A stretch of 64,000 bases of DNA. Source: Bolinopsis microptera (Eukaryota > Ctenophora > Tentaculata > Lobata > Bolinopsidae). The notes beneath the pieces were generated by a model. That model did no database searches. It was not told the origin of the DNA and saw nothing but the letters and a program-made list of their open reading frames with translations. The translations under genes were made by a program, and so were the position numbers. Positions 1 to 64,000 of this stretch are shown piece by piece. The stretch covers positions 22,082,603 to 22,146,602 of the forward strand of contig NC_087072.1 in the NCBI RefSeq assembly GCF_026151205.1. The letters run 5' to 3'. Every line of letters begins with the position of its first letter. Within the stretch, counting starts at the first letter, position 1.

Positions 1-7
1 GTTTCAG

Positions 8-159
8 ATAATCATAGCAGTAAGCCTAGTCAACCAGATAATAACCCCACTATAAGACTTCCTGTTGCGTCTGGAGGGCCGGAATCAGCATTTGAACTGA
101 AACCTAGTAGGGGGAACTCTAGCAAGAAAGTGAAAGCCCCCGCATGTACTCTTTTGTAG
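8..159 (+). CDS. Terminal coding exon of an unidentified gene (3' end only)
   Basis: The window opens with a typical acceptor (tttcag at 2-7), followed by an open frame to a TAG at 157-159. Read with one base carried over from the previous exon, it gives about 50 residues rich in Ser, Pro, Asn and Lys, ending KVKAPACTLL. This looks like a disordered, probably cytoplasmic, C-terminus. There is no domain, no hydrophobic stretch and no recognisable family. An attaaa lies at 172-177 and aataaa at 466-471; either could serve as a polyadenylation signal. The rest of the gene lies upstream of the window. The evidence is the acceptor plus an open frame only, so the call is moderate and the function unknown. 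Confidence 0.45.
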
Positions 160-671
160 CTTTATAGTGAGATTAAAGAATATTTATGATGTTGTAAAAT
201 ATTCAATTTGGTACAATGATGAGTGAAGTTTTGAGTTAATGTGATCAGTGAATTTGGCAGTATTATTAGACTTTTGTGTTCTTCTGTAAATAGGTAAAAA
301 GATAAAGCACCTCTCTCAAGTTATGTTTGACGGAAATTTATTGCCGGGTATAAGATTTTTATGCGGGAGGGAATTAATCCCATCGATGTAAACTGTTGGG
401 GGAGGTGAATCATATTTTTTTCTGACACTTAACAGCGATAAAATATTTAGCTTCCAGCGTTTACTAATAAAAACCAAGAATCACTGTCACGTGTCAAAAC
501 AAATATAGTTTAATAGTTAGCCTACCCGTCAGTATCCTGATCTGTTTTTGTTCCTTCGAATTTGTTTATTGGCAATAACATCGAGTGAGTCGATGATGAT
601 TTCATTCAATCATTCCCGTGGATCAATTATTGCGCTGTCGATAGCAGTGGCGTAGCCGTAACGTTGCCTGT

Positions 672-705
<34 letters not shown>

Positions 706-1975
706 CCGAAAAAGCGCCCCACTGTTGGCGCCCCCTCCCCTTTTGGCGCCCCTCCCTTAAATTGAACAAATTAGGTGATTTTAGAGGATACGCCGGTAAA
801 ATCTCTAAAAAAGTGTGTTACTAAAGCAAAACGCACAGTTTTGCTGGTACCTCAGTTAAGTTTTTCAAAATTGTCCCACATTCAAACGACGATTTGGTGC
901 CCCCGGGGCCCTTCGTTACGCCACTGGTCGATAGTATTTAAGAGCTGTCGCAGCTGTCATCGAATACCTCTAATTGAAACCATGAGTAATCTGAATCAGA
1001 GTACTGGAATGTCAGTATTTTGAAACTCAGACTTCCATGTCTTGAAGTTGATTTTGGTAAAATCTGCAATCGTGAATTACTCAAATACGTCTTTAAATGT
1101 CAAAACTCCACGGTTTATTTCTCATGGCAGACGAAAAAATGAGGTAATGACGTCGTTATGGGAATCGACGAGCATAAATCGATTTTATTACAAGTCGTAA
1201 AATCTTACGTTTACCTTCAAACGTCATCTTATATTTTGTATATTTGTCTAAAAATCTTGAATGATGCAATCATTCTCAAAATTCGAAAGTATGTATTTCT
1301 TTGAAAGATTTATAATTGAAACCGACAGTTATCAAGACGTTTTATTGGTTCACATAAATTTATTGATTCATTGTAACCATCCAATGGATGGGAAGTTTGA
1401 AGAGCAAATTTAAGTATAACAATAATTAATATTCAATGTTCTTAATGGTCATAATGGTATTCTGATACAATAGATGTGTGGGGGAAATGCTCACACTATA
1501 GACTGAAGTTATCTAAATTCTGAATAATCACAAATTAAATTTCTATCTTGATGCTTCCAAACAAATTCCAATTAAGTAATACACTATTGTACAAACATAA
1601 AATTATCGCATCAAAAAATGTGTACATTATTCTACATTCTACAAGGCTACAGCATTCACATGACGCTATCCTAGGCTAGATCAAAATGGATAGACATAGC
1701 CTACTTAGTTTTCTACGATATCATGCCGTTGTTAATGATGCTAACTGCCAGTTTTATCAACATCCAAGACTCTGAATACTCAATACTGCTATCAAATGGA
1801 CAGGAGATATTTCTCATAGTTAAACAAGGGTCAGTTATAAGATCGTGAAATGTGAATTAAAGAACGCATCATTAGTATATTAATAATAACAGTGAATAGT
1901 AACAAGTTTTAATAAGATAAAGTGAAATGTTCACTAGGGATAGTGAATTTCGTTTCAGTCGTCTGAAAATGGGGT
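160..1975. other. Intergenic stretch between two gene 3' ends
   Basis: AT-rich DNA between the end of the plus-strand gene and the end of the minus-strand gene, which converge here. Apart from the hAT-like element at 645-926 I see no exon, RNA gene or repeat. An attaaa on the minus strand near 1912 could be the polyadenylation signal of the gene ending at 1976. Confidence 0.5.
645..926. mobile_element. hAT-like non-autonomous element (282 bp) with poly-C core
   Basis: The ends are inverted: cagtggcgta at 645-654 and tacgccactg at 917-926. The perfect 8-bp duplication gtcgatag flanks it at 637-644 and 927-934. An 8-bp duplication and CAGTG-type ends are typical of the hAT superfamily. The interior has a run of about 27 C at 677-703 and no transposase. 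The 82-codon open frame at 775-1023 runs out of the element and is not coding. Confidence 0.8.
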
Positions 1976-2716
1976 TCATTCATCCTCTGTCTGAGAGCTA
2001 GTATAACTAAGCTGATCACTGTGTACATACCCACTGGTACAAGACACCGGAGACATCCTGCCCAGGGCACGCTCCGCCAGCCGCTCAACATCAAGACAGT
2101 CTGACACAAAGTAGAACCTCCCCCGGGTGAACTCTAAGATCCCCTCTGCTACTGATATATCTCTCTTGAACTGAGTGTATTTTGAAGATTTGCGAGGGGC
2201 TCTTAAAACGTGTTCCTCTAGCCGTGTGCTCGACCTTCTAACTCCAGTAATGCAGCTTTCTGAGAGAACTCTGTGGTCTTCAGACCCGATGTGGTCTAGT
2301 CTGAGCCAGGCTGTACCCGCTCGTAAGGTTTTTCCCGTTGTTAGAACGTAAAATTTGGTGTCCTGTTCCACTCGGATGGGAGGATCGAACAGGGCCCCGC
2401 AATATGGTTTAGGACGGAGCATAGCAGTTGGAGTTACAATAAAAGCAGTGGGGGTTGTCGTAACCAGCAGAGTAGACACCACAAGGACAAAGAAAACGAA
2501 CTGGTGTACTTTCCAGAAGCTCCAGCCCCTGAGGATCAGGGTGAGAAGGGAGCGAGCCAGGGCCACAAGAACTGCACAACCGACAGGAAAGCAGTAGATC
2601 ATGGTAACAACATTGTCTCGGGTCTGGGAAGCGGTTATCAAGTTGAGGACACTGTCGAGGTACTCCTCTCTGTTGCTCATCTTCTTCTTGGTTGAAGACC
2701 AACTCGATTCTCTGCC
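1976..2716 (-). CDS. Terminal exon of a membrane protein, possibly transmembrane channel-like (TMC)
   Basis: One uninterrupted frame, 234 residues from the ATG at 2680. Residues about 25-45 and 56-82 are strongly hydrophobic and probably span the membrane, joined by a short basic-aromatic loop (LRGWSFWKVHQFVFF). Next come a Pro- and Cys-containing stretch (LRPKPYCGALFDP) and about 130 polar residues. In TMC proteins the last membrane segment is followed by a P-rich stretch and a conserved CGPF motif, and CGALF here is reminiscent of it. That resemblance is weak and is inference. Upstream of the ATG the frame stays open to a good acceptor (ctaacctag, exon from 2716, phase 0), directly behind an in-frame TAG. 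The gene may therefore continue upstream as a multi-exon gene, although I could not find the next exon. A single-exon membrane protein is the alternative. Confidence 0.6.
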   Translation of the reverse strand, partial: GRESSWSSTKKKMSNREEYLDSVLNLITASQTRDNVVTMIYCFPVGCAVLVALARSLLTLILRGWSFWKVHQFVFFVLVVSTLLVTTTPTAFIVTPTAMLRPKPYCGALFDPPIRVEQDTKFYVLTTGKTLRAGTAWLRLDHIGSEDHRVLSESCITGVRRSSTRLEEHVLRAPRKSSKYTQFKRDISVAEGILEFTRGRFYFVSDCLDVERLAERALGRMSPVSCTSGYVHSDQLSYTSSQTEDE

Positions 2717-4397
2717 CTAGGTTAGAAGGTGTGCTTTTGTCGGTTGTTTCTTTGTGTAGCAATTTGGTGTAGAGATTTGTTAGACTTAACAGATTTGGAA
2801 TAGACTGTTTATTTTTACTATCAAATACAATCGCTCCTATTCATAGCAATCTGTGGTTAAAGCCAGTGCACGGTCGATGTATGAAACCATTTCACATTGC
2901 CCTGTGATATCATTATAGTTACATTAATTTTCAATATTTGAATACTAGGTATACACGGCAGCATAACATCTTAACACTAAGGTTAAGAAACGACACCACC
3001 CACAAAATATAAAACCTTCTCTCTTAATACAGCGAAATTGAAGTGAAATAGAATCTATTGTGCATCTATTATTACTAAACAGCCAAAATTAATAAAGTCG
3101 CAAGGACCAATATTGAATATTTATTAGACAAATGGGGCTACTACTAGTGCTACTAGTGGCCATGTGACACACTAACATATTGCTTTACATTAGGACTGCT
3201 TTGAAGCACCTAATAGTAATAATATAGCTACTTCGACGGCATCGACAAATGCTAAGAAAGGTCCATTATAACTGTACGACGTACAGTACAGTAATGTAAT
3301 TTTAGGCTTAAGCTCTGCTTTTTAGCACTGGAGCGTCAATTCGCTCTCTAAAAAGTTAAAATAAGCCGCTAATTGATTGTTTCGTCTAATGTAAGCATGC
3401 GGCAAAATACGTATCTAAAGACCTTCTAGTCTTCACTGTTAAAGTACAAAGTAATCATCGTTTAAGGAAGCGTAAAGGTTTGTTCGATCATTAAGCAGTT
3501 AAAATCGCAATAAATCTTGGTAAAATTCACAAAGAGAAATGGAGACAGCGGTTATTGCCTGCTAACAACCTAGCTCAAACGACCTTTTCAATTATCTACT
3601 GGAAATGACGATAACAAAATAATAGTTAGTCTCCTAGGATGCAGCTGAATAGTACATTACTTGAACCTTGGTCCCAGAGCCGGATATGGGCTCAAGCTAA
3701 ACGGACCATCTAAACGCACGCTTCTGTAATAGTTAGCATGGCTCATTATAACTCTTACTCGCTTATATCTTATACAGTACATCATGTACTTGTTTTCTTA
3801 TTGTATAAATGAGGATAATGTACCGTAAATTTGTATAGAGGAATTTTAGGCAAATTTGTGATTAGGCGTTGAATCGTTGATAGCACAAAAACTAAAAGAA
3901 ACAATTTACATTTTGTTAAAAATTGAAAAGTTATCGAAATCAAAAATACATATTACAGTCATATTTACAAATTCTCAATTCAATATGTTCATAAGAAAAA
4001 ACAGTCAGCAAACAATCATTGTAACTTTAAAATATGAATTCTTCAAAATACTCATCTGCAATTTCAAATTAAATCAATAAAATCTTTAAATGTTCCGTTT
4101 TTATTAACAAAAATAATCAATTATTCAATTATCAAAAAATTTTCAGAAACGCTTGCTTATAATTCAAAAGACATCTTGATTTATATAAAACACTAACAGT
4201 CTGTTTTTAGAAGGATTGTTCACAGCTCCTTACTGAGCTCACTAACCAAACCGAACATTGCAGCATATAATTAGCATCCAAACTTCTGACTTATCTCCAA
4301 CTAGCCAGCTCTCAAGTGTTCATGTAGTCTGACCTGGTGATCTCTGCCATGCCTCTCTCGTCAACAAATCCGACGTTGACCTGTATGGTGGATTATT
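2717..4397. other. Non-coding stretch downstream of the receptor kinase gene
   Basis: About 1.7 kb of AT-rich sequence without a recognisable exon, repeat array or transposon end. Upstream exons of the 1976-2716 gene could lie here, but I found none with supporting splice sites and homology. The 67-codon frame at 3877-4080 is Lys/Asn/Ile-rich and looks like chance. Confidence 0.4.
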
Positions 4398-4403
4398 TTT
4401 ATT
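4398..4403 (-). promoter_or_regulatory. Polyadenylation signal of the receptor kinase gene
   Basis: AATAAA on the minus strand, about 90 bases downstream of the TAG at 4491-4493 that ends the receptor tyrosine kinase. It is the first canonical hexamer after the stop. Confidence 0.55.
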
Positions 4404-4490
4404 AGCGCGAGGATCATGCTAACAAATTGTGCCATACAATGTGCAGTGATGTGAAAGGTTCCAACAGCTAGATCAATACTTAACAGACTG

Positions 4491-4969
4491 CTAGACTCTT
4501 TTACAAACCGGTTGAATCTCTGCTGGAGCCTCAGAATTAGGTCTCACCATCTCCACTTGAGCGTACTCGGTACCCAGAGGATCACCAACTATCGTATCCT
4601 CCGGCTGGAGACATGGCTTTAACTCTGCGGGTGATTTGTGTTCCTTGTAGTCGTTCTTGAAGACCACACTGTCCCCTTTGAAAGCCACGTTTTTGTACTG
4701 GAGTCCCGGCACCTCTCCCCCGTTGCTTGGACCCGGTGGATCGGGGGTAATTTCTACCTGTCAGACACAATATTGGGCTTCGTTGTTGCAAAATTTAGCA
4801 TTTTAAAAATTATTAATATCAGATAACAGAAAACCAGGGGCAAAATATATGAAATTTTGGGTGGAGGGACATAACATACCACTTGAGCGACGGAGGGGCT
4901 ATCAGCAGGATCTTCTATCTGCAATATAGTTTCGTTGTCTACGGGTACGTACTCCGATGCTGTTTTCTC
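4491..4969 (-). CDS. Receptor kinase exons 26-27: C-terminal signalling tail
   Basis: Exons 4880-4969 and 4491-4757 encode residues 1056-1173. The tail is polar and carries tyrosines in acidic or SH2-like contexts: SEYVPV (1062), QYKNV (1106, matching the pY-x-N pattern of GRB2 sites), NDY (1122) and TEYAQV (1150). It ends PVCKRV before the TAG. Partner assignments are by motif only. Confidence 0.85.
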
Positions 4970-7900
4970 CTGTTTACAAGATTATTTGATTTTATATTCT
5001 TTAAAATTTGCAAAAATTGTATTGTGCAAGTTAGAATCATCAAAGAGTTAATATATAAAAACTTCCTACCTTGAAATCCAGGAAAGCTTGGTAGTGATTG
5101 ATTTGTCCTTCTATGAAACTTTTGATTTCAGTGAAGCTCGGCCTATCCGCTGACTTGAACTCCCAACACTGAATAGAGACGGAGTATCATATTATGTTGA
5201 TATTATGTTATGTCGATCAATAAAAAGTCGGTACCTTTTGGTTTGTTTCATGATAGCGGGAATTATTTTAAGTGAGACCGAGTACCTACAAAGCTACAAG
5301 TTCCATGTACCTGAAGCATAATGGAGTAAATGAAGTCAGGGGTACCATTAGGAGCTGACATCCGGAACCCGTTAACAAGTCTATCCCTAAGAAGAGAAGG
5401 GTCTATACCCGGATACGGGCTCCCACCTGTCAGGGATTAGTTGGGGATTAGCTGGCATTAGTTAAGGGTTGACTGGTTACTGATTAGTTTCTATATTTTG
5501 AGATCAGGGTATAGCAAAAGAGATTTGACGATCAGCTCATTACTAAATCTCTAAATAAGCTAACTACATGATATGGGAGCGCTTAAATTATCAGAGACAA
5601 GTTTACTCGGATCTTCAAATCTACCGCTTAACACTTACCCCATGAGAAAAGCTCGTACATGAGCACACCAAACGACCACACATCACTCTCTGTGGTGAAC
5701 TTGAGCTCGAATATGGCTTCAGGGCTCATCCACTTTATCGGGAGTCGACCACCCTCGCTTTGGTATTCGTCGTAATTATAAAGGTCTCGTGCCAGCCCGA
5801 AGTCGGTTACTTTGCACTGTTTGTTCGTGCTGATCAGGATGTTACGAGCTGCCAAGTCCCGGTGAACGAAGTTTTTCTTGCTAACATACTCCTGGAATCA
5901 TTGTGTCAGGTTTTGATATGTAGCATAATGCATATAATATGAGGAATTATAAAGAGAGACTTTTCTCACATGAAAGACCGAGTTCAATAATCCCTGGTAT
6001 TACCATGCCATTAGAGATCTGCCATGCGAAGAAGACTTGATCCTCTTGAGAAATGCAAGCCTGGTTTTTCTCTTTATTCTTCTGCAGGAAGTTCATCAGG
6101 TCACCCCCATCCACATACTCCAAAATCAGGCAGTACGGCTGATACACGACAATAGAGCCAACGATTCCAACAATATTGGGGTGGTTTCCTAGCTTCTTGC
6201 TCAGCCTTATTTCTTCCAGGAACATTATTCCGTCCCGTTCAGTAGCTACATCTGATGGTTGTGTTTGGCTTTAAGTTTCAGAACATTCTTAAAAATATGC
6301 CTTAAAATTGTCCACATCTCACAGCGAGATGCCAATATTACAGTAATCTGAGTAATCAAGCGATCAAAAATAAAATTGACAAAATATAAAATAGCCACAG
6401 ATTTAGTCATCATTATACAAAATAATCACATAGAAGCTGATCTAGAAAAAATGAAATCGCCAAATAATTAAAGCACAGTTCCGGGAATCATAGCCATCGG
6501 ACAACATTAATTAATTAATTAATTAATCCCGTCACTTTCTAGTTTGTTAGGATGGCGTAAAATAAATTTACCATAAAAGCGTTATAACCCCGATAAAAAT
6601 GGTTTACTTACTGGAAAGTTCCTTTACAGCCACAACAATTGAGGAATCGTATTTAGGTTTAGTCAGAAGACTTCCCTTGAACACCATTCCGAAAGCTCCC
6701 TCGCCCAACTTGTCTTGCAGTTCCAGATGCTCCCTCTTTACCTGATATATAGACATGTCAACTGACAGTTACAAAGAGAGTCGAAAGAAATGGAGATGAT
6801 TTCCATAGAAAAACGGCTTCATACCTACCAAAAACCAGTATATACATTCAGTAAGTGTAGCGAATAGCGATGGTAATGGTATTCGGATCGTTTTTCAACA
6901 ACAAAACATTCTTGATGATACAATAAGTTATTTATACTTTTACCGAACTGAACGTTCGACTTCGGTAAGAGTTCGATCGCGGTGATTGCTTTTTAAAGTT
7001 TTTGGAGTTTGGCACCTTTTAAAGTTCATTGAGTGCGTTTTCTCGACTATGCATCCTGGTATTTGCTGTTGTGTTTTCAAGTGTCCATCTAGAACAGGAC
7101 ACTAATGGATGGGAACAACACTACAGATACAAACCTCGCTCTAAACACGTAGTTCCTCAATTACTGGGCCGAGAATCTGGAGAGAACGGAGTATAAATCT
7201 GATATTCCTTACGGCTTACACTGCTACAGTTAATTAATAATTATTTTATCGCCTGATCCTCAAATATATTCCTGATTAGGCCAGGGTATCGGTTCTAAAA
7301 ATGATATCCTTTAATTCAAGATATCTATCGAACAGCCTTGGAAATATAAATAACAATGATTAAGCAATGGTTATAATGCTCTCCAACTTAAAATAAAACA
7401 GGCAAACTGTGAAAGTTCGCCGATTAAAATGATGCCCTTAAATTCAAGTTATCAATTGCTCAAAACTGACACAGTTAATCGAATACATAAAGCTTCATTT
7501 CTTCGTTTATTGATATTTCCTTGTGTGTAACGTGATATTGAGAAAGTTTTCGCTTAAAATTAATCGTTATGCCTACCATCTTTATTGTCTATATATATAA
7601 TATATATTATAAATAATACCTATTATAAATAAAGAACATGAGGTCCGGATTTTAAAAGTTTGTTTAATAAGCAAAACCGTTTGATAGTCCTCGAGTAAAA
7701 TTGTTGAGCTCAAATCAGTTCTAATTCTCAAAGTCAAGCCATGATAGCCCTCATGCTACATAAATTTAATAGCTAAGAACTAGTTAATCGCATATTTTGT
7801 TATAAAATAAGTGAAATAGTAACTTCAACCCCTACTTGTAGATCATCCGAGACAAAATCTATTAAAAATAGTAACCTGCAGCTGCGGACCCATTTAAATA

Positions 7901-10900
7901 GCACAGCATTTGCGCGCTTATATATCAGTCTGAGTGCACAAGGGCGGGATGATATTTCCTCTGATCAATGTCAGTGTCAGCCAAGCCAATGGCGTAAAGC
8001 TGTATTTCAGTACATGGTTCGGCACAGTCAAACTCAAACAGTTCGGCTGATATGTGCGCAGCCGCGGACCAAATATTCAACTTATGTGTCTGTCTGTGTC
8101 AACTTTAAACCACACATAAACTTATACCGAAAGCGTCGCGTTTCAGCTACTTCCGGTCGCGTGGGTAAACTATTCGGCTTTTACAGCATAGTGGGCAGTG
8201 GCGACAGTAATAGCGCTGTTACGTACTCCTTCGTTACCTTGGTTACTGCATGCAGATATTGCAAGGTCTCTGAATCTGATTGTGTGCAGCCAATTTACGA
8301 TTTACAATCTCCACTGATTATAAATCTGCACAGTCAGCTAAATGAATCTTCTTGAAGAATTCTCACAATACACACCTCTAGTACGATAAAGAATAATATA
8401 TTATTATAGTCCTACCTCCCAATCATCAGTAAGACGCTTAACTCTGAGCATTTCAGCGCGTGTAGCTTTAGCTTTCTTGAGGAAACAAGCAGCGGGGAGC
8501 ACGAACACAATGATAGCTGCAAGGATCCCAATCACAATCCAATGTGTGTCTGAGAAGCAGATTAATTGTTATTATCTTCATATTTTGCAACAGAATTGTG
8601 TTATATGCTATAGTATCTCAAATGCAATATATCGTTGCATTCTTCAGAATTTTTCTGTGGTAGGTTCAAGGTTGAATTGCGCTGCAATTTATTATATTAT
8701 TAAATCAAGTTTGTTATACCGCTAAAGATATAGATAAGCATTAACAGTTTAAGGAGACAGCTCCTCTGTCGTCTGGATGCATTTTTAGATATTATAGAAA
8801 AATTTATTTATTTTGATCGTTCAGGTTGAAAATTCGGAATGAATTTAAGTGAAGAGAGAAATCGGGTTTTTATATTAATGTTTAAATTCTATCGTGTTGA
8901 AGATGTATGCCTGCCTATATTCAATAAGTCAATACCAGGCATGTTGTCATGGTAACAGGCACTTGTAACATCTCTATTTAGTGAACTTGTCAGCGTTAAT
9001 TACTTGTCAGCGAATTATTGGTATAATGTTCAAGATGAAGCCACGCTATTTCTACCCCGCTCTAACGATTTAAGTGTGGCATTATTACCAAAATGTCATA
9101 AGTCAAAGTGACCTATACTTTATCAAAGTAGCGAAGTTTTATTCAATAATTTAAATATTAAAATATTTGATGCCATTAAATATCTCATTACTTTAGTCAT
9201 TCGTATTTGATATAAGATAGAAATCAGCTCATCTCTAAGAATTAATAGTTAAATTTAAAATCGCGATAGGGTGAAATTTGAATGTTAGGTTAACTTAAGT
9301 TGTCCATTTCAATAAACCATGAAATTTAAGATCGAGCAGACACAATCATCTCAAATTGCACGATTGTCGTAATAATTAGATAACCATACAAATACAAATA
9401 TTTATTAAATTATACTCGAACAGATTTGGTAACCACTCCACTTGCCACTAGAGCTCGGTTCTTGAGGGGGATTGACAACTTTGCACACTTATGTTGTTAA
9501 TCTTCTAAAACATATCGGTGATAATATGACAAATCCAACCAACGCAATGCAGCTGAGTTGTAAAAATTCGGTAAACGTTTGAAAAAAATCACCCGAACTT
9601 TAGATCATTTGAAGTAAATTTTCAGTTAATTGACATTTTTTAACTTTAACAGTTTTTTTATAATTTTCGTCCGATTGCTCAAAATTTCTAACTTGATGAA
9701 GAAAATCCATTCTTTAAAAATTCATCATTCTACACATCGGTTATATATGGGTATATTGAATACATGTTATGTGTTGTTGCTTTCAACATAAGTTACCTAC
9801 GACGAAAAATGTGAGCTAAGATATCTCGTCTAATCTTATTCTTTGTGATTAGGTTACTTCGCTAGCACGTTTAAATCTTCCAATCAGTCTCATTAAAGTT
9901 AAACTTAAATATCCTGCAAAAACTTTAATCTCAGAATATCTGAACCAGGTCGTTCCCGTCAAACCAATTTTATAAATTTGATGACCCAGTTCAATGTCTG
10001 TAACTAGCATCAGAACACTCTTCACTACCGACTACACTTCACTACCGGCGAGAAATTTACCAATCTTTTCTTGACATGTATCAGACATAACCTGACACAA
10101 AATATCTGACACGAAATCTTAATGTGAACGAAAGTAATTCCGTGGAAGATCGCTATTGGAACGTACCGGTTTGACACAACTGTACTTGTAGCTGACATGA
10201 TAGTTGGGTACATCTGACATGTGACTAATGGATATCGGACGCTGGTTATAGACTACCACAGTACCCCATACCTAGCAACTCAGACAGCTGGCAGCCGGAC
10301 GGGAGCTGCTGCAGGGAGCTGCTGTTACTGGCCTCACGTCACACTATAATATTATCTCTTATACTGAGAGATGCCGCATTTTTCCAGTACCCTTGTCTTG
10401 CACTCTTTCTGTCTGGGGTTGTCGGACAAGAATTGTAATTCCTCTGTAGCTGGTCGGCTGCTTGATCTTCCGTAACATCTGCATACCTCGTACGCTCAAC
10501 TAATGATTTGGATAGCTGCTTTGTGACCGAGTGTAAAGGACAGTGCTGGACAGTGAAGGCAGGTGGTAGATTGCGTGTTACAAATCTGTAGTGCTAGTTC
10601 ACCTCAGGTACCGGATTATCTGTACAAGTATGAAAACTTTTTAACAGCGCATTCCGCCCGTTAAAGCGGCAATTTAAATAATTGACGCACTAAAAAGGCT
10701 CGGATCGGTAAAATTACGACTGCTAGAGCTTGTTTAACACTAACTTCACCTAACGGATCCGGCAGCTGAGGAATGTGACTAGTTGACTGCTTTGATGGCT
10801 CGTTAGGCGCCTCTTCCTTTTGATTGGTCGTATACAAATCCTTAAACTAGTCACTCTTACATATTGTTAATTAGTTTATACGTAGTAATATAATTATGTA

Positions 10901-13900
10901 TAGAGTGCCACGAAGTTGTATTCTGTTGTTGTATTTTGCTTGGACAGTGTTGATTTAATCTCGTAAAAATTGAAGTCAATTTTTAAATTCTGATGCTATT
11001 TAAGTTGTGATAAACATAACATTTTACTTCAAACGGGTTCACAAAGTTGACCGCGTGAGCTCAAACAGGGTCTTCCTCCCGTGTGAGTTTTATCAGTTTT
11101 ATGAGTTTTTAAGGAACTTGTTGAAATTCCAAATATCTTGATTGAGCATGCTATAAATTTTCATCCATTATTAGGATTAAATTGGACTATTTATCACTTT
11201 GTTTCATGCTGACGTACGTTTAACTGAATTTGATTGCTTATATTAAGATTTGTGTGGAGGGGTCATTATATAGAGCAGTGGCACCTGCTCCGGAGAAAAC
11301 AGACACTCCTTCAACCTTCTTCTACATGTCTTTTGATTTTAGGTTCTTTACTAGTTTTCAGTCGCAAACCCTTTGACAAGTTCATTTTGACATGATATTT
11401 TATAATGAAACTGAATGTCTCAGCCAGGCTTTTCCGCCGCCGCCTGGTCTCAGCATTCCCGAAACAGTTTTTTCTCAAGGGTCGACTGAGTCCTCGGCCT
11501 CGGCCTCGGTTTAACCGAGGAATAGCGATTTTTCCTCGGCCTCGGCCTCGGTTATATCAAAGCAAAATTTCCTCGGCGTTGGCCTCGGTCGCAAATCCTG
11601 CCCTCGGTCGACCCTTGTTTTTTCTACTTCAACAACCTTGATAGATTCCTTTGTTTCTTATGCAAAACCTCGACACGTTATTAATTTTTTGAAATAATCT
11701 TGCTTATTATCCTATTAAATTAAATTTATCCAGCTGTAAAATATTTAAAAACCAGACTTACTTGTCCCCGGACACTTTTCCTCATCGAGTCCGTCCGCAC
11801 AGTCCTCGTTACCATCACAAACCAGTTCCGTGTTAATGCACTTCTCCGGGCACTCAAACATGTCATGTTCAACACACGCTGGTTGGAGGAGGTACCTTCA
11901 TATTACGCTCAACTTGATTAATCAGTACACATGATAACTTCTGTATAATAAAAAGCTCCTGTTTAAAAATAGAGGCCCCCCTACTTTGTATGTGATTTTA
12001 TGATATTAGCGAGCAGAATCCGAGTAATAGAGTGGGTTGTGGCTCAGATAAACACATACTGATTGATCATACCACTGTTATACTTTATAGTAGTAACCAG
12101 ACTAAGCAAAGTGTCGAGCAAACCACTCATTATCACTTCGCTGTATTTGAGTACATACAATATACATATTTATTACATATGTATAATGTATATCTTGAAT
12201 AACTTGGGATATGGTCCCAGAAATAGTGGTCCACCATGCAGAGCCGTTAAAACTGTTAGCTGACTCACCTTGACATACTACTTCGCCCGCCGGCTCCCAC
12301 TCTTGCAACTTGTTCTGAGGGGTGCATGTTTTAGTAGCGTTACTATCCACAGAGAGAACGGTAGCTCCCACACAATTGTAAGTTATCTTGTCTCCAGCCT
12401 CGTACAGTGTAGAATTGATCTGACCCTCTGTCTTGGTAAACGTCCCGGAGTCGACCAGGGGTGGCGCTGGACAGATCTCAACTGAGGGGTTTATAATGTC
12501 ACGTGATACGATCAGAATCAGTTGTGCTGGACAGATCTCAACTGAGGGGTTTATAATGTCACGTGATACGATCAGAATCAGTTGTGCTGGACAGATCTCA
12601 ACTGAGGGGTTTATAATGTCACGTGATACGATCAGAATCAGTTGTGCTGGACAGATCTCAACTGAGGATCAGAATCATAAATTAGTTGCTTCATTTTTTA
12701 TTCATGTCTTCCGACCTAATCGAGTTATAAAAGGTCGATATTAATATAATATGTAGGTTCTTTTGCGATAGTCAAAACGCGACAACTAGCGCTGGATGGC
12801 GACAACTAGCGCTATCCAGCGCTAGTTGTCGCTATCCAGCGCTAGTTGTCGCGTTTTGACTATCGCAAAAGAACCAATATGTATATTAATATAATATGTA
12901 TATTAATATAATATGTATGTATATTAATATAATATGTATATTAATATAATATGTATATTAATATAATATGTATATTAATATAATATGTATATTAATATAA
13001 TATGTATATTAATATAACATGTATATAAATATATATATTATATAATATACATCATAAAATATGAACGACTCTCTCCGCTGTAGATACAGCTGGCCAATGT
13101 GTCACGGTTTATTAAAGTTGTTGAACATAGCTAGTCCCAGTTATTGGTTGCACCTTTCACTCCAGCTAATTTCATAGATTAGCCCTAGAGGGTCTGGGAG
13201 TTGGGTGCTGGACCTTATACGTAGCTCTATGTTGTGGGTTACCTGGGTAACCAGTAATGTTGTGGGCTGACAAATTGTTTATCGGCTAACATCGCTTAGC
13301 AAAACCTATAACGCGAACGACATTTAAGCGATATTGAACTTTAACTGAATGTAGTGAAAATATAATGATCTGAATTAGCCATCTCCTGAAATTTTCGAAG
13401 TCCAATTTTAGAATTCTAGAAACATTTCACCACTATTACCATTCAGATGAGCAGATTTGATTGCTAGGAAGTCGGGAAATATTTTTCGTAATTTTCTTCA
13501 TTCAGGCAACTAAATGTAAACCGAAAATGGCGTACATTGTATCTATTTCCATGTTTCGCTGTTTTCCTCATTTGCCCAAAAAGTCTGTCGATGGAGAAAA
13601 AAGTCTTGCTCTGTCATAGCTACAATGTCACGCCCAGTGCAGCTGATGATGACGCTTTCAATGGATCTCGAACATTGTATTAACAAGTTGCGCGATATAA
13701 AGGCGATTATTTGTTTACCGATTCTTTATTTACCGCATAGAATATATTTATTATAATTATAACTTCTAACAGCATATTGTATAACTATAATCTATATAGG
13801 CTGTCCGCCTTTTCGTATTATTTGTCGATAAGATTCTTGGTGTGTCCCTGTTTAAATGCAGCTGAGCCGTCACATAAAATTAAAGTAGCGGCTTTAATTC

Positions 13901-16900
13901 ATGTTGATGTTCTGTCAAAATCGTGGAGCTGATATTTGACGGACTATTGCTTAGAATCCCCAGATAATATACACATCACGTTAACTGGTGATGTGTTCTC
14001 GAAACTTCGGATAATTTGCTTCTTGAACGTTTGGAATTTGGCTAGGAATATACGCTTGATATTTTCCTTACCCACGACGATTTTAGTTTCTGAGAAATCT
14101 AGGTCAGATGCTCGGAAAGTCGATTTGTTAACCTTTTCATTTAACGTTTGTTACCTTAAACTGTTACTGTTAAAGCTAAATTACACTCTTTACTCTTTAG
14201 TGGAGCTACTTAGGGGGACTTACATCAATCATCGGATTTTACTGAATGGGAAAATTCAAGTAATTTTATATTTCTTGCAGCAGTTTTGACTTTGTCACCC
14301 AGCAATAGTCTGGCTACACGTTTAGTGGACTCATTCATGAACCTATTTCTAATGAACATCAATTCAACTATATCATTTCATCTTATCTCAAAATAGCTTA
14401 ACTTCACAGGTCGCATGATATCTGTTTGGACCAAGACGCCTGCTCAAAACCAATCGTGTTATCATTATCCGGGCCGGTTTGTGATAAGAAATGAGTTTTG
14501 TAACACGCGAACACGGGCCGGTAGTTAAGATCAGTGCAATCTCTTATTATGTTTACTGAGCGAGAGAAGGGGGGTACATATAATCAGGACATGGTCGCTA
14601 CACTACTGTTCTAAATACAGAACAGCCATGGGGAGAGAGAGTGAGAGAGAGAAAGAGGGAAGGTTGTTGTGGACGAGCTACTGCGATTCAATCATCTTGA
14701 TTGCCTCTTGTAAAATAGCTGTTTTGGTGAAGCTCACAAGTAACATATCGTAACTATCTACACAGTATCACCATTGGTATTCCCTTTAGTTTAACAGTTC
14801 ATCAACGGATTGGTAATGCCCGAAAATACAAGGGTTCTGTTAATCACATGGAAATTTGTAATAATAATTTGTTAGATAATTCCCACTCTTGTTCCATTGC
14901 GAGGGTTCGACATCATCTGTTTGTTTGTTGTTAACTTTCATGTGATACAAGGCAGTCAGAAACGTCCATTAGATTATTTTAGGTATTTTCGATGGTTACA
15001 ATTGGGTCGCGTAGTAGATTATATTGACAGAGATGTTTGTAATTGTATAATTATTATTTACAAAATGACAAATCTTCAGCATCATGTGAAATGTATTGTA
15101 GGCTTCGGAGGACAACCAGTTCCATGTGATTTCGTCATTTAAAATTTATCAAATCTTCTTGGATTTTGAATATTTTCTTGGATTTTAAAATTTCATTTGG
15201 ATTTTAAATATTATCTCCGAAATTTCAAATCTTCCACAGATAAAGTACTTATGCGCAAACCATGGCACATACATTATACAATTACAGCATTTCTTACGGT
15301 TGTCATAAGAAGAATTTACCATTGTGGTAAATAGGACCACCTTGTCAGTACTTGTCCCCTACCCCAAATTATTCTAGCAACACCAACCTTTAACCACTGA
15401 GTGTTTTGTGTCTTTCTACTAACTTACTTCACAGCTAATTACTACTATTCTGTGAGTCAGGAGTCTTCTTTATTGTTAGTACAAGACCCATTATATGTCT
15501 TTATTGTTACCCTGGCCTTAAAGACTTGGCCTGACGTCATTAGGCCAAGTCTTTAAGGCCAGGGTAGTCCCACGACCCACACGTTTAGTCTTGGTATCGA
15601 CCTTGTTCATAACTTTTTAACTTTCCGCTTAACCGTTACGGATAGGTTGATCAAGGGGGATTGAAGACTGCAGATTTAATTCCGACTTGAAGGTATTTTT
15701 CTTATTCAGTAGTCTGACTCTTAGTCAGTACTTACTTGATTGCACTGTTATGTCTCCTCGCTTGTTCTCTAGGATAGTCCCCCAATTAACCAGAAGATCG
15801 TCCTCATGAACTTCGTTCCTGTTAGAAAGATTTATTATTTAATTCATTTTCATATACGGTTGTATGTATAGACTATAGTTATATATAGTTAGTCCAGAGT
15901 TGTTAATATTTTTTAATTTAAGTTGAGTAATTATGATGAATATTCATTTTATGCATTATGACGGCACGAGTTTCAATGATCAAGGGTATTAATTTTATCA
16001 TTAAAACGTCGAGTCATTTGTTCCGCTGCTAAAAATATAATAAGTTTACGTCATATTTTATGCGGTTAATTGACAGTATTTAACATAAATATTAATAGAG
16101 GTTGTTGGTATATCTTGATGCGTTATTTAACTTTTTTATTTTGTTGAAGTTTAAAATTTTGAATTATTACTTTTACTTAAAGTTTTGTTAGTTCTTATTG
16201 AAAAATTAAATATTTAGTTAAGGTAGCCGCCCTGAACCGAAAATTTGCATTTTATAATATCTATCCTCGATACGAGCGAGATTTAATACCCTGTTTAGCT
16301 TCATTTAATTCAGTAGTCTGGAACCGCCCAGTGACCCGATAAAATGGTGAAATGTTTTACGTCGAAAACTGCTGAGTTATTGTGTTCAACAAGTTAATGG
16401 TTATAGTATAACGGAACCAGTATAACTTATACTGGTTCGTCCACAACTGGTGTGGCTTGATTATTGCTGTTATACTGGTTCCGTCCACAACTGGTGTGGC
16501 TTGATTATTGCTGTTATACTGGTTCCGTCCACAACTGGTGTGGCTTGATTATTGCTGGTTCCGTCCACAACTGGTGTGGCTTGATTATTGCTGTTATATC
16601 GACTGATCAAAATAAATGAAGAAATATTTCGACCCGTTTCGAACAGGTATGGCCGATATTTCTACGGTAATTTGATTACTAATCAAATTAAAGTCAGGCT
16701 CCAGCTCAAAATATGGGTAATCAAACTCGAAAGACTTAATCCTGACATTATCAACTGACACTTACCACATTCCCGACAAGACACCGCACAGGTGTCATTA
16801 ACATATGTTCCCGAATTTCCCTAATTGTATTAACTCGTCTCACCTATCGACCATGCTTTTGATCTGTTGTGCTGTGAGTGCTTTTCCCCAGAGATTAAGT

Positions 16901-19900
16901 TCGGTGATATCACCCCCGAATCCCCGGTATCCTCGGAACGAGTTGAAGCTCTTCATGATCCCCAAATAGACCGTTCCACCACCAGATATTGTCTTCCCCT
17001 TCGTTAGAGTCAGCAGCCCTGAGCAATGTATAGTTTTTCTTAAATATCTTGAATTTTAGTTTTTCTTAAATATCTTGACTTTTAGTTTTTCTTAAATACC
17101 TTGACTTTTAGTTTTTCTTAAATACCTTGACTTTTAGTTTTTCTTAAATACCTTGACTTTTAGTTTTTCTTAAATACCTTGACTTTTAGTTTTTCTTAAA
17201 TACCTTGACTTTTAGTTTCAGCAGCCCTGAGCAATGTACAGTTTTTCTTAAATACCTTGACTTTTAGTTTTTCTTAAATACCTTGACTTTTAGTTTTTGT
17301 TGATCGCTCTACTCAGATATAAGAATATTTAACTCGTTTACACTATTTTAGGAATAGAGCAGTAGGTATATTAGTACTAGTAGAGCAGTAGGTACTAAAG
17401 CAGTAGATATATTAGTACTAGTAGAGCAGTAGGTATTTAGGCTAGATTTTAAGTTTTTAAGTCTACAAAAACCTCTTGCTGTACTTTTATTTATTTTTGC
17501 AGAACATTTATTTTGGCCAAAGTAAGATAATATGCCCTCCATCATTCAGCCATTAATCTTTGCTAGTGAAACTAAAACATCTCTTAACCGTACAGTTAAC
17601 ATCTCCACAGCTTATGAACTACCGACTGGAGATATCAATATTAAATTAAATAGCCGTCAAAAAATTGTTGCACTCTACAGCTTTTAGTCGGGAAGTGCAG
17701 TAAATAGGTGACAAGTAGGAAATGTGCATAAAGCTGATCATTTGGAGCGTCGTTTAGAGTTCAAAGTGTCTCAATAACTGTGCTTATCCGCTCCTAATAT
17801 CGATTATCTCGTATTTGTCATCACTTCCAAACATATTTCTCGGACTATGACACTTTCTACGCCCGTTGCCCCACCTTGTGCTCACGAGGAAAATAACATG
17901 ACATAAGAAGTTGAGGAAGTGATAGCAGGTAATATTAGTTCAAACCTGTCTGGTTGTTGGTGACCTCCTGTCCGTCCCGGTACCCCCTCCAGCGTCCCGT
18001 ATTGTCCCACGTGAAGCAGGTGGTGTACCACCTGTCCGTTGCTATAGCGATGGAGGGAACTGCTCCAACTTGTTGGTCGATCCCAGCCATGTAGAAATGC
18101 ATGTGTGTCTGGGTGTTTAATAAAGGGGATTACAGCAAAGCACCACCATGCGGAGTTATTGTGCCTAAAATCTGGTTACTCGCTCCCAATCATGGAGAGG
18201 TTAGACCTTTTAACGTGATCATTTCCAGGAATTTTAAAGTAAATTTTTGACTGGAAAAGTGGTCTACACTATTTGAAAAGTCATTGAGATCTCATGTTGC
18301 TTAAAAATCTGGTTGATAGCTCAATTCTGTAATCCTGTAATCTTAGGTGCTAAAAGCTTAAATGTGACCATTATGTCAACGTTTACATACGTAATCAAAA
18401 TTGCTCGAATTATCTACCACAAACAGAATGAATCCGCTCTTCCAGTGACTCTCTTACCGATTATATTACGTTACCTTACTTAAAACACTGAAAGGCGGAA
18501 GAATCTGATTGTATAAATGGAGCTGCAATATCAGAAGACCACGTGATAAGGACCAGCTCTTGACTGTTTCATTTCAAATTAGATCAAAGCTCCCAAGTTG
18601 GATTGTGGGCAATATTAATTGAAAAGCCACGTGTTGCTTAAAAATCTGGTTCATAGCTCTCAATCATGGAGAGGTAAGGAATTACAACGTGACCATTTCC
18701 AAGAATTGCGTTTGACTCGAAAAGCATTACCAATAATTATTATATATTATAATGTTAGAACAAATATTTGCTCTCATGAACTTTATAATAAACATTGCCA
18801 GACAGTGAGGGGACCATAAAAAACTTAGCTCCTAAGATTATATAACTCCGTAATCTTAGGTGCTAAAAGCGACCACTATGTCAACTTTTACTATGTATTC
18901 AAAATTTCTCGAATAATCACCATAAATAGAATATGTCCGCTCTTAAAGGCGACCCTGGCCTTTATATTACCTTTCTTTATTGAGGTATTAAAACACTGAA
19001 AGCTAGTTACGCGATCGCGAGTAATTTCAATTCTGCTCGTGCCGAAATGAGAGAGTACAACGTGAGGAATAGCTGTTAACTGTTTCATTTCGTTTTTCAG
19101 CTGATATTTTCTTTAATTATGTCTCAAGCTGTCAAGCCATTATTTGATAGTGTCATTGATTTCTGATCCACTATCGTTTATTTCATATTCTATGTTCATG
19201 CTGTAAGCATTTTGTTCAACATTACCGGTTACCTTATGTTTCTCAAGGACGATCTCTTCTTTGAACCCATCCACTGTTGTCACGTAAGAAAATATCGTTC
19301 CGATTTTCACGTCTGATTTGATGATTGCACACATCGTAAATTCTGAGGGATAATGTTTGGTAATTATGTCAATGTGCATGCAACCTGGTGAAGTTATTAA
19401 TTATTTATCAGACTTATAGCACTGAGCAAATATTCCAGAAATGAAATTGACAAGTTACCGTGAAACTGCCATCATTTGAAATATTCGTAAAGTCGAAAAA
19501 GTGAAAATCAAACTGACACCCCACCACTCACCAGTTATTTGGTACAATCTGTCAAAATTGATATTTTCCCGGTCAACCGCGTCACCGTGATGGCATAACT
19601 GCAGTCTCGACTACCAGCTAACTGCTTAGTCGGACTTTAAAACGCATGATGAAGCTTGCTCACATAATCTTGACCCTTGCCAGGGTCGCAGTTCAGCAGT
19701 TACATCCTTACTGGCCTTAGCTAAAGATTGCCAAGCTACAATTGTGGCCTGTCGCGGTCTGTATATTTTATGAGCACTAGCAGGAACCCGTCTAACCATA
19801 AAGTGGTGTCAAGACTCAGGAGACTAAAATAATTATTACCTATTTAATTCGCGTTTTTGATACCACTTGGGGGTCCAAATTTTGGGCACTAAAATTCTTA

Positions 19901-22900
19901 TTCCTTGGCCAATTTTTTTTAATGCTGATTTGAAGGCCATTAAAGCATTTGAACTTTTCAAAAAAGTTTAAGTTGTATATCTTTTACGGTTTTTGCGGAA
20001 AGTCGTGTTAAAGTTGATGCCGTGGTGTCAGTAAAATGGTACGGATATATATAGGATTAAACAGGATTAAACAGGATTAAACATAAATTTGTCAATGAGA
20101 GCCCTAACACTCACGTCTTGACTATACATCAATATAATAGAAATAAATAAATAAATAATGTGCAAGAGTGTTCTTAAAATACAAATTTAAAAATCATAAA
20201 AATTTAACTTCGTCACATCTTTTGTTGAAAGAGAAACAAGTGCAAATAAAATAATTTAATTCCCATGAACATGTTCCAAAATGATATTATATGGTGATCG
20301 TGATATGAAATGAAGCTCGACTTGACCGTCACGTATCCGCCGAGGAGTTCTGTTGAGGACTGAGGACTGAGGTGTAGCGGGGACTTTACAGCTGGACTTC
20401 AGCAGATCCTTCTTAGTGACTTCCTTCTTCGGGAAACGCCTGTTGTTTGCTCTCACCAAGAACCTCGCTGTCTCTCTTATGAGGCTGGCATCTGTGAATA
20501 GCCCCTCTAAGTTAGCGAAAAGACAGGTTTTGGCTCTCTGACTAAAGCGGTGTCGGTAGTCTTCATACAGGGAGCAGGTCCGGAGGACGTGTACCTCATC
20601 TTCGATGATGGGGTCGAAGAATGGCATTTCTGCGAAACTTTCGAGCATGTCCATGTCCTCTGTTGAGCAAGCTTTACATATCCGAGGTACGATCTGGTTT
20701 CTTTTGTGGGTTCCATGACGTCCTGTCTCAATATTGAAATTGTGTGAGCTTGATCTGAATTGAGCCAGCTTTTTGGATTCAGCGTGCGACAGGTTCATAT
20801 TGAGGTACTGCTCATAGCCAAAACTCATCTTTATGGTGTTGTAGAACGTTAGTTTCTTGTTATCTCTCAGTGTTCCATATCTGTCTGAAGTTGGAACGCA
20901 TCGCTTCTTTGATTTGTGAAGGTGAGAGTTTTAGATGATGTCCATTGGGTTGGTTTAGAACCGACCGTGCAGTCTCGATGTTGGTGTTCCAAGAAAGACT
21001 GAGGCTGCGTTGCTCTTTGAAGGCATGTCGCACAAGACTGTTAGATCCAGCTTTCTCCATTTTATCTAATCTTTCCCAGTAGTTATACACTTGGGATGAT
21101 AGCTCTATCGCCAAAGGGTAGCGTCCTGTGTCACCCCAAATTGCCGCATTTGATGTTTGTTTATTGACGTTGAGAGTCCACTTGAGAAACGAGATGTGAA
21201 GTTTTTCTAGTGGATCTTGCCTGATCTGTTTTAAGTTGGGAAAGTTACCCGATGAGAAGGTACCCATGAAGTATGTCTGAGGGAGCCAAATCTGGCATCC
21301 ATAAGAGACTACTGGATATATACATATATATATATCGTCTCGCTTTATAGTTTATATATAGTAAGATATTCATGTTATTAAGTTAATGAAATTACGTTAT
21401 ACTGATACCAAGTTTGTTTCATTAGTCACCTTAGAGTATTTGATAGAATGATCACAGATTACAATTTAAACAATAAAGCGAGACGATAGTTTTCCGTGCC
21501 ATTTTACTGACAACACGGCATCAACTTTAACGCGAATTTCCACAAAAACCATAAAAGATATACAACTGAAACCTTTTTGACTGGGTCAAATGCTTTAATG
21601 GCCTCCAAATCAGCATAAAAAAATAAAAATAGGCCAAGAAATAGGAGTTTTAGAGCCCAAAATTTGGTACCCCAAGTGGTGTCAAAAACGCGAATTAAAT
21701 AGGTAATAATTATTTTAGCCTCTTGAGTCTTGACACCATTTTAAGGTTATACGGGTTCCTGCTAGTTTAAACAACTAAGTGCACTTTGCAGAAACTGCAG
21801 GGGGTTTCTTTAGAACCCCCCCCCCCCCTCTATTTTATGAGCATCTCTCTTAAAGTCAACATCAAGTTCAAAATAGCTGGCAATGTTAATTACCTGTCCA
21901 CTACTTTTGACGTAGATCGCCTGTGATGACGCTGATTCATTATTTGTTTATGCTACGAAATCTATCAGATATCTACCTAACGCGAATTTGGACCTCACTG
22001 GGTCTTTACGAGCTGATAAGAACATGGAAACAAAATCATTGGAATTAATCACAACTACGTTACTGATCAGGCTCCAAGGGTGTACACAAATATAATGCTC
22101 TAATTCTGACGACCAAGTAGTTTCATTTGAGAATTTGGGTAATCAGCTATCTAATGCACATAACAGTGTGTTGTCGCATGTCCTCCTTTTTAAAAAGTCC
22201 TCCCCTATAACTTTACTATACTTTACTCTGTAATCGCCCAACAATTTTTAAAGTTATTTCCTCTAATAAGTGTTTCTTGACACATTTTGATAGTTTATGA
22301 AGAACAACCTACACATCCTACACATCCTACACATCCTACACACTACACATCCTACACATCCTACACATCCTACACATCCTACACATCCTACACATCCTAC
22401 ACATCCTACACATCCTACACATTCTACACATCCTACACATCATACACATCCTACACATCCTACACGACTATCATTTCTTTACACAGATCAGATAATCCTG
22501 TCTGAACACTAACCTCGTGATTACTGTTAAAATTGTTGCCAACTAGAAGGCCCTGCAAGTCTCATTTGTAAGTATCATCTTTCATTTAGAGACTGTGTCA
22601 AAATGTAGCAATGAGCTGTGTACATCAAGTTATGTCGTACACTTTGTAGACTCGATTTGAACGCTTCTCCGATATAATAGTTTGGCCAGTTGGTAGATCA
22701 CCGACCGGCTATAAGCCGGCTACTAACCGGCTATAAGCCGGCTTATAGCCGGCTACAATTTTTATAGCCGGCTATAAGCCGGCTTATAGCCGGTTAGTAG
22801 CCGCTTACATTTGTTGTTGAGCGACGGCTATTAGCCGGTTATAAGCCTGCTATTAGCCGTTTTGGTATTAAAAGTGGTTATAAGCCGGCTATAAGCCGGT

Positions 22901-25900
22901 TATAAGATATTAACTCAACTACATCGTACTGAACGATAGTCAGGAGCCGGCTATAAGAAATTCAGTGAAAACGGCTATAAGCCGGCTATTAGCCGTTTAG
23001 GTATCGAAAGTGGTTATAAGCCGGCTATAATAAGCCGGTTATAAGATATTAACTCAGTTCAGTACGATGAAGTTAAGTTAATATCTTATAGCCGGCTTAT
23101 AGCCGGCTTATAACCACTTTCGATACCTAAACGGCTAATAGCCGGCTTATAACCGGCTAATAGCCGTTTTCGCTGAATTTCTTATAGCCGGCTCCTGACT
23201 ATCGTTCAGTACGATGAAGTTGAGTTAATATCTTATAACCGGCTTATAGCCGGCTTATAACCACTTTCGATACCTAAACGGCTAATAGCCGGCTTATAAC
23301 CGGCTAATAGCCGTTTTCACTGAATTTCTTATAGCCGATACCTAAACGGCTAATAGCCGGCTTATAACCGGCTAATAGCCGTCGCTCAACAACAAATGTA
23401 AGCGGCTACTAACCGGCTATAAGCCGGCTTATAGCCGGCTATAAAAATTGTAGCCGGCTATAAGCCGGTTTATAGCCGGCTTATAGCCGGTCGGTGATCT
23501 ACCAATTTCCCAATAATTATTTATTTTCAACTCTCAAGTTTGTTTTGACTAATAAGTTTGAGAACAAGAAAGGTCGAAATCGATTTAATTTAGCTAACCT
23601 GTTGATATCTGACATTAATTTCAGAAACTAAAGTTTCAGAAATGTTCAATATCTTTTCAAGCTTGGCGATTTGAACGGAAATAATTTACGAACACTTTTA
23701 ATTACTTAGGTGACTCGTTAGTTTGACTAGCGGGATTAGTTTTAATTCTCTCCTAAAAGTTTATAGAGTGCAGAGCAAACATATTATTCATTCATCATCG
23801 TGCAATGGTGCTAGTAATTAGTAATAAGCCGCTTCTGATATTGTGATCACGTTTTTCTACTTGGGTGGCGCTGATGCGTTAGTTTTACAAGTGAAACTTT
23901 TTAAAGTTCATGTCACTTGTCGTGGTTTAATATATTTCTAAAGAGGTAAATGTCTTTACGCTGAGACTGGATTTTACTTTGATTGCGCTTTTGAATAACC
24001 TATTCGGTTTCGCACCGAAATGCATAACGTTAATGAAATACTTGCCATTTCAGTATTAAATCGGGGCGCTTTATAAGGGACACCAAAACCATTTTAAGTA
24101 TGGTACTTTTAAATACCTGACAGATCAATACTGAAAGCGTTTTCGATTTTTGCGTAATTCTGGACTTGGTTACTAAGGTTGAGATCCTCGTTGTATGAGA
24201 ACTCCAGGGACGTCCCACCGTAAGTGTAGCCCTCGCCTGCGAGTTAATATATTTTATGGGAAGTGGGGGATCAATGTTTTGCATTGTACAATGTACAATG
24301 TACAATGTACAATGTACAATGTACAATGTACAATGTACATGTTATATAAATACTGTGGTTCGTATTCTTGATCACTGAATGATTACTGGAATTTGGGATT
24401 TTATAATTTATGCTTCCCATCGCTTTCAAAATTAGTCATAAATAGGATTCTCTATTTGTCTCACAAATCTTAAGTTTGACGATTTTATCTTTGATACATG
24501 TAAAAATGACCCTTCGATTTTTTTCGGATATTAGCGCGGTAAACCTTATTGGATTTTACTGGATAACGTTTTAAAACTTGTTTCTGATAGCTTGAGGTAG
24601 CCAGTTCAGAGGAATTATTTAAATCTTTAATGAAACTTACTGCAGACTTGCTGTCCAAATGTTGCTGAGACTTTGAGGTCGCTTTTCTTAGGATCCAATA
24701 AATCTTTCCAGGAAAGAACAACTTTCGATTGATCTGAAAACGGAATTTTCAAACTCAAAGTACTCATTTAGAAGCCATTCATTTAGTATTCTTGTGGCGT
24801 TACATTTTTATTTAAATGGCAAGGGTTTAGGCCCTTGAGGTTTTGTTCGGCCGCCAAGCGACCGAACAAAATAGCCGTACCTACGTTCCACCTGCATTCT
24901 GAGGTGACCACCACGCAAGTTATAATATATATTCTAGCTTGAGAAGATAACTAACTAAAATCATTAGTCATTTCTGGCTCATTTAAGGAGTTAAGCGGGT
25001 GTTCTGGTTCTTTTGCGATAGTCAAAACGCGACAACTAGCGCTGGATGGCGACAACTAGCGCTATCCAGCGCTAGTTGTCGCCATCCAGCGCTAGTTGTC
25101 GCTATCCAGCGCTGGATAACGCTGGCCAGCGCAAAATATAAATGTTCGATAATTGTCGCTATCCAGCGCTAGTTGTCGCCATCCAGCGCTAGTTGTCGCC
25201 ATCCAGCGCTAGTTGTCGCTATCCAGCGCTAGTTGTCGCTGGCTATGCGACACTGTCGCACGCGATAGTTTGCGATGGCCAGCGCAACTGGCCATCGCAG
25301 AAAACAGTTCGATAACTAGCGCTGGATAGCGCTACTCGTCAGCTATAGCGCTGGCCAGCGCTGGCCAGCGCTAGCCAGCGCTAGCCAGCGTTAGCCAGCG
25401 TTAGTCAGCGCTAGCCAGCGCTAGCCAGCGCTAGCCAGCGCTAGCCAGCGCTAGCCAGCGCTAGCCAGCGCTAGCCAGCGCTAGCCAGCGCAATGTATCA
25501 AAATCATATACTTGCCATATTACTAATACTCGGATGATGATTAATCACTTTACACTCGACTGTCACGTGACTTTTTTAACCCATTCTCTGACTCTAGCTG
25601 GTTCTGAACGACTTTTCGAAACCCTAAGGCTACCTAACCCTCTAATCTGATCCCAACCCTAACCCTAACCCAATCCTTAACAAAAACATATGCTGAAAGT
25701 GAAACCCTAACCCTAACGAGAAATTAGACTAACTTCCTTATACGGTCATATCACGTGATCGATACAGTTTTTCGCCAATATCTCGTCAGGAGAGCATTTT
25801 AACCCTATGTCATGGGGGTTGATTCGGAATTAGCGTTCGAAAATACATTGCATCAATTGAAGTTGGTTACAACCATCGGGGGCCATTTTAGAACAATCTC

Positions 25901-28900
25901 GAAGATCGACTGTAGAGTGATTTAGCACGCTCGATATTAGTATTACTCGTCAGCCAGCGCTAGCCAGCGCAATATAGTTGCGATATTACTCGTCAGCTAG
26001 CGATGGCCAGCGCTGGCTAGCGCTGGCTAGCGCTGGCTAGCGCTGGTTAGCGCTGGTTAGCGCTGGTTAGCGCTGGTTAGCGCTGGTTAGCGCTGGCTAG
26101 CGCTGGCCAGCGCTAGCTGACGAGTAATAGCGCAAAAATTTTGCGCTGGATATCGATGGCCAGCGCTACTGCTAGTTGTCGCTTTCCAGCGCTAGTTGTC
26201 GCTATCCAGCGCTAGTTATCGAACTGTTTTCTGCGATGGCCAGTTGCGCTGGCCATCGCAAACTATCGCGTGCGACAGTGTCGCATAGCCAGCGACAACT
26301 AGCGCTGGATAGCGACAACTAGCGCTGGATGGCGACAACTAGCGCTGGATGGCGACAACTAGCGCTGGATAGCGACAATTATCGAACATATATATTTTGC
26401 ACTGGCCAGCGTTATCCAGCGCTGGATAGCGACAACTAGCGCTGGATGGCGACAACTAGCGCTGGATAGCGCTAGTTGTCGCCATCCAGCGCTAGTTGTC
26501 GCGTTTTGACTATCGCAAAAGAACCGGTGTTCTAACATCTGTTTTATTAAACATTATGTGAATATTAATAAAATTCCTCCAGAGAACTCCCTATACTATT
26601 GATTGACGGATTATACGCGTTAAAATTGGTTCGTTGTGAGCGGACAACCAACCTATTGAGGAATCCAGAACAATTCAAAATTATGTTAAAACTTGATATA
26701 TATTCAATACTTAGGGTTGGAAAAACAAAAGTATGGTAGCCACGTATGCTGGCATATATTATACAGTTTATATTATATATTTGACCAAAACCCATAATCA
26801 TGGGTAGAGTGAACCGCTGCCAGTGTCTCTCTTTTCCAAACAAAAGAAAATGATATTAATTTGAGGAACCGTCCGCAAATGCAAATTGATACCGAGAATG
26901 AAATCGGTCGCTCGCTTTTCCCATTCAATAAGCTTTATTACAATACGTAAGCCGTGAATGAATGGGAAAAGCGAGCGACCGATTTCATTCTCGGTATCAA
27001 TTTGCATTTGCGGACGGTTCCTCAATTTAATATCATTTTCTTTTGTTTGGAAAAGAGAGACACTGGCAGCGGTTCACTCTACCCATGATTATGGGTTTTG
27101 GTCAAATATCATCTCTTTTTGATTATAATGTCAGGATAATTTACACAGTCGAAACTTAATAAGGAGGTAATTTCAACGATTTCGAAATTTTACCTTTGAA
27201 AATGTTTCCTTGTGTTTAGGTAGGCTTATCTGTCAATAACAGACTGAATATAGCACTTTTTACTCATTCAAGTTGGCATTAAATTCATATATAATGCCAT
27301 TTTAATATCGTGGGAAAGCAGAATATATTCGAAATCACGAATGAGCAAAATTCTCACCTTTCGCACGTGCAAACTTTGAGCGGACGTTGCGTGCGCATAA
27401 AATATTGAATCACCATAAATTTTTGCATAGTGTTATTTAATATATAGTTTGATAAGCATGAAAAGTTTCAGAAGATTTCAAAAAGAACCTGGATCACAAC
27501 GGGACTCCAAAGTTGGTAAAAATCGTGAAAATAACAATTTTTAGTGATTTTAGCTATTTTAAATGAATTTGGGCGTGTCCCCACGTGTGCAACTTTTCGA
27601 TTTTCAACTTTAAAACTAGCCTATAACACAATTTAGACCTTTAGGAAGCAAAATTGAGCTCCACAACCCAAGGGATGGCCCAACACCAGAGAATACTAAT
27701 TCACAACTTTTGTGTTTTTATAAAATTATTCTTCAAAAAAGCACAAACTTCAATAGCGAATATCTTTATGAAGGAGCAAAGTAGGAAAACTTTCCGGTAG
27801 ATTTTCAGAATGCTTGAACAATTATCTAAGGTGAAAATGTCCTCAGATTTTGAATAAAATTACTCCTTAATGCTTTAAAATCGATTTGAAAAGTTATTAT
27901 TTTGTCAAAAATCAAGTTTTAAAAACACTTAAATTGATGACGTCATCAAGTGATGATGATGACGATAAATTATTTTTCGATATAATGTAAACTAAAGTAT
28001 AAACAATTATCTTTAAAACCTGTGTTTCGAAATGACTGTATCTTTTAAACTTTTGAATCTACGGACACTTAAATGTAGGCTACAATTTACTGCAAAAGCG
28101 TCTATACATATCACAGTGCTGGCAAGCACGAGCGGTGTCTTTATTGGGGGTATACTATGTACCCCCTTTACTATTCCATCCCCTTTACTATTATACCCCC
28201 TTTGGTACACGTCGGAAGCCTCTTTCGTGCACGCGAAGCGTGCACTCCGGCTGGAGGCGGCGGCCGAAGGCCGACGCCTCCGGCAGGAGTTTTTCAGGCA
28301 TTAAGACTCATCGGAAGTCGTTCAGCAGATTTATTTTTAGTTCAAAATATTCTAATTTGATGTCAAAGATGTCAGAAATAAGAAATAGTTATGTTGAGAA
28401 ATTTAAAAAATTTGCATAAAATACTCGCCAGCACTGTTATACGAAATTCGGTAAAAAACCCGAAATCGCCATATTCAGGTGCCTTAAAAACCATGTTAAA
28501 ATTGAGTTAGAGATCTGAAACTTTGCAGGGCGTCTAGACGTTGACCTAATCGACTGTAAAAAAAGTTTCAAGTTTCAGGAGCATCGGGAAATTGGTTTTC
28601 TAGAACCCCTGTTTTACGACAGATTGTCGTGATATATACATACATATATATATACATATATACATATTTAACCAAAACCCATAATCATGGGTAGAGTGGA
28701 CCGCTGTCAGTGTCTCTCTTTCCCAAACAAAAGGAAATGATATTACTTTGATTGACCGTTCTCAAATGCAAAATGATACCGAGAATGAAATCGGTCGCTC
28801 GCTTTTCCCATTCATTCACGGCTTACGAATTGTAATAAGTTTCGATTGATTACATCAATCAGATGCTGTAAAAATCTCTTTGGGTTGCGTTCGGGTCGAT

Positions 28901-31900
28901 ACCTAGTATTTCGGGGTAAGGGTGGTAGTTATTAGTATTACTTATTGAATTAGCTGAAGTTTATTGAATCTTCATTGCCGAGTACAGCTGCCTTTGGGTA
29001 GTTCTTCTTAATCTATTACAATTGTAAATGAATGGGAAAAGCGAGCGACCGATTTCATTCTCGGTATCATTTTGCATTTGAGAACGGTCAATCAAAGTAA
29101 TATCATTTCTTTTGTTTGGGAAAGAGAGACACTGACAGCGGTCCACTCTACCCATGATTATGGGTTTTGGTTAAATATCATCTCTTTTTGATTATAATGT
29201 CAGGGTACTTTATAAAGTCGAAATATAAACTGATATCTTCATTAATAAGGAGGAAGTTTCAACGATTTCGAAATCTATCCTTTAAAAACATTTCCTTGTG
29301 TTTAGGGAAGCATATCGGTCGATCACTGACTGAATATGCCACTTAATACTCATTCAAGTTGGCATTAAATTCATATATAATGACATTAAACTGTCGTGGC
29401 AAAGCAGAATTTGTTGGAAATAACGAATGAGCAAAATTCTCACCTTTCGCACGTGCAAACTTTGAGCAGACGTTGCGTGCGCATCCAATATTGAATCGCC
29501 GTAAATTTTTGCATGTAATTGTTTTATATATAGATTGATAAGCATGCAAAGTTTCAAAGTATTTTAAGAAGAACTGTAATCACAACGGCACTCTAAAGTT
29601 GACAGAAAATGACGAAAACAGCAATTTTCAGTGATTTTAGCGATTTTCTATCAATTTGGGCGTGTCCCAACGTGTGCAACTTTTCGATTTTCAACTTTAA
29701 AACTAGCCTATGACACAATTTATACCTATAGGAAGCAGAACTGAGCTCCACAACCCAAGGCATGGCCCAACACCAGAGAATACTAAATCGCAAAATTGAC
29801 GTTTTTATAAAATAATTCTTCAAAAAAGCACAAACTTCAATGACGAATATCTTTATGAAGGAGCAAGCTAGAAAAACTTTCTGGTAGATTTTCAGAATGC
29901 TTGAACAATTATCTAAGATAAAAATTTCCTCAGATTTTGAATAAAATTACTCCTTAATGGTTTAAAATTAATTTTAAAAGTTATTACTTTGTCAAAAATC
30001 AAGTTTTAAAAACGGTTAACTTGATGACGTCATCAAGGGGTGTTTATGACGTCATATAATTTTTTATACAATGTAAACTAAAGTATAAACAATTATTTGC
30101 AAGACCTGTGGTCGGAAATGGCTGTATCTTTTATACTTTTGAATCTATGGACAATTAAATACAGGCTACAATTGACTGGCAAAGCGTCTATCCCTGAATA
30201 TATATATATATGTATATAATATGTATCACGACAATCTATCGTAAAACAGGGGTTCTAGAAAACCCACTTCCCGATGCTCCTGAAACCTGAAACTTTTTTT
30301 GCAGTCGATTTGGTCAACGTCTAGACGCCCTGAAAAATTTCAGATCTCTAACTCAATTTTAACATGGTTTTTAAGGCACCTGAATATGGCGATTTTGGGT
30401 TTTTTACCGAATTTCGTATAACAGTGCTGGCGAGTATTTTATGCAAATTTCTTAAAAATCTCAACATAACTATTTTTATTCCTGTCATCTTTGACATCAA
30501 ATTAGAATGTTTTGAACTAAAAATAAATCTGCTGAACGACTTCCGATGAGTCTTAATGCCTGAAAAACTCCTGCCGGAGGCGGCGGCCTTCGGCCGCCGC
30601 CTCCGGCCGGAGTGCACGCTTCGCGTGCACGAAAGAGGCTTCCGACGAGTACCAAAGGGGTTATAATAGTAAAGGGGGTATAATAGTAAAGGGGGTACAA
30701 TAGTAAAGGGGGTACATAGTATACCCCCAATAAAGACACCGCTCGTGCTTGCCAGCACTGTGATATATATTCAGGGATAGACGCTTTGCCAGTGAATTAT
30801 AGCCTGTATTTAAGTGTCCGTAGATTCTAAAGCTTTAAAGATACAGCCATTTCGGACCACAGGTCTTGAAGATAATTGTTTAGACTTTAGTTTACATTAT
30901 GTTAAAAAGTAATTCAACGTCATCATCACCACTTGATGACGTCATCAAGTTAACCATTTTTAAAACTTGATTTTTCACAAAGTAATCATTTTTCAAATCG
31001 ATTTTACGCCATTAAGGAGTAATTTTATTCAAAATTTGAGGACATATTGAAGTTAGATAATTGTTTAAGCATTCTGAAAATCTACCGGAAAGTTTTTCTA
31101 GCTTGCTCCTTCATAAAGATATTCGCTATTGAAGTTAGTGCTTTTTTAAAGAATAATTTTATAAAAACGCTAATTTTACGTTCTAGTATTCTCTGGTGTT
31201 GCACCATCCCTTGGGTTGTGGAGCTCAATTTTGCTTCCTAAAGGCTCTAAATTGTGTCATAGGCTAGTTTTAAAGTTGAAAATCGAAAAGTTGCACACGT
31301 GGGGCCACGCCCAAATTGATAGAAAATTGCTAAAATCACTGAAAATTGCTGTTTTCACCAATTTCCGTCAACTTTGGAGTGCCGTTGTGATTACAGTTCT
31401 TCTTGAAATACTTTGAAACTTTGCATGCTTATCAAACTATATATAAAACACCATCATGCAAAAATTTACGGTGATTCAATATTGGATGCGCACGCAACTT
31501 CCGCTCAAGGTTTGCACGTGCGAAAGGTTAAAATTTTGCTCATTCGTGATTTTGAACAAATTCTGCTTTGCCACGACAGTTCAATGTCATTATATATGAA
31601 TTTAATGCCAACTTCAATGAGTATAAAGTGGCATATTCAGTCAGTGATCGACCGATATGCTTACCTAAACACAAGGAAATGTTTTCAACGGAAAAATTTC
31701 GAAATCGTTGAAATAACCTCCTTATTAATATTAATGAAGTTATGAGTTTAAATTTCGGCTTTGTAAAGTACCCTGACATTATAATAAAAAAGAGATGATA
31801 TTTTACCAAAACCCATAATCATGGGTAGAGTGGAGCGCTGCCAGTATCTCTCTTTCCCAAACAAAAGGCAATGATATCAATTTGAATGACCGTTATCAAA

Positions 31901-34900
31901 TGCAAAATGATACCGAGAATGAAATCGGTCGCTCGCTTTTCCCATTCATTTACAATTGAAATAGATTACATGTTATAAATCGAAACTTATTACAATTCGT
32001 AAGCCATGAATGAGTGGGAAAAGCGAGCGACCGATTTCATTCTCGGTATCATTTTGCATTTGATAACGGTCATTCAAATTGATATCATTGCCTTTTGTTT
32101 GGGAAAGAGAGATACTGGCAGCGCTCCACTCTACCCATGATTATGGGTTTTGGTAAAATATATAATATATATATAGCTTCACGACAATCTGTTGTAAAAC
32201 AGGGGTTCCAGAAAACCCACTTCCCGATACTCCTGCAACATGAAATTTTTTTTACAGTCGATTTGGACAAGGTCTAGACGCTCTGCAAAGTTTCAGATCT
32301 CTTACTCGATTTTAACATGGTTTTTAAGGCACCTGAATATGGCGATTTTGGGTTTTTTACCTAATTTCGTATAACATGCTGGCGCGTATTTTGCGCAAAT
32401 TTCTTCAAAACCTCCACATAACTATTTCTTATTCCTGTCATCTTTAACATTGAATTAGAATGTTTTGAACTTAAATATACCTGCTGAACTACTTTCGATG
32501 AGTCTTAATGCCTGGAAAACAATAAAGGGGATATAATAGTATAGGGGGTACATAGTGTTGTGAATATGAGGGCAACGGTTATGCTTGCCAGCATTGTGAT
32601 TATACGGAAGTTGTAAAATGTATTATTTAAGACATGCGTTAAAATAGGATACATTTTATTCCTCATCCTTGATATTACCTAATACAGTTGAGCATCCGTT
32701 ATACATTTTGTTGAAGGTCACTTCGTCGACGTTTTCATTGAATAGTGTTAGCCCCATTACATCTCCCTGTAATAATCAGAGTGTAATTTTGCTTATGTCA
32801 CTACTCACTAGAATATGCAATCATGAACTTGACTCTGTTGCTTGGCTAGTCTTAATGATTTATGATGGAAGATGTGATCTTCAGCTGTGTTCGCTCACTG
32901 ATAATCCAAATATAAATTTGCTTATGTCACTATTAGTAGACGTAACTACAGTTGTGATCACAATTCGGTTCGTGATCACAACTTAAATGCAGTGTTACTG
33001 TTAATAGTACAGTCTTAATGCGGAGTAGTTATAAGGTTTTGTAACTACATACTATGGAAAATGTGTGTTTCTGATCGGTAAACTTAGCGTTTGTGATCCA
33101 TTCTCTTTTATAAAAAAATTGTTGTACATTTTTCCAGCATTTAGCTGAAGTTTACAGATTTATGACATATGAATAGTTGGGGGGGGGGGGGGGGGGCGGG
33201 GTGGTACACGTTTGTTATGACACGTGAGTCGTGACCTCCGTACTATTGTTAAAGACGGTTAAAGACGTTTGAAAAGGTATGATTTGTCATAAAGGTGGCA
33301 CGGCCAGAAATGTTCAACCCGAGGCTATAGTAACCATAGTAACCGTAGTAACCGTAGTAACCATAGTAACCATAGTAACCATAGTAACCATAGTAACCAT
33401 AGTAACCATAGTAACCATAGTAACCATAGTAACCATAGTAACCATAGTAACCATAGTAACCATGGTAACCATAGTAACCATGGTAACCATAGTAACCATA
33501 GTAACCATAGTAACCATGGTAACCATAGTAACCATGGTAACCATAGTAACCATAGTAACCATAGTAACCATAGTAACCATAGTAACCATAGTAACCATAG
33601 TAACCATAGTAACCATAGTAACCATAGTAACCATAGTAACCATAGTAACCATAGTAACCATAGTAACCATAGTAACCATATTAACCATAGTAACCATAGT
33701 AACCATAGTAACCATAGTAACCATAGTAACCATAGTAACCATAGTAACCATAGTAACCATAGTAACCATAGTAACCATAGTAACCATAGTAACCATAGTA
33801 ACCATAGTAACCATAGTAACCATAGTAACCATAGTAACCATAGTAACCATAGTAACCATAGTAACCATAGTAACCATAGAGTCCCGATACGTCTGATCAT
33901 AGACTGTCATATTATATTAGTGTCCCTCCAGATAATTGCAAAGGAGTTATCGTTTGTTTTATTCCAGCTAAACATGCCTTACTCCACATTTTCACCTTAC
34001 CGAGAAAGATGGGGGAAATTGCTGGTTAATGATTCAGTCTACCTACTCAAAAGGGGGAATCTGAATTGGAGTTGCTGACAGCAATCGAAATTTCAGGTAA
34101 TTAAATCCAAATTGCTGCGTAGATCTGTAAACGAAATTTGATATCAGCATTATAACAATGTCACTTTTGAGCACTAAAATCGACATGATTGGTTGGGATC
34201 GTACTTTTGTATAGTTTCCTTGGTTATACTTAAAGCAATTTTTGCACGATACAAGCGATGACTTACGAGGGATATCTAAATAAAATCGCCAATTTTCAGG
34301 TATTTAAATCCAAATTGCTGCGTAGTATTAGACGCTTTTGCGTAAAATATATATATATATATTTTTTAATTTTGGAAGCGATTTTACAAATAAGGTGAAG
34401 GGATTGTTAATTTTAAACTTCCTTTGTGTTACTAATACTACCCCTTTGTGAAAGAACCCTTACATCTTTCCTCAGAATTGTTAACCCTCTCTCACCTTGT
34501 GAAAGGAAGCTCCTTCACTATTTGCCATTTATACAGGGATCTGAAAGCTTGGTAGTTTACCGTTTGTATAGTTATTTTGCCATAGTAATTGTTTCTAGTT
34601 CTCGGTAGTTCGTCAGCTTAGACACAATGCCGTCTCTAACTACATACATTCTTGGCTTATATCCCTTCAACTCTAGTACCTTCTTGCCTAATATCCCGGC
34701 AACTTTCCAACGAATCTTCTGGGGCTTCGCTGATATAAACGCAGCTGAACAATTTAATCGAATATTTTGTGGTCTTTGATCTCATGGACCATCTCTTTGA
34801 GGGATTGTTTTTGAGATTGAGTATTCTGAAGAATAGAGATTTAAAAAGTTCTAGAGATTCGTTGTACAACTAACGGTTCTGGGGAATAACATAAATTTGA

Positions 34901-37900
34901 GTTGCTCAATATTGAAACAAGATCCCACAACACACCAAATGTGCGGGTTTGCACCAAATGTGCGGGCTTGCACCGCCGATCCAGTAAGAGTAAGTCGCAT
35001 TGTTGAGTTAGATACTATGGTTACTATGGTTACTATGGTTACTATGGTTACTATATTAACTGAGTGCGAGATAGATGCATGTCTCCTCTTATGACTGCAA
35101 GGATTTGGTGTTTCCCTGAGTTACGTAGAAACAAAACGTATTCGTCTCATTTTAAGACAGATTTGTGGTGAATTCGTTCTATAGCTTGAAATTTTGTGAG
35201 TGTGACAGATCTGTATTCAGTAACAGCTATTTGATATCAGCATTTGATAAGTATATTCAAGCGAAATAACAGTGTCGCTTTTGAGCACTAGAATCGACAT
35301 GATTGGTTGGGATCGTACTTTTGTATAGTTTCCTTGGTTATAATACTTAAAGCAATTTTGCACGATACAAGCGACATCTTACGAGCGACTAATTAAATTT
35401 GCAAATTTAAATATTTGCTGTTTGTGCAACCGAAAATATCCGTATTAAAGTAACCTAATCGTGTTGATATACTTTATTTACGGTGACAAATTTATTAATC
35501 ATACATAATGATAAATTACCAGGTACGGTACGTGTTATTTCTAATAATTTCCAGATAGGAAGCTCCAAATATTACTATGCAAGTAATACTCAGCCGAAGC
35601 TAATTCATCTATTTGTAGGAGTTCTTGAAGTTGAACGTAATACATGTTTAATCTACTATCCGATGATTGGAAAATGATTCTGTGCGAGAGTCGTGGCTTA
35701 GTTCTAACCGCGTGGAAGTCTCTAAAATTGGTTGATATTTGACCAGATGGCTGATAATGAGATAGGATTGCACGACGTTTTTTCACCATGTGAAACTACC
35801 ACCTTATTTGGTGAATACGAAACTTACCAAGATTTGCATTGACACCCACTTAAATCTTAAATCCTATCAAGATTATTCCCCGCATCAAATATTGACTATA
35901 GTATTTGAATAATCGTACTTGATCTTGTCAATATCTCAAATCTGGTGATCTATTACCTTCAGTAATACATTGTCAGCAACTCAATTGATTTAGAACCTCT
36001 AAAGTTTATACTAGATGACGTGATCGTACCTCTAGTGATCCGATGTCGTTGAAGCCCATCTCAACCACGTCTTCCTTCCACAAGTTACCGAGTGCCAGCT
36101 TCCCCCCTGTTGCTCTAACCTTTAAACCTTTCGATAGCGGCAAAATCTCTGAGAGGAATAAACGATTGAAATTGATTTTCAGAAGGACGTAATTGACCTT
36201 TTAAAAACAAATCAATTTTATTTGTCTCAGTCTGAAACCGTTCTTTATGACACCCAACATTTAAGTGGACCGGGGATTATTAACAAAAAACAGCTGAAAA
36301 ATTCTAATCTAGCGATTTTCAATGTTCGGCTTACCGGTAAAAACTTCATGTTGTTCGTCTCCTTTCTTTCTTAGGATGACCTTGGCTTCTCCTGTCTCAC
36401 TGTTCCAGTTGGCACAGAAGAATCTCCAACTGTCGTCCTTTAGAGCGATCTTTGGGACAAGTCCATGGTCGGTGTGGAGTCCAGCCATTGTGAAGTGAAT
36501 GTGACTCTGAAGCAGATAAACATGATACAACTAGAATAGCTCCTTGCAGTAAGGGCATTTTCCCTTTATTTTTCTGGCGGTTGGCATTTCTTCTCTGGTG
36601 TGGCAAGGTTTATAAATATAAATGTGGTGATTGTGGTTTGGCCCTACCGTGTGTGTATCGAATCTGAGAGCGTTCCAATGATCTTCATTAGCCATACTGA
36701 AAATAGACCCGACGGCATCCTTAGTCCTCAGCCAGAAGCATAGAGCTAGTTCTGTCAACTCTGTGATATTTGAACGTTTTAGTTGCTCTACTTACGGTAC
36801 ATTTTTAATAAATTAATAGTAACAATCATTGCTGAGTCACAGATCAGTCAATAACTAATGGTTGTGAACGCTGACAATGTAGCTCTCTCTAATATTCTAT
36901 CATTCAATAGTATCAGTATCTGATGTACCTTCGGCAAACGGCTCGTCTACAATAACGTAGCTTGAGAGCGTACCCTCAAAATGAGCAACTTTGTTGTCGA
37001 ATTCCTTCAACTTTTCTTCCGTCTGAAAAGATTTATGATCTTGAAACGAGCATTTTTTTTCATTGATATCAGTAACTCAATGACACTATAAGCGTATTAT
37101 TTGAGTAATGTCCTGGAACATGTTTATTATTTTGTGAGGATGCTGAAAGAGTGGACTAAGGTTCTCTTTACGTTTGTGTCTTGTATGTTAATACATTGAC
37201 TGACATTTCCCGGTTAAGATATATGATGTAATGAAACCATGGTGTTGATGCATTACCATATCGAGGTATAGTGATGCAAATGGTTCATTAGTATCTCAAC
37301 TATTAAATAAATGAGCCAGAGATCTCAAAGGCCAAGGAAGCAATATGTGTCAAATTTTCCTTCTAATATATCAAAATAATGTTATTTTATGGCAGCTTTG
37401 GTGACTTATAACGCTTTTTGTTAATTTGTAATTCGTGCTTGCTGAGGTGACGCATAGATCATACTTCATATTCCAAAATAGCAAAATGATGCAATGTACG
37501 CCACTTTATAGAACACGTTTCTTGGGGCATAGTGGATTCATTTTATGTGTGATTTTGTACTGAGAATATATCTACATTAATCTGTATCTGTAAACCTACC
37601 AGATTATTGTAAAGAAAACTGACTTATTTCCTTGGCAACTATATGCAGAATGATAAAACTGTAAACCCAAACCTGGGTAACACTAAAAGCACAAATACTC
37701 ATATCAAAGGAATGTAGCTACCTGGCAGCTGTAACTAGCAAGATCTGTTTCAGTCTGACACGTGACATCCTTTGTCTTGCTGTGATCAGGAAAGAACGTA
37801 TCAGTGACGTCACTGATACACCTCAAAGTGATAACCTGAAGTTTTGATTAGTTTCATTTGTCATTTTTATAACATATCAATACCAGAGTCTTGTAGTTGT

Positions 37901-39647
37901 TTGATCTTCACGAGCCAATATTATGTAAAATAATGATAAACTAAGATCGTAGGTGGCCGATATAACGAGATTGGTGCGTATGACGCACAGATTGCTTCAT
38001 GAATCAAGTTAAACGGATATATAACATATATTATATAAGTTTAGTATATATAAGTTTAGTATATATAACATATATTATATAAGTTTAGTATATATAAGTT
38101 TAGTATATATAAGTTTAGTATATATAATATATATTATACAAGTTAACATTATAATAACCTCTGAGGGTGAGACGTGCTCATTTGCAGATCTGTTCACGTA
38201 CTCGACGTTTAGTGACGCAGTAAAATCGTTTAAGTAGCAGCCTGCAGAAATATTTGCGATCCTTTGACGCATCAAACGGCAGTTTCCAGTAATGGGTTAG
38301 CAGATCAAATGGAATAGTTTAGATTATTCCACCATAAAGATGCTTTTACAGATCAATTATCTAGTGCTGAGTTCATAAATCCTTGGGCTTGGTGCTATCT
38401 AGAATAAAACCAATCTCTCAGTATAAACTGGTACTATTCCCTACGTATTTTCAATAATGAAGATCAATTTTGTTCTGATAAAACCAGTTTATGTTTTGAA
38501 CATTAATTAACAGAAGTGCTTGTCTAACAATAACATACCACATATCTCCCCGCTCCACTTCAATATTCCCTGACATTCCACCTCCGAGGTGGTCACCTGT
38601 GTGATCATCTGTCGTATCAAATCAAATTATTTGTCATTATGTTAATAAATCATGATATGCAAGTTTTAATTTTTAAAGTTTTGAAACCGTTTTAAACCCG
38701 GTCCCCAAACAAAACAAACAAACCTCCTCCCGGCCCGTCAGAGTTAGTCTGTAGTGAACTGTAACGCTTGTTTCATTACTTGTAGTGGCATTTCCGATGA
38801 AGTCTATCGGACCGTACTGCTTGTCCGGCTCGCTTTCAGCTTCACATCTGTTTAGGGAATCGTGTTTAAAGTTTAGATAAACCTTGATCGTGAGCACATA
38901 ACTAGTGTTTTGAAGGCTTGTATTTGTTCTAGAACAAGTATTACCGGACATAAAGTTCACTTCTTTGTCCTATGTTCATACACGTGTATTCCAAATAAGA
39001 GCAACTGTACTCAGTGTCAATAGCTGCTTCCAACTCCTGAAAAACAGAGAAGATGATGAATCTATTTTCCAGAACATGTGCATGTCTTTTTTTAATGATA
39101 AATATATTAAATAAATATATATATTAAATCTGATTATATTATTAAATCATTTCAAAACTGTATCTACAGCTGGCAAGGTTTTAAGTTTATATCATATCGT
39201 TAATCGTCAGCTCGCTTGTTATGAATCAATGCGAAGAGAACCAGGGAAGAAATTATCATTTCCTGGTGTGTTTCAAAACAACTCACATCAAAGTGCTGGT
39301 ATCCCTCGTTGCAGATACGCTGTTTTTCTTCCCCCACTGTACCCTCAACTTTGAGACGTAGAAGATAGGTGCAGCTTGATATGGTGACAAGGACTGAAAT
39401 TAAGAAGCTTTAGTGAAGTTTACCCAGTAATATAAGTGAAGTGTGATCAGATTGTTTGATCGAGTGTTAGTGTAACAGAAAATTAATGGGGAGACTGCAA
39501 TTTTGAATTTATAAATTTACGACCTACAAAATGTAAGAACATTAAAAACATTAGATACTGGCTGGACGAGTATATCGCCCTTTTTCGCTATTACTGTAAT
39601 CAGTTCTTACCTGATATAGCGATTAAATGCAGTGGGTTGGGTACCAT
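4491..39647 (-). CDS. Receptor tyrosine kinase with sushi, tandem pentraxin-like and LDLa ectodomain (27 coding exons)
   Basis: Rebuilt exons, 5' to 3': 39611-39647, 39287-39393, 38984-39036, 38724-38847, 38539-38596, 38159-38241, 37722-37835, 36929-37022, 36648-36760, 36335-36506, 36030-36148, 32679-32766, 24117-24236, 19233-19384, 17946-18108, 16844-17018, 15736-15818, 12269-12481, 11762-11878, 8416-8549, 6612-6741, 6004-6251, 5639-5891, 5311-5426, 5070-5168, 4880-4969, 4491-4757. They sum to 3522 nt (1173 residues plus stop). Every junction is GT-AG and phase-consistent. The product is a type I membrane protein: signal peptide (residues 1-20), three irregular sushi-like modules (about 20-192), two pentraxin/LamG-like domains (about 193-387 and 388-618), sushi (619-689), LDLa (691-725), membrane span (732-752), kinase (774-1055) and tail. 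It would phosphorylate tyrosines in trans after ligand-driven clustering; the ligand is unknown. All key catalytic motifs are present. I cannot place it in a named kinase family. The structure is inferred from sequence, without transcripts. Confidence 0.9.
5070..6741 (-). CDS. Receptor kinase exons 21-25: tyrosine kinase domain
   Basis: Exons 6612-6741, 6004-6251, 5639-5891, 5311-5426 and 5070-5168 encode residues 774-1055. Visible motifs are the glycine loop GEGAFG (786-791), VAVK lysine 813, helix C glutamate in FLEEI (about 830), and HRDLAARN (909-916, tyrosine-kinase type). DFG is at 929-931, followed by an activation loop with tyrosines 937, 939 and 942, then [15 protein letters not shown] and [12 protein letters not shown]. 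All catalytic residues are present, so the enzyme should be active. For exon 22 two acceptors six bases apart (exon start 6251 or 6245) both keep frame; 6251 gives the length expected from FGFR-type kinases. Confidence 0.95.
8416..8549 (-). CDS. Receptor kinase exon 20: membrane span and juxtamembrane segment
   Basis: Residues 732-752 ([19 protein letters not shown] and on) form one hydrophobic span. A stop-transfer run ([15 protein letters not shown]) follows, fixing the kinase on the cytoplasmic side. The exon ends in phase 0 with TDDWE just before the kinase. Confidence 0.9.
11476..11617. mobile_element. hAT-like MITE (142 bp) with cctcgg repeats
   Basis: Inverted ends caagggtcgac at 11476-11486 and gtcgacccttg at 11607-11617. 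The 8-bp duplication ttttttct flanks it at 11468-11475 and 11618-11625. The interior holds repeated cctcggcctcgg motifs in two blocks. No coding capacity. It lies in intron 19 of the receptor kinase. Confidence 0.8.
11762..11878 (-). CDS. Receptor kinase exon 19: LDL-receptor class A module
   Basis: Residues 690-728 in one phase 1-1 exon. Six cysteines at 691, 699, 703, 710, 716 and 725 have LDLa spacing, and the calcium-binding acidic stretch [13 protein letters not shown] is intact. LDLa modules bind a calcium ion and often a protein ligand. Here the module sits right against the membrane, leaving only a short stalk (KCPGTNTHW). Confidence 0.93.
12269..12481 (-). CDS. Receptor kinase exon 18: canonical sushi/CCP module
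   Basis: Residues 619-689 in one phase 1-1 exon, the usual organisation for sushi modules. Four cysteines (622, 655, 671, 688), ITYNC before the second, and the Trp (EWEPAG) before the fourth are all present, with NST and NAT as possible glycosylation sites. The acceptor used here is cccctcag just above 12481. Three more copies of the same acceptor and exon start lie upstream in the intron in a 60-bp tandem repeat, so the true 5' end of this exon could instead be 12541, 12601 or 12661 without breaking the frame. Confidence 0.85.
12470..12671. repeat. 60-bp tandem repeat (about 3.4 copies) spanning an exon start
   Basis: The unit beginning gctggacagatctcaactga repeats at 12470, 12530, 12590 and partly at 12650. 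On the minus strand each copy contains the acceptor and the first residues of the sushi exon (EICPA). Copies are essentially identical, so the expansion is recent or kept homogeneous. The unit is 20 codons long and free of stops in the exon frame. Confidence 0.9.
12756..12875. mobile_element. hAT-like MITE (120 bp), near-perfect foldback
   Basis: Starts ggttcttttgcgatagtc and ends with its reverse complement at 12875. The 8-bp duplication aatatgta flanks it (12748-12755 and 12876-12883). The inside alternates gacaactagcgc and its complement, so the whole element can fold on itself. It shares ends with the much larger element at 25006-26525. Confidence 0.85.
12885..13060. repeat. AT-rich 17-bp tandem repeat
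   Basis: About eight copies of tatattaatataatatg grading into (AT)n, directly beside the MITE at 12756-12875, inside intron 17 of the receptor kinase. The MITE's target duplication has the same sequence as the repeat. Confidence 0.8.
13061..15507. other. Intron 17 of the receptor kinase gene, plain part
   Basis: No exon with splice sites and domain match, and no transposon end seen. The 13936-14289 frame (117 codons) has no recognisable features. A short gagaga-rich run lies near 14634-14660. Confidence 0.45.
15508..15566. repeat. Perfect 25-bp inverted repeat with a CRE-like loop
   Basis: Arms taccctggccttaaagactt and so on (15508-15532) and their exact complement (15542-15566) enclose a 9-base loop. 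TGACGTCA, the cAMP-response-element palindrome, sits at the arm-loop junction. It is in intron 17. It could be a short foldback element or a structured regulatory site. Confidence 0.8.
15736..24236 (-). CDS. Receptor kinase exons 13-17: second pentraxin/LamG-like domain
   Basis: Exons 24117-24236, 19233-19384, 17946-18108, 16844-17018 and 15736-15818 encode residues 388-618. Landmarks are [82 protein letters not shown] and [17 protein letters not shown]. The last is the classic pentraxin 'G-I-x-x-x-N-x-W-x-x-x-L' end. It aligns piece by piece with the domain before it (HFTMAGL versus HFYMAGI), and three of the four internal junctions share phase, so the pair arose by duplication inside the gene. 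The domain is spread over 8.5 kb because introns 13 and 14 have taken in mobile DNA. Confidence 0.85.
16438..16590. repeat. 44-bp tandem repeat (about 3.5 copies)
   Basis: Units containing cgtccacaactggtgtggct plus ttattgctgttatactggtt; the last copy has an internal deletion. Intronic, between exons 16 and 17 of the receptor kinase. Confidence 0.85.
17031..17297. repeat. 26-bp tandem repeat interrupted by a copied splice acceptor
   Basis: About ten copies of tagtttttcttaaatacctt plus gacttt. At 17219-17238 the array contains a second copy of the 20 bases that form the exon 16 acceptor and exon start (17011-17030). The array begins immediately upstream of exon 16 on the minus strand. Confidence 0.85.
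17346..17445. repeat. Short imperfect repeats with gagcagtaggt
   Basis: Three partial copies of a roughly 40-bp segment containing agagcagtaggta and attagtactag. Intron 15 of the receptor kinase; the minus-strand open frame across it is not coding. Confidence 0.6.
18165..18720. repeat. Diverged direct duplication in intron 14
   Basis: The segment around 18170-18240 (aaaatctggttactcgctcc, then caatcatggagaggt, then catttccaggaatt) recurs at about 18632-18706 with scattered changes. A related piece lies at 18295-18360. It is an old local duplication or an unidentified repeat family. No coding sense. Confidence 0.55.
19777..21830 (-). mobile_element. Composite element: LINE fragment enclosed by 270-bp inverted repeats
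   Basis: Inverted repeats lie at 19777-20043 and 21494-21765 and end in ctagcaggaacccg and its complement. Between them a minus-strand reverse transcriptase tail is encoded (20256-21267). The 13-bp sequence tattttatgagca occurs just outside at 19764-19776 and 21831-21843 and may be the target duplication. If so, about 65 bases including a poly-C run belong to one end only. An internal pair, tatcgtctcgctttat (about 21331) and aataaagcgagacgat (about 21471), is also inverted. The element sits in intron 13 of the receptor kinase. Confidence 0.75.
20256..21267 (-). pseudogene. LINE-type reverse transcriptase C-terminal fragment, frameshifted
   Basis: Two overlapping-sense frames, 20860-21267 and 20256-20828, join after a one-base shift near 20860. 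The first resembles the region after the polymerase core in non-LTR elements ([38 protein letters not shown]). The second has [16 protein letters not shown], then [14 protein letters not shown], then a CxxC-type ending (CKACS followed by [19 protein letters not shown]). The polymerase core and endonuclease are missing. It is a dead fragment, not a host gene. Confidence 0.8.
22308..22465. repeat. 9-bp tandem repeat (cctacacat)n
   Basis: About 17 copies with a few variants (cctacacatt, catacacat). Two overlapping plus-strand frames stay open through it only because 9 is a multiple of 3. Intron 13 of the receptor kinase. Confidence 0.9.
22690..23505. mobile_element. 816-bp foldback built from ccggctataag palindromes
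   Basis: Outer arms ttggtagatcaccgaccggc (22690 on) and the exact complement ending at 23505 bracket dozens of ccggctataagccgg and ccggcttatagccgg units. The left half is largely the reverse complement of the right half, with the axis near 23060. No transposase and no clear target duplication. It is probably a non-autonomous foldback transposon in intron 13. Confidence 0.75.
24282..24340. repeat. 9-bp tandem repeat (caatgtaca)n
   Basis: About six copies ending just upstream (minus-strand sense) of the exon 13 acceptor at 24237-24238. Confidence 0.85.
25006..26525. mobile_element. hAT-like foldback element (1520 bp) with subterminal cagcgcta arrays
   Basis: Ends ggttcttttgcgatagtc at 25006 and its complement at 26525, with the 8-bp duplication ggtgttct at 24998-25005 and 26526-26533. 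About 500 bp at each end is inverted and packed with gacaactagcgctgg and ctagccagcg units. The roughly 450-bp middle holds several ccctaa repeats near 25620-25720 and no open frame. It is related to the 120-bp element at 12756. The subterminal repeats resemble transposase-binding arrays known from hAT elements (inference). Confidence 0.85.
26777..27109. repeat. Long hairpin H1 of a foldback family
   Basis: Arms of about 150 bases (from atatttgaccaaaacccata to its complement ending 27109) around a spacer of about 40 bases. Two related hairpins lie at 28664-29179 and 31799-32161. Intron 12 of the receptor kinase. Confidence 0.85.
28119..28438. mobile_element. Inner MITE-like block, copy 1 (acagtgctggc ends)
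   Basis: The inverted ends acagtgctggcaag and cgccagcactgt enclose a segment with gtatactatgtaccccctt, a perfect GC hairpin (gtgcacgcgaagcgtgcac) and a second one around ggcggccgaaggcc. It is absent from the second body copy (29180-30210), which suggests a separate insertion into the larger repeat. Confidence 0.65.
28664..29179. repeat. Long hairpin H2 of the foldback family
   Basis: Arms at 28664-28830 and 29028-29179 match each other closely and differ from H1 and H3 at the same positions on both arms. The spacer of about 200 bases is unrelated to the H1 spacer. Confidence 0.85.
30420..30765. mobile_element. Inner MITE-like block, copy 2 (inverted)
   Basis: Reverse-oriented copy of the block at 28119-28438, from acagtgctggcgag to cttgccagcactgt. 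It carries three or four aaagggg units plus the same GC-rich hairpins with compensating changes. Confidence 0.65.
31799..32161. repeat. Long hairpin H3 of the foldback family
   Basis: Arms of about 150 bases around a short spacer, with its own set of matching substitutions relative to H1 and H2. Adjoins the inverted body copy to its left. Confidence 0.85.
32679..37022 (-). CDS. Receptor kinase exons 8-12: first pentraxin/LamG-like domain
   Basis: Exons 36929-37022, 36648-36760, 36335-36506, 36030-36148 and 32679-32766 encode residues 193-387. The pentraxin fold order is visible: [20 protein letters not shown] (strand leading to the first Cys), [10 protein letters not shown], then [18 protein letters not shown] (the W-x(n)-C-x-x-W motif), [10 protein letters not shown], and [15 protein letters not shown] near the end. 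The exon phases (0-1, 1-0, 0-1, 1-0, 0-1) largely parallel the next domain. Pentraxin and laminin-G-like folds bind glycans, lipids or proteins, often with calcium. I do not see a confidently conserved calcium site. Confidence 0.8.
32767..33180. other. Intron 11 of the receptor kinase gene, left part
   Basis: No exon or repeat recognised. The 105-codon plus-strand frame at 32669-32986 overlaps exon 12 on the other strand and is a shadow. A run of about 17 G starts at 33180. Confidence 0.5.
33327..33879. repeat. 9-bp tandem repeat (taaccatag)n, about 61 copies
   Basis: Highly regular, with occasional catgg, ccgtag and catat variants. It gives open frames on both strands, encoding repeats of TIV, MVT and LLW; none has a plausible gene context. 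Intron 11 of the receptor kinase. Confidence 0.95.
34150..35395. repeat. 130-bp direct repeat pair, about 1.1 kb apart
   Basis: The segment at 34155-34277 (cttttgagcactaaaatcga, then tggttgggatcgtacttttg) recurs at 35277-35383 with few differences. Flanks differ. The second copy lies 0.2 kb past a short ttactatgg array (35014-35052), the complement of the large array unit at 33327-33879. The intervening sequence has no exon. Confidence 0.7.
35014..35052. repeat. Short 9-bp array (ttactatgg)n, four copies
   Basis: Same 9-mer as the 33327-33879 array but in the opposite orientation, about 1.1 kb away and still within intron 11. Confidence 0.8.
37722..39393 (-). CDS. Receptor kinase exons 2-7: three irregular sushi/CCP-like modules
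   Basis: Exons 39287-39393, 38984-39036, 38724-38847, 38539-38596, 38159-38241 and 37722-37835 encode residues 13-192. Sushi hallmarks recur: RICNEGY (second-Cys context), [14 protein letters not shown] (third Cys, Trp, fourth Cys), and VITLRC then VTCQ then YSCQ. The modules are not clean. The second has HYRL where the second Cys is expected, and spacing in the first is short. Sushi modules usually bind other proteins. Donor gttatt after exon 6 (38159) is a weak but usable site, and without that exon the frame would meet a stop. N-glycosylation sites are present (NATT, NETS). Confidence 0.75.
38028..38140. repeat. AT-rich repeat (tatataagtttag)
   Basis: About six copies of a 13 to 15-bp unit mixed with (AT)n, just downstream of exon 6 (intron 6) of the receptor kinase. 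Confidence 0.75.
39611..39647 (-). CDS. Receptor kinase exon 1: start codon and signal peptide
   Basis: The ATG at 39647-39645 opens [12 protein letters not shown] and is cut by a strong donor (gtaagaac) in phase 1. Joined to exon 2 it gives the hydrophobic leader [20 protein letters not shown], a good secretion signal with cleavage likely near residue 19 or 20. The start was chosen because it alone gives a leader in frame with exon 2. Upstream 5' UTR exons cannot be seen. Confidence 0.75.
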
Positions 39648-40719
39648 ACTGTGTAACCACAGAGACTATTTCAATCCCTTATTAGCCTTGGATGAAGCTG
39701 ATAGTGGATATGATAATTTATTTGCTATGCTTATCGTCAATTTAAAGGGCTTGATTTCAAATCTTTTTTGCGTCCCTCAAATCAGCATTCACACTATGAC
39801 TATAAAGAAGAATTAAATCCAAAAATTGTACACCAATACACAATGTCCAATGTTCATATAGTATCCCAGATACTATCCCAGATAACAGCAAAGCCTGATT
39901 TAATCAGATCAACATTTAGAACAATAAAAAGTTCTAAACAGAATCTAAGAGCAAGGTTTATCGAATGGCGCATCTTTTCAATGACAGAATATTGGACCGC
40001 TTCTTAAACAAATGGTAAGTATGAAATCAAAATATATGTCAGGGACGGACTAGATATAATAAAAAGCACTTGTTAAGATATTGACTTTTGTATTAGCTGT
40101 TTCGGACAATTCTTCATGTGCTTATGCGGGTGGCGGCCAATGATTCATGATTAATCGAAAGACGAAACTATGATTTCGCTTTTCAAACCTGAGCAACGGT
40201 AATCAATCAACTCTCGCAGACTTGAAAATTGATAAAAATGCAACAAAATGAAATAAACTTTACAGTTTAGGGCCACATTCTGTAGAATAGCATTTGTTGT
40301 CTCATTTTGCTACTCAAGACATGATTTGCAGCATTTTCTCTAAAGCACTGGTCGATTCTTCGCATAAGGTTCTAGGCGGCTTACCAAATGTATCCTGTGA
40401 TCTGTTCTGTAGGAATGTTTTCACGTTATTTTTACAGTTATATCAATGACAATATGGTGCCGACTAGTACTACCAGTCGTCTTTATGCTACATTAAAGTA
40501 CTCATCGGGAGATTTGTGGTAATCTCAAGGGCCGTACTATACAAATACAACTTTTACAATCCTGTAGAATGGCAGATTGTAGCAGCTTTATTCGGTAGAA
40601 CTGGAATATCAAAAGAAAGAGGCTATTTGCTCTGATAAGCTCATTTTCTTCTGTGGCAAAAGTCTTCGTTGCATGTTTTCTGAGCATTAGCTTAACTTAT
40701 ATTAACTTATTAGCTTATA
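39648..40719. other. 5' flank of the receptor kinase gene
   Basis: Contains the promoter and any 5' UTR exons of the kinase, none of which I can place with confidence. Two short frames (39768-40007 plus, 40502-40687 minus) show no domain or splice context. Confidence 0.4.
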
Positions 40720-42046
40720 CAGGGTGGCCCATAAGTGACTACCCACACGCAACCTCTTAATAACTCACGTAATTCGTCTCCAAATTGCACCAAAATTTCA
40801 GAGATTATAGATATGGGTCAAACTTAGATTTCCTGAAAGTTTCGTAAGCCACGCCCAATTACAGTGGGCGTGGCGTGACACTCCCTCTTTTTCACTATTG
40901 TCTTCATAAAATGAGAACGCTTTAAGCTAAGAACTCAAATTTTTTTGCACACATTTGGCTTGATAATTGAAAACTTTTCCCAAAGTTTCAAGTTCATTGG
41001 TTAAAATATGGCTAAGTTATGAGCATTTCAAAACTCATCAGATACGTGATCCGAGCACTCAGTCAGTGATCTCGTCACTTGGTTAATGGCCTGTTTGGCT
41101 CACATGCACCGCTTGATTGGTTGCAGCCTGCTTATGGGCCGGCCTATACAGCTGACAGCACCTATAGGTGGAATCCTAGGACCTTACTTTTACGAAGAAA
41201 ACGGAAGTAGAGTGACAGTCAACGGAGTTCGCTATATGGATCTGCTGGAGAACAAGTTTTATCCTGATCTGTCGCAGTTCTCCTTCAACAACCCCTACCT
41301 CACCACGGACTTCTTCCTGTGGGGGTGGGTGAAGGACCAACTCTATAAGAGATATCCTATTGCAAACATCACGCAGCTAAAGCACCACCTGATCGACATC
41401 ATCCATAATATGGACCCAGCGTTTGCTACGAACGCTTGTCGGAGTGTGAAGAAGCGGTGCCTCAAGGTGATTGCAGCTGGGGGACGACAATTTGAACATC
41501 TTAATTGAAATTATTGAATTGTGTGGGAATTTTTATTAGTTGATTTCATTTATTGATTTATCCTAAAAATTTGTGTTTTCCTTTCTAGCAAAGTCATCAT
41601 CGGTATCCAATCAAAGCCTAATGAACCTCATTAATACACGCTAACGCCTTACTCTTGATCAGATTGGGTGACGAGATCACTAATTGAGTGCAAATATCAC
41701 TGACTGAGTGCTCGGATCACATATCCGATGGATTTTAAGATGGTCATAACTCAGCCATATTTTAACCAATGAACTTGAAACTTTTGGAAAAGTTTTCAAT
41801 TATCAAGCCAAATGTGTGCAAAAAATTTTGAGTTCTTAGCTTAAAGCGTTCTCATTTTATGAAGACAATAGTGAAAAAGAGGGAGTGTCACGCCACGCCC
41901 ACTGTAATTGGGCGTGGCTTACGAAACTTTCAGGAAATCTAAGTTTGACCCATATCTATAATCTCTGAAATTTTGGTGCAATTTGGAGACGAATTACGTG
42001 AGTTATTAAGAGGTTGCGTGTGGGTAGTCACTTATGGGCCACCCTG
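40720..42046. mobile_element. Tc1/mariner-type element with 351-bp inverted ends
   Basis: Starts cagggtggcccataag at 40720 and ends in the complement at 42046, flanked by TA on both sides (40718-40719, 42047-42048). Inverted repeats run 40720-41070 and 41696-42046 and are nearly identical. The interior holds a deleted transposase (41086-41508). It lies about 1.1 kb upstream of the receptor kinase start codon. Confidence 0.9.
41086..41508 (+). pseudogene. Internally deleted mariner-type transposase
   Basis: 140 codons. The middle matches the pre-catalytic region of IS630/mariner-like transposases (GGILGPYFYEENGSRVTVNG, then RYMDLLENKFYPDL). It then jumps to the C-terminal signature YLTTDFFLWGWVKDQLYKRY, so the central segment with an expected catalytic Asp is gone. 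The remainder is open to the stop at 41506-41508. Not expected to be active. Confidence 0.85.
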
Positions 42047-42489
42047 TATGTGTGCGGAATTATAAGCATCACATGACTGACGTTATAATAGAAATAGTAA
42101 GAATTAATAGAAGGTACAATGAGATGTTTGATTCTAGATAGTGAATAATAGAAGCGATCACCAAGAATCAAGATTCAAAATACAATCTGTAACTTGAAAG
42201 TGGACTCGAAAATTTGGACCAAAATCTGTTCTGACAATGTCACTACTTTTCTTGCCGAATTTTTACTGAGAAGGTGCATCATTACAGTTTATCATAAAAT
42301 TTGAGTATAAGAAATACTCTCGAACACACTAGATCAAATTAAAATCGGGCTCTAACAATGTATTATGTCATACCTACAGCACAGTCACCATCTAAGAATT
42401 TTGGAAGAGCACCAAAAATGATATTTTTTTTCGGATCATAAAAAATTCCAACCCTTGAAGTGGTGATCTTATTCCTCTATGGAAGATGA

Positions 42490-42556
42490 TGTAATTTTAC
42501 TGGTGACCAGTGTGTGACCAGTGTGTGACCAGTGTGTGACCAGTGTGTGACCAGTT
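42490..42556. repeat. 11-bp tandem repeat (accagtgtgtg)n
   Basis: Five copies in a row, the last diverging to ccagttggtgac. Intergenic. Confidence 0.8.
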
Positions 42557-42715
42557 GGTGACAACCTTTTACTTCTCTCGTACCAAGCCATTTAAGAAAA
42601 GTACCAAAACCCAAAAACGCAAACAACTGAAATATATTAGCGGAGATAATTATTTTCGCAACAATTATGCAGCAATTATACATACAGTAGCAGATGGTTC
42701 CCCAGTGAATCCTCT

Positions 42716-43206
42716 TTGAAGTGCCCTATTCCACAATCTTACATCAAACGCCTGATCGACGACAAAGTCACCAGACTAAATCAGGAAACCTGGTTAACTG
42801 ATGGTCCCAGACACACTAAACTGACACTCGGTCACAAACACATCAACATCATCAAAAATCTTAACACTACACTCAGCAACAACAGACAAATTACAGAACT
42901 GCAGTGCACTTCATCACGGGACATTGTGGCCTTAACAAACACCTCCATACCATTCGCAAATCAGACACAAGTGCTTGTCCTATGTGCAGCTTTCAAGTCC
43001 ACTTTCTAGGACAGTATCCGGCTATTGCCCAAATAAGAGGTCAATATTTCCAGGAATATTACCTCTCCGTCAATGACATATTCGACAATCAACATATCTC
43101 CACTATTACCAACTTGGCAAACCGCACCAAACGCTTAATTGTGCCAGAGGAGCTGGACCAGTCACCAGACCGGTGTGACATAGCGACTACTCACACGTTG
43201 TCTTAG
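42716..43206 (+). pseudogene. LINE RNase H / tail remnant, frameshifted
   Basis: Two overlapping frames (42716-43009 and 42904-43206) together resemble the end of a non-LTR retrotransposon polyprotein. The first has RHTKLTLGHKHINIIKNL and the second has FITGHCGLNKHLHTIRKSDT, then ACPMCSFQ, then FLGQYPAIAQIRGQYFQ. This is the RNase H 'TGH-LN-HL' stretch and the CPxC...R tail seen in jockey-like elements. A shift in the overlap breaks it. Confidence 0.7.
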
Positions 43207-44155
43207 TTCACATTTCTCTTCCACACTAAGCTGCCACTTAAGCGTTCATTTATGACACATCTCTTAACATTTACCATCAACTTACACTACACATTCTGAT
43301 TTCTCCGGCATCCTCCCATAGGACTGCCATACCCCAGAGGTAGGCAAAGCATCCATATGCTATCCTATCGTTGGCCACCCAGGCCCAGCCTCTCTTAAAA
43401 AAGAAACAAAAATATGGTTCTCCACCATGGCGCGTGCTCGCTACTATGGTAGAGCAGTTACCAGGTGCAATTTCCAGGTGCAGTAGATTTCAGCTTATAA
43501 AGTTATAACAGGGTGTGTGCATTGTAGACTTGCATTGAGATGTTAATCACAGTTCAGAGCGATAACAGATCCACCTGGCTGGTCCTTGGTCTTTAACAGC
43601 TCATTTTAGGTTGTTCGTTGAATTTTAAAGTCTGAACAAAAAAGAATATATAATATATATCCTCATGGTATCATCTTATCCAACACAAATTACGACTTGA
43701 CTAATGCAACTCAGGAATATTGATATAATGTTATCGTTTCCAGTAAAATTAAATAATAAGACCATGTTTGGTTTATTACGGAAAGAAGCTTATAAGTGCT
43801 TTTAAACAGTTCAGTTGATTCGGTTGGGATTTTGGAAAGAGAAAGAGAAAGTTCATCAATGGACAAATTATATAAACATAGCAAATAGTGTTTTATTCGT
43901 TTATGTTGGTATCTTTCTTTAGCTTCATTTCGGAACATGACAGATAATTTTACTACTGCTAACAACGGTCTACGACTCTTCGCACTCTTCATTCTGCAGG
44001 AGTTTTACAATTTAACACGTGTCTTATTCCGCAAAACTATAAGCGTAACACTGTCCCCGGCTGATAAAAAACCTGTGTTCCATTTGATAATGTCCTAAGG
44101 ATTCCTGTTACTTCCCGGAGAAAGACTTAAATACAGGTCGGAAAAACACACAATT
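43207..44155. other. Intergenic stretch, nothing recognised
   Basis: About 950 bp between a LINE remnant and the 45-bp minisatellite. A 93-codon minus-strand frame (43711-43992) has no family resemblance that I can see. Confidence 0.4.
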
Positions 44156-46030
44156 GGGAAATAGTAGATGAGACAAGGAGGAGAATGTTCGGCTGTAGAC
44201 AGGAAATAGTAGATGAGACAAGGAGGAGAATGTTCGGCTGTAGACATGAAATAGTAGATGAGACAAGGAGGAGAATGTTGGACTGTAGACAGGAAATAGT
44301 ATATGAGACAAGGAGGAGAATGTTCGGCTGTAGACAGGAAATAGTAGATGAGACAAGGAGGAGAATGTTCGGTTGTAGACAGGAAATAGTAGATGAGACA
44401 AGGAGGAGAATGTTCGGCTGTAGACAGGAAATAGTAGATGAGACAAGGAGGAGAATGTTCGGCTGTATACAGGAAATAGTAGATGAGACAAGGAGGAGAA
44501 TGTTCGGCTGTAGACATGAAATAGTAGATGAGACAAGGAGGAGAATGTTGGACTGTAGACAGGAAATAGTATATGAGACAAGGAGGAGAATGTTCGGCTG
44601 TAGACAGGAAATAGTAGATGAGACAAGGAGGAGAATGTTCGGTTGTAGACAGGAAATAGTAGATGAGACAAGGAGGAGAATGTTCGGCTGTAGACAGGAA
44701 ATAGTAGATGAGACAAGGAGGAGAATGTTCGGCTGTATACAGGAAATAGTAGATGAGACAAGGAGGAGAATGTTCGGTTGTAGACAGGAAATAGTAGATG
44801 AGACAAGGAGGAGAATGTTGGACTGTAGACAGGAAATAGTATATGAGACAAGGAGGAGAATGTTCGGCTGTAGACAGGAAATAGTAGATGAGACAAGGAG
44901 GAGAATGTTCGGTTGTAGACAGGAAATAGTAGATGAGACAAGGAGGAGAATGTTCGGCTGTAGACAGGAAATAGTAGATGAGACAAGGAGGAGAATGTTC
45001 GGCTGTATACAGGAAATAGTAGATGAGACAAGTAGGAGAATATTCGGTTGTAGACAGGAAATAGTAGATGAGACAAGGAGGAGAATGTTCGACTGTAGAC
45101 AGGAAATAGTAGATGAGACAAGGAGAGAACGTTCGGCTGTAGACAGGAAATAGTAGATGAGACAAGGAGGAGAATTTTCGGCTGTAGACAGGAAATAATA
45201 GATGAGACAAGGAGAAGAATGTTCGGCTGTTGACAGGAAATAGTAGATGAGACAAGGAGGAGAATGTTCGGCTGTAGACAGGAAATAGTAGATGAGACAA
45301 GGAGGAGAATGTTCGACTGTAGACAGGAAATAGTAGATGAGACAAGGAGGAGAATGTTCGACTGTAGACAGGAAATAGTAGATGAGACAAGGAGGATAAT
45401 GTTCGGCTGTAGACAGGAGATAGTAGATGAGACAAGGAGGAGAATGTTCGGCTGTAGACAGGAAATAGTAGATGAGACAAGGAGGAGAATTTTCGGCTGT
45501 ATACAGGAATTAGTAGATGAGACAAGGAGGAGAATGTTCGGCTGTAGACAGGAAATAGTAGATGAGACAAGGAGGAGAATGTTCGGCTGTAGACAGGAAA
45601 CAGTAGATGAGACAAGGAGGAGAATGTTCGGCTGTAGACAGGAAATAGTAGATGAGACAAGGAGGAGAATGTTCGGCTGTAGACAGGAAACAGTAGATGA
45701 GAAAAGGAGGAGAATGTTCGACTGTAGACAGGAAATAGTAGATGAGAAAAGGAGGAGAATGTTCGACTGTAGACAGGAAATAGTAGATGAGACAAGGAGG
45801 AGAATGTTCGACTGTAGACAGGAAATAGTAGATGAGACAAGGAGGAGAATGTTCGGCTGTAGACAGGAAATAGTAAATGAGACAAGGAGGAGAATGTTCG
45901 ACTGTAGACAGGAAATAGTAGATGAGACAAGGAGGAGAATGTTCGGCTGTAGACAGGAAATAGTAGATGAGACAAGGAGGAGAATGTTGGGCTGTAGACA
46001 GGAAATAGTAGATGAGACAAGGAGGAGAAC
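44156..46030. repeat. 45-bp minisatellite (about 42 copies) with a 270-bp higher-order repeat
   Basis: The unit is aggaggagaatgttcggctg plus tagacaggaaatagtagatg plus agaca. Because 45 is a multiple of 3 and the unit lacks stops in several frames, it creates very long frames on both strands (up to 664 codons on minus). These have no gene features. Variants gttggactg (44279, 44549, 44819), gtatatgag and ctgtatacagg recur exactly 270 bases apart, marking a six-unit higher-order repeat in the left part. Confidence 0.95.
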
Positions 46031-46259
46031 AGGGGGATGAGTTTTTGAAGAGGAAAGAAGAGGAAAGAAAGGGACCCACAAATTTCCAAAAAATTGTGAA
46101 AATTGTTGGTGATTTTTTAATAAGTGTTTTACTCTTTTTCTGAACTCTAGAATGTGAATGAGGAGTGATTATATTTGTCCTAGTATACTAATAAGCTAAT
46201 ATAGTAATCGGCTACACACAAATCTACGCATATGTAGGGACACGCACACTAAAATTAAT

Positions 46260-46375
46260 GGAAATAATTACCGGACTTTATTATTCACGGACCTTAATAC
46301 CACAGACATTATTTTCACGGACATAATTATTCACGCTAAGGTCTTCAGCGTGAAAGTAATGTCCGTGATAATTAT
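46260..46375. repeat. Imperfect inverted repeat (attattcacggac)
   Basis: Segments with ttattcacggaccttaa and cggacataattattcacgct are followed by gcgtgaaagtaatgtccgtg, giving an interrupted palindrome of about 110 bp. It could be a degraded MITE. Confidence 0.5.
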
Positions 46376-46389
46376 GACCGATATGATAA

Positions 46390-46660
46390 AATATTAAGAC
46401 AACATTAAGACAACATTAATACAACATTAATACAACATTAAGACAACATTAAGACAACAAACTCATTTAAGACAACATTAAGACAAGGAATTTGTTGCTT
46501 TAATGTTGCCTTAATGTTGCCTTAATGTTGTCTTAATGTTGTCTTATCGTTTGTTGTCTTATTGGTGTTTGTTGCGTTAACGTTGTCTTAATATTGTCTT
46601 ATTGTTGTCTTAATGTTGTCTTATTGTTGTCTTATTGTTGTCTTAATGTTGTCTTAATGT
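46390..46660. repeat. Inverted pair of 11-bp arrays (taagacaacat / atgttgtctta)
   Basis: About eight copies of taagacaacat-like units on the left face about fifteen complementary units on the right across a short centre at about 46480-46500. The whole forms a potential giant hairpin. Confidence 0.8.
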
Positions 46661-46778
46661 CCCATCGGTGTTCGTTCAAGTGGCCCAAGTTAGTCGTATA
46701 GTAGAGGTTCCACTCAGTACCAAGAGTCCTATAATCACTCTGTCTCTATCCCCTCCAACTATCTATATCTCACACAGT

Positions 46779-47128
<350 letters not shown>

Positions 47129-47159
47129 GTCTCTATCTCTCTCCCCTCTAAGTATCCCC

Positions 47160-48236
47160 ATCTAAGATTGAACCACAGAACACCTCGCTTAATTCATTAA
47201 ACATATCCGTGGTCGCCGCTCCAGTTGTCCGACTACTATACTGCACTAGTTTGCAGTAACTTCTCATCCAAGGTTGGTATATCTATATTATCTTATAATG
47301 CGACCCTTAGTGGGGCTCTTCGTATGGGGTTGGTTTAATCATTATAATGGATTGGCTATATTCTGCTCAGGTGTTATTATGACCATTTTATAACCGATCT
47401 GATCCGCCCGTAAACTAGAGCGGTTGTAATATCGATTTCTTTTCCGATGGTGTACGTGACTCTTTTAACAACGTCTAAGGTTCGTCATAACTCATCTCAT
47501 TACTTATTTTTCGACAGAATGTGCCTGAAATATTTATTTAAGTAAGGACTCGTTTTTTTAATGGTTGTTCGAATAACCGTCACAATACATTTGTTTCCCT
47601 AGTCAATGTACGATGTTCCATCAAAACAGCAGAGGAGTTTTAATTTTCTTTATCGCGTGTGGATTAAAGTTCCGTCCACGTCCCCTAAAATACAATTAAC
47701 ATCAAATTCCTGTTATAATCATCGGTTATTGCGGAAATATGGTAACATCCAACCCTTATAACCATATGATCAATTTCTTACTTACATTTATTTGTAGCGG
47801 CAGGTCTATTTAACCAATCTACCACGTTTAAGAAAACATTTAAACTTAAAACTTTCTAATTTATTTTGCTTGGTCTAATTTCTCTGCCTCGTATAAAAAA
47901 TATGCTTTTAGTTACGCATCATCCTTGGACGCATGTACAGCGGCATATATTATGTAGTCCACATCTTACGGTGTAGAGAATTCAAGTCAATTTTCTAAAT
48001 TGGGTTTTCCTCTTGGTTAGCTCTTAACATCTTCTGTTAAAAAGTGAACTGCTCAGCACACACGGCGGTTATGAATACGGGATCTAATAAATGAAATGCC
48101 CACCTTCAGGCTTCTAATCATTCTCTGACCAAAGTAAAGGTGATCACGCTCATTCCATTAATCACTCTCGGGGAGTAGGATGGTTTGTGTTCACGTGATC
48201 GGAGATTAATACGGGGGGTAAAATGGAGAGAAAGCA
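47160..48236. other. Intergenic stretch, nothing recognised
   Basis: AT-rich, with no exon, RNA gene or repeat array seen. Confidence 0.45.
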
Positions 48237-48239
48237 TTG

Positions 48240-48960
48240 CTTTCTTACTGTGTGCTCTTACTGTGTGCTCTTACTGTGTGCTCTTACTGTGTGCTCTTAC
48301 TGTGTGCTCTTACTGTGTGCTCTTACTATGTGCTCTTACTGTGTGCTATTACTCTTTGCTCTTACTGTGTGCTCTTACTGTGTGCTCTTACTGTGTGCTC
48401 TTACTGTTTGCTCTTACTGTGTGCTCTTACTGTGTGCTCTTACTGCGTGCTCTTACTGTTTGCTCTTACTGTGTGCTCTTACTGTGTGCTATTACTGTGT
48501 GCTCTTACTGTTTGCTCTTACTGTGTGCTCTTACTGTTTGCTCTTACTGTGTGCTCTTACTGCGCGCTCTTACTGTGTGCTCTTACTGTGTGCTCTTACT
48601 GTGTGCTCTTACTGTGTGCTCTTACTGTGTGCTCTTACTGTGTGCTCTTACTGTGTGCTCTTACTATGTGCTCTTACTGCGCGCTCTTACTGTGTGCTCT
48701 TACTGTGTGCTCTTACTGTGTGCTCTTACTGTGTGCTCTTACTGTTTGCTCTTACTGTGTGCTCTTACTGTGTGCTCTTACTGTGTGCTCTTACTGTGTG
48801 CTCTTACTGTGTGCTCTTACTGTGTGCTCTTACTGTGTGCTCTTACTGTGTACTCTTACTGTGTGCTCTTACTGTGTGCTCTTACTATGTGCTCTTACTG
48901 TGTGCTCTTACTGTGTGCTCTTACTGTGTGCTCTTACTGCGTGCTCTTACTGTGTGCTCT
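48240..48960. repeat. 13-bp minisatellite (tactgtgtgctct)n, about 55 copies
   Basis: The unit length is not a multiple of 3, and the repeat lacks stops in all three plus frames, so each frame cycles through the same 13-residue hydrophobic period (YCVLLLCALTVCS). Three overlapping frames of 241-273 codons result. No splice, start or homology support for coding. Confidence 0.95.
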
Positions 48961-51559
48961 AACGCACGGGTGCTGGCCAGGTTTAATAAGCTTTCAGCTC
49001 ATCTAATATATAATACATCTAATGCCCTGTGAATTTCAGTTTCTTTTTATCGGTTCGGAGTATGATATGTGACATATTTGTATGATATGTATATAAATAT
49101 TACTTTGGCCACGTTACATATTCACTCTGGCCACACGGGCCTTTTAGTAAAAGAGCTTTTAAAAATACGTTCATGACGTCATTATTGACGTCATTATCAC
49201 CATTTCGTCGATTTATTTTGACATAACTTTTTCACGAAAAGCATAACTTATACTGTTAGTGTTGTTAATAGAGTATTGGAGATGTGCCTGTACAGCTGTT
49301 GTCTATACATTTGACTATAACACTACAACATATATTCGATTATTATCTGTTTTTTTTTCCAGTCTGTTTTTAGGATTTACATCAATTTTAAGTGAGCTAT
49401 CATACGTACACCTATAGGAAATGCTGGACCCATAGTGGTACAATACAAGCCGTATTTTTCACATGATTCAATGGCATGTCCATATTGTAATATTCAACCT
49501 CATTTGTTATATATATTTGACAATTCTGTTGAGAGACCAGGTGTTCTTGATTTAGATTTGGTAGGTGGTTAGATAGCAGTTAGCGTTGTTAGGCGTTATA
49601 AGCAAACTATCTTGCAAACAGCTGAGTTAACAGACTACTTCGAAATGATAATATGATACCTCCTCAAATCTTATAGACATCGCCAAATCTGTTAGATTTC
49701 GTAAAAATTCTATAAACATCTGAACTCTGAACCTCGATGAACCATGAATTTGCTATGTAGTATTCGTCAGGTGATCAATAACCAGGTCACGTGAGACTGT
49801 ATCAAGGTCACGCGTGACCAGTTGGATACTCAGCGTCACCTTTTGATCGGGCCACGTGACCACTTCAGTCCTTTATTCGGGGAGTCTGGCAGGTGGAGAT
49901 GTGCACTGTCAGAAAGTCCAGTTTACCAGCTCCCACTTCATTGTGCTATATTTACCTGCTCTATCGCTGGTACTCGGGTGTTTTGTAATTTCACCTGATT
50001 CTCCTGCAGTATCTAATACCGGGGACAGCAGGTGTGCCACTCACTCCCTCGACTCATGCCGGCAATTCCGATCAGTCCGGGACACCTTGCCTGATATTTG
50101 TGATTTGTCACTTCTCTCTCGTGCTCTCTTATTGTTATCGATTATATAGGCCGATAGGCGGAGTTACCAGAAGGTGTAGTGCTGAGTATTATATTTTGGG
50201 AGATTATCATAAAGCTATGTTCAAAAGGTGTTAGAATATCCCCTTATTAGCTTTAATGTGTTAGGGTTAATGATTGTTGCAAATTAAACGGGTTTATTCT
50301 GCCCTTTCCTTTATATAGTTGATAGGATAACCTTAAAAATGTTTAGATTTCATAAAGTTTGAATCAATTTTTAAAAGGTTGCATCACCTTCAAACCTTAA
50401 AATGTTTGTCGTCTGGCTAAAAATCGCATACCGAGACATTTTAATTGTTTTATGGCTACGTATCCGTTGGCTGTTATCATATTATTCATTTATGTTTCTA
50501 TTCGTCTAACTAACTACGCATATAATGCCTTATAATAAAGTTATAACGAGCCTATACCAATGCTAAGTTTCAAATATTAGGTTATATTGCACGAGTCATA
50601 ATCTTTTTATTGAATCTCAAGTATTGTAAGATGCATTAGCCATATGGTCACCTACCAGCTATCTGGCTGTATGCCGAAACCTCTTAATTATCCATCTTCT
50701 ACGTCTACTTAAATTAGAGCGAGCTTGAAAATGTTTATCCGTTATGTGAAACCCAAACCACTGTTCTAGGGCACCCTCAGCTGCCCCAACACTTGCAATT
50801 TACTAATTTCGTAATCAAACTCAATGTCAGCTACTCGGCTGACAGTTGAAATAATGGTATGCCATATTGACGCACACTACGAACAGGTTCGACGCCATTT
50901 GTTGCGGTAATTTCCCTTTTTGAGACAGTGCATGGAGATACTCGTTAGACAATGGAACAGCTGGTGCAGGTACCTATTGAACCTATTGCAGGGGCAGGTT
51001 TTGTGGTAATAAAGTAATAATAATAATAATAAAATTTACGGCACATGCGCCAGTCATTCTGCTGAATCATTTGTTGATAATCGTGTATTTTGTTTCAATT
51101 TATAGTAGTCTTATATCAAGAACAGACTTCCAGACACATCTTTAACGGCGTGGATAAATCATAGAGCGCCCATGGTATGAGTAGGATAGATAATTCAGTA
51201 GAATACCTGACAAATCAGAAAGCAGATATCAAAGTATTCGATTTAAAGGGTTCTGGAATCATAAGAACATGTAACGCTCATCAATATTTCCGAGGAATAA
51301 ATAATCTTTCAGTCGATTGCACTGCTTTGATCTTAAATGTTCGTTAGATTGTTCTGAAAAACGTTTATTTCTGGAGTCGCATGTTGAGATTTTTATTTAC
51401 CACTATTCAGCAGTGTTGTAAATAGTTGTTATCCCTAATACTCTGCGTCTCGATCTCACTCGATTCCAGAAAACTCTGTAAAAATCTGTTACTTTTGTTA
51501 AGTACCACATCCTACTACATCCTACATCCTACCACATATCCTACTTGTACCAAGATGCC
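48961..51559. other. Intergenic stretch, nothing recognised
   Basis: About 2.6 kb. A tgacgtcattattgacgtca repeat near 49173 contains two CRE-like sites. Plus-strand frames at 49856-50234 have no domain or splice support. Confidence 0.4.
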
Positions 51560-51563
51560 TTAA

Positions 51564-53898
51564 CCCTTATCATACTGGGGTGCTTGGAGCTCATTCATTA
51601 CTGGGGGTGGGTTGAAAGGACCCATCCCTAATAACTTTGGTTCTAGACGGTATTCAGCCACCACAAAAAGTGGAATGCTCTAGTTATACTTAGTTCTACA
51701 AGACTCATTATGTTCTAAAGGGCCAGATAGTGCACAAGTGCACAAGATAGTCTCCTGCGTTAATTGAGAAATCACGTGGGATATCACAAGTTTATCACAT
51801 GATACAGGCCTCAAAGTGATCCATGATCTCCATATAAGGAGCGGTTGTTGATCTAATTAATCCTCAGGTTACTGGGGGTGGGTTGAATCAACCCATCCCT
51901 AAGAAACGATTGTTGATTCGATTTACTCCTAGAATACTGGGGGTGGGTTGAATCAACCCATCCCTAAGAAACGACTGTTTATCCGATTTACTCCTAGAAT
52001 ACTGGGGATGGGTTGAATCAACCCATCCCAAATCAGCCCGTATAAGGAGTGCTTGTTTTATAAATTGAGTTAAATTTTGCAGAACGCTGCAGGGATTGGT
52101 CAATCGCAAACATGAGTGTATGTGTGTGAATTTGAAAGTTGTGAACTATGCGACTCTACTCCAAATTTCATTATCAAGGTAGATACATTTTAGGAAAGAC
52201 TCAAACAAACGAAATTTAAAAATAAAGTCAAGTTTTCGATCATAATCAGTGTAAAAAATATATAACATTTGGATATGAGTATTCGTACGAAAGAATTAAT
52301 GGTTCATTTACACGAGTCACATTATGAAATAAGATGAACCTTCGTGCACATTCTAAGTCCACAACTTGGACACTGACTTTTGACCTTCGACAAACCGCAG
52401 ACCTTCTTCTTGTAACCAGGTCCTGATGCGTCCTTTACACACTGAACACACCGACTAGGCAGACCTGGACTCACCAAGGGTAGCAATAGTGTGTTTGGGT
52501 CACGACTTGTATCATGATCCGTACTCCTCAGAAACTTAGGGTCTTCGGTCTCTAAGTAGCAGTTGGTAAGGGTCCAGGTGCTAAGGCCGTGCAAGGACCT
52601 GTTCCTAATAGCAGGAATGAAGAGGGCACGGGCAAGGTCTAATGGGCTTGATAGGCGTACGGGTATATCACCGAGTTGAGTGCTTTGATGATAATAGGTA
52701 CCATACTTTGCTGGTTTGCTCTTCATGTACTGGAGAAAACGGATGCGCTTTCTAGTCGGATACAGACATTCATCAACTGTGAGGTATACCTCACAGTTGA
52801 TGAATGTCTGTATCCGACTAGAAATATATTGATCAGGTATTAGTTCCGTGGCGAAATTAGCTTGGCACTTTTCGTAAAACTCGCGAATTGCCGTGAACCG
52901 GTCTCTTTTCCAATGCTCTGCTCTATCGTGTCGCATCTCTTTAGTTTCGAATGTTATTTTCGTCGACAGAAAGAAGAATCTGTTCCTGGACATCACCGCA
53001 GGAAATGCTGGAAAGTCCATCAGAAAGTGAGTAAATAGTCCGCAGACCGTCAAGGGCAGCTCCTCTCCCCGAAAGTAGATAAGGCCAATGAAAGCACACA
53101 TCTCAACCTTGTCAGTTATGCTAATGTAGGTGTACTTGTCATTCAGTCATTCATAAGAAGTTCAGGATTAAGTTTTTCCGACGATTCGAGCGTTGGTGTC
53201 CTTGACGTTTCAGGTACATTGATGTTATTGTTGTTGTAACCCGTTCAAATAATTTACAACAACACTTGCAGTTGAAGTTAAACATTCAGACGAATTGGAG
53301 ATATTTTTACTAGCTAACAATGAAACCTTTCAATAGAGGGTCGAAAAGATACATAAACTTTAGGTTGCCATTGGTTCTTCTACTAATTAACATTATTTCA
53401 ACAATTTCTTGAAACATTTATTCAAATTCGCAGATTTTTCATATCGTTTCTCGTAAACTATAGCTCTATAGATGTTCAAGCGGTCGGTTCAAGTGTGTTG
53501 AGTTGAGTGTAAGCTTGATTGGATTAGCCATTGACGTGCATGAAAGGGTGAAGTGCTAGACCCACTATGCCGTTCACTAGGAACCTCAATTCGGTCCCAG
53601 AGCTCCTGTATCACGTGATGTGACGCAGTATACCACGTGTTCAGCTCTAATATAGGAAGCAAAATCACTAATAGGCTAGAGAGCAAAAATTGCACTAAAA
53701 TGAAGCAATTTCGGCATAATTATGCTAATAGCTCTCCGGCCGATTGAAACTTGTTGATAAAAATAATATGGCTGATAGAGGAGATGATGCTGATAAAAGT
53801 CATATAAGTCAATATAAAATTGAAATTTATTAAGTAACATTTATTTGTTACTGAACGGGAGGGATGGACGAATCAACCCACCCCCAGTATGATAAGGG
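51564..53898. mobile_element. piggyBac-type element with TTAA target duplication
   Basis: Inverted ends cccttatcatactgggg (51564 on) and the complement ending 53898, flanked on both sides by TTAA (51560-51563 and 53899-53902). Internal copies of ctgggggtgggttgaatcaa and their complement repeat near 51600-52030 and 53850-53890. It contains a rearranged transposase on the minus strand (52322-53101). Confidence 0.9.
52322..53101 (-). pseudogene. piggyBac-like transposase, truncated and rearranged
   Basis: 259 codons. The start resembles the catalytic-domain beginning (SRNRFFFLSTKITFETKEMR, then HDRAEHWKRDRF, then IREFYEKCQ). LTVDECLYPTRKR and YMKSKPAKYG match the second catalytic Asp block. The end has a Cys-rich zinc-binding tail (CVQCVKDASG, then CPSCGLRMCTKVH). 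A 72-bp perfect palindrome (52751-52822) replaces sequence just before the second Asp, and the N-terminal part is missing. Compared with usual piggyBac transposases of roughly 550-600 residues it is less than half length. Confidence 0.8.
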
Positions 53899-53902
53899 TT
53901 AA

Positions 53903-55630
53903 ATGTTTATAACATCAACTTCTGCCCACTTTTTACCAGCCCTTTTAGTATGCTTGTGAGATCGTAGAGGGAGCTGATAAACATTTTGGATTCTGTAGAA
54001 TATGCATTCTATTTAAAGTTAAAAAGTGCAACCTCCAGATTAATTGCTTAAACCCTGAACTGTAGATAATATCGATAGGTCGGTCAGATTTAATCTCGAA
54101 GGCCCCTTGACGATACAAAATAGAGATTAATAAGGGCTTTTCAGCTAACACCTTGCCAATCCACTCACTAAATGTAGTAGCTTGAACAGTTTGCATCAAG
54201 GGTGACTAGTATGCAGTATTAACACTCGAACTAATGTAGTGAGGACTGAGGAGTAAATTGGATGGTATTCCATTGTTACCGCGGACCGCCCATCGCAGCT
54301 TTAAGGCAAGGTGTGATACTCAATGAGCTAACAACGGCTCCTCGGTATAATACAGTTTGCGCAGTGTAAATTGTACATTCTGGCAATTTAATCAAAATCT
54401 GTTTGGTCGCGAACCCAGGGTCACATGACTGAGGTACGAGCGGTCACATGACTGAGGTACGAGCGGTTGAGAGGGCAATCACGTGGTTAGGTGAAGACCA
54501 CGTGAGCCTGGCTATTCAGTCTCGGACGTGTCACTGGATGAGAGGCTGGGATGTGTTTACTGTTGTCAAAATATGGGACCCACATTTCGTAAACATTCCA
54601 GGATTGTAGTCGCCTAGGATTGTAGTCGCCTAGCATCTCTCTAAGAGTTGTTTTGCTCATCCTTGATTTGATGATGATAGATAGTTCTGGGATGTGTTGT
54701 CCTATTTTCTACGCATGCAGATGAATGATCTGATAGCAAAGGTTTACTGCAGTGCAGTATTCCCTGCTACTGCAGTACAGGTGATAAAGTTTATTGCATC
54801 CATTTGTAAACTGTTTAATTGTCCAAAACTCCATCTCTTTATCTAATAAACTTATAACAGGTTAAATATGAAATGAGGTGCAATAGCATTTTAAATTCGT
54901 TTGCAATCTTTCGAGATCTTAAATCTGGCAATCATTGATCTAACATTTTTTTGCGGATATTTTATTTTAGATGATGATTGTTGCGTACTCAAGTACTGCA
55001 GTATAACCTTGCCAGCATTGCTGTACGTCCGGTCATATCCACATTCTTGGCTGCTAGCATGTGTTTTCAAAATGAGTTAGATTTCGATTTTGTTCGACTA
55101 AAAGTTATTTTCATCATATTGCAAACAAAAGGAAAAAACATGTTTTCGCGGGGTCGTATTACTTATTATATTCCATGTGTTTTGTTGCAAGTCTTTGATG
55201 CTTTTAGCAAGATAGATATAGATATTAGATATCATTGTTGAGAATGCTATCATTACATTACTGTATCTCAAACTAGTTGTATGCTTTTTATAATGAATAT
55301 CACTGAACATGATTCTAACGGTGTCATTAGAGACGCATGGCCCTTTGTGTAGTAAAACTTAAAGTAGTTTTTATAGCTATTTTTGTTGCGATGTTTTGTT
55401 CAGGCTTGCAGCTTGATTTCAGTCTTGGGAATGATTTTTTTCTCACTTTTTGGTAAGTAACGATGTTATAAGATCACTTTTTAATTCTGAAGCCAAATGA
55501 GGCAGCTTTTTTTTGCCATTGTGTTGGCCAATCATAATAAAGTATTGAATAGCAATAAAATCGTTCTCTCCCATTCACATTACAAAATAAAAAGCAGATT
55601 ACGTGACGAATGTCGTAACTAGACTAATCT
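53903..55630. other. Intergenic stretch, nothing recognised
   Basis: A 23-bp direct duplication (gtcacatgactgaggtacga and three more) lies at about 54420-54466. Otherwise plain AT-rich sequence; short frames at 53945-54199 and 54978-55310 lack support. Confidence 0.4.
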
Positions 55631-55636
55631 GTTAAA

Positions 55637-55984
55637 CCCCCCTCCCCTCCCCCCTCCCCCCTCCCCCCTCTCTTTCCCCCTCTCCCCCTCTCCCCCTCCC
55701 TCTCCCATCTCCCTCTCCCCTCCCCCGTCTCCCCCTCCCTCTCCCCTCTCCCCTCCCCCTCCCCCTCTCCCCCCTCCCCCCTCCCCCCTCTCCCTCTCCC
55801 CTCCCCCCCTCTCCCCCCTCCCCCCTCTCCCCCTCCCTCTCCCCTCTCCCTCTCCCCTCCCCCGTCTCCCCCTCCCTCTCCCCTCTCCCCTCCCCCTCCC
55901 CCTCTCCCCCCTCCCCCCTCTCCCTCTCCCTCCCCCTACCCCTCTCCCCCCTCCCTCTCCCCCCTCCATCTCCCCTCCCCCTCC
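55637..55984. repeat. Polypyrimidine tract (ccccct / ccctct), about 350 bp
   Basis: Almost pure C and T on the plus strand, with a larger internal duplication (about 55677-55790 and about 55825-55925). The Gly/Arg/Glu-rich minus-strand frames are composition artefacts. It is prone to triplex formation by composition. Confidence 0.9.
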
Positions 55985-56285
55985 CAGTCCACCCATGAGC
56001 GGACGTGGGAAAGCTGTAATCCTTGTGCAATCTATCATTACAACTAATTAAGATATATTATAATAAACAATTCGGGAAAAACCTTTTAGCTTTTAGCTTT
56101 TAGTGCGTATAAACTTATAGAAATGGCTTTATTTTTGTGTTTGTTCCAAATGCTCGCACATTCTCATATTTACGAGATCCAGCAGGAGTCACTGAATCGT
56201 TTTACTTTGTTTTTATTTTTTACTACTTGACCTGCATAGTGCAGTATATGTTTGCTAACCAATTCCATTCCTCTAGAAACTAGAA

Positions 56286-59200
56286 ATGTCTGTCAAGACT
56301 TCATCAGCTGCGGAGATTGTCTTCATGTCCACCCCAGTGGTAGTTGGGTGAGTTCATTTTATTTCCTATTTCATTATTTATCACTTTCATACCACAAAAA
56401 AGTTAATTTTTATATGTTTTCACTTTTATTACCTTCTGTATTAGTTTATCATACTGCAAGCCCCCCCCCCCCTATCTAGTATCTATCCTATAATACAGTA
56501 ACTCACAAATCCTATGCCTGCTTATCGCGAAATCAGCTCTTTTAATGCATTTCTTCCAATGTACATTGTAATCGGTGCAGATGTATCATGGTCAGCAAAT
56601 ATCCACTCCAACTTGGTCAAGCTTTGAAGTGCGTCTAGATTGCTTGTCCGTATCTATTAGTTGAGACGCTTATATAGTTAAATGTACGACCTCACAATTA
56701 TTTCCATGTCAACAGTGCTATTTTCAGGGGTGTGTTTGCGTCATATGTACTGTTCTGCATAGGAGGAAACAGGTCGTTACGAAACAGAATCCCAGTTAGG
56801 ATTATGACGGCTGTTTTCCTGGCCCTGTCCATCAACTCTGTCTCATGGTACGTGAGCTAAATACTTGAGTCTTAAACGTTAAAGTTTAGAACGTTTAGTG
56901 AATCTGTTCTACAAAATTTTTAATTTTCAGCAAACTCTGAGTCGGCGACTCATGATACATCTAAAACTGTTTAGAAAACTTAGTAGGCAAATTACTAGGG
57001 AGGTTACTCTTACGCGCAAAATTCCTGCAATTGATAAGTTTCGTTTAATACGTGCTTAATAGCGACCTCAACTCATTCAACTTCAAGGCATCCACCAAGA
57101 TTAAGAATATTAAGCACAAATATTTTCACTAGATCTGTAATATCTGAGGACAAATGCTCTTTTTTTAAAGTTCAGCCAGGTAATAAGTCCAACTTTTATA
57201 AGATAAAGTTTAACCAAGTATTCTACTCACTCCGATACTCTAGCTTTTAAAGTAGTCGAATTTAACCAAGTATTCTACTCACTCCGATACTCTAGCTTTT
57301 AAAGTAGTCGAATGTAACCAAGTATTCTACTCCGATTCACCCTCAGGTTCATCAACATAATAGTGAGCTCGAAAATCAACAATTTCACTGACTCTGCCTC
57401 CTGTCTGATAAACGCCTATGTAATGTCTACTCTGCAGTACGGTATTGTTGGTAAGTAGTATTTCTGCCGAATACGCTTCATTATTTATGGGAGCCATCTC
57501 GATAACATTACAGTATCACCAAAACTGTATTATTAAATAAATCACGCCTTTACATATAATACAGACTACAGAGCCAAGCTGCATAATATTTACCAGATAA
57601 GATAGGCATATTATCATAATTTATAACATAATTTATGTTATAAAAAACATAATTCATAACATTTAAATAGACCCTCACTTTATAATACTAAGCCTTTTGT
57701 TCACAGCGATGTTGACGTTTGTGATCGTGGACCAGTACATTGCCTGCACCATGCCCCTACAGTATCGGAGTGTAATGACCCTAAAGAAGTGTAACCGTAT
57801 CATGATCCTCCTCTGGACGATAGTGTGCCTGTTCGAGCTTCCCCTCCTTATTACTATGGGTTAGTTAGCACGAGTCATGCGGTCCCAGTATCTTATATAC
57901 ATGATATCTAGTATTTGTTTGATCATAAGATCATAGTCTAATATTACATGTGCCTAATATGGTTCCTTTGCCCCACCAGTCACATTATTCAACATAACAC
58001 GGCCATCGTTCTACCACTATTCTTACCTCTACCTCTCTCACCTGGTAACACCTGGTAACACCTGGTAACACCTGGTAACACCTGGTAACACCTGGTAACA
58101 CCTGTTAACACCTGGTAACACCTGGTAACACCTGGTAACACCTGTTAACACCTGGTAACACCTGGTAACACCTGATAACACCGTTAACACCTGGTAACAC
58201 CTGGTAACACCTGGTAACACCTGGTAACACCTGGTAACACCTGGTAACACCTGGTAACACCTGGTAACACATGGTAACACCTGGTAACACCTGGTAACAC
58301 CTGGTAACACCTGGTAACACCGTTAACACCGTTAACACCTGGTAACACCTGGTAACACCTGGTAACACCTGGTAACACCTGGTAACACCTGGTAACACCT
58401 GGTAACACCTGGTAACACCTGGTAACACCTGGTAACACCTGGTAACACCTTGTAACACCTTGTAATACCTTTTAATACCTGGTAACAAATGGTAACACCT
58501 GATAACACCTGGTAACACCTTGTAACACTAACATTAACTAAACTCTAACCTTCAGGTGGAGCAAAAGATAAGGGACCGTCTTATTTCGACCTTATCGGAG
58601 TGTGTTATTCGTCCTACGTTAACTTCGACATCTCTGGGAACTACATGGTGTACATGTGCTGGTCTCTCTTGGAGGTTACTGTCTCTTCTAGTTCTTAACA
58701 TTCTTCTTCTCAGTTTTACTTCTTATCAAGTGTTTAATACTGCACTTGTCCTAGAGCCGTCAATTAAAGAATTTAGGTGCAACTTCTGATGTAATGCCGT
58801 GTGGTACAAAGTATTGTATAATCGTTCATTGAGTAGGTCTATGACTCTTTCATAACTTTGTAACTAGGGTCTTCTTTGAATACCTGGAATTTCTGTATAA
58901 CAGAGGCACCAGGGTCTGAGGTGAAGTCATATAACCCAATACTTTTAAAAATATTAACTCACCTGCTCGACACTCAGCAATCGGTCAAATGAATGCCCTA
59001 AATTGTGCACAACAAAACAAATATGTGACTTATATTTCATTTCAGCTGACGGTGGTGTACGTTGTGCCGATATACGTTATGGTCCACCTGTCATATAACT
59101 CTTATCGAGTGATGAACCACAGGAAAAGAGCGAGCATGTTCAGTCAGAAGGTAACTTGAAATATTGTAAACAATTAACCCATCTTGGATTCATTCTATCT

Positions 59201-62200
59201 ACCCCACTCCATCTACCCCACTCCATCTACCCCACTCCATCTACCCCACTCCATGTATCCCACTCCATCTACCCCACTCCATCTACCCCACTCCATCAAC
59301 AACACTCCATCTACCCCACTCCATCTACCCTACTCCATCAACCCCACTCCATCTACCCCACTCCATGTACCTCACTCCATCTACGCCACTCCATCTACCC
59401 CACTCCATCTACCCCACTCCATCTACCCCACTCCATCTACCCCACTCCATCTACCCCACTCCATCTACCCCACTCCATCTACCCCACTCCATCAACCCCA
59501 CTCCATCTACCCCACTCCATCTACCCCACTCCATCTACCCCACTCCATCTATTCCACTCTATATCTAAATATGACATTCTAATTTTGTAATCCTTCATCT
59601 TATTAACTACTATATTTAATATTTATGTTCGACATAATTCCGGTGACCTAAATGATTTGGGAACGAAAATATGGGAATGATTTCCAAAAACCGTCACATT
59701 TCGTACCCCAAATTAAATCATGGTATTTGGGGATTATTTTCATCTCCTTATTTTACAAAAATGCAACCCAATATTTGATATAATTGAATACAAAGATCTT
59801 CTCTGATCAGCTGTTTCATCTTGTAAACAACCTTCCGGAGCCTTTGAAAGTTAGCCTCAACTTAACTTATAATCCTCCAGAGGGTATAGAAAACCGACAG
59901 TGTTTGTCATCTTCCTTTACTCTCGAAATTTCACCGCCGTGGCCAATAAAGTAGTGATAGAGCTTGCCTATTTTTAATGGAACGTGTCCAAAATCATTTT
60001 TAAAGCAATTCATGATCGAATACTAGTGTTCATTAATTGTTTGATGAATCATATTTATAACTCACTATATTGATAAGTTGATAGTAAATCGATAAAGTCA
60101 TGATTAAGGAAAATACGTGAAAAATAATTTGATGAAAATAATGATGGTGACCTAAATTTTGGTAGTCCGAAAATATGGTGTTTTTTAAAGAAAAACCACC
60201 GACTTTCGTACCATTTAAATATGCATCTCGAAAGGTAACTGCTCATAGCTCCATTGAGAAAGCTTTCCAGTACTACTAACGTCTAGTACTTCGTTCCGAT
60301 AGAGAACTTTCATTAGCCCAGGAAGGCAATCATCCTAATGAGATTATAAACCGAACCTAATGAAGCCACGTTTTAGGATGCGCAAACACAATCTATATAT
60401 AATATATAATATCGTGTCCAAAAGCATCATATATAATATATCACGAGGTTTAATAGAACGTTATAAACTAAGGTGTGTCGAACTTCGAAATCGTATATTA
60501 TATAATATGTTTATAAACATATATAAAATACTTAACAGATTAAACAGATTAAACAGATTAAACAGATTAAACAGATTAAACAGATTAAACAGATTAAACA
60601 GATTAAACAGATTAAACAGATTAAACAGATTAAACAGATTAAACAGATTAAACAGATTAAACAGATTAAACAGATTAAACAGATTAAACAGATTAAACAG
60701 ATTAGACAGATTAAACAGATTAAACAGATTAAACAGATTAAACAGATTAAACAGATTAAACAGATTAAACAGATTAAACAGATTAAACAGATTAAACAGA
60801 TTAAACAGATTAAACAGATTAAACAGATTAAACAGATTAAACAGATTAAACAGATTAGACAGATTAAACAGATTAAACAGATTAAACAGATTAAACAGAT
60901 TAAACAGATTAAACAGATTAAACAGATTAAACAGATTAAACAGATTAAACAGACTAAACAGATTAAACAGATTAAACAGATTAAACAGATTAAACAGATT
61001 AAACAGATTAAACAGATTAAACAGATTAAACAGATTAAACAGATTAAACAGATTAAACAGATTAAACAGATTAAACAGATTAAACAGATTAAACAGATTA
61101 AACAGATTAAACAGATTAAACAGATTAAACAGATTAAACAGATTAGACAGATTAAACAGATTAAACAGATTGAACAGATTAAACAGATTAAACAGATTAA
61201 ACAGACTAAACAGATTAAACAGATTAAACAGATTAAACAGATTAAACAGATTAAACAGATTAAACAGATTAAACAGATTAAACAGATTAAACAGATTAAA
61301 CAGATTAAACAGATTAAACAGATTAAACAGATTAAACAGATTAAACAGATTAAACAGATTAAACAGATTAAACAGATTAAACAGATTAAACAGATTAAAC
61401 CATCGATGGTAAATACGTCAAAAAATCGCCTGTAAATACGCCGTATTCAAAAATTCTAAGAAATACGTGAAATACGGCAAAATTTGGCGCTTAAATTCTT
61501 TGATGGTAAAATTTTTCAAAATACGCGCGTATCTCTTTCGAAATACGTGATTACAGATTAGTGATATTTGCGCGTGCGTCGCTGGCCCAGTGGTATATTA
61601 ATATAGCAATACTGACAGTCGTTTTGGAGACTTCACGGTGCTCGAATGAAAACGCTGCAGCGACTTGCTATTCTTATGCTGAACCAACCAATCAGTTAGT
61701 CTGCTGCAGAGCAGAGCTTCTCAGGTTATAAAGCAGTTATGCCTCCCTCGAGGAATAGACTTTCAACCGAGACCCAGTTCCAGTGCATTTTTATCTATTA
61801 CAATATTCGCAGACTAAGATCACAAGTCTCTCTTGCTTGAATTTTGAAACCGGTTACCGGATTAACACGGACTTCCCAGTGGCATAAGTTTAAAAAGTGA
61901 CTAGGAATCCAGCCTGGAAAGAAAAAACGGCTATAATAAACTTTTAAAACGGCTATAATAAATTTTTCGGCCGGATGACGATTTCATTTCACCTTGCTAG
62001 TTATATTACAGAGGTATTTTTAGTTATTCATTAGTTATTCATAATTGCCAAAAAGTATGGGAAAAATTATCCTATCCGAGTCTCGAACTCGCAATCTGCT
62101 GATTTGGAGCTAGCGTATTAACCAATTAGGCCACGATTCCATATACTGTGATGTAATATTTATATATAGATCTTCGCGCGTTACTGCAACTTAATTTGAA

Positions 62201-64000
62201 ATACGTAATTTATCATCGGGAAATACGTATGCGTAGTACCTACGCGTAGTCTCCCCAAAACGCATTTACCATCCTTGGATTAAACATAGCTAACACAGCC
62301 AACATCTTACTATATATAAAGCGAGACGATACGGGTTCCTGCTAGTAGCTAACATAGCTAACATAGCTAACGTATAGCTAAGGTATAGCTTACGTATAGC
62401 TAACGTAGCTAGTTTAAACTCATTACAGCACTACAAATCTATTACATTTATTGAGAATTATGTAATGTAACGTGATGGAAATATTTTAAACGGGCATATC
62501 CTGTCCAAACCCAGGATGCACTACATGAAGAATTCGTTGTAACTTTGTTTGAAAAACATTAATAGCTAACATAGCTAACCTATAGCTAACATAGCTAACA
62601 TAGCTAACATATAGCTAACATAGCTAACATAGCTAACAGAGCTAAAATAGCTCACATATTTATTACTTAACATACTTTTAACTTTACTAATTTTCCACCT
62701 TCAGGCAGAACAGGAATTGAAGGAACAATCTAACAAAGCTGCAAAGATAATGGAGAAACAGGAGAAACCTATTGATAAGGATAAAAACGAAAAACTGAAA
62801 GCTCTTTTATCGCTCTACGCTAAGCCTATGGTAAATATGTTACACTTTTTAAAACAGCACAATATTCTTATTAAAAAGGGGATAACAAGTAACACTTCGG
62901 TACCCGAATCATGACCGACACAAATTGCCTGGAATTAAAACCTCGATTAAAACATCGAACTTAGAATAACCCGTCAAGTCCTAATTTCTCGAATTTTGTA
63001 ACAGCAACAGATGAGACTAAAAGTGGGTTAAAATAATTTCAATCAACTACAAGTCAGGAGTGGATAAACCGAAATATAAAACAATGGAAATTGGAGTCAG
63101 TTCTAAATAAAAACCGCCATTTAATCCAGCTGACAAAATTAACTATTTGCGACCTCTTTAAGACCACTAACCGAATGGTCGGAGGACGCATCTTGTTCAG
63201 CGTCAAAGTGATTCAGTTAATCTGTCATGTCGCAATCGCTTTTAAGAATTTACAAAGTGCTGCGATGTCGTCATTTTATTTTTGCTGTTCTACATTTGGT
63301 GTCACTGTCAAACGGTTAAAATAAGACATAAGTGGCAAAATTCTTAAATTTTATAGAACTAGAAGAGTGGCGAACCTACCTATGTGCTGACCCCGCTACA
63401 TTTTTTGGGCAGGCCTTCTTTTTTCCACTTTCAGCTTCCTGCAGCTTTTTGCCACCCCAAAATATTTTTTCATGAAGTTCGAACGTTCTAGTGGACGGGA
63501 TAATACAACATTGGGACGTTTTTTTCTTTTAAAAATACGCAAAATTCGGGAAAATGCCGCCCAAAATTATTACAATTAGTGTTAATAATTGCTACTCCTC
63601 AGGTTAAGACAGCCCTAATCCTGTGTTTCGTGCTTCTCTCGTTAGTTTCTCACAGCTTGTTAAGGTTCTACGAGCCCGTTAAAGACTACTTCGGTCCTCA
63701 GTCTTCAGAGGTTTGTCAGCTTTTGTATCACAATTATTTGATTTCAAATATATTCACATTGTACGTCATTTCTTTTAACAATTCATTTTTTGACTTCCTA
63801 ATTCTGATTTATAACGAAAAATACAATTTCCCATGAAGAAGAACATGTCATAAAATATCGTGTGAAAAACTAAACCTTTCTAACGAACACTGGCGTCTTT
63901 GTATTGAATAAATAATGATGAAAGTAAAATGATAATAATAATAAAAATAACCCTGTCCTCCTCCTCAGTCGATTCAACTGACGGTAAATTGTCTAAGAAG
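56286..64000 (+). CDS. Rhodopsin-type 7TM receptor, nine exons seen, 3' end outside window
   Basis: Exons: 56286-56347, 56728-56847, 57347-57450, 57707-57859, 58556-58674, 59046-59150, 62705-62830, 63603-63710 and 63969 to the edge. All are GT-AG and in phase, giving about 310 residues so far. Features are TM1 (about 9-31), TM2 (about 43-66), Cys80 before TM3 and DQY at 104-106 (the E/DRY position). TM4 is about 127-146, ECL2 Cys163 (the expected disulfide partner) is present, and TM5 with a Pro is about 176-208. Then come a long charged third loop (exon 62705-62830) and TM6 (about 266-285) lacking CWxP. TM7 is only begun (SIQLTVNCLR). It would signal through G proteins at the plasma membrane; the ligand is unknown. 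The ATG at 56286 leaves only about 8 residues before TM1. An acceptor sits 10 bases upstream, so the true N-terminus may be in an earlier exon. Confidence 0.88.
57190..57335. repeat. 52-bp tandem repeat (about 2.5 copies) in receptor intron
   Basis: Copies containing taaccaagtattctactcac plus tccgatactctagcttttaa, directly before the acceptor of the 57347 exon. Confidence 0.8.
58036..58530. repeat. 10-bp minisatellite (acacctggta)n, about 49 copies
   Basis: Fills most of the intron before the 58556 exon of the 7TM receptor. Each unit contains ctg|gtaaca, which looks like a 5' splice site. Variants include accgttaac. Minus-strand frames (LPGVTRCYQV repeats) are not coding. Confidence 0.95.
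59196..59561. repeat. 14-bp minisatellite (ctaccccactccat)n, about 26 copies
   Basis: In the 3.5-kb intron before exon 62705. Overlapping plus frames (STPLHLPHSIYPTP) are repeat artefacts. Confidence 0.95.
59590..60530. other. Intron of the 7TM receptor, plain part
   Basis: A diverged repeated motif lies at about 59643-59690 and 60147-60200: ggtgacctaaa, then a region reading gaaaatatgg, then aaaaaccg. It is otherwise unremarkable. Confidence 0.45.
60532..61400. repeat. 9-bp minisatellite (gattaaaca)n, about 96 copies
   Basis: Very homogeneous, with rare ttagaca, ttgaaca and gactaaac variants. Encodes an NRL repeat in the plus frame by chance. It abuts the hAT-like element at 61401. Confidence 0.95.
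61401..62277. mobile_element. hAT-like non-autonomous element (877 bp) with aaatacg repeats
   Basis: Ends catcgatggtaaatacgt at 61401 and, inverted, acgcatttaccatccttg at 62277. The 8-bp sequence gattaaac is on both sides (61393-61400 and 62278-62285). Because the left flank is itself an array of that motif, the duplication is less certain than for the others. aaatacg and its complement are scattered near both ends. No transposase; contains a tRNA-like segment on the minus strand. Confidence 0.65.
62066..62141 (-). ncRNA. tRNA-like sequence, probably SINE head or tRNA pseudogene
   Basis: On the minus strand it begins ggaatcgtggcctaattgg and contains an A-box match (tggcctaattgg) and a B-box match (gagttcgagactc). 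The loop ctccaaa would give anticodon CCA. The TpsiC stem pairs (cgag/ctcg), but the acceptor stem does not close. The promoter boxes survive while the cloverleaf does not, which favours a tRNA-derived SINE or a pseudogene over a working tRNA. Confidence 0.5.
62310..62346. repeat. Relic end related to the 19.8-21.8 kb element
   Basis: aaagcgagacgat is joined directly to acgggttcctgctagt. In the large element these two motifs occur separately (21475-21487 and 21751-21766). It suggests that a compact member of the same family left a scar here. Confidence 0.55.
62347..62655. repeat. Irregular tagctaaca repeats
   Basis: Two clusters (about 62345-62410 and 62563-62655) of 9 to 14-bp units (agctaacat, atagctaacgt), close to the acceptor of the 62705 exon. 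Confidence 0.8.
62831..63602. other. Intron of the 7TM receptor, nothing recognised
   Basis: The 63091-63324 frame (77 codons) has no splice or homology support. No repeats seen. Confidence 0.5.

Follow-up and report, generated by a model that had tools for sequence, protein, structure and literature searches.

Sushi and pentraxin modules occur together in soluble proteins of innate immunity and the extracellular matrix, as the original prediction for this stretch of DNA stated. The secreted Polydom/SVEP1, which is reported to bind the receptor kinase Tie1 (PMC10281526), bears this out. Pentraxin domains have also been described on adhesion GPCRs (PMC13197933), and the pentraxin-like domain of ADGRG4 is reported to form a calcium-independent homodimer (PMC10687090). 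On the kinase side, a survey that stresses ectodomain shuffling dates the FPVR subgroup to eumetazoans. It defines this subgroup, and the longDE clade that holds it, with a hinge Asn, an activation-loop Met, a long insert between helices D and E and a phase-2 intron in helix H; its main text nowhere contains the string "ctenophor" (PMC8662651). A further study regards its data as compatible with FGFRs having originated in eumetazoans (PMC7260276).

The locus described here lies in a 64,000-nucleotide stretch (the window) of the ctenophore Bolinopsis microptera, and all coordinates without a contig label refer to it. Of two glutamate receptors of this genome that were compared, one is matched best by the iGluR ML032222a of the ctenophore Mnemiopsis, next by entry 4zdm, from Pleurobrachia, with vertebrate kainate receptors behind; among the best 60 matches of the other, the names are those of ordinary AMPA and kainate receptors. 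A minus-strand gene runs from its ATG at 39647 to the end of its stop codon at 4491, the same ends as originally predicted, where no strand had been named. It is probably one ctenophore gene, encoding a single-pass receptor tyrosine kinase in which a Cys-rich N-terminus, two pentraxin domains, a sushi module and an LDLa module stand on an FGFR/PDGFR/RET-type kinase; such a receptor would work by pairing and would have arisen by exon shuffling. What can be read from the DNA itself is the open chain of exons, with its catalytic motifs and membrane span, and the domains that Pfam names. Together they give the layout of a receptor tyrosine kinase, namely a signal peptide, an ectodomain, one span and an intracellular kinase. 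Its ectodomain order could not be matched to a named family, as had been claimed. Among the matches listed for the literature on architecture and on early receptor kinases, subscription papers being outside that scope, no pentraxin-bearing receptor tyrosine kinase was found. 

The final gene model comprises 28 exons encoding 1217 residues, with no internal stops and with compatible phases throughout. Each of the 27 introns has GT-AG borders and each acceptor ends in CAG, a regularity that partly reflects the choice of sites by a score favouring it. The predicted phase consistency and GT-AG borders stand; the exon number is 28, one more than the 27 predicted. Exons were chained by a script using splice-site weights and a codon table trained on 779 codons, all taken from clear exons of this same gene. 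Before hand correction, the automatic 26-exon chain scored 201.6, a value inflated because the codon table was trained on the same gene; the opposite strand scored 10.5 and the best of 30 dinucleotide shuffles 14.1. The chain scored at 201.6 still held a retrotransposon-like frame (20259-20930) as an exon, which was later removed by hand. A short exon at 21920-21894 was also dropped, owing to a phase mismatch, and the N-terminal exons, like the last part of the first pentraxin domain, were refined by hand from the sequence. The ends of the chain vary with the settings. The automatic chain first obtained runs from 39647 to 4491; of two reruns, one takes another final exon and stops at 4312, and the other, a lenient one, starts at 41406 and has 44 exons, four of them small and lying between the LDLa and membrane-span exons.

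Several repeats and mobile-element-like frames were observed within and around the gene. Frames resembling a retrotransposon reverse transcriptase lie in intron 14 (20259-21351, minus strand), and an open frame resembling a piggyBac-type transposase lies at 52325-53146 (minus strand), both recognised by eye. At 44157-46029 a 45-base unit is repeated in tandem about 42 times, and both strands of this array carry long open frames. Long simple or minisatellite arrays are dense in the window (33327-33879, 46781-47143, 48243-48960, 58039-58528, 59197-59559 and 60534-61400). Rfam and tRNA searches of the 64-kb window gave no match.

The retrotransposon-like frames in intron 14, and a minisatellite that overlaps the acceptor of exon 19, could be taken as marks of a decaying or unexpressed gene. 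However, all 28 exons are open and the catalytic motifs are in place, and decay is considered highly improbable.

The N-terminal part of the receptor starts with a signal peptide encoded by exons 1 and 2 (39647-39611 and 39393-39287; 39287-39647 overall, minus strand), which also hold the start codon and the onset of the Cys-rich region; hydrophobic windows cover residues 5-26. The signal peptide and the single strong membrane span agree with the original prediction, both being read from hydropathy, with a weaker peak at residues 886-887 inside the kinase. The Cys-rich region extends over exons 2-7 (39393-39287, 39036-38945, 38847-38724, 38596-38539, 38241-38159 and 37835-37722; 37722-39393, minus strand). 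By eye, its Cys spacing resembles up to three degenerate sushi modules. The three sushi-like modules claimed earlier hold up to that extent, as a Cys-rich N-terminus, and the Pfam Sushi profile gave no match in them. A match to DUF7043 at 0.12 in one of the three was taken as chance. In total, residues 20-773 contain 28 Cys and seven N-glycosylation sequons. Pfam runs on the whole protein and on six pieces gave no Ig, cadherin, MAM, vWFA or EGF match in the ectodomain.

Two pentraxin/LamG-like domains follow, as had been predicted. Pentraxin domain 1 (residues ~206-431) is encoded by exons 8-13 (37022-36929, 36760-36648, 36506-36335, 36148-36030, 32766-32679 and 24733-24641; 24641-37022, minus strand) and matches Pfam Pentaxin at 35.0 bits (1.5e-8), against a cut-off of 25. 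This match begins in exon 8 and reaches exon 13, bridging introns of 3.3 and 7.9 kb; an earlier version of the piece, without exon 13, scores 29.6 bits. Pentraxin domain 2 (residues ~432-662) is encoded by exons 14-18 (24236-24117, 19384-19233, 18108-17946, 17018-16844 and 15818-15736; 15736-24236, minus strand). It matches Pentaxin at 39.0 bits (8.8e-10) and also Laminin_G_3 (6.7e-11). Since the Pentaxin match covers exons 15-18, exon 14 is placed by phase and by resemblance by eye. Among PDB structures, domain 1 has PTX3 as its sole match, a weak one (E 0.028). Domain 2 matches neuronal pentraxin-2 (E 1.2e-10), other pentraxins and, lower down, the pentraxin-like domain of ADGRG4 (E 0.005).

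Between the pentraxins and the membrane lie two short modules, each on a single exon. Exon 19 (12269-12481, minus strand; residues 663-733) encodes a sushi module with four Cys in sushi spacing, which on its own reaches 0.021 and 15.7 bits against a Pfam cut-off of 20.7 and is absent from the whole-protein list. Exon 20 (11762-11878, minus strand; residues 734-772) encodes an LDLa module at 24.1 bits and 4.1e-5, exactly equal to the Pfam cut-off. Of the membrane-proximal pair originally proposed, the LDLa is thus recovered by Pfam at its cut-off, and the sushi stays a weak assignment, with well-spaced Cys and a profile score under the cut-off. Both exons are in phase 1-1, as shuffled modules are. 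A 60-base tandem repeat of 3.4 identical copies (12466-12667) contains the acceptor of exon 19. The acceptor copies at 12661, 12601, 12541 and 12481 are all open and in frame, so that a switch between them would lengthen the protein by 20, 40 or 60 residues.

Exon 21 (8416-8549, minus strand) encodes the membrane span (about residues 775-797, hydropathy up to 2.95) and the juxtamembrane segment. Its junction with the LDLa exon is in phase 1. This junction bears on whether two adjoining genes are present, the upstream one for a secreted sushi-pentraxin-LDLa protein and the downstream one for a receptor kinase of its own. The introns of 3.2-7.9 kb between some parts of the gene would suit such a split, as would the placing of the four small exons of the lenient run in intron 20. 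Nevertheless, the joins are phase-compatible throughout and, as modelled, the membrane-span and kinase exons have no signal peptide of their own; two genes are therefore thought very unlikely, and the single receptor gene is retained.

How the ectodomain might bind a ligand was approached through the classical calcium site of pentraxins, with the roles of its residues as we take them to be. The calcium signature is absent from both pentraxin domains of the receptor in the PDB alignments; for domain 1 the alignment is weak, and PTX3, with which it is aligned, itself deviates from the signature. A pattern scan of ten pentraxin loci elsewhere in the genome found GQ[ED]QDSVGG in eight, with L052 and L053 giving no match. 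These eight correspond to seven distinct genes because L001 and L008 overlap. The scanned loci favour the consensus, since seven of the ten were picked as best Pfam matches or overlap them. With the signature missing from both domains, classical calcium-dependent pentraxin ligand binding is unlikely for this receptor.

The original prediction saw a pattern-recognition ectodomain fused to a tyrosine kinase, which could sense glycans, microbes or self surfaces. In a receptor of this kind, microbial or damaged-self surfaces would be bound by the pentraxin and sushi modules, and the kinase would trigger an immune response. As a matter of general knowledge, innate immune proteins commonly contain pentraxin and sushi modules, and at least 144 pentraxin matches were found genome-wide, many of them in frames that extend beyond the domain and some in pairs that share a frame. 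Sponge genes combining kinase activity with sushi, DEATH or LRR domains are likewise reported to change expression after LPS (PMC8242945). A survey of ctenophore immune receptors has neither pentraxins nor tyrosine kinases in its main text and so neither supports nor excludes this idea (PMC11797021). However, both receptor pentraxins lack the calcium signature kept in seven of the best-scoring pentraxin genes of the genome, and we regard an immune pattern-recognition role as improbable.

An alternative is that the pentraxins are pairing modules, as proposed for ADGRG4, in a homophilic or matrix- or force-sensing receptor that reads cell contact or shear and has no diffusible ligand. The ADGRG4 match of domain 2, and the calcium independence of the ADGRG4 dimer (PMC10687090) set beside the missing signature here, are consistent with such a role. 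However, this is just one among many uses of the pentraxin fold, and neuronal pentraxins, PTX3 and CRP all outscore ADGRG4 on domain 2. A homophilic, matrix- or force-sensing receptor is seen as rather unlikely. The ADGRG4 homodimer does offer a concrete model for the broader reading preferred here, a receptor that works by pairing, in which pairing or ligand binding would bring the kinases together.

The kinase itself (residues 818-1099) is encoded by exons 22-26 (6741-6612, 6251-6004, 5891-5639, 5426-5311 and 5168-5070; 5070-6741, minus strand). It matches the Pfam tyrosine kinase profile at 1.2e-84, and its catalytic motifs are intact in the model protein. Exons 27 and 28 (4969-4880 and 4757-4491; 4491-4969, minus strand) encode a cytoplasmic tail with YVPV, YKNV and YAQV, followed by the stop. 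An intact kinase had been predicted and is confirmed, and the tail tyrosines, predicted to be of SH2 type, are present. The best single-domain PDB matches are, in order, FGFR3 (219 bits), FLT3, KIT, FGFR1 and RET; a tandem EGFR construct comes first by summed score, at 154.6 bits per domain. In a small tree of nine kinases, the kinase groups with FGFR3, FLT3, RET and a second gene of this genome, on C9, at 84/96 on a long branch, and pairs with the C9 gene at 73/76, both groupings being unstarred.

Features used to define FPVR kinases give a mixed picture. The Asn of HPNI in this kinase aligns with that of HKNI in FGFR3, which we take to be the molecular-brake hinge residue meant in the definition; the marker is weak, as RET has His there and ABL1 has HPN. 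At the position we assume to be that of the activation-loop Met, Met appears to be present, and EGFR has Met too. By hand count the helix D-E insert has 25 residues, compared with 21 in EGFR, 22 in ABL1, 24 in the FGFR3 construct, 43 in FLT3 and 44 in RET. The natural FGFR3 insert is longer than that of the construct. The phase-2 helix H intron is absent, the intron presumed to lie there (exon 25/26) being in phase 0. Because the hinge Asn and Met appear present and the phase-2 intron is absent, the kinase is called FPVR-like and is not counted as a member; judged by these comparisons, it is FGFR/PDGFR/RET-like.

The C9 gene (~6880032-6918116) is the nearest kinase among the loci read, with 39% identity and 231 bits over two pieces, compared with 219 bits for FGFR3 and 180 for locus L010. 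The latter ranked above it in the genome search because its kinase lies in one frame. The loci read were 30 (L009-L038) among 127 matches; a group on C1 (22655828-22657327) lies outside these and, along a short stretch, reaches 53% identity at most. In a rough model, which includes at least one simple repeat and was trimmed and joined by hand from pieces, the C9 gene encodes fn3 (3.3e-9), Ig (9.9e-5, under the cut-off), a membrane span and a kinase. RET is the best single-domain PDB match of the C9 kinase. Two intron positions are common to both genes, one after VAVK (phase 1) and one before the catalytic loop (phase 0), and the others differ. The C9 gene further differs in its Ig/fn3 ectodomain and in a kinase insert that holds YVNL and YINL. 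This pair suggests one kinase type with two ectodomains. As the nearest relative among the loci read carries Ig/fn3, exchange of the ectodomain on a common kinase type is likely, and the C9 gene possibly bears on the age of RET/FGFR-type kinases.

Further pentraxin-kinase genes were sought by co-location, pairing the 144 pentraxin matches with 102 of the 127 kinase rows on the same strand within 60 kb, where only the best candidates were scored. Three pairs emerged, with the pentraxin upstream in one (on C8, 31.9 kb) and downstream in two. The C8 pair was rejected as a second case, its kinase reading HRDIKGQN and looking Ser/Thr-type. Genome searches with the ectodomain and with the N-terminus returned the window gene as the only high-identity match. 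The remaining ectodomain matches were mostly single-frame pentraxins, along with two C6 loci and an LDLa-like match on C4. By eye the two C6 sushi/LDLa matches look like SRCR-LDLa genes, their likeness lying in the LDLa, and they too were set aside. No second pentraxin-kinase gene was therefore found by co-location or by the ectodomain and N-terminus searches, which can miss split genes, since the pentraxin search did not report the window's own split exons.

Taken as a pairing receptor, the protein would do without the calcium site that is usual in pentraxins, and its ectodomain would bind a matrix, cell-surface or soluble protein ligand or pair with itself. Pairing would place two kinases side by side, leading to phosphorylation of activation-loop and then tail tyrosines. 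The phosphorylated YVPV, YKNV and YAQV motifs may recruit SH2 proteins. The YxN motif is a Grb2-type site, and YKNV suggests an adaptor of that type. Exon shuffling most likely brought the ectodomain to this type of kinase, which in its nearest relative among the loci read is joined to Ig and fibronectin modules.

Tentatively, and with somewhat less than an even chance, the gene represents a new class of receptor tyrosine kinase in ctenophores, joining pentraxin-type sensing domains to an FGFR/PDGFR/RET-type kinase. Together with its Ig/fn3 sister on C9, it would place FPVR-type kinases in a lineage that goes unnamed in the main text of the survey dating the subgroup to eumetazoans. The two genes make the age of this kinase group, as dated in PMC8662651 and, for FGFRs, in PMC7260276, open to testing. 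If the reading is true, an early-branching animal fused modules known from secreted immune and matrix proteins directly to a kinase of the growth-factor-receptor type.

Compared with described systems, the receptor resembles FPVR kinases (FGFR, PDGFR/KIT/FLT3/CSF1R, VEGFR and RET) in its PDB ranking, its tree group and the hinge Asn aligned with FGFR3. It differs from them in having no Ig or cadherin match and a phase-0 helix H intron, and its kinase insert is short beside those of FLT3 and RET; the FGFR family has an Ig ectodomain, for which Pfam gives no match here. ALK carries MAM domains beside an LDLa. The window gene, in contrast, has no MAM match in Pfam, and ALK is absent among the best 60 PDB matches of its kinase. 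Monosiga RTKB2 is likewise a receptor kinase with a sushi/CCP module in a combination unseen in animal families. Its description names five EGF modules and TNFR-like Cys-rich ones and mentions no pentraxin, and its kinase has limited homology to animal families (PMC3584944). ADGRG4 shares a calcium-independent pentraxin-type domain on a signalling receptor (PMC10687090). It differs as a seven-pass receptor with one pentraxin-like domain. We know of no sushi, LDLa or kinase in ADGRG4. Polydom/SVEP1 also contains both sushi and pentraxin modules, and a receptor tyrosine kinase is its target (PMC10281526, PMC12549020), but it is a secreted protein of the matrix that carries vWFA, EGF and HYR modules and lacks a kinase. 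Where secreted Polydom binds a separate kinase receptor, Tie1, the window gene would offer an alternative, with the modules, the membrane span and the kinase in one chain.
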